A DNA stretch of 64,000 bases, taken from Sinohyriopsis cumingii (taxonomy: Eukaryota > Mollusca > Bivalvia > Unionida > Unionidae). The notes under the pieces are model-generated. The model searched no databases, was not told the origin of the DNA, and worked only from the letters and a program-made list of their open reading frames with translations. The stretch is taken from positions 60,077,219 through 60,141,218 of the forward strand of contig CM068835.1 of NCBI GenBank assembly GCA_028554795.2. The letters are read 5' to 3'. Within the stretch, counting starts at the first letter, position 1; every line of letters starts with the position of its first letter. A program made the translations under genes and the position numbers. Shown here piece by piece: positions 1 through 64,000 of the stretch.

Positions 1-685
1 TCTGATGGCTGCTAATGATGCCACTTACAAAACCAAAATCGAAGATGCCAGACTCTACGTGCGACGTGTGGAAGTGTTGCCTAAAGTAGGTAACGACATC
101 AGTCAGACGTTGAGCAGAACGACCGCCAAGTATCCGATACGACGAGTGGAAGTGAAAACCTTCATCATTCCTGCTGGACAGCGATCCATGACCGAAGATC
201 ATCTGTTCCAAGGACAGTTACCCAAGCGTTTGATTGTTGGTATCGTCAAGAATTCAGCCTTCAACGGAGCCTACAACGAAAATCCTTTCAACTTTCATCA
301 TTACAATGTGTCCAAAATCGAAGTCAGTCGCGACGGCAAGACCTTGTGTACCCGACCTTTCGAGCCTAACTTTGGTGCCGCGAAGAATTATTTGAGATCG
401 TACTTGTCCCTGTACGAAGCTACTGGACAGTTAGGAACCAACACCAGTCACGGCATTACGTACGACGATTATGCAGGAGGCTATGCTTTGTGGGCCTTCG
501 ATTTCACTCCAGACCAAGGCAGCGACGAGGGACATTTCCACCCTATAAAATCTGGCCAGATTCGTGTGGAAATTCAGTTTGCGAGTCCACTACCCCCAGA
601 GAACACAGTGAACGTCATCCTGTATGCCGAATTCGATAATACCATAGAAATCAACAGTTTGAGAGAAGTCATCCTAGATTACTAG
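1..685 (+). CDS. Polinton major capsid protein, C-terminal part (element A)
   Basis: This open frame runs in from the window edge and ends at 685. It matches the C-terminal part of the Polinton double jelly-roll major capsid family, the group often labelled F54H12.2-like in animal genomes. Recognisable family stretches are AKYPIRRVEVKTF, GQLPKRLIVGIV, NPFNFHHYNV, and the ending VILYAEFDN. The protein would form the icosahedral shell. The same stretch recurs in element B. The gene 691-1176 starts six bases after the stop, so the two are tightly packed. The family assignment rests on remembered motifs and was not searched. Confidence 0.85.
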   Translation, partial: LMAANDATYKTKIEDARLYVRRVEVLPKVGNDISQTLSRTTAKYPIRRVEVKTFIIPAGQRSMTEDHLFQGQLPKRLIVGIVKNSAFNGAYNENPFNFHHYNVSKIEVSRDGKTLCTRPFEPNFGAAKNYLRSYLSLYEATGQLGTNTSHGITYDDYAGGYALWAFDFTPDQGSDEGHFHPIKSGQIRVEIQFASPLPPENTVNVILYAEFDNTIEINSLREVILDY

Positions 686-690
686 AAACC

Positions 691-1176
691 ATGGAAGACT
701 GTTATCCCTCTTTACCTAGTGGAGAAACTTTGGACATGAAATGTGAGGAGACCGTAGAAAAAGAAGAAGTGATCATGATGAAGTCGAGATGGCCAGAACA
801 AGAAGCCCATTTAGTCTGCTGTTTTGCCAAACACTTGGTCGACAAAATGACGGAATTGATCAAGAAAAATTGGTATGGATGTCAAAACGATCATCCCAGT
901 CAAATTCAACACGATAAATGCATGATGTTGAGCCAAGAAGAAAAATTGGACGAGTATCTGGACGAAGCTTGGAGTCTCATCTCGAACAAAGACGTGTTGC
1001 ACCAGTGGTATAAAGACTTGCGTGAACATTCTTGTCCACCATTAACCACACAAGAGATCCATCGTATCGAAGCTCTCCTGAATCAGAGTGAGGAAACAGA
1101 ACGAATAACCGTTTATTCGTCAGACATTTTCAAGCAAAAAGTCAGGATCGAATTGACGACGTATTATTACCTGTGA
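691..1176 (+). CDS. Uncharacterised Polinton protein between capsid and protease (element A)
   Basis: This is a 161-residue open frame starting just after the capsid stop and running into the protease leader. It has an acidic N-terminus, a tryptophan-containing helical middle (KSRWPEQEAHLVCCFAKH) and a second helical part rich in Asp, Glu and Trp. No signal peptide or membrane segment is visible. A homologous stretch lies in the same place in element B (53498-53979). I do not recognise the family. The fixed position in the structural block suggests a virion or assembly role, which is inference. Confidence 0.6.
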   Translation: MEDCYPSLPSGETLDMKCEETVEKEEVIMMKSRWPEQEAHLVCCFAKHLVDKMTELIKKNWYGCQNDHPSQIQHDKCMMLSQEEKLDEYLDEAWSLISNKDVLHQWYKDLREHSCPPLTTQEIHRIEALLNQSEETERITVYSSDIFKQKVRIELTTYYYL

Positions 1177-1202
1177 AGAAGAAGAAGAAAAAACACAAAA
1201 CA

Positions 1203-1763
1203 ATGGATACCTGGGAACTTTATTACCTTTTGAACCACAGTTCGTATACGGCTTCTTGGAATCCTGTCGTCTGTGCTAAAGATGAACTCCCTCATCGCAA
1301 ACCTAAAGACCATCAAGCTTACGTGATCAACACGGACGACAGTCATCTCCCAGGAACCCACTGGGTAGCCGTCTACTTTCCTCAAGAAGGATGTGTGGAA
1401 TATTTCGATTCGTACGGATTGCCCCCTTTGGAAGACGATATCATTGACTTTATGAGAAGAAATGCTCAAACCACCCGATTCAATAACGTGAAATTACAAG
1501 GCACAGATTCCTTGGTGTGTGGACAATATTGTGTGTATTTTCTGCATCATCGCAGCCTGGGCTATTCCTTAGAACATTTAGTGACTCATTTCGATCCTCG
1601 TTCTTCTGCTAGAAATGATGTGAAAGTAGATCGATGGTTTTGTGGCCATTATGCTTATCTTTTGTCTCAAGCTAGGAAACGTAGTGTCCATCAATGGCCT
1701 AATGATTTCCAACAGTGGAAATCACAATTTCATTCACAACGTTGTCAGCCCTGTTTAAAGTAG
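1203..1763 (+). CDS. Polinton cysteine protease, adenain/Ulp1-like (element A)
   Basis: The frame encodes 186 residues from the ATG at 1203. It shows the adenovirus-protease pattern: His53 in GTHWVAVYF, Asp69 in YFDSYG, Gln99 in VKLQGTDS and Cys106 in VCGQYC. The seven-residue Q-to-C spacing equals that of adenain. In adenoviruses and Polintons this enzyme cleaves virion precursors during maturation. The reading frame extends upstream through a lysine run, but the ATG at 1203 begins the region matching the family and is also conserved in B (54020). A candidate poly(A) signal follows at 1876, unlike the next three genes. Confidence 0.88.
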   Translation: MDTWELYYLLNHSSYTASWNPVVCAKDELPHRKPKDHQAYVINTDDSHLPGTHWVAVYFPQEGCVEYFDSYGLPPLEDDIIDFMRRNAQTTRFNNVKLQGTDSLVCGQYCVYFLHHRSLGYSLEHLVTHFDPRSSARNDVKVDRWFCGHYAYLLSQARKRSVHQWPNDFQQWKSQFHSQRCQPCLK

Positions 1764-1875
1764 ATTGTCCATTGAGAAAAAATGTTTGTGATTTGAAAAA
1801 AATTGTTTGATGTTATAGTGTTGGATTATTGTTAAAAAATGTTAGAGTTCTTGTTTAGTGTTAAGTGATTTTTTG

Positions 1876-1881
1876 AATAAA
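1876..1881 (+). terminator. Candidate poly(A) signal after the protease (A)
   Basis: AATAAA lies about 110 bases after the protease stop in an AT-rich stretch, and is conserved in element B at 54688. It marks this block as ordinarily polyadenylated, in contrast with the histone-like ends of the following genes. Confidence 0.6.
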
Positions 1882-2010
1882 AAATGTTGTGTTTTGAAAA
1901 AAAATGCCTTTGTGGTTTGTTTAGCTATAAGAATGTTGGATTGATGCTCTTTCATTTCTTACTATCCCTCTCATGACACTCACTGAACGTTGCGACTCAA
2001 AAACCGTGTG

Positions 2011-2046
2011 GGGATGTTTTCCTTCACGTCCGCGCTTTGACTTTAA
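2011..2046 (+). promoter_or_regulatory. Repeated Polinton promoter module, copy A1
   Basis: GGGATGTTTTCCTTCACGTC runs straight into CGCGCTTT, followed by a weak TATA-like TTTAAG about 56 bases before the ATG at 2102. The same module precedes the other small right-end genes of A and B, so it is probably their shared promoter. Confidence 0.7.
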
Positions 2047-2101
2047 GAACCGGGGTTGTTTCCAGTCTAACCATCCATTGTTTACTCATCCTCCTACGAA
2101 G

Positions 2102-2452
2102 ATGTGCTCCAAACTAGCTAAGCTCAACGAAGCCTACGTGAATTTGCATAGGGTCAGACACAGTCTGATACCGAAGCCAGAAGAAATAGAGAATGTGAGA
2201 ATGTTAAAAATCACTGAAGACCTGATAGAAGAGCTCTTCAGAGAAGAAATGAACAGGGAAAAAGAAGAATGGACAGAGAAGTACAGACTTCAGAGACAGC
2301 AGCAACAACAACAACCGCAGCAGCAACCTGAAGCTGACAGAGGCTTTGTCGATTGTCGTATCGACACCAAAGAGTTCTTCTTCTCTTTCCGAAGAAGCAG
2401 ACCTATCGCCAGAAAGTCTATCCTCAGAGGACATCGCATTCTTAGAAACTAA
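2102..2452 (+). CDS. Small Q-rich coiled-coil protein, right-end gene 1 (element A)
   Basis: This frame encodes 116 residues from ATG 2102. The frame is open further upstream, but that part overlaps the promoter module, so 2102 is preferred. An N-terminal helical part (KLAKLNEAYVNLHRVRHSL) is followed by charged helix, a glutamine run with a proline, and a basic C-terminus rich in Arg and Ser. The gene lies between a promoter module and a histone-type stem-loop at 2483. Its homologue in B has a longer glutamine run. Function is unknown. The first helix resembles that of right-end gene 2, so the genes may be old duplicates. Confidence 0.7.
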   Translation: MCSKLAKLNEAYVNLHRVRHSLIPKPEEIENVRMLKITEDLIEELFREEMNREKEEWTEKYRLQRQQQQQQPQQQPEADRGFVDCRIDTKEFFFSFRRSRPIARKSILRGHRILRN

Positions 2453-2482
2453 AAAAAGAATGCCATAGCAAAAACAAAAAAC

Positions 2483-2498
2483 TGCCCTTTTCAGGGCT
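2483..2498 (+). terminator. Histone-type 3' stem-loop, copy A1
   Basis: The sequence TGCCCT-TTTC-AGGGCT forms a five-pair stem (the outermost pair is mismatched) with a TTTC loop and is followed by ACCCA. It starts 31 bases after the stop codon. A purine run, AGAAAAGAAA, begins at 2511, where the histone downstream element would lie. Confidence 0.8.
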
Positions 2499-2809
2499 AC
2501 CCAATACTCTAGAAAAGAAATAACAATCGATTTGCCAATGTGTGTAGGTAGAGTAGTGTGAATATAAACACTAACTCTTTTATAAAACATGTGAGGGTAT
2601 GTGTTTGTGTGTTTGTGTTTGTAAGTGCTCACGTAAGTTGGTATGGATAGTAGATTAAAATGATGTTTGTTTGTTTTTTGGCTGTTAGAGGTGTATAATT
2701 GGGGTTAGATTGGATTGCTTTGGGTATGTGGATAGTCAATTGAAGTGATTTATAAAAAATTTTAAAATAGTGATGGGTAGCATAAAAAAGTGAGTGAGTG
2801 TTTCTTTTA

Positions 2810-2902
2810 GGTCCGCGCGTTGTTGTTTGGTCATGATCCAGGTAAGATCAATTTTATGTTATTAGGGGATGTTTTCCATCACGTCCGCGCTTTCAGTATA
2901 AA
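2810..2902 (+). promoter_or_regulatory. Double promoter module A2
   Basis: A half copy (GGTCCGCGCGTT) is followed by GGTCATGATC...AGGTAAGATCAATTTTATG, then a full GGGATGTTTTCCATCACGTC module and TATAAA at 2897-2902. The ATG of the next gene is 54 bases beyond the TATA box. This half-plus-full layout recurs at 55638-55727 in B. Confidence 0.75.
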
Positions 2903-2955
2903 TTGAAACTCGTTCGGCAGTCCAGCTACCCTTCTTGATTGATCAACAGTAAAAA

Positions 2956-3387
2956 ATGAGCAGCAGACTGACTAAATTGATGGAACTTCAGATGCATCTG
3001 GAGTATGCCAGATACCTACTGAACGAGCTGACTGCGGAGGCCCTTGTGGAAGAAGTGAGAATAGAACAGGAGGAGGAGGAGAGAAAAATGAAAGAAGAGA
3101 ATGAAAGAAAGAGAGAGATCAGGTGTCACCCTATGATGAACCCTGTGTGCAAGGTGACACCTGAGGCAAGGACATCTCGCCAGCCTGTAGCTGAACCACA
3201 ATCACAACGAAGACAAAGACAAAGAAGACAGAGGGAAGAAGAAGTGTTCACTATTCCGCAAACGGAGGAGTGGGATAGTGAAGCCACTCACCCACCGTCT
3301 GCTATTCAAACAAGTCATGTGAATTGGACTAATGATTGGAGTAGACGTTGTGTCTGTGGTGCCAGACCCGGAAGGTGCCACCATTAA
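2956..3387 (+). CDS. Small charged coiled-coil protein, right-end gene 2 (element A)
   Basis: The frame encodes 143 residues. A leading amphipathic helix (LTKLMELQMHLEYARYLL) is followed by a Glu/Lys/Arg-rich helix, a variable middle and a conserved cysteine tail, RRCVCGARPGRC, ending in HH. The tail recurs almost unchanged in the B copy while the middle differs in length and sequence, which suggests that the two ends of the protein are constrained. It is preceded by the double promoter module and followed by a histone-type stem-loop at 3416. I do not recognise the family. Confidence 0.7.
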   Translation: MSSRLTKLMELQMHLEYARYLLNELTAEALVEEVRIEQEEEERKMKEENERKREIRCHPMMNPVCKVTPEARTSRQPVAEPQSQRRQRQRRQREEEVFTIPQTEEWDSEATHPPSAIQTSHVNWTNDWSRRCVCGARPGRCHH

Positions 3388-3415
3388 CCAGGGGCCTCTG
3401 AAGTTAAAAAAAAAC

Positions 3416-3431
3416 AGCCCTTTTCAGGGCT
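3416..3431 (+). terminator. Histone-type 3' stem-loop, copy A2
   Basis: AGCCCT-TTTC-AGGGCT is a perfect 6-bp stem with a TTTC loop, starting 29 bases after the stop. The purine run AAGAAAAGAAA follows 11-13 bases later. The downstream spacer (GCCAATGTGTGTAGGTAGAG and on) is shared with copy A1. Confidence 0.85.
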
Positions 3432-3663
3432 ACCAAATACTCAAGAAAAGAAATAACTATCAATTTGCCAATGTGTGTAGGTAGAGTAGTGTGAATATAA
3501 ACACTAACTCTTTTTTAATAGTGGAAGTGTATGTGTTTGTGTGTTTGTGTTTGTAACTAATCAAGTAAGTTTGTGTGAATAGTAGATTATGGGTTTTTTA
3601 TTGTTTCTTAGCGTATGTGAAGAGTATAGTTAGGGTTTTATTATATGAAATGAAAAAAGTAGG

Positions 3664-3769
3664 GGGATGTTTTCCTTCACGTCCGCGCGTTGTTAGGTCA
3701 TGATCTAGGTAAGATCAATTTTATGTTTTAGGGGGATGTTTTCCTTCACGTACGCGCTTTAAGTATAAG
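3664..3769 (+). promoter_or_regulatory. Double promoter module A3
   Basis: Two copies of the GGGATGTTTTCCTTCACGT module flank the GGTCATGATCTAGG...AAGATCAATTTTATG segment. A TATAAG box at 3764 and a conserved leader lead to the ATG at 3810. Confidence 0.75.
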
Positions 3770-3809
3770 AACCCACAGTATTCGTCGTTCAAACCATTCT
3801 ACAGAGAAG

Positions 3810-4142
3810 ATGGCTTCGAACCACCTGGATAAATTTCAATCATTGCAAGACGTCCTTGACAATTTGGGCATGATAGAACAAATGCTCGTACGACTAGTTG
3901 AAGACCACTATTCTTATAGTCCGCATAGAGTAAAAATGGAGATTAACAACTTACGAAAAGCAAAGGACATGATAACTGGTGTGATGAAGGAAATAAAGGA
4001 GGAGAAGGAGGATGAAGAGGAAAAGATAAGAATAAGAACATGGAACGAAAAAATTGAAAAAGAAGAAGAAAATGAGAAGAGGAAGAAAGAAGAGGAGGAA
4101 GAGGAGGAGAAAAAAAAAGAAGAGAAAGAGTGTTGGAGATAA
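3810..4142 (+). CDS. Small charged helical protein, right-end gene 3 (element A)
   Basis: The frame encodes 110 residues. The N-terminal 45 residues (MASN.LDK..LQDVLDNLG and EDHYSYSPHRVKMEINNL) are shared with copies in B (56708) and C (63564, minus). The rest is a Lys/Glu-rich stretch likely to form a single long helix. The 5' leader is also conserved among the three elements. The histone-type stem-loop at 4199 lies inside the terminal repeat. No enzyme motif is visible. Low-complexity Lys/Glu runs make database matches unreliable. Confidence 0.7.
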   Translation: MASNHLDKFQSLQDVLDNLGMIEQMLVRLVEDHYSYSPHRVKMEINNLRKAKDMITGVMKEIKEEKEDEEEKIRIRTWNEKIEKEEENEKRKKEEEEEEEKKKEEKECWR

Positions 4143-4191
4143 AATAAGAAGTTGGTGGAGGAAAAGAAGAAATTAGAAGCAGAAGAAGAAA

Positions 4192-4433
4192 ACCCAAAGG
4201 CCCTTTTCAGGGCCCCATATTTCTCGAAAAGAGATAGCTTTTCCATTGCCTACCCCTTTTTTTATTTTTTAATTAATTATATCGTCCCACAATTTTTCTC
4301 TATGTTAAATTCCCATTGAGGCTATATGTTCCCACGATTTTTCTCCATGTTAAATTTCCATTGAGGCTATATGTTCCCAGGGGTGCTTTTAATGCTAATT
4401 CCCATTGAGGCTATAATATCCCCCTTCACTACT
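4192..4433 (+). repeat. Right terminal inverted repeat of Polinton A
   Basis: The repeat starts with the histone-like signal and continues with units of the type ATGTTAAATTTCCATTGAGG-CTA-TATGTTCCCACGATTTTTC, ending CACTACT. It is related to the B and C ends but differs in the unit sequence. The left partner is outside the window. Confidence 0.8.
4199..4214 (+). terminator. Histone-type 3' stem-loop in the terminal repeat, copy A3
   Basis: CCCAAA precedes the perfect stem-loop GGCCCT-TTTC-AGGGCC. AAAAGAG lies at 4227-4233, 13 bases beyond the stem. AAAAGAG is complementary to the CUCUUUU core known from the vertebrate U7 snRNA 5' end. Confidence 0.85.
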
Positions 4434-4659
4434 TATAATACTCAAGTCAGCTGCATTATTAAAGATATCACTGTCACTTAGGACCGAGCTTAAGGAAGCT
4501 TATGCTGCTTGTTTAAGCCTAAACATTTCTTTTCTTCAATTTTCCATGATTGCGTTCAAATAAATGCTGGTTTAAATAAAAAATCTATTGTAATAAGCAG
4601 AGATTATTAATGCCATATTTTAAACCCTGTTGTTAGGGATTACTTTACGATTTGTATAA

Positions 4660-5055
4660 AACCGTATCCTAAATCTCAGCTTTAAGACTTATTTAAAGAG
4701 TTGTATACTACCATACTCTAAGTGTCAGCTGTAGGACTTACTTAAAGGGGGCCCCGAAAGGCCAAGTTGTCTAAAGCCTTCACTCACTGAAACGGATCAC
4801 TGCATCTCACCTTTGTCTCTGTGGGTTCTAGGGTCGGGCTCGGCCAGTGTGAGTATGTAAGAAAGTTGGCCGGTAGCTTCTCGTGGGTCGGTGGTTCTTT
4901 CTGGGGTTTTCCTGGGTTCTTCCTCCATTTTTATTGGCCGCCATGTATAGCCCATCATGTGCTGGAAAATGGCGTTAAACAACAACACATTTTACTTCAA
5001 GAGATTCATACTACCGTATTCTAATTCTCAGCTTTAAAATTTATTTAAAGATTTT
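4660..5055 (+). repeat. Short tandem units split by a SINE
   Basis: Units of about 50 bases (core ATCTCAGCTTTAAGACTTAT, then TTAAAG) occur at about 4662 and 4715, and again at about 5015 on the other side of the SINE at 4748-4992. The SINE therefore landed inside a small older repeat array. The sequence between 4440 and 4660 shows nothing else. Confidence 0.5.
4748..4992 (+). mobile_element. tRNA-derived SINE, CAA-tail family, copy 1
   Basis: The head (GGCCCCGAAAGGCCAAGTTG) and a degraded B box are followed by the family body (TCGTGGGTCGGTGGTTCTTT) and the ending GGCGTTAAAC plus AACAACA. Likely target duplication: TACTTAAAG (4739-4747) against TACTTCAAG (4993-5001). Better-kept copies lie at 24070 and 61236. 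Confidence 0.8.
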
Positions 5056-5967
5056 CCCTGTGTTTTAAGTCATTAGAATGTTTCTACCATATATGAAAAT
5101 CGAAATCGCAAAATTAAACAAAATAGCGAACTATGAATTTACAACGGAAACTTCAAATTCAAAGTTATTCATATTTTCCTGGATATCAGTCGTGCGATAA
5201 TTTGATCAGAGGCAATAACATGGCGCCAGGTTTCGAGATTATTCTGATTTTCCAAATGACACCTTTACATTATTGTGTGAAAACTATTTTTGGCATACAA
5301 AGTCGTTAAAAAAAAGTACGAAAAAGGACAAAATAGACACGTTTTCACAGATGTCCTCACTATTTTTATAATTAAATATGGATTGTAAATACGTAAATTG
5401 CTCAAAAGTGCAATAAATCAATCAACAGAACATAGCTGACATCTTTGTGTTGTTCTTGAAATAGCTCCTCACTAAATGATACGAAGCTGAATATGACAAC
5501 CGTAAAGAAACAAACGCAGCAGCAACAACAACAACAAAGACGCGATTGTTTTAGTTTCATTTTATTACTTCTCTTTTCCAGTATATTTGGTGTTGAAATA
5601 ATTATGAACTAATGTATCAAGCAATTCCAAGGAGTGCATTACAGCTGCGGGACGATGCTCAATTGCTATATGATACGATTCTGTTTTCTTTTTTTTTTCT
5701 TTCTTCCAAACTTACGTAATGTAAAAGAAAGATCAAGCTTTAGCTTTGTTTCTTTTTATTGTAACTTTCGGCGTGTCGATGTAGCAATCTCAAGGGTTAG
5801 TGGGTCATTTTGTGCGAAAATAGAATATTGTTTAACATACACACAGATTAAGAAATTCACATGATTATCGTATCCCGGAATCTGCTTTTACTGTCCGACA
5901 ATTACTGTAAGATCTTGATCTTCCTGAATGACACAGATGAACATTTCTATTGACCTTGATCCATGAT
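5056..5967. other. Intergenic, no feature seen
   Basis: This is AT-rich sequence with a short CAG/CAA run near 5517 and a poly-T run near 5690. I see no coding, RNA or transposon signal in it. Confidence 0.5.
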
Positions 5968-5975
5968 GTGTCGAG

Positions 5976-6112
5976 CAGGCCCGGCCCTAGGGCAAGGCGA
6001 ACGAGGCAACCGCCGAGGGACCCGCGCTTTCAAGCAATGCAATTGTTTTTGCTTGGGACCCCGCGCTCATCGCTTGCTGCCTTGGGCCCCATACATCCTA
6101 GGGTCGGGCCTG
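5976..6112. mobile_element. hAT-type MITE, 137 bp
   Basis: This GC-rich element starts CAGGCCCGGCCC and ends GGGTCGGGCCTG, an inverted pair. An exact 8-bp duplication, GTGTCGAG, flanks it at 5968-5975 and 6113-6120. The eight-base duplication and CAG/CTG ends fit the hAT superfamily. It has no coding capacity. Confidence 0.85.
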
Positions 6113-6120
6113 GTGTCGAG

Positions 6121-7437
6121 TAATAAATCAATAACCTTCTTTCTCCTTTCTCAGCTCGATGTCCGCCCAGGCAAACCCGGGTCGGCTTTGGTGTGTCCTA
6201 GAGAATGAAATATAGCTCCCAATTCGACAGCATGCTATAGCCAATAATGTGTTAAATGTGTCGTTAAAACGAATAAACAAATCCTCCTTAATAACAAAGC
6301 CCAAATATTACACCAGTAATCATTTCCATACTGCAAAACTGTGTTTACATAAATCGGACCTTGATGTTTGTGTGTGTGCGTGCGCGCAATAAACTGACAA
6401 CAAACGGTGCAAAACTAGTTTCTAACTAGCCTGAGTTTCGACTTCAAATGAGTTTTTTTCAAAGGCAAATACAAAACAGAGACAAGATTAAGAAAAACAG
6501 AAAAATCGTTAAAGTTACAAAACTTTACACGACTATTTATACAGGAATAAAATCCTCGAAATATTTTATGCTTCAGCTAGTTTACTTCAACTTGATGTTG
6601 ATGCTGAAAAATATTTTATATAGACCTAGAAATTGATGACCCATATCGCCGTCTGTTATTTTATGTAAACTTACGTAAACGCAAATTATATCCCGGACTC
6701 TTCATTGCTATAATAGTAACTTAAGGTGATTGGGTGACTAATAAGCAAATTTAGATAATTATTTAAAACAAAATGCGCCGGCTGCAAGCGCATGATTTTA
6801 TTTGTGCGTGGCTGTCTTTTTCTAGTCTTCTTGGTTTAAACCGCTTGGTTTCAATGTTCTAAAGTGGCGTATCCAGTAAGATTCCTTTTCTCTCCTGGCT
6901 TCGGAACTCCAGTTGGGGTTGTAAGCTATTGCAAAAAGTGTTATATCACCGAAAGTGTGGCCACGGCAGGAAAAGTGTTTTGCGCCCGGGCTTCTGTGTC
7001 ATCCAATCAGATCTATGAAGGTTGATCTTTTTGTGTAGCTCTTCATTTTCTACGACAAAATGAGGGCTACACATCTTTCACGCGATGAGACAAATTACAT
7101 TATCTGTTTTGCACGTTTTGTTTGGACCACGTATGCTCCGTTTTTCTCTTGTCAATGCGCTAGAAAATGTGCTGGTGTCTATCATATGCTGACAGGTTTT
7201 GCACCTTCAATCGCCACATGAGCCAGAATCACTAGGATGATCTTGGTTAATGATTGGCGTTAGCTTCGCCCTGACTAGTCTGTCTTTGAGGTTTTTTGGT
7301 ATCCGGTAGGCTACTACATGATTTTTTCATCAGGATTAACTTTAAAACCCCAAAGACAGATAGAGACCAGCACGTTTTCTAGCACAGTTATACAATTAAG
7401 CCTCTCGGTCACATTGCATAGAGATTACGCTATTTAA
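6121..7437. other. Intergenic, no feature seen
   Basis: This is mixed-composition sequence with a short TG/CG run near 6370. I see no convincing gene, RNA or named repeat. Confidence 0.45.
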
Positions 7438-7555
7438 AGTGGGTCAGTGGTTCTTTCCGGGATTTTCCCAGGTTCTTCCTCCACCATTTATACTGGCCGT
7501 CATGTATAACCTATCTTGTGCTGAAAATGGCGTTGAACCCTACAACAACAACAAC
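7438..7555 (+). mobile_element. SINE 3' fragment, CAA-tail family
   Basis: It matches the family body from GTGGGTCAGTGGTTCTTTCC through CACCATTTATACTGGCCG to the GGCGTTGAACCC end and a (CAA)n tail. The tRNA-like head is missing, so this is a 5'-truncated copy. Confidence 0.8.
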
Positions 7556-7559
7556 GGCA

Positions 7560-9885
7560 TTCAAATGAACTTTTCAACCGATTACCCAATAATAGTTCAT
7601 GCAAAGGACTTTAAATAATATTTTTGATTTGAAAAAGTTGTTGCCATCTGGAATAAGAATTCCGTCAATGAAGGCCGTGGTCATAGGCCTTCCACCTGAA
7701 GGTTATGCTGCCTTGCCTTGCCCGTTTAGCCCCTCTTCAATATCGAGGTCACTAACAGTTTTTGCCAACACTCTTATGAAAGTTTGGATATGGTTCACTG
7801 ATCACCTGATTCTAATCAGTACGTAAATTAAGGCCGCAATAGTGTTATCACGTAACTGGCGACGCATACGCAAACCCTGGTATAAAGCCACCGGAGATAG
7901 ATATAAATTGACAGGACACTGGTGGGTCTGTAAGTAGACGTTCACCAAAATCTTTCCTCGTGATCTGGCTGGCCGTTATCTTCGTTGGGATCTCTTCTCT
8001 AGAAACGCGTTAGCCTCAGCTCGACACGATGCCTCAGTGATATCGTTTTCTCTCGGCGTGTCCCTAAATGAGTCAGTTTTAACAGTAGAAGAGAGCAGTC
8101 GACATGGTCTGCTCACGGAAATCGCAGGCAACAGCGTTGTGCTTTTGTGCTATGACTCGCACGCTGATTCCGGCTTGGCAGCTGACATAAGTGAGCTTAT
8201 TATGGGCTGTTTCCTTATGCCGGGTGTCAGAAAGAAAGGCACACTCGAGTAGAAAAGGTGTGGTGGTTCCTCAAACTGTTCAGCGAGCGCACAAAGCAGC
8301 TTGTGCAGATCGTACCCTTCAGGGTTGACGAAAAAATACAGGCGTGGCCAACGATATTGGAACAGTTTGGGTGTTAGTTATCAAAATCGCCGCACATATT
8401 TACACCTGGTTCACTACATGGTTGACGAAAACTAATCGTTTTTGACGCTGAGCTGAGCGTCCATCATAATAAACACATACGCGTTCAAGAAGCATGCCTG
8501 GGGATGGTTTTTTTTAAAAAATATACTTCATTTCTTCTTTTCTTTTCTTAAGTTACAGTGTTTCATCTTTGCTCGCGCTTTAGATGCGAGTGGATGGCAT
8601 GTTCTTCCGGTCACCTCATTTCGATAACAATAACAAGCGTGTATGAGTAAAGTTCACCAATGTCTATCGACGGCAGTTCCACGTCCTTGATATATTCCTG
8701 TGCAATTAGTTTAAACTCCTTTTTACCAATGCTGATAAAGCGCCAGCATCTAGACGTATACCTGGTTTGAGTCATCCTCGATGACAGTACACTGTTTTTA
8801 CTACGAGGGTTGTAAAAATGCTCAGTATCGCGCTGGAAATCAGTATGTTGCCTCGTGCCCTAGAATAGTATGAATACAGCCTCCATACTTGTCGCTAGCG
8901 AACTGAGATTAATATTCAACGTTCTGTCGTTCTTGATAAGCACTTTACTGTGACGACACCGCACGTGTAACATTGCCAACTTTTCCATGTATTGCTCACA
9001 AATCTAGCGTGGAAGATCTGCGTGGGAAAGTACGTCATACTCCAGTGCAGTGCCATATTCATGTAGCTCGTCTCTCTGTTGGTGCTGATAATCACCCTGT
9101 CATATATCAAATGTAAGTCGCCGGAAGGTCCGATGGGTAGTATTGCATATGGTCATTTAGCAGCTTGAAATCAAAGCACGAAGAATCAGCTCCAAACGCC
9201 GCGGCGATGGACGCGTCAGGCTGGGTGCCGGCTTCGGCATTCACAGCGCTGACAAGTATTCTATTAGTGTTCTCGATCTGGATACCTTGTTAGATCGCGT
9301 ATTTTTTTCTTTTTTTCCTTCAGCTAGAGATCTTTATGGACTCCCCAAACATCGACATCGTCGACCAACGTGTTTACTTTCAAGCATTATAGTGATATTT
9401 GTAACGATGGCACGACAGAGGCTTTTATTTAGCATTGTACAGTTGGCGTCACCCTGAGCTCCTCTTCAGCCAGTCAGATCAATAGTGAATGTTAACGCAG
9501 CAGTACTGAGGACAATGACACCGTTGCAGCCGAGGTAAGGAAATCCAACAATCAGATGCTGCCTGTGATATACGATTCTTCGGTTATTCGTCACAACGAT
9601 GGGGCTGTGGACGTCAGGGAGTGTAAAGTTTTTGTCCGTATTGAGATATGCTCGCGGTGCAAATGAAATTTTGCTCTGCCCCCCCCCCCCAATAAGTGAC
9701 CATAGCTACATCACCATGCTTAAAAACGGCTTTGATATGGAATATGGAAGGGTTTGGCCTCATGAGGCTTATCTATCCCACGATGCTGAAACAGCTAAAA
9801 ATATATTTGCCTCTGAAGTAAATAAGATGGAAGAATAGCCGACTGAAAACTTCTTTGGTTGATGACTGCGAGGGCCAGCAGGATG

Positions 9886-9922
<37 letters not shown>

Positions 9923-11640
9923 ATTTGGATTTTTAACGTAGCTTTAACAATGTTTCAGTCATATCGCTAGGATGTCTGCAGTGTGACAGTTATAGTGATG
10001 TTTGGCACTGGGACATCATGCCACAAGATGTCCCACCTAGTCACATTATCCTGACACCAAGCCGACCAGTCCTAACACTAACCTCTTAATAGTGAGCGCC
10101 AAGCGAAGCAGTTGTTAGTACTATTTTTGTAAGTCTTTGGTATGACTCGACCGGGAATCGAACCCACGACAACACGCATCCGTGGCGGACACTCTAACCA
10201 CTAGGCCACCGGAGCGGTCGCCAGCAGGATGGAAGCAAGATGTATCGACAGTAGACAAGAACGACTAGATGAATTTCATAAAAAGAGGGGTTTCCTGGAA
10301 AGCATAAAATCAAACTAAACTGTTTTGCAATGGACGGCGCCATCGTATCGAAGTGATGTAATATTGATTTCCACAAACAGGGAAAAACCAGTCAAAACAA
10401 GTCTTATCCCTATCCACGTTACAAGGGCATGGGTTGGTTTCGCCGGAGAGATATGCCTCATAAAGGAGCGGGTATAGCCTATAACACAGGAAAAGATCGA
10501 CTCAACATGAGAAGAGAACCCAGCCAAGATAAAAGTGCTGTCATCATATGACACAGGGATGAAATATGCGGCAGCACAAGAACCTTATGCCCCCGAATAC
10601 AATAGCTGGTCTGAATGCTGTACTTCAAAAGATTCAGGGCGAGCTTTTACAAATAACTTCTCAAAGCTTGCAGAGCTCGATAACCACATCACCCTAGAAA
10701 ATAATATGCTGACACAGGTGGATAACTACACGAGCCTATCTAATGAAGAAATAATTTTAAAAAATAGAAGGAGTCAGATCAGAAATAGCGTTCATAAAAA
10801 GGGGTGAACGGGCCAGCAGTTAAGAGGCTGCCAGAACTTACAGATAAGCCCACTTAACCAAATAAGGGAGTGTATCAGCAGAATCATCCATAAGGAAACA
10901 ACCGTAGTCAACATTCTCACCATGTTGAGGTTCATCATAGGCTTGATTGTATTTGCAGCGACAGGCGAAGGTGGCACAGCGCCAGCCACATTACCTACAC
11001 TTTAATTAAAGTTGTTAAAGAATGGGTAAAAAAAAGCACCTACAGAAGCTGACCAGGAGGCTCAAAACGATGGCGAAAACAGCGGCAGCGAATGTGCCTG
11101 GAATTATTGTGAGTATCTGTCGTTATTACTAAAAACCACCGGCAATGCCACTGACCGGCTGTCTGAAAGTCTTTTTGTGCTTGTCATGGATATTGCGTCC
11201 GCATTATTTAATATTCTGCGTAATCACTTTACCAAGTAGAGCGAACGATAGCAATCGTTCTGACGGAGGTGGCGCAAGCGTTCATTGTTGAAACCCGATG
11301 ACTATAATTCGCACGAAGAGTGTCATTCTAGTGGCATCATGGACTTTGTCCTCTTCAGACGCCTGTATTGTTTGTCCATGGTTCCAGTTTTCGCCGTTTC
11401 TTCCGACATTATAAAAGCCCACATTTTTGCTGCTTCGTTTTCTGGGGTTGTTGCATTGTGTTTTTCCTAGCATGTGATCATGGCATTTGTCCTTGTATCC
11501 TGGAAGCATTGATGTGAACGTTGGTTCCATCCCCCATGTCTTTGGTCGCCTCCTGAATATGGTCTTACACTGATTAGCCGTAAACTTGAACTCCATGACA
11601 GACGGGATAATGTAAAGTGCATGATCTAGCCCATTCCTTT
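7560..11640. other. Unassigned coding-like block, probably old virus- or transposon-derived
   Basis: This block is less AT-rich than its surroundings and has several short stretches with protein-like composition on both strands, for example 9599-9838 and 10535-10807 on plus and 11282-11596 on minus. The last has Cys, Trp and Arg spacing unlike random shadow frames. A hydrophobic stretch (MLRFIIGLIVFAATG) is encoded near 10922. I could not match any of these to a named family. A SINE has inserted into the block at 9888. The block looks heavily decayed. An ancient integrated virus or a large transposon are both possible, and chance is not excluded. Confidence 0.3.
9888..10219 (-). mobile_element. 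tRNA-derived SINE with (CA)n tail, minus strand
   Basis: Read on the minus strand it has a tRNA-like head (A box, then GGTTCGATTCCCGGTCGAG) and the family body, and ends in a (CA)n run seen as (TG)n at about 9888-9920. An exact 14-bp duplication, GCCAGCAGGATGGA, lies at 9874-9887 and 10220-10233. The microsatellite is therefore part of the insertion. A second copy is at 14841. Confidence 0.9.
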
Positions 11641-11810
11641 CATTTGGTATTGCATCCCGGTAATTAGCTATCGACTTTGGGATGTTTCGGTTAAATGCGT
11701 CTTTTGATCAATAAAAATATTGTTACCATGCGCAGCCAAAATGTTTAAAAATCTGGTTAGTACGAAATACCATTCGTGAATTTGATGCCAGTAAACCACG
11801 GCGATCTGTC

Positions 11811-11821
11811 CAGGGCCTGCG

Positions 11822-11857
<36 letters not shown>

Positions 11858-11978
11858 CTGATTTCAGGGGGCGCATTTTTTTATATTTTTTTTTTATTGT
11901 TTATAAATTTTGAAATTGATATTTTCCGGGGGGGGGGGGGCGCAAGAATCTAACCTTGCCTTGGGCGGGCCGGCCCTG
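11811..11978. mobile_element. hAT-type MITE, 168 bp
   Basis: It starts CAGGGCCTGCGC and ends GGGCCGGCCCTG, with the exact 8-bp duplication GATCTGTC at 11803-11810 and 11979-11986. The interior has a T run and a G run. It is related in its ends to the element at 5976. Confidence 0.85.
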
Positions 11979-11986
11979 GATCTGTC

Positions 11987-14840
11987 AAATGTGCACAAGA
12001 TAAACCCCAAAAACCTCCACCGCTCTAGCCAAACTAAACTTTCATATCATGTTGAGCATAGATGAGTTCTAACATTGCAAAGTTCCAGAATCCACGTGAT
12101 TTTCTGTGTGCCGCACACAATTAATGTGATTGACAATGTTGATATTACACTTGGTAGCATTGTAGGAGTTTGTATACTATTCACCACTGTCACTGTCGTT
12201 CACTCTTCACGACTGCTGTACTTGAGAATGTAATTGTAAGCCTTTGCTTGAGTGCACATGTTGGCAAACTTATTTTTATGTATCTGGAAACAAAAGTTAA
12301 AAACTTAATGAAATCTGCGTTCTTGCAGGATCTAAACTAAACACAACTGCACACCACATATATGTAGGGCACTTTAGGACAATGCTATATCAAACTAAGC
12401 TGAGTTCAAACTAATCCTCAATGATTACACGCTATATAAAGAGCAGAACCAATCAATGCAAAAGCTTGATTCAGTTGTTATCAATAAGGTTGCACAAAAA
12501 ATCCAAACTGATAGCCCATGCAAATGCTGAAGGCAAAGCAAACATGAAAATAGTCACTGGAAATTCATCAGATTGAAACAAAAGGCATATGTCAAGCACA
12601 TCACCACAACCTAATACGTACTTAATGTGCTGCTTTGCAGTATAAACCAACATGATGTCTTATCTTTCTGTTTGCATATTTTTGAGTACATTTTGGTGTA
12701 ATCACTGCAGCTTCCTCAACTTGTCTTTTTTAAAAGCACCTCATAAATTTTACAACAGTAGCCTCACATGCCACTGCCATACCTCAGAAGGGTTTTTATC
12801 TGCAACAGATGTGCATATCAGTGTTAATAGCGTTATCTTTATTTACCACTGCCAAATATCCTGCTTACAACAATATGCAGTGTGATTGTTAATAGAGACA
12901 GTGGAATAAAAGTGTCAATAATAAAACTGTACAAATGTTGCTTTGCTGATGTTATATAGGTGGCAATTTTGTATTGGTGATAGCATGGTATGCATCACTT
13001 AAATCTCCAATCAGGCCAACTCTATCTCCAAAGGCAATCTACAGCAGGCCCATCCATTGTGAAAACACAACAAAGATGGCCCAAGCAATAAGGAAGTAAA
13101 CTGGCTAGTTATTACATGGAGGACTATTTGGGATATTAAACTCTTTTGTACATCAATCTGCACTGTGTGTTACAAAAATACTGCTTAATAATCAAAACTT
13201 GCTTGCACACCAAGTGTCAATAAAACTGGGTTATATTTAATATACATGTATTGCATGTATTGTTAGAGTATGCATAATTCACTCTTCAGTAACCAGTATT
13301 TTAATGTTCTGTCTTAAACTCGCCGTGAGAAGGACTATTACATGGCCAAAATTTCAGCCAACTTGTCACAGGTGACAATAGGATCAACATGTGACAAAGA
13401 TGGTTGACACATAAAGGGGCCTAATTACTACTAGGTAAAACCTTTTAGTCATCAGCCAGACACAAGTGTTTTTCACAAAAATAACATTGTTACCACCATT
13501 TCCATAGCAAAAATATATTTTAGAAATTTGACAGACTTGGCGGGGGGTGGACTGACCTAGTTGGCACCATGGCGAACAGGTTTAAACTGATTTTATCATT
13601 GTTATGTAAACTATACTCTTACGCCAGCATAGCAATGTTAAAACTGCTTTTACTGCCTACATTCAATTAATGGTTTTGGAGTCTCAGACTTACAGACTAA
13701 ATGGCATCAACCCATACTTCAGGCATACATATTGATTTCTTTTAAATGGCAGTATGCATAAATAAGTATGGTATTCACCTGTATAAACCAAGTAGCTTAT
13801 TAGGGATGGTGGCCCAAGCAAAATACATCATTTAAAGGCACACCAGATGCAGTGGCTGGGTAGTCTCAGCTGCTCTCATAGGGTTCCAGGCAGTCTGGAA
13901 ACCAGGATGTAACGATTGCTTTGCCAAAACTCATGGTCTGTATGCACCCCAATCCCCAATAACAATGCCAACATTTCTGCTGATTGGAAATGGAGTGCAT
14001 GATATAGACAAAAAGTAATGAGCAGTGGTTAACATGTTAAGTGGACAATAATACAAGCTAAATACAGAATAGGGTATACACATTATCCAGTTTATCTCAG
14101 CCCATGGGTTATGCTCTTGCTCAATGGTTAAACAGCATAATGCTTGTGTCTTATTATTTATATATAAATTGACATCTTTGTGACTGCAGATCTGCCTTTT
14201 GTTCAGTGTACTCAGTGAGTCAATAAATCAATGTTGTGAACCCACAAAAAGGGACATGGTATTGGTTTTAAAAAACTACAGCAACACCTGGGAGGAATTT
14301 TACAGGACTAGAAAAATATGTGAAATCATGATAATATAAAGGCTGTGAGATAGTTTACAATGAGATTGTGTTCTTACATTACATAACCTTCTTAGTGAAA
14401 TGGTTCACTATTATGTTAGGTAAGGTATGTGAGTGATATTAAAGCCACTTGGGTATCTTGATATTAAAACAGTAAAATCTGAGGACTGACTGGAATTATT
14501 ATTACAAAATTTAAAACCTGATGCTGAATTACTGTCAAATTTTCCAAAATTCTATTAAGCATCTTTTTTTACAAACATTATGGAAAGATTTTTTAATTTT
14601 AATAATGACTAACATATGTAATGGTTAATTGATGTAATTTGCATAAAATTTAAAAATCTTTATTTTACATGTAAAATTTCAACAAATCCTGCTTTGTGAC
14701 AGCAGTCACACTGGATGATTGGTCAGTATCCTTTGTACAAATCTGAAGGGTCCTTGTGATGATACTGGTAAAATCCAAAAAAGCATTTTATGATAAGTTG
14801 TCCGAAAGGTTTTCTTTTATTCTTAGTAATGTATACATAT
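11987..14840. other. Intergenic, no gene seen
   Basis: AT-rich sequence. Short open frames here (for example 12652-12885 and 12471-12653 minus) have no family features and look like chance. No RNA gene or terminal repeat was recognised. Confidence 0.45.
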
Positions 14841-15155
14841 GACCACTCCTGTGGCTTAGTGGTTAAAGCTTCTGCCTCAGATGTGGGGGGTTGTGGGTTC
14901 GAGCCCAGCCAAGTCATACCAAAGACTTATAAAAATGACAAAAATAGCTGCCTTGCTAGGCGCTCAGCATTAAGAGGTTAGTGTCAGGACTAGTTGACCA
15001 GGTGTCAGGATAATGTGACTATCTGGGATATCATGCTACATGTCTGCAGCATGATACCCCAGTGCTAGACATTACTATGAACTGCCACACTGCAGACATC
15101 ACTGCGATATGACTGAAAAATTGTTAAAGCTACATTAAAAACCCAATCCACATAT
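14841..15155 (+). mobile_element. tRNA-derived SINE, CA-tail family, near full length
   Basis: The head carries GTGGCTTAGTGGTTAAAG (A box region) and GGGTTCGAGCCCAGC (B box), followed by a body with CTGCCTTGCTAGGCGCTCAG and the 3' end ATATGACTGAAAAATTGTTA plus TACATTAAAAACCCAATCC. This copy defines the orientation and length (about 310 bp) of the family seen at 9888, 21990, 26365 and 28545. Confidence 0.88.
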
Positions 15156-18100
15156 CACACATAGTAATGATAGCTATATTTATTGGCAGAGTGGCATAAT
15201 GTCTACAACCATGAAAGGTTTCCATGCCATGATATTTTTTTGCCAACTTGGCCTGAAATTACCAGTAGTAAGTATTTTTGAAGAGGTAGTTATAGGTAGC
15301 AAGTTTTGATGGTTGTACAACTCACAGCAGACACAAGACCATGCTATAAGCTCAATTAGCCGTAATGCCAGAATGTTTCAAATCTAATGAAATAGTAAGA
15401 ATGAGATAACAGAATAGTTTTAAAAGAACTTTATCACTCCAATGTAGAGTAATTTAAACAAAATTTGGCTATTTGACACCTGCAAATTAATGAAGGAAAG
15501 CAATCAGAATAATCTGTGCTCAAACTATGACTACTATTTAATAAAGCTTTCAACACCTGAACAGTGCTTTTGACATAGCAAGATACAAAGTTTATCAGTG
15601 ACAACTTTATTTTACAATTTATAATGGAGACATGGGTTAAGACAAAGTAAAACAAATTGTCACAATGAAAAAGCATGATGCTTTGCTGAACTTAGTTTTC
15701 ACACTGATAAGGGGTCATCACAACACTTAATGTATTTATAAATGCTAACCAAAAATGCTGTGCGTAATGTTTGTTCACATCAGAAACAATGACAAGTATA
15801 GGTTACCAAAAAAAGCTCAAATCATAAAGGAGATGTGAATTGTATATACAATTTTCAAACATGGGAGGTAACTACCAATGTGACAAAACCAAATTTTATA
15901 TGGGACAGCCTCTTGTCATGATTCAAACACATACCCGATTTCACAATGATGCCTGAAACAGTTCTGAAAATATTAACCAATGAAGAGTGCGACAAATGTA
16001 CAGGTCACAATTTGTAATGAACAGATGTATGTAGTGAATTCTTTCCTCATTACCAATGTGAAGTTACAAAAGTTCACAATCATGAAATATGAATTTCAAC
16101 CACTGTCAAGTTGCTGGGTAGACACTGAATTAACCAAGTTTCACTACCCTATTTTAACAGTCATTCAAGAAGAAAAAACTGCAGAAAAGGTTTTTTTTTT
16201 TTTTAAGTATGAACAACCATGACATTGGAGATCAAACCTGGACTTAGATGCATGGTTCATTTTTGTACCTCAATAAGATTTCATAATATAAAGCAGAAAA
16301 ACTTCAAATATGGACCTGTGACCTTGACATTGAGGTCAAGACCCCAAACAAGCAATGCATCAGCTCTTTTAGTTACAATATGTAAGTATACCACAATGCA
16401 TCCCTTGATTTTAAACAGTTGTTAGAGCAGAAAGGATAAGGGCAAAGGGTATTGAAAAAGAAACTACTGACCTGTGAACTTGACATTATGACAGAACTTC
16501 AGATGTGGTATACAACACACATTTTTTGATGATGTACAGTTATACCAAGAGTAATCTTTTATCTCAAATGCCTTTCAAGTTACAAAGCTGAAGTGAAAGT
16601 GTAATGGAAATGCTAAATATTCAGGTGTGACCTTGAACTTGAAAACAGGATGCCTAATGTGGTACATTACCCACCTTCTAATGATGGTAAGTATAACTGA
16701 AAATGGCTTTAACGTTATTATGCAGAATGGAAAATGTGCTGAAAAACAAGATTTTATAGGACCCTCAACCTTCTAGTATCAGTGATTAAAGTAAAACAAG
16801 TTTCATCTCTTAATCTCAAATGCATTTACAGTTATAGTAAAAAGGGGAAAGTGTCAGACAGCTGGAAGTGTGGATTATGTGTCTCCCCCCCCCCACACCA
16901 CGTTACTTCTAAAAGACATGGCACAACCAAAATGGAGAGACCTTTTAAAATGCAGATTGGACAGATTTCATTTTACACAGGACTTATTCTCAAGTCATGA
17001 TACATAAGCATACAAAGTTTAATGAAGATATCTCAAATGGCTTAAGTGATATTATGTAAACAAAAGTGGGATGGATGGATGGAAAACAACTCCAATATAT
17101 TTCCCAAACTTACTTTGCAGTGGGGGTAGGATGGGGGATTAAGAACATTATTGTCTAATTCATACTGTTAGTTAAATCCTATTGATAACAAAGTGCTGTG
17201 AATGGTATAAGCCTGCCAATCTATGAACAGTCCCTATTTTGGCACAAGCTGGATATCACTGAATGGAGATTACTGACAAACAAGCCTCAATGACCTTTAC
17301 CTTTAGTCAAGGTATGAGCCCTTGAACTAAACATTATATGCAGAAACCATTATTTTTACAGACTTGCCATAAAAAACCTTCTGACACCAAAATCTATTTC
17401 TTTCATATCCTAAATTCAAGACTTCTACAACATTTGTTAAAAGCCCATCATTCTTAGATTTAAGCATTTGTCATTTTGACCCCAAACTCAAACGGCTTTT
17501 CCTTACCTTAAACACATGCACTGCAAACTCTGGTCAATGTATGAAGTCTAGAAGTAAAGTTATTATGGAAAAAACTAGTTTGGTTCTTTCAGTCAAAGTG
17601 CCTTGGATTTTGACCTTTTGACTCAAATATCAATAAGGTTCATTTTCCCAAAGTGTAAGCCATCCACAAAACTTTGGTGATGGCATATGGTCAAGAAACT
17701 GAAACGTTTGTGAAGAAACCATTCTAAATTTATCAGCCACTGTGATTTGATTTTTGACCCTTAAATAAAATGGCTTCTTCCTTGGGCAAACTGTAAATTA
17801 TCCACAAAGTTAGTAAAGGTAGATGCTGCAAAACAAAAGTTCTTTGGAATCAAATATAAGGTTTCAGGCAGATTGACAGACAATAATTTATAACAATATA
17901 TTTTCTGTCTTTTTGCCGGTATATAAAACAATAAATTAAATTAGACTTTAATTATACTCACAACACTGATTTATCATTTAAAAAAACTCAACCAATCTAT
18001 ACAATTGTTGTTAAACAAAAATCACTGGCAATCGCCAAGATAATGGTCAGTACTGTATGGTGATATATACAACAATACATACAAAAATTCTGATGCCAGT

Positions 18101-19865
18101 GAAAATCAATAAAAGACATTTTTTGACTTTGTGAAACATTTTCAGTGGATTTCTTAATTCAATTCATTTATGACATTTATTTTGTAATAATACGAACTTA
18201 AACTGTAAGCAATACATAAGGGAAATATAAATATTTTTAAGGCAATATGTCATGAAAAACATGATTTTGTTAAAAAATTCACACTCATAGGTACATTAAG
18301 TTAGCAGACTGATTGTTACCATTTTATATTAAAATATTGTCATATTATTAGGAATTGCAGACTGTTTTAAGTTTCTATTTGATATAATTTTTTTATTTAA
18401 ATGTTGCCATATGATGGCTGGTTTTTTTGGCAATGACATATTTTTTGAATATTAATGGACAGGGAGATCAAACACTAGATAGTAATACATCTGAGGATGT
18501 TCCCAAAGTGCAAGGTATGTATATTGATGCCTATTGTATCACAACATTTGTATGACATGCAACTCTAAAATTAACAGATTCCTCTGCCACAGAAAAAGTA
18601 ACATTTCATTATCTGGCAACCATGTGGCATGTCCAAAACATAAAATATTCTCAATCATGCAAAAACTGATTTTTTGCTAAATTGATAGCAGAACTGTATA
18701 AATACAATGGAGTACTACAGCGAATCTTCCAACTGATTGATTAGTATGCAATTTTTCTAAGCATAAATAAAGGTTATTAATTTATTATCAATGAAAATAT
18801 CATGTTTATTGTCTGAGCAGTTCAACAGTTATTTGCTGTGTTAATGAAGTTTGTCTATTCCATTCTTTGCTTTCATGATGTTTCATTTGTGAAAAACATA
18901 TCAAGCAAACCCTCAGTGGCAGAATTACACATGATGTAGCAGATATCAAACTTTGTGCACCTACTTTTAATCCATAGTAAAATGGCATACCATGATTCAT
19001 AAGTTTCATGAGCAGTTCTTCTTTGTCAAAATTAATGGTAGTAAAAATTCTCAGATTTTTAAAATAAGCAGCAAAATCATAAAAACAGGTTGCAAATTTG
19101 CTACTTGCTAATATTTACTTCAAGCCATGAAACTATCTGTACAGAACACTTTATGGTTCATAAAACTATGTCTTCTATAGACTAGTCTTTTGTATACATA
19201 TAATTTGTATGTACAATTAACAATAGGTTGATAAAAAATCCATGTCTACTACAACCGATGAAATGCACTATGTAAAAGAACATTTAAAATGATGTTATAA
19301 TTCTCATAAAAAATAGTGCTTCTATTCAAATCTGAAAAGAAAGAACTTAAAAAAGTTACAACAATAATCTTTAAAATCATGTCTATGCTACAATCTCAGT
19401 TTCATAAACTAGTTTGGTGCAATTTGACTTAAGTCCAGATCTCAGATACAATGATCTTTCAGACACAGATACAAAGTCATGGTCTGCTGACCTATATATT
19501 CATATATTCACCAACTAAATTAGAGCTTTCATGTTATGAAACTGAAAAACCTTATTCAAAACATAAGTTTAGCAACAACTCTTACTAACATAAAATGCAA
19601 TTCTGCATCAGGTTGACAAAACATGAAGCTTTATCCATGTCTTTCAGATCTACTTACTACAAAAACTGATCTTGATTTCAATCCAATTGACTTTGGGGTA
19701 AATGAATAAGAAATATTAAATAACTAAACATTCTCAAATACTATGCAAAATTAGTAGTATAATATAGTTGTCAGACAACCATGCAATTAAGTTAACATAG
19801 TGAAATAATATCTTTCTGGATATCATCTTTGTTTTTATTTTTTACTTTAATGCCATTTCTCAGCT
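15156..19865. other. Intergenic, with degenerate repeat units in 16.3-17.9 kb
   Basis: AT-rich sequence. Between about 16310 and 17900 there are loose units carrying phrases such as CCTGTGACCTTGACATTGAG and TTTTGACCTTTTGACTC, with recurring CACAAAACTTTGGTGATGGC-like blocks. This resembles the degenerate dispersed repeats common in invertebrate genomes, but I cannot name it. No gene was seen. Confidence 0.4.
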
Positions 19866-19985
19866 AAAGATAGGATATACATGGCGGCCAGTATAACTGG
19901 TAAAGAAAGAATCGGGGAAAACCCAAACCCATGGGAAGCTAGTCTGCTACTGACAAACTTTCTCTCATACTCACATTAGCAGAGT
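19866..19985 (-). mobile_element. SINE fragment, CAA-tail family, minus strand
   Basis: Read on the minus strand it contains diverged family-body sequence: GCTTCCCATGGGTTTGGG, then CCCCGATTCTTTC and TACTGGCCGCCATGTATATC. It is old and incomplete at both ends. Confidence 0.6.
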
Positions 19986-20909
19986 CTGATAGTCATACCT
20001 ATGTGATTTTAGTGGCTTGCATAAACTTTAATTTTCACGACTACTTAAATCAGTGGATAAGGAAAGAGATTTTATTGTTTCCACATATGGATCACTGTTC
20101 ATTGGATCATCAAGTTTGTGACTTTCAGCAACCACGAAAATTGTCACTCACAAAAAGGAGTCAAATCACAGAAAATCTTATTATTGACTCAAGAGTACAA
20201 AACAATTTTACAGGTCAATAATGGCAACTCCTTACAGTTCTATAAAACACAAATTTTAATATAAATGAATAAAGAACTGACTATATACTCACTTTAAGTC
20301 GGATCAAACTGCAAACACCACACTATGATCTGCCATCACACAATACACTGGCAGATCAAGGTCAATGTTCCACTGATTACGCTTCACAACGGTATAGACC
20401 CAGATTTGATATGATATTCAGATTACAGTTGTATCCTACTTACATGCCAGTACTGATGGTAATTACACTCATATCTGATGCTAACATGTATTCAAATTAT
20501 TTTCCATTCAACATTTACTTTGTACAGCATAAAATAATGGGACAAATCCCAAACAAAACAAATTACTGATATAAAACAAATTACTGATACAAGCAACAAG
20601 TTTTATATATATATATATATGAAAAGCAAACAATCTGGTGTGAAAGAGAGAACAAACGTGTCCATTTGGACAAACACGAACCACGTCATATACAGGTGAT
20701 AAATAGCTGTTCGCTGTTACACTGCTGTTTTTCACACATCAAATAATTAAATTTAAACATTTTGAAAGTTAAATGTATAAATTTAAAGCTCAGGGAGACC
20801 TGATAAAACTCTCAGACTCTTCACAAAGTGACACAGTATTGTACTTGATATATTGCAAGTAAATTTCAAACTTGAATGCACAGTTAATTTTTTCACTAAC
20901 CTCTTATGA

Positions 20910-21261
20910 CTGGGGTGTCAAACTCAATCGCTCAGTGGGCCAAAACTCAAATCACACGTAAGGTTGCGGGCCGAACAGGATAAACATTCAATAAGCGAAA
21001 AATTAAACCTTTTTTAAACATTAATATAAATTAAAACAGAAAAAAGTTTTAATAATAAAAAATCATTGGCATACCCATTTTCGCTCTTATGCCAATTTGT
21101 CAGAGCTGGATGTTTGGCAAGGCTGCTAATTAGGGAATCTGATTTGCACTTTATATCGCAGGGCCATTAAAAAATATTTTTGCCTAAAATTCTCTCTCGG
21201 GCCGGATATAATTGTACGCCGGGCCTGATGTGGCCAGCGGGCCTTGAGTTTGACACGTGTG
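20910..21261. mobile_element. hAT-type MITE, 352 bp
   Basis: It starts CTGGGGTGTCAAACTCAATC and ends GGGCCTTGAGTTTGACACGT-GTG, an inverted pair of the widespread hAT type. The exact 8-bp duplication TCTTATGA lies at 20902-20909 and 21262-21269. There is no transposase inside. Confidence 0.9.
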
Positions 21262-21989
21262 TCTTATGACAAAATCTTACACTGCATTTCATGGTGTAAT
21301 GATAGTGATAGAAATAAGATCGTTAGTAATGCATCATCACAAACTGACATTAGCAATCAGCCCAAAATTTACAACCCTGACAGTTTATTTAAAAATCATT
21401 TGATCAATCAGATGAAAGAACTGAATGCGAGAAATTTTTGTAATATCAGGAATAGTCCTCCATATTCCATACCATTTCAAGTCATCTTCAAAAACGGGGC
21501 ATGGCATGTATGGTCTTGTTTGGGGGCATTTGGGGGTGTACATAGTTGGGACTGGTGTCAGTTTGGGTAAAACCACCATTTGCAACTGAAAATCATAAAC
21601 CACAGACTATTATCACCATTACAACACTCTGTTCTTAGGAAAATCTGTCTGTAATTCCTTGTGACAATATCACCTGGATAGTAACAATGTTACAATGATG
21701 CCCAAATTTCTGACAGTGCATGTATACTTAAGATAACACTACTGCATATTCTGACCTCTGGCCTATTGGAGAATGTGTTACAAATATTTACCCTAGATTT
21801 CTTTCAAAGTGTGTTACAAATTCTGACTTTCAAACTTATGTAAAGTGTTAATCCACAAATGTGTTAGAACTTTTGACCATGTGTACTGAGAAATAGGAGT
21901 TCAGAATATCTGATAACGATAATAGACAATGGATCCTCGCAGCCTTTCCTACTTGTAAAAGTCCTGTGACCTTTATATCGACCTATGTT

Positions 21990-22045
21990 GATATGACTGA
22001 AAAACTGTTGAAGTTATGTTAAAAATCCAATACAAATCTAAATCC
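21990..22045 (+). mobile_element. SINE 3'-end fragment, CA-tail family
   Basis: GTTGATATGACTGAAAAACT and the following GTTGAAGTTATGTTAAAAATCC match the last ~50 bases of the SINE at 14841. The head and body are absent. Confidence 0.55.
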
Positions 22046-23453
22046 ACTTCTGTTGAATAAGATATATTAATCATATTTTAACATAATCAAATAAAAAGAC
22101 ACAACCAATTAAAAAAAGCAAATAACATGAACAATATCATTATATCTGACTGCCACATGATACAGCTATCAACATTATACTACATACTGTATAACTGCAT
22201 TATATATATGTCCAGCACAGGTTAATGGGTAATCTAGTGGAATTCAAGGCTGGTACAAATGGACTGTTTTTTTTTTTAAATGCTACATTCCTTGTCAGCC
22301 ACGTTGAAGAACAATACATGCATCTCCTTTTCCTAAACATTTTGAATATAGTTTCATATCAGATACTGGCTAAATAACTGTTTCCTAGCTCCACTTATAT
22401 GTTCACAATGAAAATGTTTTCTTTTTTTTCTGTTTACAATCTGACTTTAGAGCTTATTAGAAACTGTAAATCATACTGATAGACCTTCATATTGATCCCC
22501 TAAATGGCTGACAAAGGGAGATAATACTGCCAAAATTAAATGGGTCCAATATTACATCAGGCATGGGTAATAGAAGTAGATGTGGTTGACAGGTTATCAA
22601 ATAATGGACATGGATTCGGAGCCTTATAGTAATTAAGATCAATCACAAATGATTTTCTGATAATAATTTAATGTTGAATGCATATAAAGTTAGAATTAGC
22701 TTGGTACAGACAGATGACACTGTCAACCACAAACCAATGTCAAACATAGGTTCTGCATAATGCACAGTTCAAGCTGCAACTTTGACGTACCATATATGAC
22801 TTTCAAAATGCTAATACAAAAATCTTAAGTTGATCAGAATTAGATGGAAAAAATTTCTTATAATACCATATGAGCAAGTGGGTGAGGAAATGCATCTGAT
22901 AAATATCAGTCACCTCTATGAACAGACTCAGTATAAATTTAATTTACCATATATACTCATATATAAGTTGGGAATAATTGCATACAACATAGACTCTGAA
23001 TTGCCATCACATAATGTGCCAGAACATCAGTATAACTCAATTTATAAGCAAACATATATGGTATAAGCATGTTACAATAAAACCAAGGTTGCACTGTTTT
23101 GCAAAAAGCTGATATTATTTCTTCACTTTATGATAATCAAAATATTTAAAAGTGAATTTAAAAAAACATGGCTAAGTGTTTTAGGCCACTTGCCCAGTCT
23201 CAGATAACTGGATAACTGTTGATGTCCTATCCTGTTTATGACAATAACAAAAAGAATTTGCGGTTTTACTGCTATAAATGTAAATCATGGTAACCTATCA
23301 AGAGCCTGAAGAGGCTTACCAAAAATCATAGCAGAAATGAAACAGAGCCAAGCCAACACATACCATATACATGACTGAAATATTCAAATGTGCAAAATTT
23401 AAGAAGTAAATTTGTTGCCACATAAATTATGCAGCACTTCACATTGTGAAGTC

Positions 23454-23459
23454 TTTATT
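23454..23459 (-). terminator. Candidate poly(A) signal of the Rab39-like gene
   Basis: AATAAA on the minus strand, 50 bases after the Rab stop codon. It is the nearest signal, but a longer 3' untranslated region is possible. Confidence 0.35.
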
Positions 23460-23508
23460 CAAGGATTGCACATGAAAATATATCCCACAAGATTAACAAA
23501 CCGTATTA

Positions 23509-23935
23509 TCAACAACAGCCACCCCCTTCAGGTTCTCCCTCAGCAAGATGCACCCTCTCATCTGCACGAGCAAATCCTGGCTTTATACCATCCCAGCCTT
23601 CTTCTATCTTGATTCTTTCCTCCTTCAACAACCTGTATATGTCTTTAGCCATAATAAGGAATGCTTCTTCAACATTTTGTCCATTTTTAGCAGAGGTTTC
23701 TATATACCTCAATCCATTCAACTGAGCAAATCTAGAGCCTTCGCTAGAGCTGACTTGCCTATCGCTATCCCTATCACACTTATGCGCGATAGCCATATAA
23801 ACTGCCTTGTGTGGCTCGATATGGAATTTGGCTTCCTCAAGCCAGCCAATTACGTTCTCGAAGCTGGCTCTTTTTGTGATGTCGTACATTATCATTACAC
23901 CCACAGAGTTCCGATAATATGATCGGGTAATTGAT
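23509..23935 (-). CDS. RAB39: Rab39-like small GTPase, coding exon 2
   Basis: This exon encodes the second two-thirds of a Rab GTPase acting in vesicle traffic. Visible features are SITRSYYRNSVG after switch II, the guanine-binding HKCD (the N/TKxD motif in Rab39 form), ETSAK, and a GWDGIKPGF stretch matching Rab39 (GWEGVKSGF in mammals). The C-terminus GGCC is a dual-cysteine site for geranylgeranyl groups. The acceptor is TTTCAG just before 23935, and the split Arg codon fits the donor of exon 1 exactly. With exon 1 the protein is 214 residues, close to the length of human RAB39B. Ordinary host gene, apparently intact. Confidence 0.95.
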
Positions 23936-24069
23936 CTGAAATATACAACAAATACAGTCTTGCATGAAAAAGATTTTGTTTCAACATGAAAAGTTAGAAG
24001 ACCCAGTGTCATACTGGAAATATATTGTATATACTTGCTTATAAGTCGAGTCCAACTACAAACAGAAAC

Positions 24070-24314
24070 AGGGCCCCGAGTGGCCAAGTGGTCTAGGGTG
24101 CTCTTCGTTACGGATCACTGCCATGTCACCTCTGCCTGCGTGGGTTCGAGTCTCGGATTCGGCTAATGTGGATATGTGAGACAGCTTGCCAGTAGCTTCT
24201 CATGGGTCGGTGGTTCTTTCTGGGGTTTTCCTGGGTTCTTCCTCCACCATTAATACTGGCCACCATGTATAGCCTATCGTGTGCTGAAAAGTGGCGTTAA
24301 ACCCTAAAACAACA
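24070..24314 (+). mobile_element. tRNA-derived SINE, CAA-tail family, copy 2
   Basis: Full-length copy: GGGCCCCGAGTGGCCAAGTG head, B box GGGTTCGAGTCTCGG, body, GGCGTTAAACCC and a (CAA)-type tail. The exact 12-bp duplication ACAAACAGAAAC lies at 24058-24069 and 24315-24326. It sits in the Rab39-like intron, antisense to the gene. Confidence 0.9.
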
Positions 24315-26099
24315 ACAAACAGAAACTGCACAGAACCAGATCTGCCATTGCACAATGCACCGACTGATCTGGATCTATGCATTTTGCATGGAGCAATCAA
24401 TAGAACAAATAATACAGACCCTGATCTGCCAGTCTATTATGTGATGGTACAGCAAGGTCTATGTAGTTTGCACTTGGACTCAACCTATAAGCAAATAAGA
24501 ACTTTTTAAAAAATATATATATTTTTACATAGCTAAGGGTTCAAGCAATCAAAAATCACCAAAAATATGTAGGGGTTGATGTGCATTTATTTTGTGCTGC
24601 TCTTATCTGAATATATATTCCCAAGTGAGGCAATTGCATAGAATGTATGGGGAAAAGCATATCCAGTGACTAACAAGTTATATAAAAATGCACCAGTCTG
24701 AAGACAACAGACTCATCTTATCAAATAGACAAAGCAAACAAAATCTCATTATGTGAAGTTTTCAGTAACCTACTACTGTTAAGATCATACAGAAAGCCTC
24801 CACAGCCAATTTAAGGCAGATTGTAAATCACTACAGATTTACATGGTATCCAGTAATCAAATATAGAGCAGAATGTTCAAAAGCTCAAATATTACTCAAA
24901 TCACTTGCAGCCTGACCTTGAAAAACTTGCTTTAAAATTTTTTGCGACATAGAAATTTTCAAGTTTTACTGTGTATCATCTAAAACAAGTCAAACGTGTC
25001 AGTAACTGCCAGGCATGGGACATAACTAAGCTGGCATTTGTATGAACGTGACCACTGTATGCAGATTCAGAAAGACTTTCACAGTGACAGTCAGTTGTGT
25101 ATGTATGTAAGATAAGTTTTAGATTGGTTGTTAGACCCACATATGAGCAAATGGATGAAATTTTGACATTTTTTTTGTTATCCCCTTACTAACCAATGAT
25201 TTTTACCTGCTTGCCTTCTTTTACCCCAAATCCTAATTGTCCGAGTAAAGTTTGTCAGGTCTGCTTTAGATCTAATGAGAGAAAGTTTAATATCCAGTCC
25301 AAAACTCCAGTCCTTAAACAGCAGGATTTTGTTATGTAAGAAAATCTGGTCTCAAAATTGCATTTTTTTATAGATGTATTATTTTAATGTGATTAGCAAT
25401 AAGAATGAATACATTTTAAATGGCATCAGTGTAAAGCTACAACCTTGTTCTTTTCTCTAACAACCTGCTTTGGTCTATCATGAAATGTGTTGATGTCACA
25501 AGCCCTGGAACAAGAGTACTATCTCATGCAAAACTGCCTCGATGGTTGTTGAAATATCTTGGAATAATGCTGAGAGTGGTCGTTCAGAGTTGTGTATCTT
25601 AAAAAGAGTTAGCTACATAACAGCAACTGGCTATCTACTGCTTATATTAAAGACTGACATGTACCATGAGAAACAGCTTTAACTCATGGGCAACTAATAC
25701 CGAATAATACCTTGTAATACAGGCCACACTGGTACAAAAGATGACTCCAACTTCTGCTGCAACAATGACTGCTTTCCCACAATCCACCAAAGGAAGAAAC
25801 TGACTGGAAAACTGAACTTACCCCAAACACAATATTCCATGTGCACAAAATAAATGTATGATTAAAAACGTAACATTGTAATAAAATCTAATGTTTATTT
25901 TAACATTTGTTTTCTTTTGTATCTTTGTTCCCCAACTTTAAAACCAGATGCGGATAATTAAAGTCATTAAAAAATATATGTGCAAATAATGCAAGTAGAC
26001 TGATATGTCGATGGGAAAGGATAAGAATGCAGATGTATTTACAAGAATAAAAAATTGATGTGTAATGTTGTTTATTTCAAGGTCCTAAATTAAATAACA

Positions 26100-26345
26100 G
26101 GAACAAGTGAAATGAACAATTTAAGTAAAATCAACCAACAATTTATTTCTCTAAGTTACAAAGTGAAAATTTAAGAGATACAGTAGTGTGAATTAAATTC
26201 AAAAAAATCATAAATGTTATATCCCAATTCCAACAATACAGAATATTCCAAATGAAATTCTATAGTCTTAAATGTCCTGATGAACCACAATGATGCAATC
26301 CAGAACGTCTTTGAATATGTTCACAATAATTCCAAAATAACATTT
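26100..26345. repeat. Dispersed repeat, unknown family, copy in intron
   Basis: It shares TTTCTCTAAGTTACAAAG, a later AATTCCAA...GAATAT block and TTCACAATAATTCCAA with the stretch at 35940-36210. It may be part of a transposon end. No coding sequence is visible in it. Confidence 0.4.
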
Positions 26346-26364
26346 TAATCCAAACTCATTGAGC

Positions 26365-26475
26365 ACTATGCATGATGCCCCAGTGCTAGACAGCACTATA
26401 AACTGCCACACTGCAGACATCGTAGTGATATGACTGAAAAATTGTTAAAGCTGCTTTAAAAATCCAGATTATACA
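26365..26475 (+). mobile_element. SINE fragment, CA-tail family
   Basis: It matches the 3' third of the SINE at 14841 (CATGATGCCCCAGTGCTAGA through GATATGACTGAAAAATTG) and runs into a short (CA)n tail before the LINE relic. Confidence 0.75.
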
Positions 26476-26489
26476 CACACACTATGCTG

Positions 26490-27600
26490 GGACTGATATC
26501 AGATATTGGACTGACAGCAAGTTGCTCAAACTGAGAAAACTACAGGTGAAGATGAAGTCACAGAAAATGACTGTTCCTTATCTCCTATTTGTTGATGACT
26601 GTTGCCTGAATGCCAAATCTGCCTCTGACACACAACAAAGTATCAACCATTTCTCTTCAGCTTCTGACAATTTTGGTCTCACAATTTCTATTAAGACAAC
26701 AGAGGTTATTCACCAATCTGAACCAGAAAAGCATCACATACAGCCTAATACATTAAATGGACAAATCCTCACAGCAGTGGACAAGTTCACCTCTCTTGGC
26801 AGCACACTGCCAAGTACAGTCCACACCAATGGAGAAATCAATGCCAAAATTGCTCCAGCAAGTGTGACCTTTTGCAGACTATGTTCATATGTGTTGGAAC
26901 TCAGAAGTATCAATCTACAAGCAGAATGTAAGGTGTACAAAGCCATTGTGTTGCCAACACTGCTGTATGGGTTACAAAATCTGGATAGTGTACAGATGCC
27001 ATGCCAAAAAGTTAATCATTTTCACATGGGCTGCTTGTGGAAACTGATGTTGGTAAGACTGCATCAGTGTCCCAAATACTGACTTTATCACACGACCAGA
27101 CATTCCAAGCATCCACACTCAACTTATGAAATCACACTCACACCTGAGGTTAGATGGGCAGTCAAAAAATAACCAGGACGTCAAAAGAGCAACTACAAAA
27201 GAAGGTCCCCTACAACAAACTGAAGGAGAGAAAGTGATTTTTGGGTGGTAGAAAAAATAGCTTCAAAGACACCATCTTGTCATCCTTGAATCACTTCAAC
27301 ACTGACCCAGAACCATGGAAAAATCTCACACAGCATCACTCCACCTGACAGTCTCATCCATATTGAAGCTATCGATTTTGAACAGACGAGAACTACAAAG
27401 GCAGTACAGAAGTATGGGCAGCATAAATCACAGAAGAGCATCATATCCCCAATTGATCTGGCAAACTCATTTGGCATCTCCTTCCAAGTGTGCCACAGAC
27501 AGTTCAGAGTACAAACTGTTCTCATTGGTCAACTCACATACTCAAAGAAACCAAACTAGGCAGCAATCTCATGTTCATCTTCAAACTGAAAAGACCAACA
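26490..27600 (+). mobile_element. LINE relic, reverse transcriptase C-terminal half with zinc-finger end
   Basis: The frame 26522-27082 carries the reverse transcriptase catalytic stretch in the form LLFVDDCCLN (family FADD-type box), then DNFGLTISIKTTEV, KFTSLGSTL and KVYKAIVLPTLLYG, all in the order of non-LTR reverse transcriptases. Downstream, in shifted frames, come RPDIPSIHTQLM and a diverged finger VCHRQFRVQTVLIGQL near 27495. Several frame changes and stops show an old dead copy. It is the same family as the fragment at 62701-63212, and sits in sense opposite to Rab39. Confidence 0.85.
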
Positions 27601-27639
27601 ACAATAAAAACAATAATAACAACAGTTTCAATTTGATGC

Positions 27640-27785
27640 CACCGTGCTTCAGTGTTTGGCATGCTGGACTTGCAACTGAAAGGATGCGAGTTCAAATCCC
27701 ACCACAGGATCAGCCTGGAGCACTAAATAGACTTCAAGTGTTGCGATGCCATAAACACCAAACCAAACAAACAAATCAACCAAAC
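27640..27785 (+). mobile_element. Third tRNA-derived SINE type
   Basis: The head GTGCTTCAGTGTTTGGCATG with a B box GAGTTCAAATCCCACCAC resembles a tRNA, followed by a short body and a tail AAACCAAACAAACAAATC. It is distinct from the other two SINE families. No clear target duplication was found. Confidence 0.6.
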
Positions 27786-28544
27786 TGTATTCAAATTTAA
27801 TATCAAATACTGGACACATTCCAGGCCAAGCAATTGTATTACAGTATTTCTAGATTGTGATTTAATCAATTTAAGTACTAAAGTTAATCAATGCATGCTA
27901 TAGAGTAAGAGAACACAATGTAGTCCATAGACCAAAGTCTGTTATCGCTTAGCAGGCCCAATAGCAAAGGTCAATAATTTATCAGACTCTTTAATGTAGA
28001 CTTGAGCCTGACCAGCAACAGGGTGACAATTCATTTTATAACTGATAACACACTATACTACATGCATTTCTTAAAAATCTTGAACACCACTTCATTCATG
28101 TGGTGTGTCACCCTCCCCCAAAAATATCTCACATGATCAAGGAAAATAAAAATAAACTGCCCTAAAGCTTAGTACAAACTTAACATTTTACTGGATAAGT
28201 AAACCTATTTTGTTACTTGCCTAAAATTGAATGCAAAATATAAAACAAACTAAATAGAAAATATTAATTAATAAATATTCTGTCAGCCTCAATGAAAAAG
28301 TCAATTCCAGCTCATCAAAGGCATGCAATTTGGCGAAATCACCTGGGCTGAAACATATAACTTGAAACAGTATGTACAGGCTTTGTCTGCTTCAGTGTTA
28401 AGATAAATTGTAAACAATGATTTCATTAAGTAATTTAACTGGTAAGATTAACATTCATACTATGTTTGCTTAAGTTCCCATGTTTACTAGCACTTTTGGT
28501 AATGATTTAAACCTTAGGCACAAGTGTTGGGGGACATGTTTATA

Positions 28545-28871
28545 TATGTGTGTGTGTGTGTGTATTTTTAACATAGCTTTAACAACTGTAGTGATAATCA
28601 CTATGATGTCTGCAGTGTGTCTGTTTACAGTGATGTCTAGCAAATGGGCATCATGCCACAGACATGTAGCATCATGTCTCAACTTGTGACATTATCCTGA
28701 ACTGGGCCAACCAGTCTTGACACTAACCTCTTAATGCTGAGTGCCAAGTGAGGCAGCTCCTAGTACATGTACCATTTTTATAAGTCTATGATATGACTCA
28801 TCTAGGGTTTGAACACATTACCTCCTGCATCTAAGGTGGACACTCTAGCCACTTAGATAACTGGAGTGGTC
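28545..28871 (-). mobile_element. tRNA-derived SINE, CA-tail family, minus strand
   Basis: On the minus strand it runs from a degraded tRNA head near 28871 to a (CA)n tail at about 28548-28562, with the family body (CTTGGCACTCAGCATTAAGA on minus) between. It is more diverged than the copy at 9888. It inserted in sense with Rab39 inside its intron. Confidence 0.8.
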
Positions 28872-31638
28872 CTCAAGCTCTTGTCCTTTCTAAGCTACTT
28901 TTTTATACAAAAAATATTATGATAGCACTGTTTTGCTGATTACATCAATATCAATGAATATAATAAGTTCCATGTATTTCTTGTGTGCTGAATACATAAA
29001 TATCAATGAAAAGGAGTTCCACAAAATTTTTAGATAACTATTTTGGAACTTCTGTTGATTGACCCCCCCCCCATATGATTAAAGTTTCATGCTTCAAAGT
29101 AAAGAAAGAATCAGTAAGTTGGAAGGAAATGTTACTGTAACTGTTTTGCTCTCCAATTACCAAGCCATAGTTTATTTACACTGCAGACACACTAGGTTTA
29201 AGGACTTTAATGTTGTCTTACTTATCTCTCATGGGATCATTAGAGCACCACAGCCTTTGCCATAGTTCATCATGGTCTGTACAGACATAATAAAAACAAA
29301 CAACATCTATATTGTATATAATATTGCTAGCTGGAAATAAAGTTGACTTTGAATAGTGCCCATTACAACTGGTATACATTTTCAATTAGATCATGCTGTC
29401 TAGAATATATCTAAAACGACAATGCAATTAATAAAATGAAACAATAACCTATATCTGTATCTACAGTGTAAAACCAGAACTAATCAATGAAACGAAATTG
29501 GCTCATCACAATACACCAAAATTCTGTTATAAGTTAGATGACATATCTGTATTGCAGTATATAGATACATATTGATCATTAATGGCATTTAAATGTTAAT
29601 TCTGCATATTATGTACTGAAATCATGAAAAGCTTCCTTACATGCAAAAAAATTACAATAAAAACTGAACAAGAGAACAGCATGCATTTTATTTCACTAAA
29701 ACACCTAATGAAGACAATCAATCATATCACTGATTTAAAAATAAAATGCATATCATCATGAACAAAGACTTCTACCTAAAAGAAAATACACAAGTTCATA
29801 AAAAAAGGCTATGGATTATCTTGATCGAAAGTTATGATGCGCAATCTTTTAGGTTCTCTCTAACTTATGCATCTTATAAACTTGTTTTATTACAAAGAAA
29901 AGTGCACTTAAAAAAAAAAGAAAACCTGCAATGAAATAGAGCCTTCATTAAACATGTCATAGCTATGAGCTTTTGTGATAGACTTCTATATCTGCTGTGC
30001 CAAAAGATTAATGGAGAAAATAAATTTTTATAAGGTTTACTTAATAATATACTGCCTGAAACAAATTTGATGTGAAAATATCACATCTATCATTTCATTG
30101 AATACCATATCACCTGGAATCTAAATTCATCATTCCATTTTGTTCTTTAAATCATTTCATGTGAAATCACATCATTTGGAATCTGGATTTATCATTTCAT
30201 TGCCGAGTTAAATCATTTAACTTTATACTACATTATTTGATTAATGTAATTTTGGCGCTGACAGCTGCCTTCACCATACCATTTCCATTCAAATAATCCT
30301 AAGGGCCCCTTGGGTCAAGTTTATGGGACCCAATTTACTTTCAAAGGGACCAGCCTATTATTTTATTACTTATTACTTGCTTATTGCGTGACAACATTTA
30401 TGAACTTCACAATAAGTTCCTTTAAATTGTACTTCAGGAAATTCAAACTAGTACATGTACTAAGATATGTTAATGCTTACTTATTATTCTATTTTTATTA
30501 TTACATGTTCTTATTCACTGTAATAACTTCCAACAATATACAATTATATGTTGGTCAAGATAGGACAGCTTACAATACCAGACAGAAGTAGTACACTGTC
30601 GTCTTGAAAACTGGGATTTCTTTACCAGCCAGGAACCACATGATTTACCCAGCTACTTTTACTTTACACCAGTTACTTTTTTTATATATAAAAACAACTA
30701 TCCCAATTTAGGGAGGTTCACCACCCCCTGCCAACTTTGTCAGCTCGCCCTCCAACTTTAAATCTAATGGAAGGCCCTAGAAATAACAGTACCTCCACTG
30801 AACTCCATCATGAGAGCTTTCTTTCACTTTCAAACTTAACACTGCCATGATACAAGATAAAAATGACATAAGGAAATGAAACAATCACAAGTCTTCAATG
30901 TATGGCTTTCACAGTGCCATGCCAAGGATCTACATATAAACAGCCATCAGCTGTAATCCCAACATGTATATCAAACGAAAGATTTAGTGTTTCGAATCGT
31001 CTACTTTTATGTTATTATATACCACTTATGCCTTTCAAAATCTGATGAACACTGCTGCATTATGTATAATAGTGTGGTCAGCACTGCAAAATAATGTCCC
31101 AAACTTCATGACTATGAAGTATTAAAACTAATCTTTCATCTCAAAGCACTTAGCATAGAATTAATTTGCACAAAAAAACATGCAAGAAATTGGCAGACAT
31201 AACTTTAATATTAAAAATCATCCAATATGCATTACTTTGGCATGTAATAGTAAATTTCTTTACCTCGGAAGCTCTTCAACGCTTAAAACAAAAAGCCACA
31301 TTGTCTCCAACGGCGAGCGAAATGTCAAGCATGTATTGTACAGATTAATCAAATAAATCTTTCATATTTATAACTTCGATATAAGCATGAATGGAATGTA
31401 GCTTTTTCAATGGATTTTTCCTCAAATTGATTAAAGCAATGAGAAAAGATAGTATTCTGAAGTGCACTGGTCTGCCACTACATGCCATGTGATGGGGAGG
31501 GAGCGATTGCACGCCTTCGCTTTGCAATCTGAATCTATGCAGTCTCACACAAACGTAATAAACTAGTAGCCATGTTGAATAAATTATATGGCACCCAAGA
31601 CATATTCTGCACATACAAAATGAAAGATTAACAATTAC

Positions 31639-31856
31639 CTAAATCTTTCTTGCCCGGCCGTGTCCCATATTTGTAGTTTGACGCGCACTCCTTCCTCAAC
31701 TTCAATTAACCGAGCAAAGAAGTCAACACCAACAGTGGGGTCACAGGCGTCTGCGAATTTGCCATCGGTGAAATATTTCAGAAGTGAAGATTTTCCAACG
31801 GTGCTGTCTCCGATCAAAATAAGTCGAAATTGGTAATCAAAAATTGGCTCAACCAT
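31639..31856 (-). CDS. RAB39: Rab39-like small GTPase, coding exon 1
   Basis: The exon encodes the first 72 residues from the ATG at 31856. It holds the P-loop GDSTVGKSS, switch I with DPTVGVDFF (a Rab39 signature; [12 protein letters not shown] in mammals) and the WDTAGQERF box of switch II. The donor GTAATT follows at 31638. Rab39 proteins work in endosome-, phagosome- and autophagy-linked membrane traffic in vertebrates; the same role here is inference. The upstream sequence to about 32000 is the likely promoter; no TATA box was identified. Confidence 0.95.
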
Positions 31857-34800
31857 TCTACTGCAGTAAATTTCGCTGGTCAGTCACTGTATCATCTGAT
31901 TACGATTAAACAAACCTTCAAAGCTGTCTGCTCAACTTTCATTAGCAATCATGGTTGCATTCTACCACTTCCGGTTGTCAAATAGATCACGCGAGTGGGG
32001 ATGTTATGATCTTTTCTTAAATCAATTTTGATTGGTCTTTATTGAGAGAATTGATTCTTAATCAGAGAAGCACGTGTACAATGTTTACAGAATCGCAGTG
32101 GGTAGTAAATAATTGTCATTACATTTTACCGTATGGAAAAACAATGAGTACACATACCAAACGGTATTGTGGACAATTGAGAAATTAATATATGTTTCTT
32201 GAGAAAGAATTAATGTATGCTTTCACCAATTTGTCCACATCTACATATTTGCAAGCAAAGGGGCTCGTATCGTTGCTTACATTTTACGTATAAATTATAT
32301 ATGAACTATCAAATGTAGCATTATATAATACATATATCATTTATTAGTAAACTGCAAGCAATATAGTTTATTAGTAATTTGCAAGCAATGATGGCTCCAG
32401 CTCGAGTGGCGTCCCCTTATCTACTGAGGGATGAGCGGTTATTTGGGTATTACTACTCGACGTCTTGCATTATGTGCGCAAGTTTTAAAAAAAAGGGGGG
32501 GGGGGTGCAGTCCGATAGCGAATTTTTTATCTGGTACAAGCTATATATCGCAGATAGTTCCTGAAATTTTGTCTACCCTAGCTAGGTTAGAATCGTTAAA
32601 TTATGTCTCGGTGAGGTTGAAAATTGTACAAAATTAATAATTAAAAGGTGTAATTTTTATATATTACAATATACAGTATAATTACATTATTACATTACCA
32701 ATTGCAGTATAATAATTAAAATAATTCTGATATCTGCTGCAAATTGGCAAAGTGTTTATGTCGAATCATATTTTGTTCATGTCGAATCATATTTTTCCTT
32801 ATTAAACTGTCAGCTCCAAAAGTATTGCTCGTTGGCAGATAAATGGCAAATAGTGTTTGTCTGCTTTCCATCATGTATGTCCGTATATGGTCTTATGTAA
32901 CGTGTTTAGGCTCGAATAAACAGCAACACAAGAAAGAGTAAAATAACAAGCTTTGAAAAATTTAACAAAGAATTTATTTCCCTGGAAAAATACTGTAAAA
33001 ATAAATAAAAAATAACTTATGGTTTTAAGAATCAAATCAAAAAATAATCCAAGAATAATATGCGAATAAAATTGTAAAAGTTTTAATAATAAAATGCTTT
33101 AATGATTTCAAGTTCGAGTCCCGACGAAGAATCAAATATGGAAGGCGATGATGTATGCTGTATCCTATATTGTGTTGAAGTCTAGAGTTCCTTGTATAAA
33201 CACAAGAAATAATCCGGTGTTTGAATTAATGAAATTTCTTTGTTCAAGGATCTCTGCATGAGCACTCAAAATATTTCCAGAGAAACGAATTAATCTTTTA
33301 GAATCCAAATAATTCGAATAAAAATTATGATTCCAACAATGGTCATACAGTAATTTTGAGGCGCAGAATGGGTGTCCGTAAGAGGGTCACATGATTATGT
33401 TTACACCACGTACTCAAAACATGGCCCTGACAAGAACCAATCATTTTACTCTAAGAACAAAACAATAATAAAAAGTTGTTTACTTCACTAAAAACTATTT
33501 ACAAGCCTAGGGTCATGTATTCAATACAGCATCGATTTCACGATTATCATTCACGCATTAAAAATTAATTAAAAAAAATAAAGTTGTTTACTTGACCACA
33601 AATCAAGGCCAAGAACTAAGTCAAACTTAGAAACAGTGTTTCTAATATTATGTATTGATGAAAAGATTCAATTCAAACTAAATTTTCGGGAAAATATCAA
33701 ATTCTTGGTAAACAAAACTACATTATTTTGACATATAATAAATTACAAATTAAAAAGATTTTAAAACTTACAAACAATTAAATCAGATATAAATTAAATC
33801 AAATATACATAGCAATGGTTATTTAATATGTCTACATGATTGTATTGCTATTTTGTTACTATTATTAATCCTTATTATTTATTAGTACTACATAAGGAAA
33901 TGAAAGTATTAATAAATGCCGTGTTAGAACCGTACGGTTTCTTTTCTTAATAATAATATATTAGATTTCAATACAGTTTTAAAAATCAAGTTTTGCATAT
34001 TTTAACATAAACTGATTTTCCATTTCGTAGCAATGGTTTTTGATAGGGGTGGGATCTGTTCTGTTATAATTTGTAAGTACGAATTTGATACAGGTTACAA
34101 ATGATAATAATAACACCATCGTAGTATCCAAGGCTTTTCCATCGATAAAAAAAATATGAAACAAAACAATATGGCTTACTTCAGACAGATCCAATGATCT
34201 TCATTTACGGACAAAGAGACAGATAGGTTCCACTCAATTAGGCGTGCTCATACAGACATGCGCATAATCTTTCGCCTCAAATATGTGTACTGAACATTGC
34301 CTTCACATAACTGAAACGCGGCATTTTCAATTGATCTCCATCAGGAGATAGCGCGAGCAAAGCACAACCTTACGAAACTTCAAATTATTTAATTTCATAT
34401 TTTCAGGGCTGGATTAGATCAAATGTTGGGTGGGGTCCAAAATTTCAAAAGGGCACTGACTTTCCTCGTGTCTATTGTTTTATAATTTGCATAATACTCA
34501 ATAAACGTGCGCAAGAATAAAATATGGTAAAATTTCAAGTGACAAGTGACTGTACATTTGTATGTGTACACGTTTTTTCTTTTGTTTTGGTGCTTTTTGA
34601 AGCCTGGAGGTGAATGGGTCCAGACACACTGGAGCCCTCCCCCCCCCCCCGATCCGGCTCGGCATTAAATAACTTACTTGTGTTGTTGTTCCGTAAAAAG
34701 CCAAACTAAAGCAACTCATATTTAGATATTTGTGGTCAATAAAGTTTGTAAAAAAATAATTACATCACATAAGATTCCGAATTCTTCTCCAGAGAAACCG

Positions 34801-35099
34801 GATAAGTCCGAACCACCACCAACCCACCCCCAAAAGGACGCCATCAGGGAACGAAGACGGGTTCCCATATCATTATATCATTTCAATGCCAATCCAATAA
34901 CTGAAAATCTGAATAAATACATACCAAGCTAAAGCTCGTCGTACCATCATAGAAAGCAAGAGGGAAACATGCAAATCCTATTAATCTAGCCTGAGCTCTG
35001 GCTTCTGTATCAAATCATTATGGAATATGGTATGAAAAATTACTGACAAATACAAAATCAGCCATATTGAAAGCTTAAGAAATCTGATGAATGTGGCTA
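31857..35099. other. Intergenic upstream of Rab39-like gene
   Basis: AT-rich DNA. A possible half of a hAT-like element (CAGGGCTGGATTAG) lies near 34405. A poly-G run at about 32499 and a poly-C run near 34638 are simple repeats. I see no gene. Confidence 0.45.
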
Positions 35100-35895
35100 C
35101 AGCCGTACCATAAATCTCAGATATTTTGGTAAAAACATTTTCGAAAAACCTCTCAAGAGAATTATTGTGAAAACCAAAGCCGTGTCAAAAGCAGAAAGAA
35201 AACTTTCCTGCAAATGCCAAATTTGCAGATGTTGATCTTACACCATATCATTTACTCTCAATGAGTTATAAGACTCTTTTCATCAAGTCAACTACATTTG
35301 GACTTGACCAGAATATATCTACTGTCAAAACTCGACTTGATCAAGTTCACGATATTTCAACAGGACCAGACTGTATCCACTATCACCTTTTGAACATTTA
35401 CCTAATACGGTTCTCAAAACACTAATAACTAGTTTGAATAAAATTGGGAAACTGATGGCTTCCCATAGTCTTGCCGAGAACAAACGGTATACCAATACCC
35501 AAAACCATCAAAGGACCATAGAGACTCTTCCAAATATCGCCCACTAGCATTAGCAAGTTGTATTTACAAAACCATGGAACTGATGGCAAGTGATGGAATA
35601 CTTTGTATCTGTAATTCAACAAGCTTCTATAAGACGTGGATTCAGAAATCAGAGAAACACAACAGTCTATCTTGTTATACCTCAAGCATTTATCAGAAAA
35701 GCTTCCATAAAAATGTTCGACTTGAAGAAAGCTTATGACACAACATAGAAATGCAGCATAATAACTTATCTATTTATAATAGATCTAAGCGACCACCTAC
35801 GTAACTTTATCTCCAGTATTTTTAAAGAGAGACATTTCACAGTTAAGGTAAACAGCACCCCCTATATAGAGCTACGACTCTATGGTTTTAAACTA
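35100..35895 (+). mobile_element. Jockey-like LINE relic (reverse transcriptase)
   Basis: Conceptual translation in shifting frames shows the Jockey-type order: IPKPSKDHRDSSKYRPLALA with SCIYKTMELM (35495-35590), a QKSEKHN piece, and FDLKKAYDTT near 35725, then LRNFISSIFKERHFTVKVNS near 35798. These correspond to reverse transcriptase motifs up to the first catalytic Asp. Many frame changes and stops make it a dead, old fragment. The endonuclease part is not clear upstream. Confidence 0.75.
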
Positions 35896-35939
35896 AGTAA
35901 CATGAAGAAGTGACACAAAAAGTGTAGCAAAATCAGCAA

Positions 35940-36032
35940 ATACATTAATTTCTCTAAGTTACAAAGCAAAACTTACAGTACAGTAAATTAAATCCCAGAT
36001 AATGTTCAATCGTCTATTATATGTCCAAAGGC

Positions 36033-36072
<40 letters not shown>

Positions 36073-36210
36073 TGTGTGTTCCGAATGAATTCCAATACTG
36101 AATGTGTTTATGTACCAAGTCTTGAATAGGTTGATGTATCAACAGTCTTGATGTATCGCAATGATATAAACCAAGAATGAATTCACAATAATCCCAAGGT
36201 AGTGTTTTTG
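35940..36210. repeat. Dispersed repeat of unknown family with microsatellite
   Basis: It shares blocks with 26100-26345 (TTTCTCTAAGTTACAAAG; TTCACAATAAT-CCAA). An (AG)n run at about 36035-36070 followed by (TG)n to 36079 lies inside and is absent from the other copy, so it grew or arrived later. Confidence 0.4.
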
Positions 36211-38893
36211 TCCAAAATGTAAATGGGAACTTTGCAATTCCAATGACTAATTTTTAAATAAAGGATTCTTCTCAAAATACACAACAATAAATTAAATATA
36301 AATAATCATATATATGGTGAGAGAGGTCAACCAGTCAAATCACACTTTGTAGTGTCATCCAAAACCGCTCTTGGTCGATGTTCACCCAAAAGATTTTGAG
36401 GAGGAAATGGTCGATCCTGATCCAATTCCATCCGTCCTAGAGATCGTCGTAGGATGTTAATATTGGTTTCAGATTTTGATTACTGATTAAGGTTAAAGCC
36501 TTCTATACCCACAAAACCGTTTCCTCACATCACAGGTGAGTGTACGCGAGCCTGCGATAGTAACCCGCGCTCGAATTCCCCAAGCAAAGCCTCCACAAGT
36601 CTTCCCAATACACGCGTGATGCGAGAGGAAAGTCATGGGGTGTAGAAGGATGTGACCCAGATCAGTAATAAATCAAACCGCTATTATCATACTACACTAA
36701 CCTCTATAGCTAATTACGGGTCAACTGCAGACATATAGGATTTAGGAATAAGAGAGTAACCAGCATGAGCCGACAAGTAAAGTTCCCATGAGGCGTATCA
36801 GTGCTGGGTAGATTGATATACACTGGCAAACAGTTACTCCATTTCTACTGCCAGTAAATCAGATACCTACTTCGGGTATATTCGTCCTACGCTCTCGTGA
36901 GTTGCCCGTGGTGGCTTACAGTCTGCATGCTAGTGTAGAAAGCAAAACCGCTCTCTAAATGATTATTCCATCACTAAAATGTACAAATATTTTGACTTTA
37001 CCAGGATCGGAAACTGCAGTCGCTTTAATCATACTATTGTTTCATTAAATTTGCTTCTATTTCTTCAGCAACGTCGTTGGGTTTTCCACGAGGATAGGTT
37101 CCCTAATTAGGCTAGCGAATCTTTGAACGGCGCGCTCGATAATACTCGAGAACAGATCAACGTGGTCGGCAATGATGATTACACGACTTTACTACAATAC
37201 TACATTTAAGGCATGGTCGAGCACGCAAACCAACACTTAACGTGGGCAAATTACAATATTCTTAACAGCAAGTTCTGCTGAAGATTCACGTTTATAAGGC
37301 ATACGCCATTGCGTTGATTGTGTCCCAATTCCATTGAACTATGGCGGCAACTTATTTAATTGGTTAACTTTTCCAGTCGCAGTCGTGTTTCGTCTCTTCA
37401 TAGGTATACATGTACTGTGATTTCTGAATCACGAGAATAAAATCCAGCTCATATATTAGAATCATAAGGTGTTCATCAAGCGACCAATCAAATATTTGTG
37501 TTACAATAATACGAATTCACACATCAGATCTTTGCAAAGAAACATGCTTAATCTTTCCAGGATCTTAAAATTCTCCTGCAAGCATGAATAAAATACCTTC
37601 CAACATGGTGTTGGCCTAAATTAGCTCAAATTACCCGTCACCGAATATTGCACCTACTCGAATATGACGAAACTGTTTTCGTTTATATCCATCCACGCCA
37701 GATATGGTGGAATTATTGTATATTTTTTGGGTATAGTTTTTGCCTCATCATTTTGGCAATAGTTTCGGAGAATTCTCCAATGTTTGCTTGCGCCATTCTG
37801 CGGCGCTGTACTGCCTTTCATAACATTCCTTATAACAAAAGTCGGGTGTGGATGCCATTGTTATATTATAATGCTATAAGCAGCTCTTTAATTAGTTTTG
37901 GTAATCTTCGCGGTGTTCACTAGTCATTTGGCTGTCTTCTTTGGATGACTCAATAAACGTAAGCGACTTGAATTCTCTTGCACCATATAAAAAAACATTT
38001 CACGCTTTTTTGTCGCAAGCTTAACCAAGTGTACGTTGTTGTTGTTTCAATACAATCCTAACTCGATTAACTTATTAATCTCTGGATAGGTATTAGGAAA
38101 ATCATACATCCTCTGAGCCTCTTTGACAAATCTTTATTACGCATTTAGGCGAACTAGCTATTTAATCTTTTCTGCGACGTTACAAACGTGTCATTGTTTA
38201 GGCAATGTGATTCTAGCATTAGATACACTCACATATCCTTTCAAAATAATATGCACATCAATTATTACATAAGCCGTTGTAATTTTCTAATACAATGCAT
38301 AACCTCGATCAACATAAATATTCTCATGCAAAGGAAATCTTCACAGAACTCAGAATATATTACATAGTGTAGTCCAGATCAAAAGTCATATTTCTGTCGT
38401 AGTGATTTGGTCTTGTAAAATAGTGCCAAAATTGTGTAGAATTGTAAAACAGTGGCAAAGTAAAAGATCAAGATCGTGACCAATAACACATTGGTGTGGT
38501 AGCTGTAGTAGTTGTGTATTGAGGTAACACATGGGAACTTCACTTTTGGTGCTTACGCGCAGTTATACTCTTGGGCATAAATCCTATGTTTCGGCGTTGG
38601 AACCGTAATTAGTGGTTGGATTAGCACGACAATAGCGGTTTGCTTGGTTACTGATCTAGGACAAAGCCTTTTATACCAAATGACTTTCCTGTCGCATCAC
38701 GCTGTATTGGAACGACTTGTGAAAACTTCAATTGCGCTTGTAAGCGGGAGGGCTTGTTCGCAGGCTACAATCGCGCACTCGAATGTAATGTGAGTAAAAC
38801 CTCATCCTCATTGGAGTATATATGATTCTGACCTTTATTCAGTGTCCAAAACCTCAGATTGATATTAGCATAATATTTCAGCCAAGAAAGACA
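36211..38893. other. Intergenic, left flank of Polinton B
   Basis: Mostly AT-rich. The stretches around 36480-36570 and 38645-38790 loosely resemble each other (AAAGCCTT-TATACC; CGCGC-CTCGAAT), suggesting a diverged repeat of unknown kind. No gene was seen; 37648-37923 is open but featureless. Confidence 0.4.
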
Positions 38894-38899
38894 GTCGTA
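38894..38899. repeat. Target-site duplication, left (Polinton B)
   Basis: GTCGTA directly precedes the AGTAGT end; six bases is the Polinton standard. Confidence 0.92.
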
Positions 38900-39222
38900 A
38901 GTAGTGAATGGGGTTAGTTTAGCCTCAATGGGAATTAGCATTACAGACCCCCCCCCCCGGGCAAGTTTAGCCTCAATGGAAATTTAACATTAACCACCCT
39001 GGGCAAGTTTAGCCTCAATGGAAGTTTAACATGGGCAAAAAACCCTGGGCAAGTTTAGCCTAAGTGGAATTTAACATTGGAAGAAAAAGACGTTTGGGCC
39101 TGTTGAGCCTCAAGGGGAAATGGAATGGGACCCTATTTTTTTAAAAGAAAAAAAGGGTAGGCAATGGAAAGTCATTCTCTTTTCGAGACCTATGAGTGGC
39201 CCTGAAAAGGGCCTTTGGGTTT
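38900..39222 (+). repeat. Left terminal inverted repeat of Polinton B
   Basis: It is the reverse complement of 57102-57420 with a few substitutions and changes in homopolymer runs. The outer part contains four related units built on GGGCAAGTTTAGCCTCAATG. The inner end carries a histone-type stem-loop on the minus strand. Confidence 0.93.
39198..39213 (-). terminator. Histone-type 3' stem-loop in left repeat, copy B1
   Basis: On the minus strand the sequence is GGCCCT-TTTC-AGGGCC, a perfect 6-bp stem, preceded by CCCAAA and followed by CTCATAGGTCTCG and then AAAAGAG. It lies 24 bases after the stop of the minus-strand gene 39238-39471, the position expected in histone genes. Confidence 0.85.
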
Positions 39223-39237
39223 ATGTTAATGTATCCA

Positions 39238-39471
39238 TTAACATAAGGGGCACCGCATTGGTCTTCTTCTTGTCCTTAGGCTGCGCCTCACTGTAGGACC
39301 GTAAATCAGCACTTTTTTGAGGCATCCTTGTCTTTCTACGTAGATCCTACGTATCCACAGACTGGTGTCTGTCCTGTGGACAACGGTCGACTTGGATCGG
39401 ACATACATTAGCATGTCCGTCCTAAACATCATTGAAGACACAAGGGTGGATGATTCAACTGTGGTCCACAT
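39238..39471 (-). CDS. Small basic protein, left-end gene of Polinton B
   Basis: The frame encodes 77 residues from ATG 39471, reading outward toward the left end. The C-terminal half is basic and ends RRSLRTRRRPMRCPLC, with a short hydrophobic stretch before it. A TATAAATA box lies about 45 bases upstream on the minus strand (39516-39523), and a histone-type stem-loop follows the stop. I do not recognise the product. The Arg-rich tail could bind DNA, like small core proteins of adenoviruses, but this is a guess. The promoter, frame and 3' signal together support a real gene despite its length. Confidence 0.6.
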   Translation of the reverse strand: MWTTVESSTLVSSMMFRTDMLMYVRSKSTVVHRTDTSLWIRRIYVERQGCLKKVLIYGPTVRRSLRTRRRPMRCPLC

Positions 39472-39515
39472 CTTGAGGCGACGAGAACAGGTGAATCAAT
39501 GCAGTGAACTGCACT

Positions 39516-39642
39516 TATTTATAGGTAGAGGAAGGATTGAAACGGATTGAGTTCATTCACCAATCCGAACACGCGTTACAAAATTCAGTCAGCCCGCATC
39601 CAATCCGAAGAGAGCAGTCTGTGACGTCACGTGATCTATATA
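39516..39642. promoter_or_regulatory. Divergent left-end promoter with CRE and E-box
   Basis: A TATAAATA box on the minus strand (39516-39523) serves the left-end gene. On plus, TGACGTCA (39622-39629) overlaps CACGTG (39628-39633) and is followed by TATATA at 39637. TGACGTCA is the palindromic CREB/ATF site and CACGTG the Myc/USF-type E-box. The arrangement suggests a bidirectional early promoter answering to host factors. Confidence 0.65.
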
Positions 39643-39690
39643 GATTTGCTAGCGCCTCTGTGCAGTCAATCTATGCGACAGTGATTCAAC

Positions 39691-40260
39691 ATGACGGAAA
39701 CTCAGAAAACGATCCATTGGGGTGCACCAGCAGTGGAGACCGCCCAAGGGAACCCGGACTTACTTTCAGAAGAGGTAAATTGAAATTTTGTGGATTTTCT
39801 TACCTCGCAAGAATTTGTTCCGGAACCTTAGTCACCTTCTTCATTACCGCAAGTGGAGAATTTTAGACAGAGACAGAAAGAAGAATTGGAGAAATTTATA
39901 CAACGACAAAAGGAAGCGGAACAAGCTTTTCTCCTACAGCAACAGCAGCAAGAAGAAGAGGTAAGAAAAAAACAACAACAAGAAGTAGCAGCAAAGAAAC
40001 AAGAGGGTGAAAATCAAACGGTCACGATACTGTTAGACATTTTAGCGGAGTTAAGAAGTCTGAAACAAATGTATCAGACTTCTTTATCACGACCGAAGAG
40101 AATACGACCTTCCCGAGCTAAACACGTCAACCCTCTGACTAAGCCTCTCGTACCACCCTTAGTGATTTCAACCAAATCATCGTCATCATCAACAGTACGC
40201 AGTCCAGAAGTAGGCCTTGGCCGTGGCAAAGGCTTAAGGCAGTTAAAGTTGATTGCTTAA
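39691..40260 (+). CDS. Q/K-rich coiled-coil gene region, left part of Polinton B
   Basis: The region lies about 50 bases after the TATA box at 39637 and ends at 40260, 22 bases before a histone-type stem-loop. The main open stretch (from about 39853) encodes a Gln/Glu/Lys-rich coiled coil (EELEKFIQRQKEAEQAF), a hydrophobic heptad part (TILLDILAELRSLKQMYQ) and a basic Pro/Ser tail. Which start codon is used is unclear. No known family was recognised. The mixed coiled-coil character resembles the right-end small proteins, but no sequence kinship is evident. Confidence 0.55.
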
Positions 40261-40282
40261 ACTCACCCCTTCACCAAAAAAA

Positions 40283-40298
40283 GGCCCTTTTCAGGGCC
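40283..40298 (+). terminator. Histone-type 3' stem-loop, copy B2
   Basis: AAAAAAAGGCCCTTTTCAGG followed by GCCACCCA is the best match in the window to the animal histone consensus, including the ACCCA cleavage flank. CGAAGAGATA follows 12-13 bases later as the candidate downstream element. The sequence after it (40321-40677) shows only AT-rich spacer. Confidence 0.88.
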
Positions 40299-40677
40299 AC
40301 CCACGTCTCTCGAAGAGATACACTTTCAATTGCCAATAACTCAAAAAAAAACAAAAAAAAAAACAACATTTTACCTCTATAGTACGTGTATATGAGTGCG
40401 TGAGTGTAGCTTCTTATTTTAAAATCAAAACTCAAAGACACTTACCTTATATCATTAATGTATTCTTTTCTCAATAGTTACAATACAATTCACAATTCAC
40501 AACAGAACACTTTAAAAAGTTCATAGACTTCTTCTATCTCATTGTTTACTCTCTCTGTTTTTTCAATTTCTTCACCGTCACAGTCTTTTCCTCCTCTTCC
40601 TTCTCACTTTCTTCCCTTCTTCTTTTTTTCTCCTTTTTCTTTGCCTCTTGTAAATAGAACTGTCTTCTTTCTTCCTC

Positions 40678-41004
40678 TCAAGAATCCCTCTCTTCTTCCT
40701 CTGAAGAATTCCTCTCTTCTTCTGACTCCTTTTGTTTCTTTTTTGGGCAATCTGGAGACCAATGTCCTTTTTCTTGACAATAATAACAGGTATCTTGACT
40801 TTTGTCTTTTCTAGCCCCTGTTTTTCTTTTTTGATGGTCTGGACACTCTGAAGACCAATGCCCTTTCTTCTGACAGATATAGCAAGTATCTTGACTTTTA
40901 TCTCGAAAGGAAGGAGAGTAGTCCGTCGGCTGGTCTGAAGAGAATTTTCTAATGACCCCTCGCAAAGCTCTGATGAAACGTTCGATCTGTCTAGTCTCTT
41001 CCAT
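40678..41004 (-). CDS. CCHC zinc-knuckle protein (Polinton B, minus strand)
   Basis: The frame encodes 108 residues from ATG 41004, chosen because a TATATAAAAG box lies 53 bases upstream on the minus strand. Two CX2CX4HX4C knuckles are present (CYICQKKGHWSSEC, residues 41-54, and CYYCQEKGHWSPDC, 73-86), set in a duplicated DKSQDTCY unit. An acidic Ser/Glu tail follows. Zinc knuckles bind single-stranded nucleic acid, as in retroviral nucleocapsid and cellular CNBP. A role in replication or RNA binding is inferred. The gene is convergent with the coiled-coil gene and divergent from the polymerase. Confidence 0.75.
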   Translation of the reverse strand: MEETRQIERFIRALRGVIRKFSSDQPTDYSPSFRDKSQDTCYICQKKGHWSSECPDHQKRKTGARKDKSQDTCYYCQEKGHWSPDCPKKKQKESEEERNSSEEEERDS

Positions 41005-41056
41005 TGTTGTCTCGGTTTGAGAGTGAAATGAATAGTGAAAGGACAAGACACACACC

Positions 41057-41090
41057 CTTTTATATACGCTGGTCTGCCATGACTATAAAT
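41057..41090. promoter_or_regulatory. Divergent promoter between zinc-knuckle and polymerase genes
   Basis: TATATAAAAG on the minus strand (41057-41066) and TATAAAT on the plus strand (41084-41090) each lie about 50 bases from the start of their gene. The two genes are probably expressed together. Confidence 0.7.
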
Positions 41091-41137
41091 TAGTCTATGG
41101 TGTTTAAACTTGAGTCATTTGACGTTTTGCACTCAAG

Positions 41138-44100
41138 ATGAAACGATCCAATTCATTCGAGAAGAAAGAAGAAGAAGAAGAAAGTAAGAGGCAGAAACGT
41201 GATCAATCGCCTCGTACCAGGGCTGAAGTCTTGGCACAAATTCATGCCAGTGATTTTGAAGAGGACATGAGTGAACCAGAATCCGAACCCTCTAAACAAA
41301 GTTCGCCACCCTTAGTCAACCCTGAAAAGTACTATTCCATTCGAGAGACGGAAAAGCGCTCCTCTAGAAAATTTAGAACCACGGCTTACAAATACACAGT
41401 GAAGTTTAAAGATTTCAAGTCCGAAGTACCGTTAGAGAAAGCAGAAGGGTTCATCACTGGGGTGTGGGATTCTTTCCTCACCGCACTCAAGCGACAATGT
41501 CAACCCAAAGAAGACGATCGCTTGAGACTTTCCATACAACACGACGGTTTGAAATCCCCTGTTTGGATCGAGTTTAGCAGACCCGCAGACCTAACTACTT
41601 CCAAAGTCATGGACAAGATTCAACACGTACAACAATCCAATGACCAGTTTGACATCACCGATGGAAAAGCCACACTGGACATGACCCACGTCTCTCCTCC
41701 TCAAGGGACCGGACAACGCAATAAAGTGTTACTGGTGAACGACCTTCACAGCACCAAAAAGAGTCTCGTCCAAATTCACAATTCTCAAGACCAGATGTGT
41801 TTAGCCCGAGCCATTGTGGTGGGACGAACCTATGCCAACAAGAACGACACGACAGAATGGAAAAGAGCCTGGAAAACTATTCGACAATCGGACCGAGCCA
41901 AACAACGAAACGAAGCAGAACTCCTGTTACAACAAGCCGACTTGCCCAAAGACACACCCTGTGGCATTCCTGAGATGCAAAAATTGCAAGATGTCCTAGC
42001 TCCACGCTACACCTTGAAAGTGCACCCTCAAGAAGTGCGCGGACCTCTGTTGTTTCGAGGGAAAGACTTTAAGGACGGAAAATACATTCATGTCTATTAT
42101 CACGATGACCATTTCGATACCATTACCAGTATCACTGCATTCCTGCGATACAGTTATTACTGTGAGAAATGTGACTATGGCTATAACAATCGAGAGCAAC
42201 ACAAACATTGCGGATTGAAATACTCAGGATGTTTGGCCTCTCCATCCTGTCTGAGCGAAGGACAAGAAAGAGTACATTGTCCTGCTTGTCTGCGTACGTT
42301 TGTCAGCCCTGCCTGTTACGAACAACATCTCAAGACGCAAGGTTCACAGCAGAAATGTGCTTGGCAACTGCTGAGATTGTGCCCTACGTGTGTACAAGGC
42401 TACGTACCAACATTGCCAAGGCACACGTATGTTCAGGAAAAAAAATGTCACATTTGTCACCACATCGTGGACTTGGAACACCAATGCTACATGCAAAAAT
42501 ACCAACCCCCACCAGAGAAAGAGGACGGTCACAAGAAGAAAGGCAATTTCATCTTTTTCGATTTCGAATGCATGCAAGAGACCGCATTCACATTCCTAAT
42601 TTCTGCCTGGTTCATCGAGCGTGCAAGAAGTGCATTCAAGAACCTATCTTCAGTCATTGCCCTCACTGCAGCAAGATTCCTGGAGGACGTGAAAAAATCT
42701 TTCGGGGACCGAACACGCTAGCCGATTTCGCTCGATGGGTCTTAGACCCCATCGACAAGACGTGGAGCCAAGAGGACATCGAACTTTACGCAGATTGTCA
42801 TCGTCATGCCACAGTGATGGCTCACAATTTCTCCGGATACGATGGACAGTTTCTTTTGAGGTACTATACGGAACATGGCATCGAACGTCCTAACGGAGCC
42901 AAAATCATTTTCATGCAAGTGGGACAAGTACAGTTTAAAGATTCGATGAGTTACTTGGCCATGCCTTTGAGTCGAATGCCTAAAACGTTTGGAATGACAG
43001 AAATGGCTAAAGGGTACTTTCCACACTTTTTCAATACGGAAGCCAATCAACACGCCGTTCTACCCCATTTACCTGAGGCTCACTATTACGACCCCGACAA
43101 CATGCGTACCGAACAACGAGAAGCTTTCTACGCTTGGTACCAGGCTCACGCCTCAGACCCTTTCGACTTTCAGGAAGAAATGCTAAAGTATTGTCGTTCC
43201 GACGTGGACATTTTACGACGTTGCTGTGGAAAATTTCGAGAACTGTTCATGGAACACGGAGGGGTCGATCCTTTGAAAGAAGCTTGCACCATTGTCAAAG
43301 CGTGTTCCTTAGTGTATCGACAACAATTCATGCCTGAAAACACCGTAGCTGTCATCAGCCCTCAAACGACCCACTATGTCAAACGTCAATACTCGGTCAA
43401 AGCCCTACGCTGGTTACATTACTTGTGCGACAAGGAAGACAAGTGGATTCAGCATGCTCGCAACGGAGGGGGCGAAAAGACCATCGGAACGCATTCGGTC
43501 GATGGCTGGGACTTAAAAAACCCCAAGATCGTGTACGAGTTTAACGGTTGCTTATTCCATGGATGTCCCGTCTGTTACCCTGACCGTGGCACTAAAAATC
43601 AGTTTCTACAACGAACCATGGAAGACTTGTACCAGGCCACTTGTCAGCGACGCCTAAAGTTAGAAGAGGAAGGATACCAAGTGGTGGAAATGTGGGAACA
43701 CGAGTACGATCACCGTTTGAAAACCGATCCCGAGTTTAAACGTCTCGTGGAAAGTTACCAGTTCATGGACCCGCTGAACCCGAGGGATAGTTTGTACGGA
43801 GGAAGAACCAATGCCACCTGTTTGCTGTACCAAGCCAACGAAGAGAAAGGAGAAGAAATCAAATACTTGGACGTGTGTTCGCTGTATCCTTACGTGTGTA
43901 AATATTGTCGCTTTCCTGTAGGGCACCCACAATTGTTAACGGAACATATCGACCTGAAAAACATTCGACAATACGAAGGCTTGATCAAGTGTAAAGTTTT
44001 GCCTCCCACGAACCTATACCATCCCGTCTTACCTCACCATTGTCAAGGCAAACTGATGTTTCCATTGTGTCGTACTTGTGCCGAAACGTGCAACCAAGAT

Positions 44101-45114
44101 CAGCCTTGTCAGCACACCCAGGAAGAACGGGCCTTGACGGGAACCTGGGTCAGCGTAGAATTGTTCAAAACTCTGGACATGGGATACCAACTGTTAGAAG
44201 TGTACGAAATTTGTCACTTTCCCAAGACACAACAATACCACAAGGGTGACCCCACTCAGAAAGGCATTTTCGCCGACTACGTGGATGCCTTTTTGAAACT
44301 GAAGCAAGAAGCCAGCGGCTATCCTTCCTGGTGTCACACTCCCGAAGACGAAAAGACATTCAAAGAGAAATATTATGAACAAGAAGGCATTTCTTTAGAC
44401 CACATCGAGAAAAACGAAGGCAGGCGATCGTTTGCCAAGGTGATGTTAAATTGCTTGTGGGGTAAAATGGCACAACGTCAGTGTTTACCCAATATGAAAC
44501 ACGTGGATGTCGTTCGAGAGAATTTGATCTTGGTCAATTACGAAGAAGATCTGGACTTTGTACAAGACGACCCTTTTGGAAATGTCATCATTGCGGCTTA
44601 CGTGACAGCTCATGCTCGCTTAAAATTGTACGAAGCTTTAGAACTGTTAGGGGAACGCGTCCTGTACTTTGACACGGACAGTTGCATTTACATCCATCAC
44701 CCGAGTCAACAGCACCCTGACATCGAAGGAGACCGTTTAGGAGCGTGGACAGACGAGCATCCCGACGACAAGATTCTAAGTTTCGTCAGTGGCGGTCCAA
44801 AAAATTACGGCTACGAATACCAGGACCCACAAGGAGAAGTGCACACGACGTGCAAAGTGAAAGGATTGACTCTGAATTATCGTACCAGTCGTGTGGTCAA
44901 CTTTGGGGTATTGAAAGAAGCCTTGCAATCCGGAGAGGATGAACACTTTAAAGTGACCACCTATCAACCAAACAAGATTGTACGTTTACCCACTCACCAC
45001 ATCGTCAGTCGACCCTTGGAAAAAGTTTATCAAATCGTGTACCAGAAGCGAGTGCGACTGCCCAATCATTTCACTTTGCCGTATGGACATGTTGGTATAA
45101 AACTTTGGTTGTAG
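41138..45114 (+). pseudogene. Protein-primed type B DNA polymerase (PolB) region of Polinton B
   Basis: A 4-kb region with a charged N-terminal part, several Cys/His pairs, and the family B motifs in order: an exonuclease I stretch FIFFDFECMQE, exonuclease II AHNFSGYDGQFLL, exonuclease III YCRSDVDILRR, polymerase A DVCSLYPYV, polymerase B KVMLNCLWGK and polymerase C YFDTDSCIY, followed by KVKGLTL. These are the marks of protein-primed polymerases of adenoviruses and Polintons, which copy the linear element from its ends. The region is not one open frame and carries about one or two breaks. The catalytic motifs themselves are well kept, which fits recent inactivation. Confidence 0.93.
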
Positions 45115-45137
45115 GCGGATAGCCACCCACTAGAAGG

Positions 45138-46289
45138 ATGACTTCGCCACAGCAAGAATCGAGTGAGAAACCCGATGAGAACTCCAAGTTCAAACCCTAC
45201 CATTTTCCAGTCTTCTTACCTGACTATTGTGATTGTGCCCGTTGATTGGACACGTTTCAAGCATGGCCTACGGATAGGAAAGGATTACCTTCTTCGCATA
45301 TTTTAGCTAGAACAGGATTTGTCTACTTGGGACCTGAGTCAGGATTGGGATATGAAGTACAGTGTTTCGCTTGTGGCCTGAAGTTACGAATGGATCTATG
45401 TATCTATAAAGATTCAGCTATTCTGGAACATACTCGATTGTCTCCGCACTGCCCTTACCTTTGTATGGCCTTTCCACCCATGACATTACGGTACAATGAT
45501 GACGGTACCTTAGAGACGGTACCTTCCAAAACAAGACATAAAAAACATAAAAAAGAACGATGTACAAGCTTCAGACTGCATTGCGACCAGTATAAAAAGG
45601 GGCTATGGTTAAGATCGATAGTTCACTGGGACTACCAAGACCGAGCGAACAAGATGAATACTTTCAGAGGAACACAAAACAAGTTTAGACAGGCACAATT
45701 CAAGTGTGGGGCTTCGGAAGTGGAATGCGATTGTGAGCCTTGCGATGGGTACGATGCTATACGTTGTGACCTTAGCGATGCCGTAAAGCATCATGGGAAC
45801 TTTGTTCTCACTACCCCTATCATGGAAAGGGATGCTGTGCGTGTCAAACCTGAGGGATGCGAAAGCGATGCCACTCGTCCTCTTGGATATTTTGCTGGGT
45901 TTCGTTTTAAAGGGGAATGTTCACCTTCGCGTCTACCCCCCTACGGATGTCATCCAGCCCTGAGCAAACTCCTGTTCATGTCACCCAACCCTCATCGAAA
46001 CGAACCTGTGAAACACGAATATTCGTTTCCTGTGCGTTTGTCGGAATACTGCAACTTTGAAAATCGTCTTCAATCGTTCAAAGGAAAATGGCCTAAGTAT
46101 CTGGGAGGACCGACCCCGGAAGAATTAGCCAGAGCCGGATTTTTCTACTTGGGCGAAGGAGATAAAGTCAAGTGCTTCAGTTGCGGTGTGTCACTTCACC
46201 ACTGGGAACCGCAAGATTCGGCCTACGTAGAACATGCTCGATGGTCACCGAATTGTCATTACTTACCCTTAGTGGGACCGAGACATTAA
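45138..46289 (+). pseudogene. BIR-domain (IAP-like) gene of Polinton B
   Basis: Two baculovirus-IAP-repeat domains are visible. The first has CFACGLKL, then HTRLSPHC; the second, near the C-terminus, has SFKGKWP, AGFFYLGEGDKVKCFSCGVS, HWEPQD and EHARWSPNC, the CX2C...H...C zinc pattern. Between them is a Cys-rich basic region. No RING finger is present. IAP proteins of baculoviruses and hosts block caspase-driven death; in a virus-like element the gene may have kept the host cell alive. The copy appears to have about one break. It could be an acquired host gene. Confidence 0.8.
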
Positions 46290-46300
46290 AGTAACTTACC

Positions 46301-47439
46301 ATGTCGTTGACGAAGAAGAAACCAGTTTGGCTAGGAGTCAAATGTTGGACATCACCGAGACCAGTATTTAAACTTCATTTCAAAAACGATATTGAATCAT
46401 TACCTAAAGAACTACAAGAGAAGATTTACAAGGAAGTTTGGCAGGGGTTTGCCAGAGAAATCTCAATGGGTCACTGTAGAACTTTTGTGCCGAGAAATTC
46501 ACAAGAGGAAAGTGAAAAAAGTCAACCAGTGTGTTAGATTTCTTTAGGTCAAGTGTGCATTCGTCCTATTGTATTACTCTAGTCCGTTTACATCAAAAGA
46601 GTTCAATGACATTCTTGGACGTTACCCTGAATGGCAGGGGCCAGAAATTACTCACTATGTGGATTACTTTTGCTCTAGAAGAAGATTGTGAATTGTACGG
46701 ACTAACCTATTCATGGATACTTTGCTAGAGAACATTCGTGCTTTGCCTGTGGAGTTGAGAGAACGCATTTACCGAGAACTGATCAAAATACAAGTGAAAC
46801 GCAAACGCAAAGTTATTCATCCGTTTTTAAATTATGCTCTGTTCCAAAGTATAAGAAGACTGATTATGAGTGGATATTACATCAGCCACAAAGGTAAACG
46901 AGGCTATTGGCCACCACCCAAGGATTCCAAAAACAGTGTATATTCTTATGGATACTTTACAAGAGAACATTTTGGGCTTGCCTGTGGAGTTGAGAGAACG
47001 CATTTACCGAGAGCTGGTCAAAATACAAGTCAAACGTAAAGAACAGTTGCATCCGTTACGTCACCAGATCTTTAACCACTGGTACCTGAATGGTATAAGA
47101 GGACTGATTCGTCAGAAATTGTTTCAGTGGTCAGACCTTGTTGAACACTTTCAGTTAGTGAATGAACTAAACGTTCGTAATTTTGGTTACTTCGAGATTC
47201 ACCTACTGCAACGTATTGAGGAAGATGAGTTAAAGGATTACCAACATATTTTAAGTGGAATCTGCTTAGAAGAAGACGAAACATCTAGACAAACTCTGAC
47301 GTTTCGGTTACAGTATGCAACATTTAGATTCCCTACTGGAGAACGAAGATGTCTAGTTAGAAATTACCTTTATTGCTTCCGAAACAAAGAGACTATAAAA
47401 TCAAGCTGCCATGCCACGACTTATGTCACATGTTATTGA
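46301..47439 (+). pseudogene. Tandemly duplicated small gene family with LPxELxxxIY motif
   Basis: At least three related units follow each other. They start near 46385, 46709 and 46941 and share the motif SLPKELQEKIYKEV or LPVELRERIYREL, followed by basic residues. The second and third are clearly direct duplicates (about 230 bases apart), while the first is diverged. The longest product (from about 46946 to 47439) is helical with a Trp-rich middle. The motif recalls the first helix of F-box or SOCS/BC-box domains that recruit ubiquitin ligases, but the match is short. Some units look damaged. Confidence 0.45.
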
Positions 47440-48164
47440 ACAGATTCCGTGGAAGGAACTCAGTGACCATATTCAAACCGTGGATCATTACCATCAATTA
47501 TTACAAGAACTGTATCCATTCAATTTGGGTCGACAAGTGGTGTGTGTCTTAGTGACTTGTTTTCTGGGATTTCGTTTAGCAGCCGATTCCTTGTGGACTC
47601 TTTACGAACAGTACTTACCACCCCATTCAACATGAAAGTGGTGCCTTTAAATGTTCACGAGAGACTCCTTTTGCTCAAAGCCTTACGTTTTCATCTGGAT
47701 ACTTCTCGACCTCTACGGGAAAAAAAGATTCGTCAACCTTTAGCTACCCAAGACGTGTATGACGATGTGTGTGTAGCTTGTGACTTACACCCCCATTGGA
47801 CAGATGTCCGTGCCTGGAAAAAAATGGGATTTTGAGGCTTGGACCCAAGAAGTGGCCCAGTATGCTCGAGAGTTGTGATCCTTCCTTTCAACGTCCAAAG
47901 AAAAAAGTTACTTTTCAACCTGTGTTAGTGACGGTACCAGAAGAACCCTTCACCCAGGACAGGACTGTCGTGGACAGTCCTGAAAGACCCTTTCGGGAGG
48001 ACACTTGTGTGACCTTACCCCCTATAGAACTGGTCAGAACTTTACCCAAAACATGTTGTACAGACACTTGTTTTTATTCCACGTTAATGGTTATCATGTG
48101 CCTTTTATCCTTGTACTTAAGCCTTTGGCTTTTATGTATTTTTGTCTTTCGTATTCATGTTTAA
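47411..48164 (+). CDS. Three short overlapping genes, the last with a membrane tail (Polinton B)
   Basis: The short frames 47411-47635 (74 residues), 47632-47835 (67 residues) and one ending at 48164 follow in close overlap; start and stop codons overlap at 47632-47635. The first two are small and helical without known motifs. The last has KKKVTFQP, which fits the RVxF-type docking motif for protein phosphatase 1, an acidic Pro-rich part, a CC-x-D-x-C cluster and a strongly hydrophobic C-terminal segment likely to span a membrane. Its true start is unclear. A possible AATAAA lies just downstream at 48172. Confidence 0.45.
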
Positions 48165-48171
48165 AACATTC

Positions 48172-48177
48172 AATAAA
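48172..48177 (+). terminator. Candidate poly(A) signal before the ATPase gene
   Basis: AATAAA lies 8 bases after the stop of the membrane-tail gene, followed by AT-rich sequence; it would end the polymerase-to-accessory block. Confidence 0.45.
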
Positions 48178-48248
48178 CGTGTTCTGAAAAAAAGTATATT
48201 AACTCTCGTCTTGTTTGTTTTCGTGTCACAAGTGACATTCCTCACACT

Positions 48249-49148
48249 ATGGCTACCTCTGCTGTCTCTGCTCCCTCTTCGTCTACTGTCAAAGTCATCG
48301 ACGAACACTTAGATCGTGCCAGTTGGGAGGCTTTGTATCTTCGCCATCCCTTTAACATGCTCATTGCTGGACCTAGCGGTTCAGGCAAAACCGAATTCGT
48401 CAAACGTTTGATCGAACATAAACATCATTTGATCGATCGGCCACCTCAGCGAATCGTGTGGTGTTATAAAGAGTGGCAATCGGCGTACAGCCTCTTGCGA
48501 GAAAGTCAAGGCGATTCCATCGTGTTTGTGGAAGGCATTCCTAAAGAAGACGACGGCATCATCTCTGACTCCCCTCAAACCCATTTGGTCATTTTTGACG
48601 ACATGTTAGGAGAAGACGAAGAAGAAATTAAACTGTGGTTCACGCGCAAAGGGCATCACCGTAATGCCAGTGTCGTTTACATCACCCAAAATTTGTTTCA
48701 ACAAAGTAAAGCCCATCGCACCATCAGTCTCAATGCGCATTACGTGGTCTTGTTTAAAAGCCCTCGAGATAAATCGCAAGTGCAAGTCTTAGCCAAACAG
48801 TTAGGAACGCCTTGGCTGACTCAGGCGTACGACGATGCCACTCAAACTCCACACGCCTATTTACTCGTCGATTTGAAACCTACGACTCCCGAGGATTTGC
48901 GATTTCGTACCCACTTGTTTCACCACTGGTGCCAACACGGAGGGCCTGTCCTGTACACGTCTCCGTCCTCGACTTATTTCACTCCACAAAAAAAATCTAT
49001 AAAAACCTCAGACCCTTTTCGTCTGTCTCACACACATTTTGAACATGACGTCCCTTCAGTCGCATCTTCCCGTCAAATTGATTCGTGCCTTGTATGGCAT
49101 CAGTCGAGAAAAAAATCCACAAATACGAGCTCGTGTCTTAGAAGCTAG
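48249..49148 (+). CDS. DNA-packaging ATPase, FtsK/A32-like (Polinton B)
   Basis: The frame encodes 299 residues. The Walker A box GPSGSGKT is at residues 41-48, the Walker B stretch HLVIFDDML at about 112-120, and the ITQNLF segment at about 145-150 matches the sensor region of the A32/FtsK-HerA packaging ATPases. Such enzymes pump the genome into the preformed capsid. The last ~35 residues overlap the next gene (49045) and may not be typical of the family. Decayed matching pieces occur in relic D (about 58150-58325). Confidence 0.9.
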   Translation: MATSAVSAPSSSTVKVIDEHLDRASWEALYLRHPFNMLIAGPSGSGKTEFVKRLIEHKHHLIDRPPQRIVWCYKEWQSAYSLLRESQGDSIVFVEGIPKEDDGIISDSPQTHLVIFDDMLGEDEEEIKLWFTRKGHHRNASVVYITQNLFQQSKAHRTISLNAHYVVLFKSPRDKSQVQVLAKQLGTPWLTQAYDDATQTPHAYLLVDLKPTTPEDLRFRTHLFHHWCQHGGPVLYTSPSSTYFTPQKKSIKTSDPFRLSHTHFEHDVPSVASSRQIDSCLVWHQSRKKSTNTSSCLRS

Positions 49149-49551
49149 TCTCAAAGAAGTCTTACGATGGTTCACGGTGACGGCACGTCAAATACTCCAA
49201 GGAATCATTCAGATTCCTCATCAAACCAAACGCTTTTTTGATCGAAACAAAGTCGCTTTGACCCAACTGGCCGATCCCCGCATCGACACTCAAACCAAAA
49301 ATCAAATCATTTTGAAACCTGGAGGGAGCGGTACTCTAGGGGGGGTCATCATTCGCTCTCTCTTAAGATGGGATCCTAATGCCCCCAAACTTCTCCCCAA
49401 GAAAAAAGTCCAACGAAGCCCCAAGAAGAAGAAGAAAAAGATCAGGTCCCCAAGGAGAACTTCTCCAGTGGCGGGACCCTCCTCTTACCACACACCACCC
49501 CGGATAAAGAAAAGAAGCCCCCAGAAAAAGAAACAGAGAAAAAGTCCCTAG
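49045..49551 (+). CDS. Basic virion-type protein after the ATPase (Polinton B)
   Basis: From ATG 49045 the frame gives 168 residues, overlapping the ATPase end. A helical N-terminal part (PVKLIRALYGISREKN) leads to a segment with KNQIILKPGGSGTLGGVIIR, a pattern I recall from proteins encoded next to the ATPase in other Polintons, and then a long Lys/Arg/Pro/Ser tail. The composition resembles DNA-condensing or minor capsid proteins. Decayed counterparts of both conserved stretches lie in relic D at about 58520-58830. The exact role is unknown. Confidence 0.6.
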   Translation: MTSLQSHLPVKLIRALYGISREKNPQIRARVLEASLKEVLRWFTVTARQILQGIIQIPHQTKRFFDRNKVALTQLADPRIDTQTKNQIILKPGGSGTLGGVIIRSLLRWDPNAPKLLPKKKVQRSPKKKKKKIRSPRRTSPVAGPSSYHTPPRIKKRSPQKKKQRKSP

Positions 49552-49644
49552 AAAAAGAAAAGCCCACAGAAGAAAACTATTCGCAAGAGAGGCACTTCGG
49601 CCAGGACGCAACCTTACACTCGCAAACCACGACCTGCCACGGCG

Positions 49645-50040
49645 GTGACCGCGTCTCCGGCAGCCTCACGTTCATCCACTTCTCCGTTGATGACACCAAG
49701 AACTGAAGAGTACTTGGAGACGTTGATCACACCAAGAACATCTCCGTTGATGACCCCAAGAACTTACCCAGTGGCAGGACCCTCCAATTTAGTGGCAGTG
49801 GCTGCTGCTCACAAAGTACCTTCTCCCAAAATCAAAGTCCAAGAAAGATCGGGCATGTTACAAAGTTTACTGGATTTGTCCAAGCAAGAATTGGCTCGAA
49901 TTAGTCCGTTGCGTACCCCTGCAGGACGTGTCATGCCTGTCCTCAAATTGATACGACGTAAAGACAATCAGTGGCGACGCGTTCCAGTTTTAAAAAGCCC
50001 TGTGACCAAGTCGGGGTATCAGTGTTTTTGGCGCTCCTGA
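49645..50040 (+). CDS. Ser/Thr/Pro-rich protein with short repeats (Polinton B)
   Basis: The open stretch encodes about 130 residues. Repeats of the type TSPLMTPRT occur near the start, and the C-terminal half has LQSLLDLSKQELARISPL and a basic segment. The start codon is not certain because the frame opens without a clear ATG. I do not recognise the family. Its place between two virion-type genes suggests a structural or scaffold role. Confidence 0.45.
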   Translation: MTASPAASRSSTSPLMTPRTEEYLETLITPRTSPLMTPRTYPVAGPSNLVAVAAAHKVPSPKIKVQERSGMLQSLLDLSKQELARISPLRTPAGRVMPVLKLIRRKDNQWRRVPVLKSPVTKSGYQCFWRS

Positions 50041-50050
50041 AGACTCAAAG

Positions 50051-50455
50051 ATGTCACCCTCCAGAAAACATCCCTCTTCTAAACAACCCCAAGGAAAGAA
50101 AAGAAAAGGACTGCCTCCTCGTTTAGTCAAACATGGGGACATGTTATCTGTCCTGTCCAAAGCTTCTCCACCTCTTCGAAAAAAACTCATTCAATCAGCC
50201 TCCAAAGAGGTCATCGATACCGTGTGCGAATGTTGCTTGAACGTCTTGAAAGGCACGATCCCTTTCTCCAAACACCAGAAACAATGCTTAGGCAAACATC
50301 GTCACGTTCTTCGCCAAATGGTTCAAAAGAAAATTCCCATTCGTCAAAAGAAGAAGATGTTGGTCCAACGTGGAGGCATTTTACCCCTCTTGTTAGGTCC
50401 CTTGCTGAAAGGAGTCTTGGGAACCATGTTGGGAGGACTGGTGGGAGCAAGATAA
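50051..50455 (+). CDS. pX-like basic membrane-active protein (Polinton B)
   Basis: The frame encodes 134 residues. A basic N-terminus is followed by the Polinton-typical segment VIDTVCECCLNVLKGTIPFS and, after a KKK cluster, by RGGILPLLLGPLLKGVLG, ending in a glycine-rich hydrophobic tail. The RGGILPLL stretch is also found in the adenovirus core protein pX (mu precursor). The family is thought to act in virions at the DNA core or to disturb membranes. Well kept in this copy. Confidence 0.75.
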   Translation: MSPSRKHPSSKQPQGKKRKGLPPRLVKHGDMLSVLSKASPPLRKKLIQSASKEVIDTVCECCLNVLKGTIPFSKHQKQCLGKHRHVLRQMVQKKIPIRQKKKMLVQRGGILPLLLGPLLKGVLGTMLGGLVGAR

Positions 50456-50504
50456 AAAGGCCCTCGGAAGTCCCAAGATCTTAGAATCGACCCCTGACAA
50501 CCCC

Positions 50505-51131
50505 ATGGAAGGACGAAAAATAGCTTTAGTGCCTTACAAACGATGGATGGAATACCATCGTTGGCAAGAACAACGCACCCCGCATTTACCTCCCAATCCC
50601 AATTTGAGCGAGATGTCCCAGTTACAACACGAATTGCAGTCCTTGATGGATCGCCAAGATTTGTCCGAAACAGAAAAATCGCAAAAGTACGGTCAACTCT
50701 TGCAACGACTGCAACTCTTTCACCAGAAAGCTTTAGACGAAAAAGCTCTACCCACTCTGAAAGATTTTAAGACCTTGATGAAAAGTCCAGCACCATCACC
50801 AGTACCAGTACCAGTACCAGTGACCAAGACAGAAAAAGGAGAAGAAGAAGAAGGGTTTCAAACTCCACCAGAAAAAGTACGCAAGTTAACAACACCACCT
50901 ACCTCCAGAATTGGATGGATTAAAAAGATGATGGCCACCCTTTCTTCATCACAAGAGAAAAAGAAAGTGAAGACAGAAGTGAAGACAGAATTGAAACAAG
51001 AACCGATATCCCCTGTTCACACATCCTCCTCCTCGACACCTATTGCCGGTCGCACACGCAAAGCATTGCAATCCAAGAAAATACCCCAAGAGAAAAAGAG
51101 TAGCATCCTCCAAGAGTGGGTGTCTTATTAA
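50505..51131 (+). CDS. Minor virion-type protein (Polinton B)
   Basis: The frame encodes 208 residues. The start RKIALVPYKRWMEYHRWQ, followed by an L-x-x-L helix and the segment DLSETEKSQKYGQLLQRLQL, matches a pattern I recall from Polinton and adintovirus minor proteins (LVP...; D-x-D-x-x-K-x-x-x-Y). A long Pro/Lys/Thr-rich disordered middle contains a short PV repeat and two KTE-type repeats. Function is not known; a place in the capsid is inferred from context. Confidence 0.55.
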   Translation: MEGRKIALVPYKRWMEYHRWQEQRTPHLPPNPNLSEMSQLQHELQSLMDRQDLSETEKSQKYGQLLQRLQLFHQKALDEKALPTLKDFKTLMKSPAPSPVPVPVPVTKTEKGEEEEGFQTPPEKVRKLTTPPTSRIGWIKKMMATLSSSQEKKKVKTEVKTELKQEPISPVHTSSSSTPIAGRTRKALQSKKIPQEKKSSILQEWVSY

Positions 51132-51153
51132 CACACAAACAAACACAAAAAAA

Positions 51154-52263
51154 ATGGAAAAAGTCTTAGCCAGCATTTACTACGATCCCTCCCATCCTGC
51201 AGGTTACGCAGAACTTCAAAAATTGTATCGTGCTGCCAAAACTCGACTGAAAAGTCTCCGTTTACCTCAAGTACAACGATGGTTACAAGAACAAGCTACC
51301 TACACTTTACACAGACCCATTCGACGCAAGTTTGCTAGAAGTCGCACCTGAGTGGAAGGCATCGATCATCAATGGCAAGCCGATTTAGCCGATGTCTCTC
51401 ATTTGGCCAGCTACAATCGTGGCTACAAATATTTGTTTTGTGTCATCGACGTCTTTTCCAAATTTGCCTGGGTCGTGCCCTTGACTTCCAAATCGAGCAG
51501 CGAGTTAGTGCGAGCCCTGCAACAGGTGTTGAAACAAAGCGGTCGTCACCCTCTTCGACGGCAAACGGACAAATCTACCGAATTTCTGAACCAAGCTTTC
51601 CAAAAAGAATTAAAGAAACGTGACATTCATTTTTTTACCACCGAGAATCCCGAAACTAAAGCCAGCATCGTGGAACGTTTTCAACGCACTTTGAAAGAAC
51701 GCATGTGGAAATATTTTACGCATCACCACACTCTGAAGTACATCGACATCTTACCGCACCTGGTGCAAGCGTACAACCAATCTTACCATCGAAGCATCGG
51801 ACGTGCCCCGCAAGAAGTGACTCCCGAGAACGAAGTGTTGGTGTTTGAGCGCCTGTTTGGTACGTCCCCGACGAGGGCTGTACCCAAGAAAAGTGGAATG
51901 TTGGCCGTAGGAGATTGAGTGCGCATTGGCAAAACCAAACGCACTTTCGACAAAGGTTACTTACCTAACTGGACGACCGAATTGTTTCGCGTCACTGGAC
52001 GAGTGCATGGTTGTCATCCTACCGTCTATAAATTGGAAGACATGAACGGAGAAGTGCTCAAAGGAACGTTTTATTTGCCCGAGTTACAACGTGTGACCAA
52101 AAAAGAAGACGACGTGTACGACATCGAAAGCATTCTCGAACGCAGAACCCGTAAAGTAGGCAAACGACGAGTCAAAGAAGTCAAAGTACATTGGAAAGGA
52201 TATCCACCCAGTTTTGATTCTTGGATCGACGCTTCGCAAGTCATCGACTATAAAAAGAAGTGA
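51154..52263 (+). pseudogene. Integrase region with chromodomain (Polinton B)
   Basis: The region shows a retroviral-type integrase core (IDHQWQADLADV, YLFCVIDVFSKFAWVVPL, RQTDKSTEF and a KASIVERFQRTLKERM helix with the third acidic residue) followed by a C-terminal chromodomain (YDIESILERR and VHWKGYPPSFDSWI). Polinton integrases join the linear DNA to the target and leave a 6-bp duplication, as seen at the ends of this element. The chromodomain may guide insertion to modified histones. The region carries a few breaks. A far more decayed integrase lies at 60000-60860. Confidence 0.92.
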
Positions 52264-52268
52264 CCATC

Positions 52269-53492
52269 ATGCCCTTTCACTCAGACGCAGCTACTACGGC
52301 TACCAATCCTTCACCTAGTTCTTCTCTACAAGATTTGCAAAAACAACCCTTGTGGGTGTGGTGCGGAGAACGTGTGCCTAAAACGCAAATCGTCTTTTTC
52401 TGCCAAATCTTCGTGGTGTATTGTGTCATCGTGGCAGCCATTGTCAATTTGAGTTTGCAACAAGGAGACAAACAATTGTGGACCATTTTATTGAGCAGTT
52501 GCATCGGTTACCTGCTTCCCAATCCAGCGTACCTGGAAAATCTCTTGACGTACATAAAAGAAGCCAAGAACACTCATCTGGATGCTTGTGTGGTATGGAA
52601 ACCTGACAAAGCGACTAAGTTCAACGGTCTTACACTTGCCGGGGATGCTTCAAATCCAACGGGATTTGTAGAACGACGAACGAAAATTCATCTAAGTCGT
52701 AGTTTAGAACTGATGGATCGCTTGCATCTAGACATGTGGTTACAAGAAAAGTATTTGCTGAACGGGGTGGATGTCCGCTTGAGACTGAATCCCAGCAGTG
52801 CCGCTTTCCATTTGATGGCTGCTGATGGTTCCACTTACAAAACCATCATCCAAGAAGCCAGACTCTACGTGCGTCGTGTGGAAGTGTTACCTAAAGTGGG
52901 AAACGACGTCAGTCAGACGTTGAGCAGAACGACCGCCAAGTATCCGATACGTCGCGTGGAAGTGAAAACCTTCACCATTCCTGCTGGACAGCGATCCATG
53001 ATCGAAGATCATCTGTTCCAAGGACAGTTACCCAAGCGTTTGATTGTTGGTATCGTCAAGAATTCAGCCTTCAACGGAGCCTACCATGAAAATCCTTTCA
53101 ACTTTCATCATTACAATGTGTCCAAGATTGAAGTCAGTCGCGATGGAAAGACCTTGTGTACCCGACCCTTTGAGCCTAACTTTGGTGACAGGAATTATTT
53201 GAGATCGTACTTGTCGCTGTACGAAGCCACCGGACAGTTAGGAACCAACACCAGTCACGGTATTACGTACGAGGATTATGCAGGAGGCTATGCTTTGTGG
53301 GCTTTCTATTTCACTCCAGACCAGGGCAGCGACGAGGGACATTTCCACCCTATAAAATCCGGCCAAATTCGTGTGGAAATTCAGTTTGCGAGTCCACTGG
53401 ATGCAGGGAACACAGTGAACGTCATCCTGTATGCAGAATTTGATAATACGATAGAAATCAACAGTTTGAGAGAAGTCATTCTAGACTATTAG
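52269..53492 (+). pseudogene. Membrane protein and major capsid region (Polinton B)
   Basis: The first ~85 codons match the small Polinton membrane protein (CGERVPKTQIVFFCQIFVVY, then a second hydrophobic segment and SSCIGYLLPNP). The remainder matches the major capsid protein of the double jelly-roll type (LQEKYLLNGVDVRLRL, AKYPIRRVEVKTF, ILYAEFDN). The capsid part is incomplete, so the block is treated as broken. It is the counterpart of 1-685 in element A. Confidence 0.8.
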
Positions 53493-53497
53493 AAGCC

Positions 53498-53979
53498 ATG
53501 GAAGACTGTTATCCCTCTTTACCTAGTGGAGAAACTTTGGAGATGGAATGTAAGGAGACCGTGGAAGGAGAATCCCAAGACAAAGACGAAGAAGTTGTCA
53601 TGATGAAGTCAAGATGGCCAGAACAAGAAGCCCATTTAGTCTCCTGTTTTGCCAAACACTTGGTCGAAAAAATGACGGAATTGATCAAGAAAATTTCTAT
53701 GGATGTCAAAACGATCATCCCAGTCAAATTCAACACGATAAATGTCTGATGTTGAGTCAAGAAGAAAAATTGGATGAGTATCTGGACGAAGCTTGGAGTC
53801 TCATCTCGGACGAAGTCGTGTTGCATCAGTGGTATAAAGACTTGCGTGAACATTCTTGTCCACCATTAACCACTCAAGAGATCGATCGTATCGAAGCTCT
53901 CCTGAATCAAAGTGAGGAGACGAAGCGAAGAAACGGTTATTTGTCAGACATTTCAAACAAAACGTCAGGATCGAATTGA
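53498..53979 (+). pseudogene. Uncharacterised gene between capsid and protease (Polinton B)
   Basis: This is the counterpart of 691-1176 in element A, with the same MEDCYPSLPSGETL start and the KSRWPEQEAHLV stretch. This copy looks broken (about one break). The family is unknown. Confidence 0.6.
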
Positions 53980-54019
53980 TGACTTATTATTACCTGTGAA
54001 GAAGAAAACACACAAATCA

Positions 54020-54580
54020 ATGGATACCTGGGAACTTTATTACCTTTTGAACCACAGTTCGTACACGGCTTCTTGGAATCCTGTCGTCTGTGCTAAAGAT
54101 GAACTCCCTCATCGCAAACCTCAAGACAATCTAGCTTATGTGATCAACACGGACGACAGTCATCTCCCAGGAACCCACTGGGTAGCCGTTTACTTTCCTC
54201 AAGAAGGATGTGTGGAATATTTTGATTCGTACGGATTGCTCCCTTTGGAAGACGATATCATTGACTTTATGAGAAGAAATGCTCAGACCACCCGATTCAA
54301 TAATGTGAAATTACAAGGTACAGATTCCTTGGTGTGTGGACAGTACTGTGTGTATTTTCTGCATCATCGCAGCCTGGGCTATTCCTTAGAACATTTAGTG
54401 ACTCATTTTGATCCTCGTTCTTCTTCAAGAAACGATGTGAAAGTAGATCGATGGTTTTGTGACCATTATGCTTATCTTTTGTCTCTAGCTAGGAAACGTA
54501 GTGTCCATCAATGGCCTAATGACTTCCAACAGTGGAAATCACAATTTCATTCACAACGTTGTCAGCCCTGTTTAAAGTAG
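54020..54580 (+). CDS. Polinton cysteine protease, adenain/Ulp1-like (element B)
   Basis: The frame encodes 186 residues from ATG 54020, nearly identical to the protease of element A. The catalytic pattern is kept: His in GTHWVAVYF, Asp in YFDSYG, Gln in VKLQGTDS and Cys in VCGQYC, with the spacing of adenain. It is the last gene of the polyadenylated structural block; AATAAA follows at 54688. It looks whole. Confidence 0.9.
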   Translation: MDTWELYYLLNHSSYTASWNPVVCAKDELPHRKPQDNLAYVINTDDSHLPGTHWVAVYFPQEGCVEYFDSYGLLPLEDDIIDFMRRNAQTTRFNNVKLQGTDSLVCGQYCVYFLHHRSLGYSLEHLVTHFDPRSSSRNDVKVDRWFCDHYAYLLSLARKRSVHQWPNDFQQWKSQFHSQRCQPCLK

Positions 54581-54687
54581 AGTGTGAATTGAAAAAAATG
54601 TTTGAGATTTGAAAAAAATGTTTGATGTTATATTGTTGGATTATTGTTAAAAATGTTATAGTTGTTTGTTAGTGTTAAGTGATTTTG

Positions 54688-54693
54688 AATAAA
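54688..54693 (+). terminator. Candidate poly(A) signal after the protease (B)
   Basis: AATAAA in the same context as 1876 in element A (GATTTTGAATAAAAAATG). Conservation between copies supports use. Confidence 0.6.
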
Positions 54694-54816
54694 AAATGTG
54701 TTTTGAAAAAATGCCTTTGTCTTTTGTTTGGCTATAAGAATATTGATTCATGCTCTTTGACTTCTCTCTATCTCTCTCATGACACTCATTGAACGTTACG
54801 GCTCGAAAACCGTAGA

Positions 54817-54851
54817 GGGATGTTTTCCTTCACGTCCGCGCTTTGACTTTA
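54817..54851 (+). promoter_or_regulatory. Repeated promoter module, copy B1
   Basis: GGGATGTTTTCCTTCACGTC then CGCGCTTTGACTTTAAG, the same as A1 at 2011; it precedes the ATG at 54908. Confidence 0.7.
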
Positions 54852-54907
54852 AGAACCGGGGTAGTTTCCAGTCTAACCATCCATTGTCGACTCATCCTCC
54901 TACGAAG

Positions 54908-55117
54908 ATGTGCTCCAAACTAGCTAAGCTAAACGAAGCCTACGTGAATTTGCATAGGGTCAGACACAGTCTGATACCGAAGCCAGAAGAGATAGAGAAT
55001 GTGAGAATGTTAAAAGTCACTGAAGACCTGATAGAAGAGCTCTTCAGAGAAGAAGTGAACAGGGAGAAAGAAGAATGGACAGAGAAGTACAGACTTCAGA
55101 GACAGCAGCAACAGCAA

Positions 55118-55148
<31 letters not shown>

Positions 55149-55276
55149 CACCTGAACATGACAGAGGCTTTGTCGATTGTCGTATCGACACCAAAGAGTT
55201 CTTCTTCTCTTTCCGAAGAAGCAGACCTATCGTCAGAAAGTCTATCCTCAAAGGACGTCGCATTCTTAGAAACTAA
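54908..55276 (+). CDS. Small polyQ coiled-coil protein, right-end gene 1 (element B)
   Basis: The frame encodes 122 residues, homologous to 2102-2452 in A. The glutamine run is longer and less interrupted than in A, and the rest is nearly unchanged, including the basic Arg/Ser C-terminus. The helical N-terminus is MCSKLAKLNEAYVNLH. A promoter module lies upstream and a histone-type stem-loop at 55305. Function unknown. Confidence 0.72.
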
Positions 55277-55304
55277 AAGATTGCCATAGCAAACAAAAAA
55301 AAAC

Positions 55305-55320
55305 AGCCCTTTTCAGGGCT
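55305..55320 (+). terminator. Histone-type 3' stem-loop, copy B3
   Basis: AGCCCT-TTTC-AGGGCT, perfect stem, followed by ACCCCA and the purine run AGAAAAGAAA at 55334. It starts 28 bases after the stop. Confidence 0.85.
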
Positions 55321-55637
55321 ACCCCAATACTCTAGAAAAGAAATAACAATCGATTTGCCAATGTGTGTAGGTAGAGTAGTGTGAATATAAACACTAACTC
55401 TTTTTTTATAGTGTGAGGGTATGTGTTTGTGTATAAGATTGCGTGTTTGTAAGTGCTCACGTACGTTGGTGTGGATAGTAGATTAAGATCATGTCTTTTT
55501 TTGCTGTTAGAGGTGTGGGGAGAGTATATTTGGGGTTTGATTGCTTTGCGTATGTGGATAGTATATTGAAGTGATTAATGAAAATTTTTGAGAATAGTAA
55601 TGGGTAGTATAAAAAAAGTGAGTGAGTGTTTCTTTTA

Positions 55638-55727
55638 GGTCCGCGCGTTGTTTGGTCATGATCTAGGTAAGATCAATTTTATGTTTTTAGGGGATGTTTT
55701 CCATCAGGTCCGCGCTTTTACTATAAA
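55638..55727 (+). promoter_or_regulatory. Double promoter module B2
   Basis: Half module GGTCCGCGCGTTGTTTGGTC, then ATGATC...AGATCAATTTTATG, then GGGATGTTTTCCATCAGGTC and TATAAA at 55722. Same layout as 2810-2902 in A. Confidence 0.75.
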
Positions 55728-55781
55728 TTGAAACTCGTTCGGCAGTCTAGCTACCCTTGTTGATTGATCAACACCACCAGA

Positions 55782-56078
55782 ATGAACACCAGAATTGTGA
55801 AACTGCTAGAACTCCAGATGCACCTGGAATATGCCAGGCGCCTGTTAAATGAACTGGCCGCGGAGGCCATTGTCGAAGAGGGAAGGATGAGAGAGGAGGA
55901 GGAAAGAAGAAAAAAAGAAGAGGAGGAAAAGGAGAGAAGAAATCTCAGAATCCCAGAGACAGAAAATTGGGATTCTGAAGCCACTTATCCCGCCTCTGCA
56001 CTCCCAAGAAAAAAGGTAAAAGGAGACTGGGGAAGAAGATGTGTGTGTGGCGCCAGACCAGGAAGGTGCCAGCATTAG
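55782..56078 (+). CDS. Small charged coiled-coil protein, right-end gene 2 (element B)
   Basis: The frame encodes 98 residues, shorter than its A homologue (143). The leading helix LLELQMHLEYARRLLNEL and the tail RRCVCGARPGRCQH are kept, while the middle is shorter and different. The start at 55782 lies 55 bases after TATAAA. A histone-type stem-loop follows at 56108. The conserved CVCGARPGRC tail could bind metal or form disulphides; this is inference. Confidence 0.7.
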   Translation: MNTRIVKLLELQMHLEYARRLLNELAAEAIVEEGRMREEEERRKKEEEEKERRNLRIPETENWDSEATYPASALPRKKVKGDWGRRCVCGARPGRCQH

Positions 56079-56107
56079 ATAGGTGCATCTGGAGTTAAAA
56101 AACAAAC

Positions 56108-56123
56108 AGCCCTTTTCAGGGCT
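56108..56123 (+). terminator. Histone-type 3' stem-loop, copy B4
   Basis: AGCCCT-TTTC-AGGGCT with an ACCCA flank and AGAAAAGAAA 13 bases later; 29 bases after the stop codon. Confidence 0.87.
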
Positions 56124-56250
56124 ACCCAGTACTCTAGAAAAGAAATAACAATCGATTTGCCAATGTGTGTAGGTAGAGTAGTGTGAATATAAACACAGAC
56201 TCTTTTTTTCCTAGTGTGAGGGTATGTGTTTGTGTGTTTGTGTTTGTAGG

Positions 56251-56465
56251 CGCTCACGTACGTTTGTGTGAATAGTAGATTATGGGTTTGTTTATTGTTT
56301 CTTAGCGTATGTGGAGAGTATAGTTTGGGTTTTGTAACCGCTCACGTACGTTTGTGTGAATAGTAGATTATGGGTTTGTTTATTGTTTCTTAGCCTATGT
56401 GGAGAGTATAGTTTGGGTTTTGTAACCGCTCACGTACGATTGTGTGGATAGTAAATTATGGATTT
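56251..56465 (+). repeat. 88-bp tandem duplication in spacer of Polinton B
   Basis: Units beginning CGCTCACGTACGTTTGTGTG start at 56251, 56339 and 56427, a period of 88 bases; the third is partial and diverged. Element A has a single unit here. Confidence 0.8.
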
Positions 56466-56562
56466 TGTTTTAATGATTTGAGTGTGTAAATAGTAGATTT
56501 GGGGTTTGTTAAATGTTGCTTCACTTATGTGGATAGTAGATTATATGAAATGAGAAAGTAGG

Positions 56563-56667
56563 GGGATGTTTTCCTTCACGTCCGCGCGTTGTTTGGTTAT
56601 GATTTAGGTAATATCAATTTTATGTCTTGGGGGATGTTTTCCATCACGTCCGCGCTTTCACTATAAG
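56563..56667 (+). promoter_or_regulatory. Double promoter module B3
   Basis: Two GGGATGTTTTCC modules (from 56563 and 56631) flank the GGTTATGATTTAGG segment; TATAAG at 56662 is followed by the conserved leader up to ATG 56708. Confidence 0.75.
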
Positions 56668-56707
56668 AACCCACAGTATTCGTCGTTCAAACCATTCTAC
56701 AGAGAAG

Positions 56708-57082
56708 ATGGCTTCAAACGACCTCGATAAAATGCAAACATTGCAAGACGTCCTGGACAATTTGGGCATGATGGAACAAATGAGGCTAAACGAAGATCAC
56801 TATTCTTATAGCCCCCATCGAGTGAAGATGGAGATTAACAACTTAAGAAAAGTAAAGGAAATGATAAGTGCTGTGATGAAAGAAATAAAGGAGGAGAAGG
56901 AGGATGAAGAGGAAAGGATAAGGATAAGAGCATGGAATGAAAAAATTGAAAAAGAAGAAGAAAATGAGAAGAGGAAGAAAGAAGAGGAGGAGAAGAAGAA
57001 AGAAGAGAGAAAAAAAGGAAGAAAAGAAAGAAAAGAAGAGAAAGAGTGTAGGAGAGAAAATAAGAAGTTGGTGGAGAAATAG
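56708..57082 (+). CDS. Small charged helical protein, right-end gene 3 (element B)
   Basis: The frame encodes 124 residues from ATG 56708. The N-terminus (MASNDLDKMQTLQDVLDNLG) and EDHYSYSPHRVKMEINNLRK are shared with A and C; the Lys/Glu-rich helix is longer than in A. The start is fixed by conservation of the leader and N-terminus. The stem-loop at 57111 lies in the terminal repeat. No domain was recognised. Confidence 0.72.
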   Translation: MASNDLDKMQTLQDVLDNLGMMEQMRLNEDHYSYSPHRVKMEINNLRKVKEMISAVMKEIKEEKEDEEERIRIRAWNEKIEKEEENEKRKKEEEEKKKEERKKGRKERKEEKECRRENKKLVEK

Positions 57083-57101
57083 AAGAAATTAGAAGCAGAA
57101 G

Positions 57102-57420
57102 AAACCCAAAGGCCCTTTTCAGGGCCACTCATAGGTCTCGAAAAGAGAATGACTTTCCATTGCCTACCCTTTTTTTCTTTTAAAAAAATAGGGTCCCATT
57201 CCATTTCCCCTTGAGGCTCAACAGGCCCAAACGTCTTTTTCTTCCAATGTTAAATTCCATTGAGGCTAAATTTGCCCAGGGTTTTTTGCCCATGTTAAAC
57301 TTCCATTGAGGCTAAACTTGCCCAGGGTGGTTAATGTTAAATTTCCATTGAGGCTAAACTTGCCCAGGGGGGTCTGTAATGCTAATTCCCATTGAGGCTA
57401 AACTAACCCCATTCACTACT
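57102..57420 (+). repeat. Right terminal inverted repeat of Polinton B
   Basis: It pairs with 38900-39222 and ends ATTCACTACT. It contains the stem-loop signal and four related subterminal units built on CCATTGAGGCTAAACTTGCC. Confidence 0.93.
57111..57126 (+). terminator. Histone-type 3' stem-loop in right repeat, copy B5
   Basis: CCCAAA precedes GGCCCT-TTTC-AGGGCC, with AAAAGAG at 57141-57147, 14 bases beyond. It is the mirror image of copy B1 in the left repeat. Confidence 0.87.
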
Positions 57421-57426
57421 GTCGTA
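57421..57426. repeat. Target-site duplication, right (Polinton B)
   Basis: GTCGTA directly follows the ACTACT end and matches the left copy exactly. Confidence 0.92.
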
Positions 57427-57709
57427 TAGCTCAAAAAAATATTTCTGTATTCAAATTACCCACAAAGAGACTTCCAGAAAATAATTTAGAAATACTGCCT
57501 ACCTTTTAATAGTCAAATTTAAAACTTTCACGTCTAAAGGCCCGGAAGAGAAAATAGTTGTCTTCATCACAGACTTATTTGAGTCTATCACAGAAAGTTT
57601 TTAAAACAGTGCCAAAGTAAAAGATCAAGATCTCTTAAGACTATCGATCACACACATATATGTACATCTTGAAAGTATTGGAGAAAAGTGATGTGCACTT
57701 GAAATATCC

Positions 57710-57754
<45 letters not shown>

Positions 57755-58139
57755 TAAGAGATTTCTAGTGGTAGATTTCTAGAATGCGTCTTTTGTAAAG
57801 TAATTTAATCTTATGATTTTCATTTTAACATTTGGAAGCTGAATTTTCATCTAATCTCTCTTTTTATTGAATCTGAAAAGACCTCACGCAGATTTCTAAT
57901 ACTTGTTCAGAGAAAGAATAAGAAACGCAAGGACAGAGCAGAGATGTTATCTACCTACAATACTGGGAAATATTTACTGTTGATACAAGATTTATATAAT
58001 AAATATATAAGAATTGGACATATTTCCCTTGTGTATGTGTTGATTGTTCTCCGTATTTTGACATATGGAAGTTGGATTTTCATCACCTTAAACTGTTATT
58101 TCTACTCTGTTGTCTTTATTTACCATGCCATTGTGTAAA
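57427..58139. other. Flank between Polinton B and relic D
   Basis: AT-rich sequence with a (CA)n run at about 57714-57752. A 30-base stretch at 57603-57632 also occurs, with one mismatch, in the left flank of B (38446-38475). No gene was seen. Confidence 0.5.
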
Positions 58140-59095
58140 TTTCATCTGTGTATACATCTTAGGAGAAGAGGAAGAAGATATTTTACTTTGGTTTACAAAA
58201 AAGGACATCGTCGTAACACCATTATGATTGACATTACTCAAAAGTTATTTCAAGCACGGAACGTGCATTGCGTCATCAGTCATACTGGCCATTATGTGTT
58301 GTTCTGCAACAATGCAAGATATAAATGAATTTCCGACTGTATTTACACACGGAATTAAGACCTAACACTTTTTTTAAAAAATTTTGGGGATAGGGGGTCG
58401 TAAAAATGTATTTCACTATTTTGTTCCAGTCATTTACACGTGATCTTCCTCGATTTAATTTGTTTTAAAACAAAAGTATAAAAACATCGTTACTTCTTGA
58501 TTTTCTGACAGTATTTTAACATGACGTTCTTTCAATGTGAACCTGTGTCAAAATGATTTGTTGCCTGTACACAATCAGTCGCGAAAAAAAAATGCACAAG
58601 TGCATTCACATTTGTTAGAAGCCCGTCGGAAAAAAAATTCTTTTGCGATGTTTTGTTTTGACATGTCAATTACTACAAGTCATTTTTTGCATCCTTCATC
58701 AAAGAACGTGTTTTTGAAAAACATAAAGTGGATTTAATACAATTAGTTGTATTACCGATATTCAAGCCCCCAAAAGCCTATCTGAAACCAAACCAAATTA
58801 TGTTGAAGGGAGGTGGAAGTGGAAATTTTTCCGGGGTGGGGTGGGGGTGGCAGACATGTAGTGATCATCTATTAAATTTCACGGATATAGGCCAAAACAT
58901 GTTTAGAGGTGAAATGGGGAGGAGCAAGTTCCCCCTTCCCTTGACTCTATGTGCGGGTGTCCATACTTGGATGTGTCTTCAATCGTTTGTTTCTACAATA
59001 GCATCCTAATGCCGAAGCAAAACAAACTCCTAGCTCCAAATAAGAGAGTAGCAATGGAGTTCACTTCATACTCTATATTTCTTAACAAGAAATTC

Positions 59096-59303
59096 CACTG
59101 CCATCTCACCTCTGTCTGCGTGGGTTCGAGTCTCGGATTCAGCCAATGTGGGTATGTGAGAAAGCTTGCTAGTAGCTTCTCGTGGGTCGGTGGTTCGTTC
59201 CGGGGTTTTCCCAGGTTCTTCTTCCACCATTAATACTGGCCGCCAAGTATAGCCTATCGTGTGCTGAAAAATGGCGTTAAACCCTACAACAACAACAACA
59301 ACC
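59096..59303 (+). mobile_element. SINE, CAA-tail family, 5'-truncated
   Basis: It starts at CACTGCCATCTCACCTCTGT without the A-box head, keeps the B box GGGTTCGAGTCTCGG, the body and GGCGTTAAACCC, and ends in (CAA)n. It lies inside relic D. Confidence 0.85.
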
Positions 59304-59355
59304 AGAATAAAACGACCCATCCAAGAAAGAGGTTATGTAGCTAGAACAACCACGT

Positions 59356-59611
59356 AGTCAGTGCTTGATTAAGGTCTTCCATGGCCCTACGCACTGAAAA
59401 TATTAAGGTGCCCCCCCCCCCACCAAAAAAAAAATGTGAAACTCAACCAACAATATTAAAAGCCTAAAAAAAATCGTACATGCAGATCGAAATAGTCACA
59501 TATGACTGATTCAATTTTATAATCAGTTAATTTGAATTTTTCTGGTGCCCTTGTTGGGCTTGTGCAATAAGCACGTGCTCAGTGTGCTTAATGGGTAATC
59601 CGGCCCTGTTT
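59356..59611. mobile_element. hAT-like MITE, degraded
   Basis: It starts CAGTGCTTGATTAAGG and ends GGGTAATCCGGCCCTG, resembling the CAGGGCCGGATTA-type ends. No matching 8-bp duplication was found. Confidence 0.5.
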
Positions 59612-59754
59612 CTAGTTATAATATTTCACAAACAAACTGAACAAATAAATAGTATGAACTCTTGTGTACATGTGCTCAAAGAGATTTAACTCCAACATTT
59701 ATGGAAAGTTACGGAACTATTGAGATAATCAAAGACGGTGAACTACATCAGATC

Positions 59755-59848
59755 TGTTGCTTGAAAACATAGACTGACCCATTCAAATATGACGACAGTG
59801 TTGCTTGAAAACATAGACTGACCCATTCAAATATGACGACAGTGTTGC
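59755..59848 (+). repeat. 44-bp tandem duplication
   Basis: TGTTGCTTGAAAACATAGAC and the following 24 bases repeat exactly at 59799, with the start of a third copy at 59843. Confidence 0.85.
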
Positions 59849-60854
59849 TAAAGAAGCATCCGTTTGATTAGAAAAGCCAACAAGTTGACAGTGTTTTAGG
59901 ATCCCATGACGACAATCAATGAATGAAATGACCAAATCTTGTGCATTTTTAAAAAATATCCTTCTGTTTTAAAAATTGGGGGGGGGGGCTGCCTACCGAT
60001 GTATTAAACATTTGTATCGTGCAGACAAACTCAAAAGTCTACATCTGCAAGACCAAGTGACGTACACGTTACACAAAACTATTCGATGAGACGTTTAAAG
60101 ATGTCAAACGTATGTAGCAGAAATCGATCATCAATCGAAAAGCAGTTTAATCCATTTTTCATTTAGCTTCATACAGCTGAGGTTACAAATATTTTGTTTG
60201 TGTCATTGTTTTATTTTAAAAATCGGTTTGGGTGGTTCCTTTTTGTCTTCTAAAACAAGTTCCGAGGTAGTGCGAGCTTTAACAGCTGTCTTGAGACAAG
60301 TGGTCGACAACCTCTACGAAGACAAACAAACAAAGGCACCAAATTTCTCAACCAAGCTATTAAAAAAGAATTGAGATTAAAAAATTATATTCATATTTTA
60401 TACCACTGAAACACAAGAAATGAAAACCAGTGTCGTGGAACGTTTTCAAAAAACAGGGAAAGAACGCAAGTGGAAATATTACACACATCAGCATACTCTT
60501 TAATGCATCGAAGTGTTACCGCATCTGGTCAATCGTAATTGACACCTCAAAACGAAATAACCATGTTTGATCGATTGTTTAAAATGCCAAAACCCAGAAA
60601 AAAAAAGGTAAGAAATGTTAAACAATAGAGACTGGGTTCGCATTGAAGAAAGAAAAAACGCTTCTGGCAAAGACTATTTACCCAAATGGCTGACAGAATT
60701 TTTTTTTTTGGTGTTTTTTTTTGTTTGTTTGTTTGTCACATGACAAGTGTGTACGTAATCCCCGTCTATAAATCAGAAGATATGAAAGGAGAAATGTTGA
60801 AACGAACTTTTTACTTACCCGATTTACGAGTGCCTAAGAAAAAATTATACTGGC

Positions 60855-61110
60855 CATTATGACACCAAACAAAGAGTGTATCAAAGGGACTGGCGTTCTT
60901 TCTTTTGATTGCCAACTGACATTATGACCCCAAACAAAGAGTCCATCAAAGGGACTGGCGTTCTTTCTTTTACTTGCCAACTGACATTATGACACCAAAC
61001 AAAGAGTCTATCAAAGGGACTGGCGTTCCTTTTTTTTTTTTTGATTGCCAACTGACATTATGCCCCCAAAGAGTCCATCAAAGGGAATGGCGTTCTTTAT
61101 TTTAATTGCC
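60855..61110 (+). repeat. Tandem repeat, four units of 65-71 bp
   Basis: Units beginning CATTATGACACCAAACAAAG start at 60855, 60920, 60985 and 61056. They share ATCAAAGGGACTGGCGTTCT and TTGCCAACTGA. The array abuts the integrase piece of relic D and may have grown from its last part. Confidence 0.85.
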
Positions 61111-61139
61111 AACTGTTGAAACCATCTCAGATATTCTTC

Positions 61140-62700
61140 AGTGGTAAAATAATGTTCAAATTAGCTGCTATGGTGCACATACTGGATGTCAGCTTGGCAC
61201 CATTTTGTTTTAGGACAAAGTAAACAACGTTAAGTGGGGCCCGAGTGGCCATGTGGTCGAAATCGCTCACCGTTACATATCACTGCCATCTCACCTCTGT
61301 CTGTGTGGGTTCGAGTCTCGGATTCGGCCAATGTGGGTATGTGAGAAAGCTTGCCAGTAGTTTCTCGTGAGTCGGTGATTCTTTCAAGGGTATTCCCCTG
61401 AGTTCTTCCTCCACCATTAATACTGGCCGCCATGTATAGCCTATCTTGTGCTGAAAAATGGCGTTAAACCCTACAACAACAACAACAGCAACGTTAAGTC
61501 TTTTGGTGAAAACTCCATGATATAACTATCATCCATTCAGAAGTAGTGACAAGATTTTTAAAACAGTTGTTATGGCAACAATGTTGGATGTACAACTGGC
61601 ACCAGTTTCTTTTAGGACGAACTAGGTATCATAATAAATCTATTAGTATAAAAGAAAAACTGTGGTGATATAGTCATCCATTTTGATGGAGTAGAGGAAG
61701 CAATATTTTCAAGGTATGACTTTCCAGTTACGATGAGCAACAATAACAAGGGTTTCAAGATGGCTGCTCTGGTGGCCATATTGGACGTCAGATCGAGTCT
61801 GTTTTCGTTTAGGACCAACAAGACATCATAAGAAGAATCTTTTAGTGAAACTCAATGTTTATACGACCATCAGTTCAGGAGGAGTAGCAATAATAAACAA
61901 ACAAGATTTTCAAGCTGACTGATGTATTGACCATATTGGACATCAGATCTCACCATTTTCACCAACAGATCATAAGAAGTCTTAAGTCAAAACCATCATG
62001 TTGATATGACCATCCATTTAGGAGGCTTAGTGATAACAAAATTTTCAAGATAGCTACTGTGTGGTGCCCATATTAGATATCTGATAGATACTATATTCAT
62101 TTAATACCAGCAGGACCTCAAAGGCAGTCTTCTAGTGAAAACTCCACACAAATATGTCTTTCTGTTACGGTAGAGTTGCGATAAGATTTTTAAGATGACT
62201 GCCATGGTGGCCATATTGGATGTCAGATCGGCTCTATTTGTATTTAGGACCAACTAGACCTCATAAAAAGTGTCTAAGTGAAAACCCAATGTTGACATGA
62301 CCATCCATTCAGGATTTTCAAAGTGCGGGTTATATTGGATATCAGATCATCCCATATTCATACGACTAACTAGGCCTTTTACTGAAAACCATATGCTGAT
62401 ATGTCCATCCACGTAGAAGTAATGATAACCAAATTTTCAAGATGGCTGATGTGGTGACCATATCGGATGACGGGTCAGTACCGCTCTCATTTAAGACCAA
62501 CAATATCGGATGACGGGTCAGTACCGCTCTCATTTAAGACCAACACAACATCATAATAAGTATTTTAGTGAAAAACGTGTTTGGATATGACCATCCATTC
62601 AGGAGGTGTACCGAAGAAATGATTTTCAAGATTACTGCCATGGTGGTCATATTGGATATCCGAGCAGCACCATTTATTTAGGACCAACTATGTGATGTTC
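61140..62700 (+). repeat. Degenerate satellite-like array, about 9 units
   Basis: Units of roughly 120-190 bases share CATATTGGATGTCAGATC, CATTTAGGACCAACTAGAC and ATGACCATCCATTCAGGAGG. Unit marks fall near 61170, 61571, 61762, 61925, 62058, 62205, 62328, 62450 and 62645. A SINE interrupts the array at 61236-61499. A local 42-bp duplication lies at about 62460-62545. Confidence 0.75.
61236..61488 (+). mobile_element. tRNA-derived SINE, CAA-tail family, full length
   Basis: GGGGCCCGAGTGGCCATGTG head, B box GGGTTCGAGTCTCGG, body and (CAA)n tail. The exact 11-bp duplication CAACGTTAAGT lies at 61225-61235 and 61489-61499. Confidence 0.92.
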
Positions 62701-63212
62701 GTCCATCGGTGTCGATGAGGACCATTTAATGTCATCGATTCACTGGGGATGGGTCTGGAGATGGCTGATCAGTCCGATCCGGGCCCGGAAGAGTCTGTTG
62801 CAGTGAGGACATGGGTGTGCAGGTTTCTGGCCGGGAGTTGCGGAACTGATGTTCCTGGATTTGCGCAGATCACGTTTTCAGTTGCGTCCACCAGTCTTTT
62901 CTGCTCAAAGGCTTCCGCACAAGCGTTGACTTGACTGCGTCAAGCAGATCGGTTATCAGCGAGACTCTCCCAGCTATCAGGATCAATGCCTAGGTTCTTC
63001 AGCGAAGCCTTGAGGGTGTCCTTGTATCTCTTTTTGTGACCACCGTGAGACCTTTTGCCTTGTTGTAGCTCTCCATAAAAGACCTTCTTAGGTAGGCGTT
63101 CTACCGGCATGCGGACAACATGGCCAGCCCATCGGAGTTGTGCCTTGCACAGCATGGTGTGGATGCTAGTCATGCCGGCCTTAGTGAGCACCTCTGTGTT
63201 TGGTACCTTGTC
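62701..63212 (-). mobile_element. LINE 3' fragment, cut by Polinton C
   Basis: On the minus strand it encodes VPNTEVLTKAG, QLRWAGHVVRMPVERLPKK, FYGELQQGKRSHGG and IDPDSWESLADNRSA, the region after the reverse transcriptase in a common invertebrate LINE. In another frame near 62740-62815 lies a C-terminal zinc finger, CPHCNRLFRARIGLISHLQT. The frame change marks a dead copy. The fragment stops at 63212 exactly where Polinton C begins. It is the same family as 26490-27600. Confidence 0.87.
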
Positions 63213-63550
63213 AGTAGTATATGGGGATCTTATAGGGTCAATGGGACTTATCATTACAAATACCCTTGGGAACATATAGGGTCTATGTAAATTTAACATG
63301 GAGAAAAATCGTGGGAACATATAGGGTCTATGGGAATTAACATGGCCAAAAACCTATGGGACTGTATAGGGTCTATGTATAGTTAACATGGCCAAAAACC
63401 CTTGGGACTGTATAGGGTCTATGTAAAATTGAAACAGGGAGGGTCTCTATTTTTAAAAAATAAAAAAATAAAATAAAAAAAGGGGTAGGCAATTCAAAGA
63501 CTATCTCTTTTCGAGAAATATGGCTGGCCCTGAAAAGGGCCTTTGGGTTT
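63213..63550 (-). repeat. Terminal inverted repeat of Polinton C
   Basis: It contains four units of the type GGGAACATATAGGGTCTATG or GGGACTGTATAGGGTCTATG, each followed by a TTAACATG-type block. It shares end bases with B (AGTAGT-ATGGGG) and unit sequence with A (CTATATGTTCCCACGATTTT on the minus strand). Confidence 0.82.
63526..63541 (-). terminator. Histone-type 3' stem-loop, copy C1
   Basis: On the minus strand GGCCCT-TTTC-AGGGCC with CCCAAA before it and AAAAGAG about 14 bases after it (63506-63512). It lies 22 bases after the stop of the gene at 63564. Confidence 0.85.
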
Positions 63551-63563
63551 TCTTCTTCTTCTT

Positions 63564-63953
63564 CTAATTTCTTCTTTTCCTCCACCAAGTTCTTATTTTA
63601 TCTCCTACACTCTTCTTCTCTTTCTTTTTTTTCTTCTCCTCCTCTTCTTTCTTCTTCTTCTCTTCCTCCTCTTCTTTCTTCCTCTTTTCATTTTCTTCTT
63701 CTTTTTCAATTTTTTCGTTCCAATTGCGTATTCTTATTCTTTCCTCTTCATCCTCCTTCTCCTCCTTGATCTCTTTCATGACACCACTAATCTTGTCCTT
63801 TGCTTTCCTTAAGTTATTAATTTCCATCTTCACACGATGGGGACTATAGGAATAATGGTCTTCAACCAGTCTTAATAGCATCTGTTCCATTATTCCTAAG
63901 TTGTCTAAAACGTCTTGCAAGGTTTGTATTTTGTCTATTTGGTTTGACGCCAT
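63564..63953 (-). CDS. Small charged helical protein, right-end gene 3 (element C)
   Basis: The frame encodes 129 residues from ATG 63953 on the minus strand. The N-terminus MASNQIDKIQTLQDVLDNLG and EDHYSYSPHRVKMEINNLRK match the A and B copies, followed by a long Lys/Glu helix. The leader (GTTCAAACCATTCTGCAAAG on minus) is conserved too. The promoter lies mostly outside the window. Confidence 0.72.
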   Translation of the reverse strand: MASNQIDKIQTLQDVLDNLGIMEQMLLRLVEDHYSYSPHRVKMEINNLRKAKDKISGVMKEIKEEKEDEEERIRIRNWNEKIEKEEENEKRKKEEEEEKKKKEEEEKKKKKEKKSVGDKIRTWWRKRRN

Positions 63954-64000
63954 CTTCTTTTTATTCTTTGCAGAATGGTTTGAACAACGAACACTGTGGG

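Follow-up and report, generated by a model that had tools for sequence, protein, structure and literature searches.

The window, a 64-kb stretch (64,000 nucleotides) of the genome of the bivalve Sinohyriopsis cumingii, contains copies A, B and C of one Polinton family. Copy B has the following outline.

38900-57420, plus strand: Polinton B, whole element, 18.5 kb, genes broken in this copy
38952-39222, no strand: left terminal inverted repeat arm, 99% with 57102-57372 (repeat tool)
57102-57372, no strand: right terminal inverted repeat arm, pairs with the left arm (repeat tool)

The element has the inverted repeats, the 6-bp target-site duplication (GTCGTA on either side) and the length of 15-20 kb by which Polintons are recognised, and its termini read AGTAGTGAATGG/CCATTCACTACT. 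Its polymerase, whose frame is broken in this copy, matches DNA_pol_B_2 (E 1.2e-38) and is predicted to be a family B DNA polymerase of the protein-primed type. The retroviral-type integrase, searched in separate pieces, matches rve (E 1.3e-12) and Chromo (E 3.8e-8), and the A32-like packaging ATPase matches Pox_A32 above the cut-off (E 2.2e-7). A candidate protease has no Pfam match; it resembles S273R (E 1.4e-4, a PDB sequence match) and adenain (E 0.13-0.32). The putative capsid protein has 577 homologues, and those with names are F54H12.2-like, a family which we take to be the Polinton capsid. Copy B is like other Polintons/Mavericks in its PolB, rve with chromodomain, A32-like ATPase, inverted repeats and 6-bp duplication, and it has a putative F54H12.2-like capsid protein and the candidate adenain/S273R-like protease. 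It differs from them in that its end genes bear histone-type promoters and 3' ends. Our literature search found no report of such signals on Polinton end genes. The family is very abundant in the host genome, and many of its copies are broken, B among them.

The ends of B carry five small genes, each followed by a histone-type stem-loop.

39238-39495, minus strand: p85, left outward gene, an 85-codon open frame
39198-39213, minus strand: p85 histone stem-loop, purine element about 39177-39185 (pattern search, Rfam)
39691-40260, plus strand: p190, left gene pointing inward, interrupted in copy B by two in-frame stops
40283-40298, plus strand: p190 histone stem-loop, purine element about 40312-40320 (pattern search, Rfam)
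54908-55276, plus strand: R1, right-end gene, start inferred and set after the promoter element
55305-55320, plus strand: R1 histone stem-loop, A-U bottom pair, purine element about 55334-55343
55782-56078, plus strand: R2, right-end gene, open frame
56108-56123, plus strand: R2 histone stem-loop, A-U bottom pair, purine element about 56136-56145
56708-57082, plus strand: R3, right terminal gene, open frame
57111-57126, plus strand: R3 histone stem-loop, purine element about 57139-57149 (pattern search, Rfam)

The inner edge of the left inverted-repeat arm lies 9 nt past the p85 stem-loop, and the p190 frames are longer in other copies. The coding regions of the end genes are under protein-level selection: on near full-length frames only, dN/dS is 0.18-0.42 for four of the five gene types (for example 0.175 in 38 copies of p85, 0.254 in 12 copies of R2 and 0.288 in 10 copies of the R3 class). 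When p190, R1, R2 and R3 were compared with Pfam, no match exceeded the cut-off and no histone appeared among the weak matches. For these four genes, the search gave no support to the idea that they are diverged histones.

The initial annotation had claimed nine histone-type stem-loops in the window, each 22-31 bases after the stop of a short gene on its coding strand. A pattern search of the window allowing up to three mismatches gave 10 matches when 0.84 were expected, a number that none of 100 shuffles reached. Nine of these are the claimed sites, all at their coordinates and strands, and the tenth (33423, minus strand) has a different loop. Besides the five of copy B they include the following.

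2483-2498, plus strand: R1 stem-loop in copy A, with a T-T mismatch at the bottom pair (pattern search)
3416-3431, plus strand: stem-loop of R2 in copy A (pattern search)
4199-4214, plus strand: stem-loop of R3 in copy A (pattern search)
63526-63541, minus strand: stem-loop of an R3-type gene in the inverted copy C (pattern search, Rfam)

The claimed spacing holds for eight of the nine, which lie 22-30 nt past the stop of a same-strand open frame of at least 85 codons, but fails for the stem-loop at 4199, which is 56 nt from the nearest stop of this kind. The stem-loop at 63526 is preceded by a gene of the right-end type, so it is the right end of copy C, in inverted orientation, that is seen here. 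Four of the nine sites exceed the Rfam gathering score for RF00032 (Histone3), with 34.1-36.5 bits (39173-39218 and 63501-63546 on the minus strand, 40278-40322 and 57106-57151). The other five score below it: the bottom pair is A-U in those at 3416, 55305 and 56108 and a T-T mismatch in the one at 2483, and the one at 4199 is without the ACCCA flank.

These 3' ends match those of the host histone genes. In one host histone repeat (L137), H1, H2A, H2B, H3 and H4 all end in a stem-loop followed by a GAAAAG purine element, at the same distance past the stem as in the Polinton genes, and the 16-mer of the H2B stem-loop is identical to that of the Polinton. The likeness extends to promoter elements common to H2B (24 nt) and H4 (21 nt). 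The setting differs: the host repeats are in tandem, measure about 8.3 kb and encode all five histones, whereas the four types of Polinton gene searched have no match among histone families. To our knowledge, the SLBP/U7-type 3' end is, in animals, essentially confined to replication-dependent histone genes.

The same arrangement recurs across the genome. The exact stem-loop with the GAAAAG purine element occurs at 32,209 sites (0 for the reversed control) and follows five kinds of small gene. All 75 scored genome-wide matches to the Rfam Histone3 family lie at ends of this same Polinton family. The resemblance to the metazoan histone mRNA 3' end (RF00032; SLBP/U7 snRNP) covers the 6-bp stem, the TTTC loop, the ACCCA flank, Rfam scores above the cut-off and the spacing. 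The stem lies 15-36 nt past the stop in 124 of the 150 sites assigned to four gene types, with stops sought only within 60 nt, and the purine run follows 12-14 nt past the stem in 144 of 147 sites. The Polinton version differs in its place on non-histone mobile-element genes and in its common A-U bottom pair (25 of 147 sites). Compensatory changes in the stem, named beforehand as a check, are present but narrow, being almost confined to this bottom pair (G-C exchanged for A-U), one of six. Thus, the identification as histone-type 3' ends is borne out by the host genes, by Rfam and by recurrence. The recurrence after stops expected in other Polintons is found in other copies of the family, but not in six distant Polinton fragments from contaminated bins of a prokaryote genome collection; these gave no stem-loop by pattern (all six) or by Rfam (the five searched), and they are partial contigs that may lack the ends. 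The motif A[A/T]TAAA occurs within 150 nt downstream in 23 of 150 sites. Because 11 of the 13 internal plus-strand genes of B are also without it within 200 nt, its absence at the end genes makes no contrast.

The promoters of the right-end genes, listed here with that of the left pair, add a second histone-type signal, new here and beyond the initial annotation.

39500-39690, no strand: divergent p85/p190 promoter region, two CCAAT, TGACGTCA and TATA (41 promoters compared)
54810-54840, plus strand: R1 histone-type promoter element (sequence match)
55620-55730, plus strand: R2 promoter, H4-like element (55639), H2B-like element (55708) and TATA
56555-56680, plus strand: R3 promoter, two element copies (56580, 56648) and TATA, 24 nt identical to host H2B

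The right-end element, GATGTTTTCC[A/T]TCACGTCCGCGC, which we take to be probably a HiNF-P/H4-box site, is identical to the host over 24 nt in H2B and 21 nt in H4, while shuffles reached at most 12. It lies upstream of 17 of 19 R3 genes and 4 of 4 R2 genes, and 13,517 sites in the genome combine it with a TATA box (control 0). The GTCCGCG promoter element is absent upstream of p85 (0 of 39) and p190 (0 of 43). With a histone promoter element before them and a histone-type 3' end after them, the right-end genes resemble histone genes at both ends.

We consider it likely, from these sequence signals, that the end genes of this family are placed under the host programme for replication-dependent histones, with S-phase transcription, cleavage by SLBP/U7 and no poly(A). 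The host promoter element on the right-end genes makes the S-phase part of this proposal more likely. Transcription of R1-R3 would start from promoters that combine the host histone element with TATA, and that of the p85/p190 pair from the divergent CCAAT/CRE/TATA promoter. The stem-loop and the purine downstream element would then be recognised by host SLBP and U7 snRNP, and a cut just past the stem would yield short mRNAs without poly(A). Their levels would be highest in S phase, a time that would favour an element replicating its DNA. The signals may have originated by capture from host histone genes. It is somewhat probable that a virus-like transposon gave several unrelated genes this regulatory dress, copied from host histone genes (the S-phase promoter element as well as the SLBP/U7 3' end), and by multiplying brought the number of histone-type 3' ends to tens of thousands, and that its RNAs may compete with histone mRNAs for SLBP and U7, tying its life cycle to DNA replication. 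If true, this would be a natural hijacking of the S-phase programme by a mobile element, through a 3' end and a matching promoter element. It would also give a testable cell-cycle rule for Polintons, whose gene expression appears little studied. Thousands of naturally varying stems, purine elements and promoters are available within the family, and one may ask whether copies in such numbers are a burden on the host histone supply.

The signals could instead be pieces of a host histone cluster once picked up, with promoter and 3' end travelling without function and abundance reflecting copy number. Their identity to host histone DNA fits this, as does the fact that many copies, including B, are broken. 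In p190 and R2, moreover, other blocks are conserved as much as the stem-loop, young copies being alike throughout. However, in p85 and R3 the stem-loop (0.98-0.99) and the purine element (0.90) are conserved above the spacer (0.80-0.85) and the far flank (0.46-0.48). The promoter before and the stem-loop after are in correct order and distance on five gene kinds, and the coding regions evolve at dN/dS below 1 (near full-length frames only), which together make passive carriage improbable. Less probable again is that the stem-loop mainly halts outward transcripts before they enter host DNA, S-phase timing being incidental: the outermost p85 and R3 do face outward with stem-loops at the inner boundary of the inverted repeat, but the inner genes p190, R1 and R2 also have one, and the histone promoter element of the right-end genes is superfluous for border termination. 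The least likely reading is a DNA hairpin that acts at the termini in replication, packaging or integration. Two of the five B stem-loops are inside the inverted repeat, but the other three are not; every one has a gene before it on the coding strand and the purine element downstream, and host histone genes carry the complete signal too.

We also searched for the trans-acting components of the host programme and for relatives of the element. The Rfam search for host U7 gave 0 matches, and its controls were silent too. Three U7 patterns gave 3 matches (control 9; none U7-like), 48 matches (control 47; none U7-like among 15 inspected) and 231 matches (control 130; none convincing among 7 inspected). 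The most suggestive candidate from the second pattern, at C13:13576118, was rejected: its flanks show it to be the antisense of a Polinton purine element, and Rfam placed no U7 there. For the SLBP domain, none of 14 host candidates passed 1e-3, with controls again silent. Viral contigs queried with the integrase, the capsid and p190 yielded no relatives. The 16-mer GGCCCTTTTCAGGGCC alone was discarded as a diagnostic marker because 65 stretches of viral contigs carry it, 0 of them with ACCCA after the stem; these stretches are phage-type and, by context, mostly terminator-like.

We searched the window for the histone stem-loop pattern GGYCCTTTTCAGGRCC, allowing up to three mismatches, and found 10 matches against 0.84 expected; 10 was reached in none of 100 shuffles. 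These include all nine histone-type stem-loops claimed by the initial annotation, which lie in three Polinton copies: A (2483, 3416, 4199), B (39198 minus, 40283, 55305, 56108, 57111) and C (63526 minus). Four of the nine pass the gathering score of the Rfam Histone3 family and are the only Rfam matches above gathering within the window. The stem-loops had been placed 22-31 bases past a stop: eight lie 22-30 nt past one on the same strand, but for the stem-loop at 4199 the closest long-frame stop is 56 nt away. Folding alone gave z-scores of -1.9 to -4.0 for three Polinton stem-loop sites and -2.8 for host H2B. At 56108 the minimum-energy fold differs from the stem-loop, which is the centroid only.

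Element B (38900-57420) is a Polinton. It starts with AGTAGTGAATGG, ends with CCATTCACTACT and has GTCGTA as flank on each side. Its coding content includes a broken-frame family B DNA polymerase, an A32-like ATPase, an integrase core with chromodomain in two pieces, and a cysteine protease that matches ASFV S273R at E 1.4e-4 but adenain at no better than E 0.13-0.32. A further protein has 577 homologues, of which the named ones are F54H12.2-like and mostly from oyster; we take F54H12.2-like proteins to be Polinton capsids. Two more copies of the same family are A and C, the latter inverted. The end genes are p85 (left, outward), p190 (left, inward) and R1, R2 and R3 (right, R3 being terminal). 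Other features of the window are:

40578-41079, minus strand: CCHC zinc-knuckle gene adjoining p190; it is not followed by any of the nine histone stem-loops
45246-46289: B gene for a BIR protein, its BIR (inhibitor-of-apoptosis) domain being present twice
46713-47439: direct repeat pair (~93 nt each, 88% alike) within a small gene
60855-61116: four tandem copies of ~65 nt, between B and C
2028, 2811, 2883, 3681, 54834, 55639, 55708, 56580, 56648: copies of the host histone promoter element, each 5' of a right-end gene

Host H1 has its closest match, at 97%, in a protein without a name; its named hits come mostly from bivalves, led by a mussel protein at 68% over 38% of the length, which fits a mollusc host, probably a bivalve. 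The host histone genes form tandem repeats of ~8.3 kb each. In the one repeat examined, a histone stem-loop ends all five genes: GGCCCTTTTTAGGGCC in H3 and H4, GGCCCTTTTAAGGGCC in H2A, GGTCCTTTTCAGGACC in H1 and, as in the Polinton, GGCCCTTTTCAGGGCC in H2B. It is followed by CTAGAAAAGA in H1, H2B, H3 and H4 and by CCGAAAAGG in H2A; the purine elements of the Polinton genes are CTAGAAAAGA or CTCGAAAAGAG. When the 60 nt past the stem, purine element included, were compared between host and Polinton, 8 of 30 comparisons (H3, H2B, H2A) scored above all 300 shuffles; the other 22 did not, some being at chance level.

Genome-wide counts refer to the 2.9-Gb assembly containing the window. Exact GGCCCTTTTCAGGGCC-N10-16-GAAAAG occurs 32,209 times, a count of sites rather than of elements that takes in host H2B copies, versus 0 for the reversed control. 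A Histone3 scan gave scores for 75 out of 589,472 candidate places, and every score exceeded the Rfam cut-off. All 75 align over at least 439 nt to an end of A, B or C, with an aligned piece at the stem-loop; since host histone genes are absent among them, these loci are only part of the total. By gene class we tallied 150 stem-loop sites, taken from the window plus the first 68 loci.

Table. Stem-loop sites by gene class (n = 150). Columns: sites; A[A/T]TAAA within 150 nt downstream; GTCCGCG upstream, for sites with 900 nt upstream at hand; pooled pairwise dN/dS, from non-independent pairs, with the near full-length copies used (a choice that favours intact genes).
p85: 41; 7/41; 0/39; 0.175 (38/41)
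p190: 43; 7/43; 0/43; 0.42 (25/43)
R2: 19; 0/19; 4/4; 0.25 (12/19)
R3: 21; 5/21; 17/19; 0.29 (10/21)
Others: 26; 4/26; 10/18; no dN/dS

The 26 others comprise R1, damaged genes, locus-edge sites and a few sites misfiled by the assignment rule, which seeks a stop within 60 nt and uses the protein end. The stop-to-stem distance is 15-36 nt in the 124 assigned sites, a figure that leaves out these 26. R3 is a mixed class with a mean protein identity of 48%. No Pfam family scored above cut-off for the four types of end-gene protein searched (p190, R1, R2 and R3).

All six stem positions are paired at 133 of the 150 sites, five at 15 and four at 2, and the loop is TTTC at 145. The bottom pair, over 147 sites, is G-C in 114, A-T in 25, A-C in 4, G-T in 2, T-T in 1 and C-C in 1. 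In a set of 21 distinct sequences that takes in the host histones, pairing holds in 89.7% of cells. Compensatory changes, expected from the initial annotation, are present as nine both-sided changes (reached in 1 of 500 shuffles), but eight of them are confined to the bottom pair, and the count of stem pairs affected is unremarkable (115 of 500 shuffles). Stem covariation is thus genuine, though narrow. For p85 and R3, conservation is 0.98-0.99 in the stem-loop and 0.90 in the purine element, and it is lower in the intervening spacer (0.80-0.85) and the far flank (0.46-0.48); the 12 nt leading up to the stem also score high (0.93-0.94). The p190 and R2 classes are little informative because their other blocks match the stem-loop in conservation. 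Scarcity of A[A/T]TAAA does not distinguish the end genes, since internal B genes mostly lack the signal: it lies within 200 nt past the stop in 2 of 13 on the plus strand (protease, 107 nt; a small gene, 7 nt).

The promoter element of the right-end genes is an addition to what had been observed initially. Host H2B has GATGTTTTCCATCACGTCCGCGCT upstream of its TATA, and the upstream regions of H1, H2A and H4 contain GGGATGTTTTCAATCACGTCCGCGCTC, inverted CATGTTTTCCATTACGTCCGC and TTTCTTTTAGGTCCGCGCGTT, respectively. The R3 promoter shares 24 exactly identical nt with host H2B, versus at most 12 for shuffles of the H2B upstream region, and the R2 promoter shares 21 with host H4; no long stretch is common to host H3 and the Polinton promoters. 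In the window, each of the nine plus-strand GTCCGCG precedes a right-end gene that has a stem-loop, and the sole minus-strand one is within the polymerase gene. Genome-wide, the element with TATAA occurs 13,517 times, versus 0 for the reversed control. We take HiNF-P (MIZF) to bind a CGTCCGC core, and CAATC-N-GGTCCG to be the H4 box. According to PMC5706932, NPAT is recruited by HiNF-P, which binds H4 promoters. The left promoter shares at most 9 nt, no long stretch, with any of the five host histone genes. This divergent p85/p190 promoter has two CCAAT boxes (40/41), TGACGTCA (39/41) and TATA (35/41), a composition that would fit histone genes without being peculiar to them.

Histone mRNA ends are made by the stem-loop, SLBP and the U7 snRNP (PMC5706932), and in a cnidarian the stem-loop and downstream element, lack of a poly(A) signal and S-phase expression occur together (PMC5011920). 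Transcription of R1-R3 probably begins at the histone-type promoter; the stem-loop of the transcript is probably bound by SLBP and the purine element by U7, with cleavage probably directly past the stem. Translation of end-gene mRNA would need SLBP, and the mRNA would be lost once S phase ends. Protein supplied in S phase may benefit an element that copies its own DNA by its own polymerase. U7 snRNA and SLBP were not found in host genome searches, whose controls were silent or prokaryotic; their presence is implied because the host histone genes bear the same signals. A U7-like motif string recurs at ~23.3-kb steps (G000:C3:10695997, 10719311, 10742674, 10766053), and the one copy inspected has no U7-like hairpin. 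No earlier report for Polintons came up: a full-text search, mostly of journals outside subscription and of no preprints, returned no paper with both 'histone stem-loop' and 'Polinton', and looser searches, judged by titles and the openings of abstracts, yielded no relevant paper among the matches listed. What appears new is the combination of a histone-kind 3' end with a Polinton.

The stem-loop is absent from six distant Polinton fragments. These (L138-L143) are of animal type and lie, as contamination, within bins of prokaryote genomes from tubeworm, mussel, sponge and other samples. No relatives were found among viral contigs. The 19 homologues of p190, 56-91% identical, are on short contigs; one of them, P0250, extends beyond the usual stop into WPISGPPTSLEKR, a tail that, from the protein sequence alone, could be translation across a stem-loop and CTAGAAAAGAG. 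At one locus (L097), a 343-codon open frame joins the protease to an R3-type end gene, apparently via a deletion, and the stem-loop is kept.
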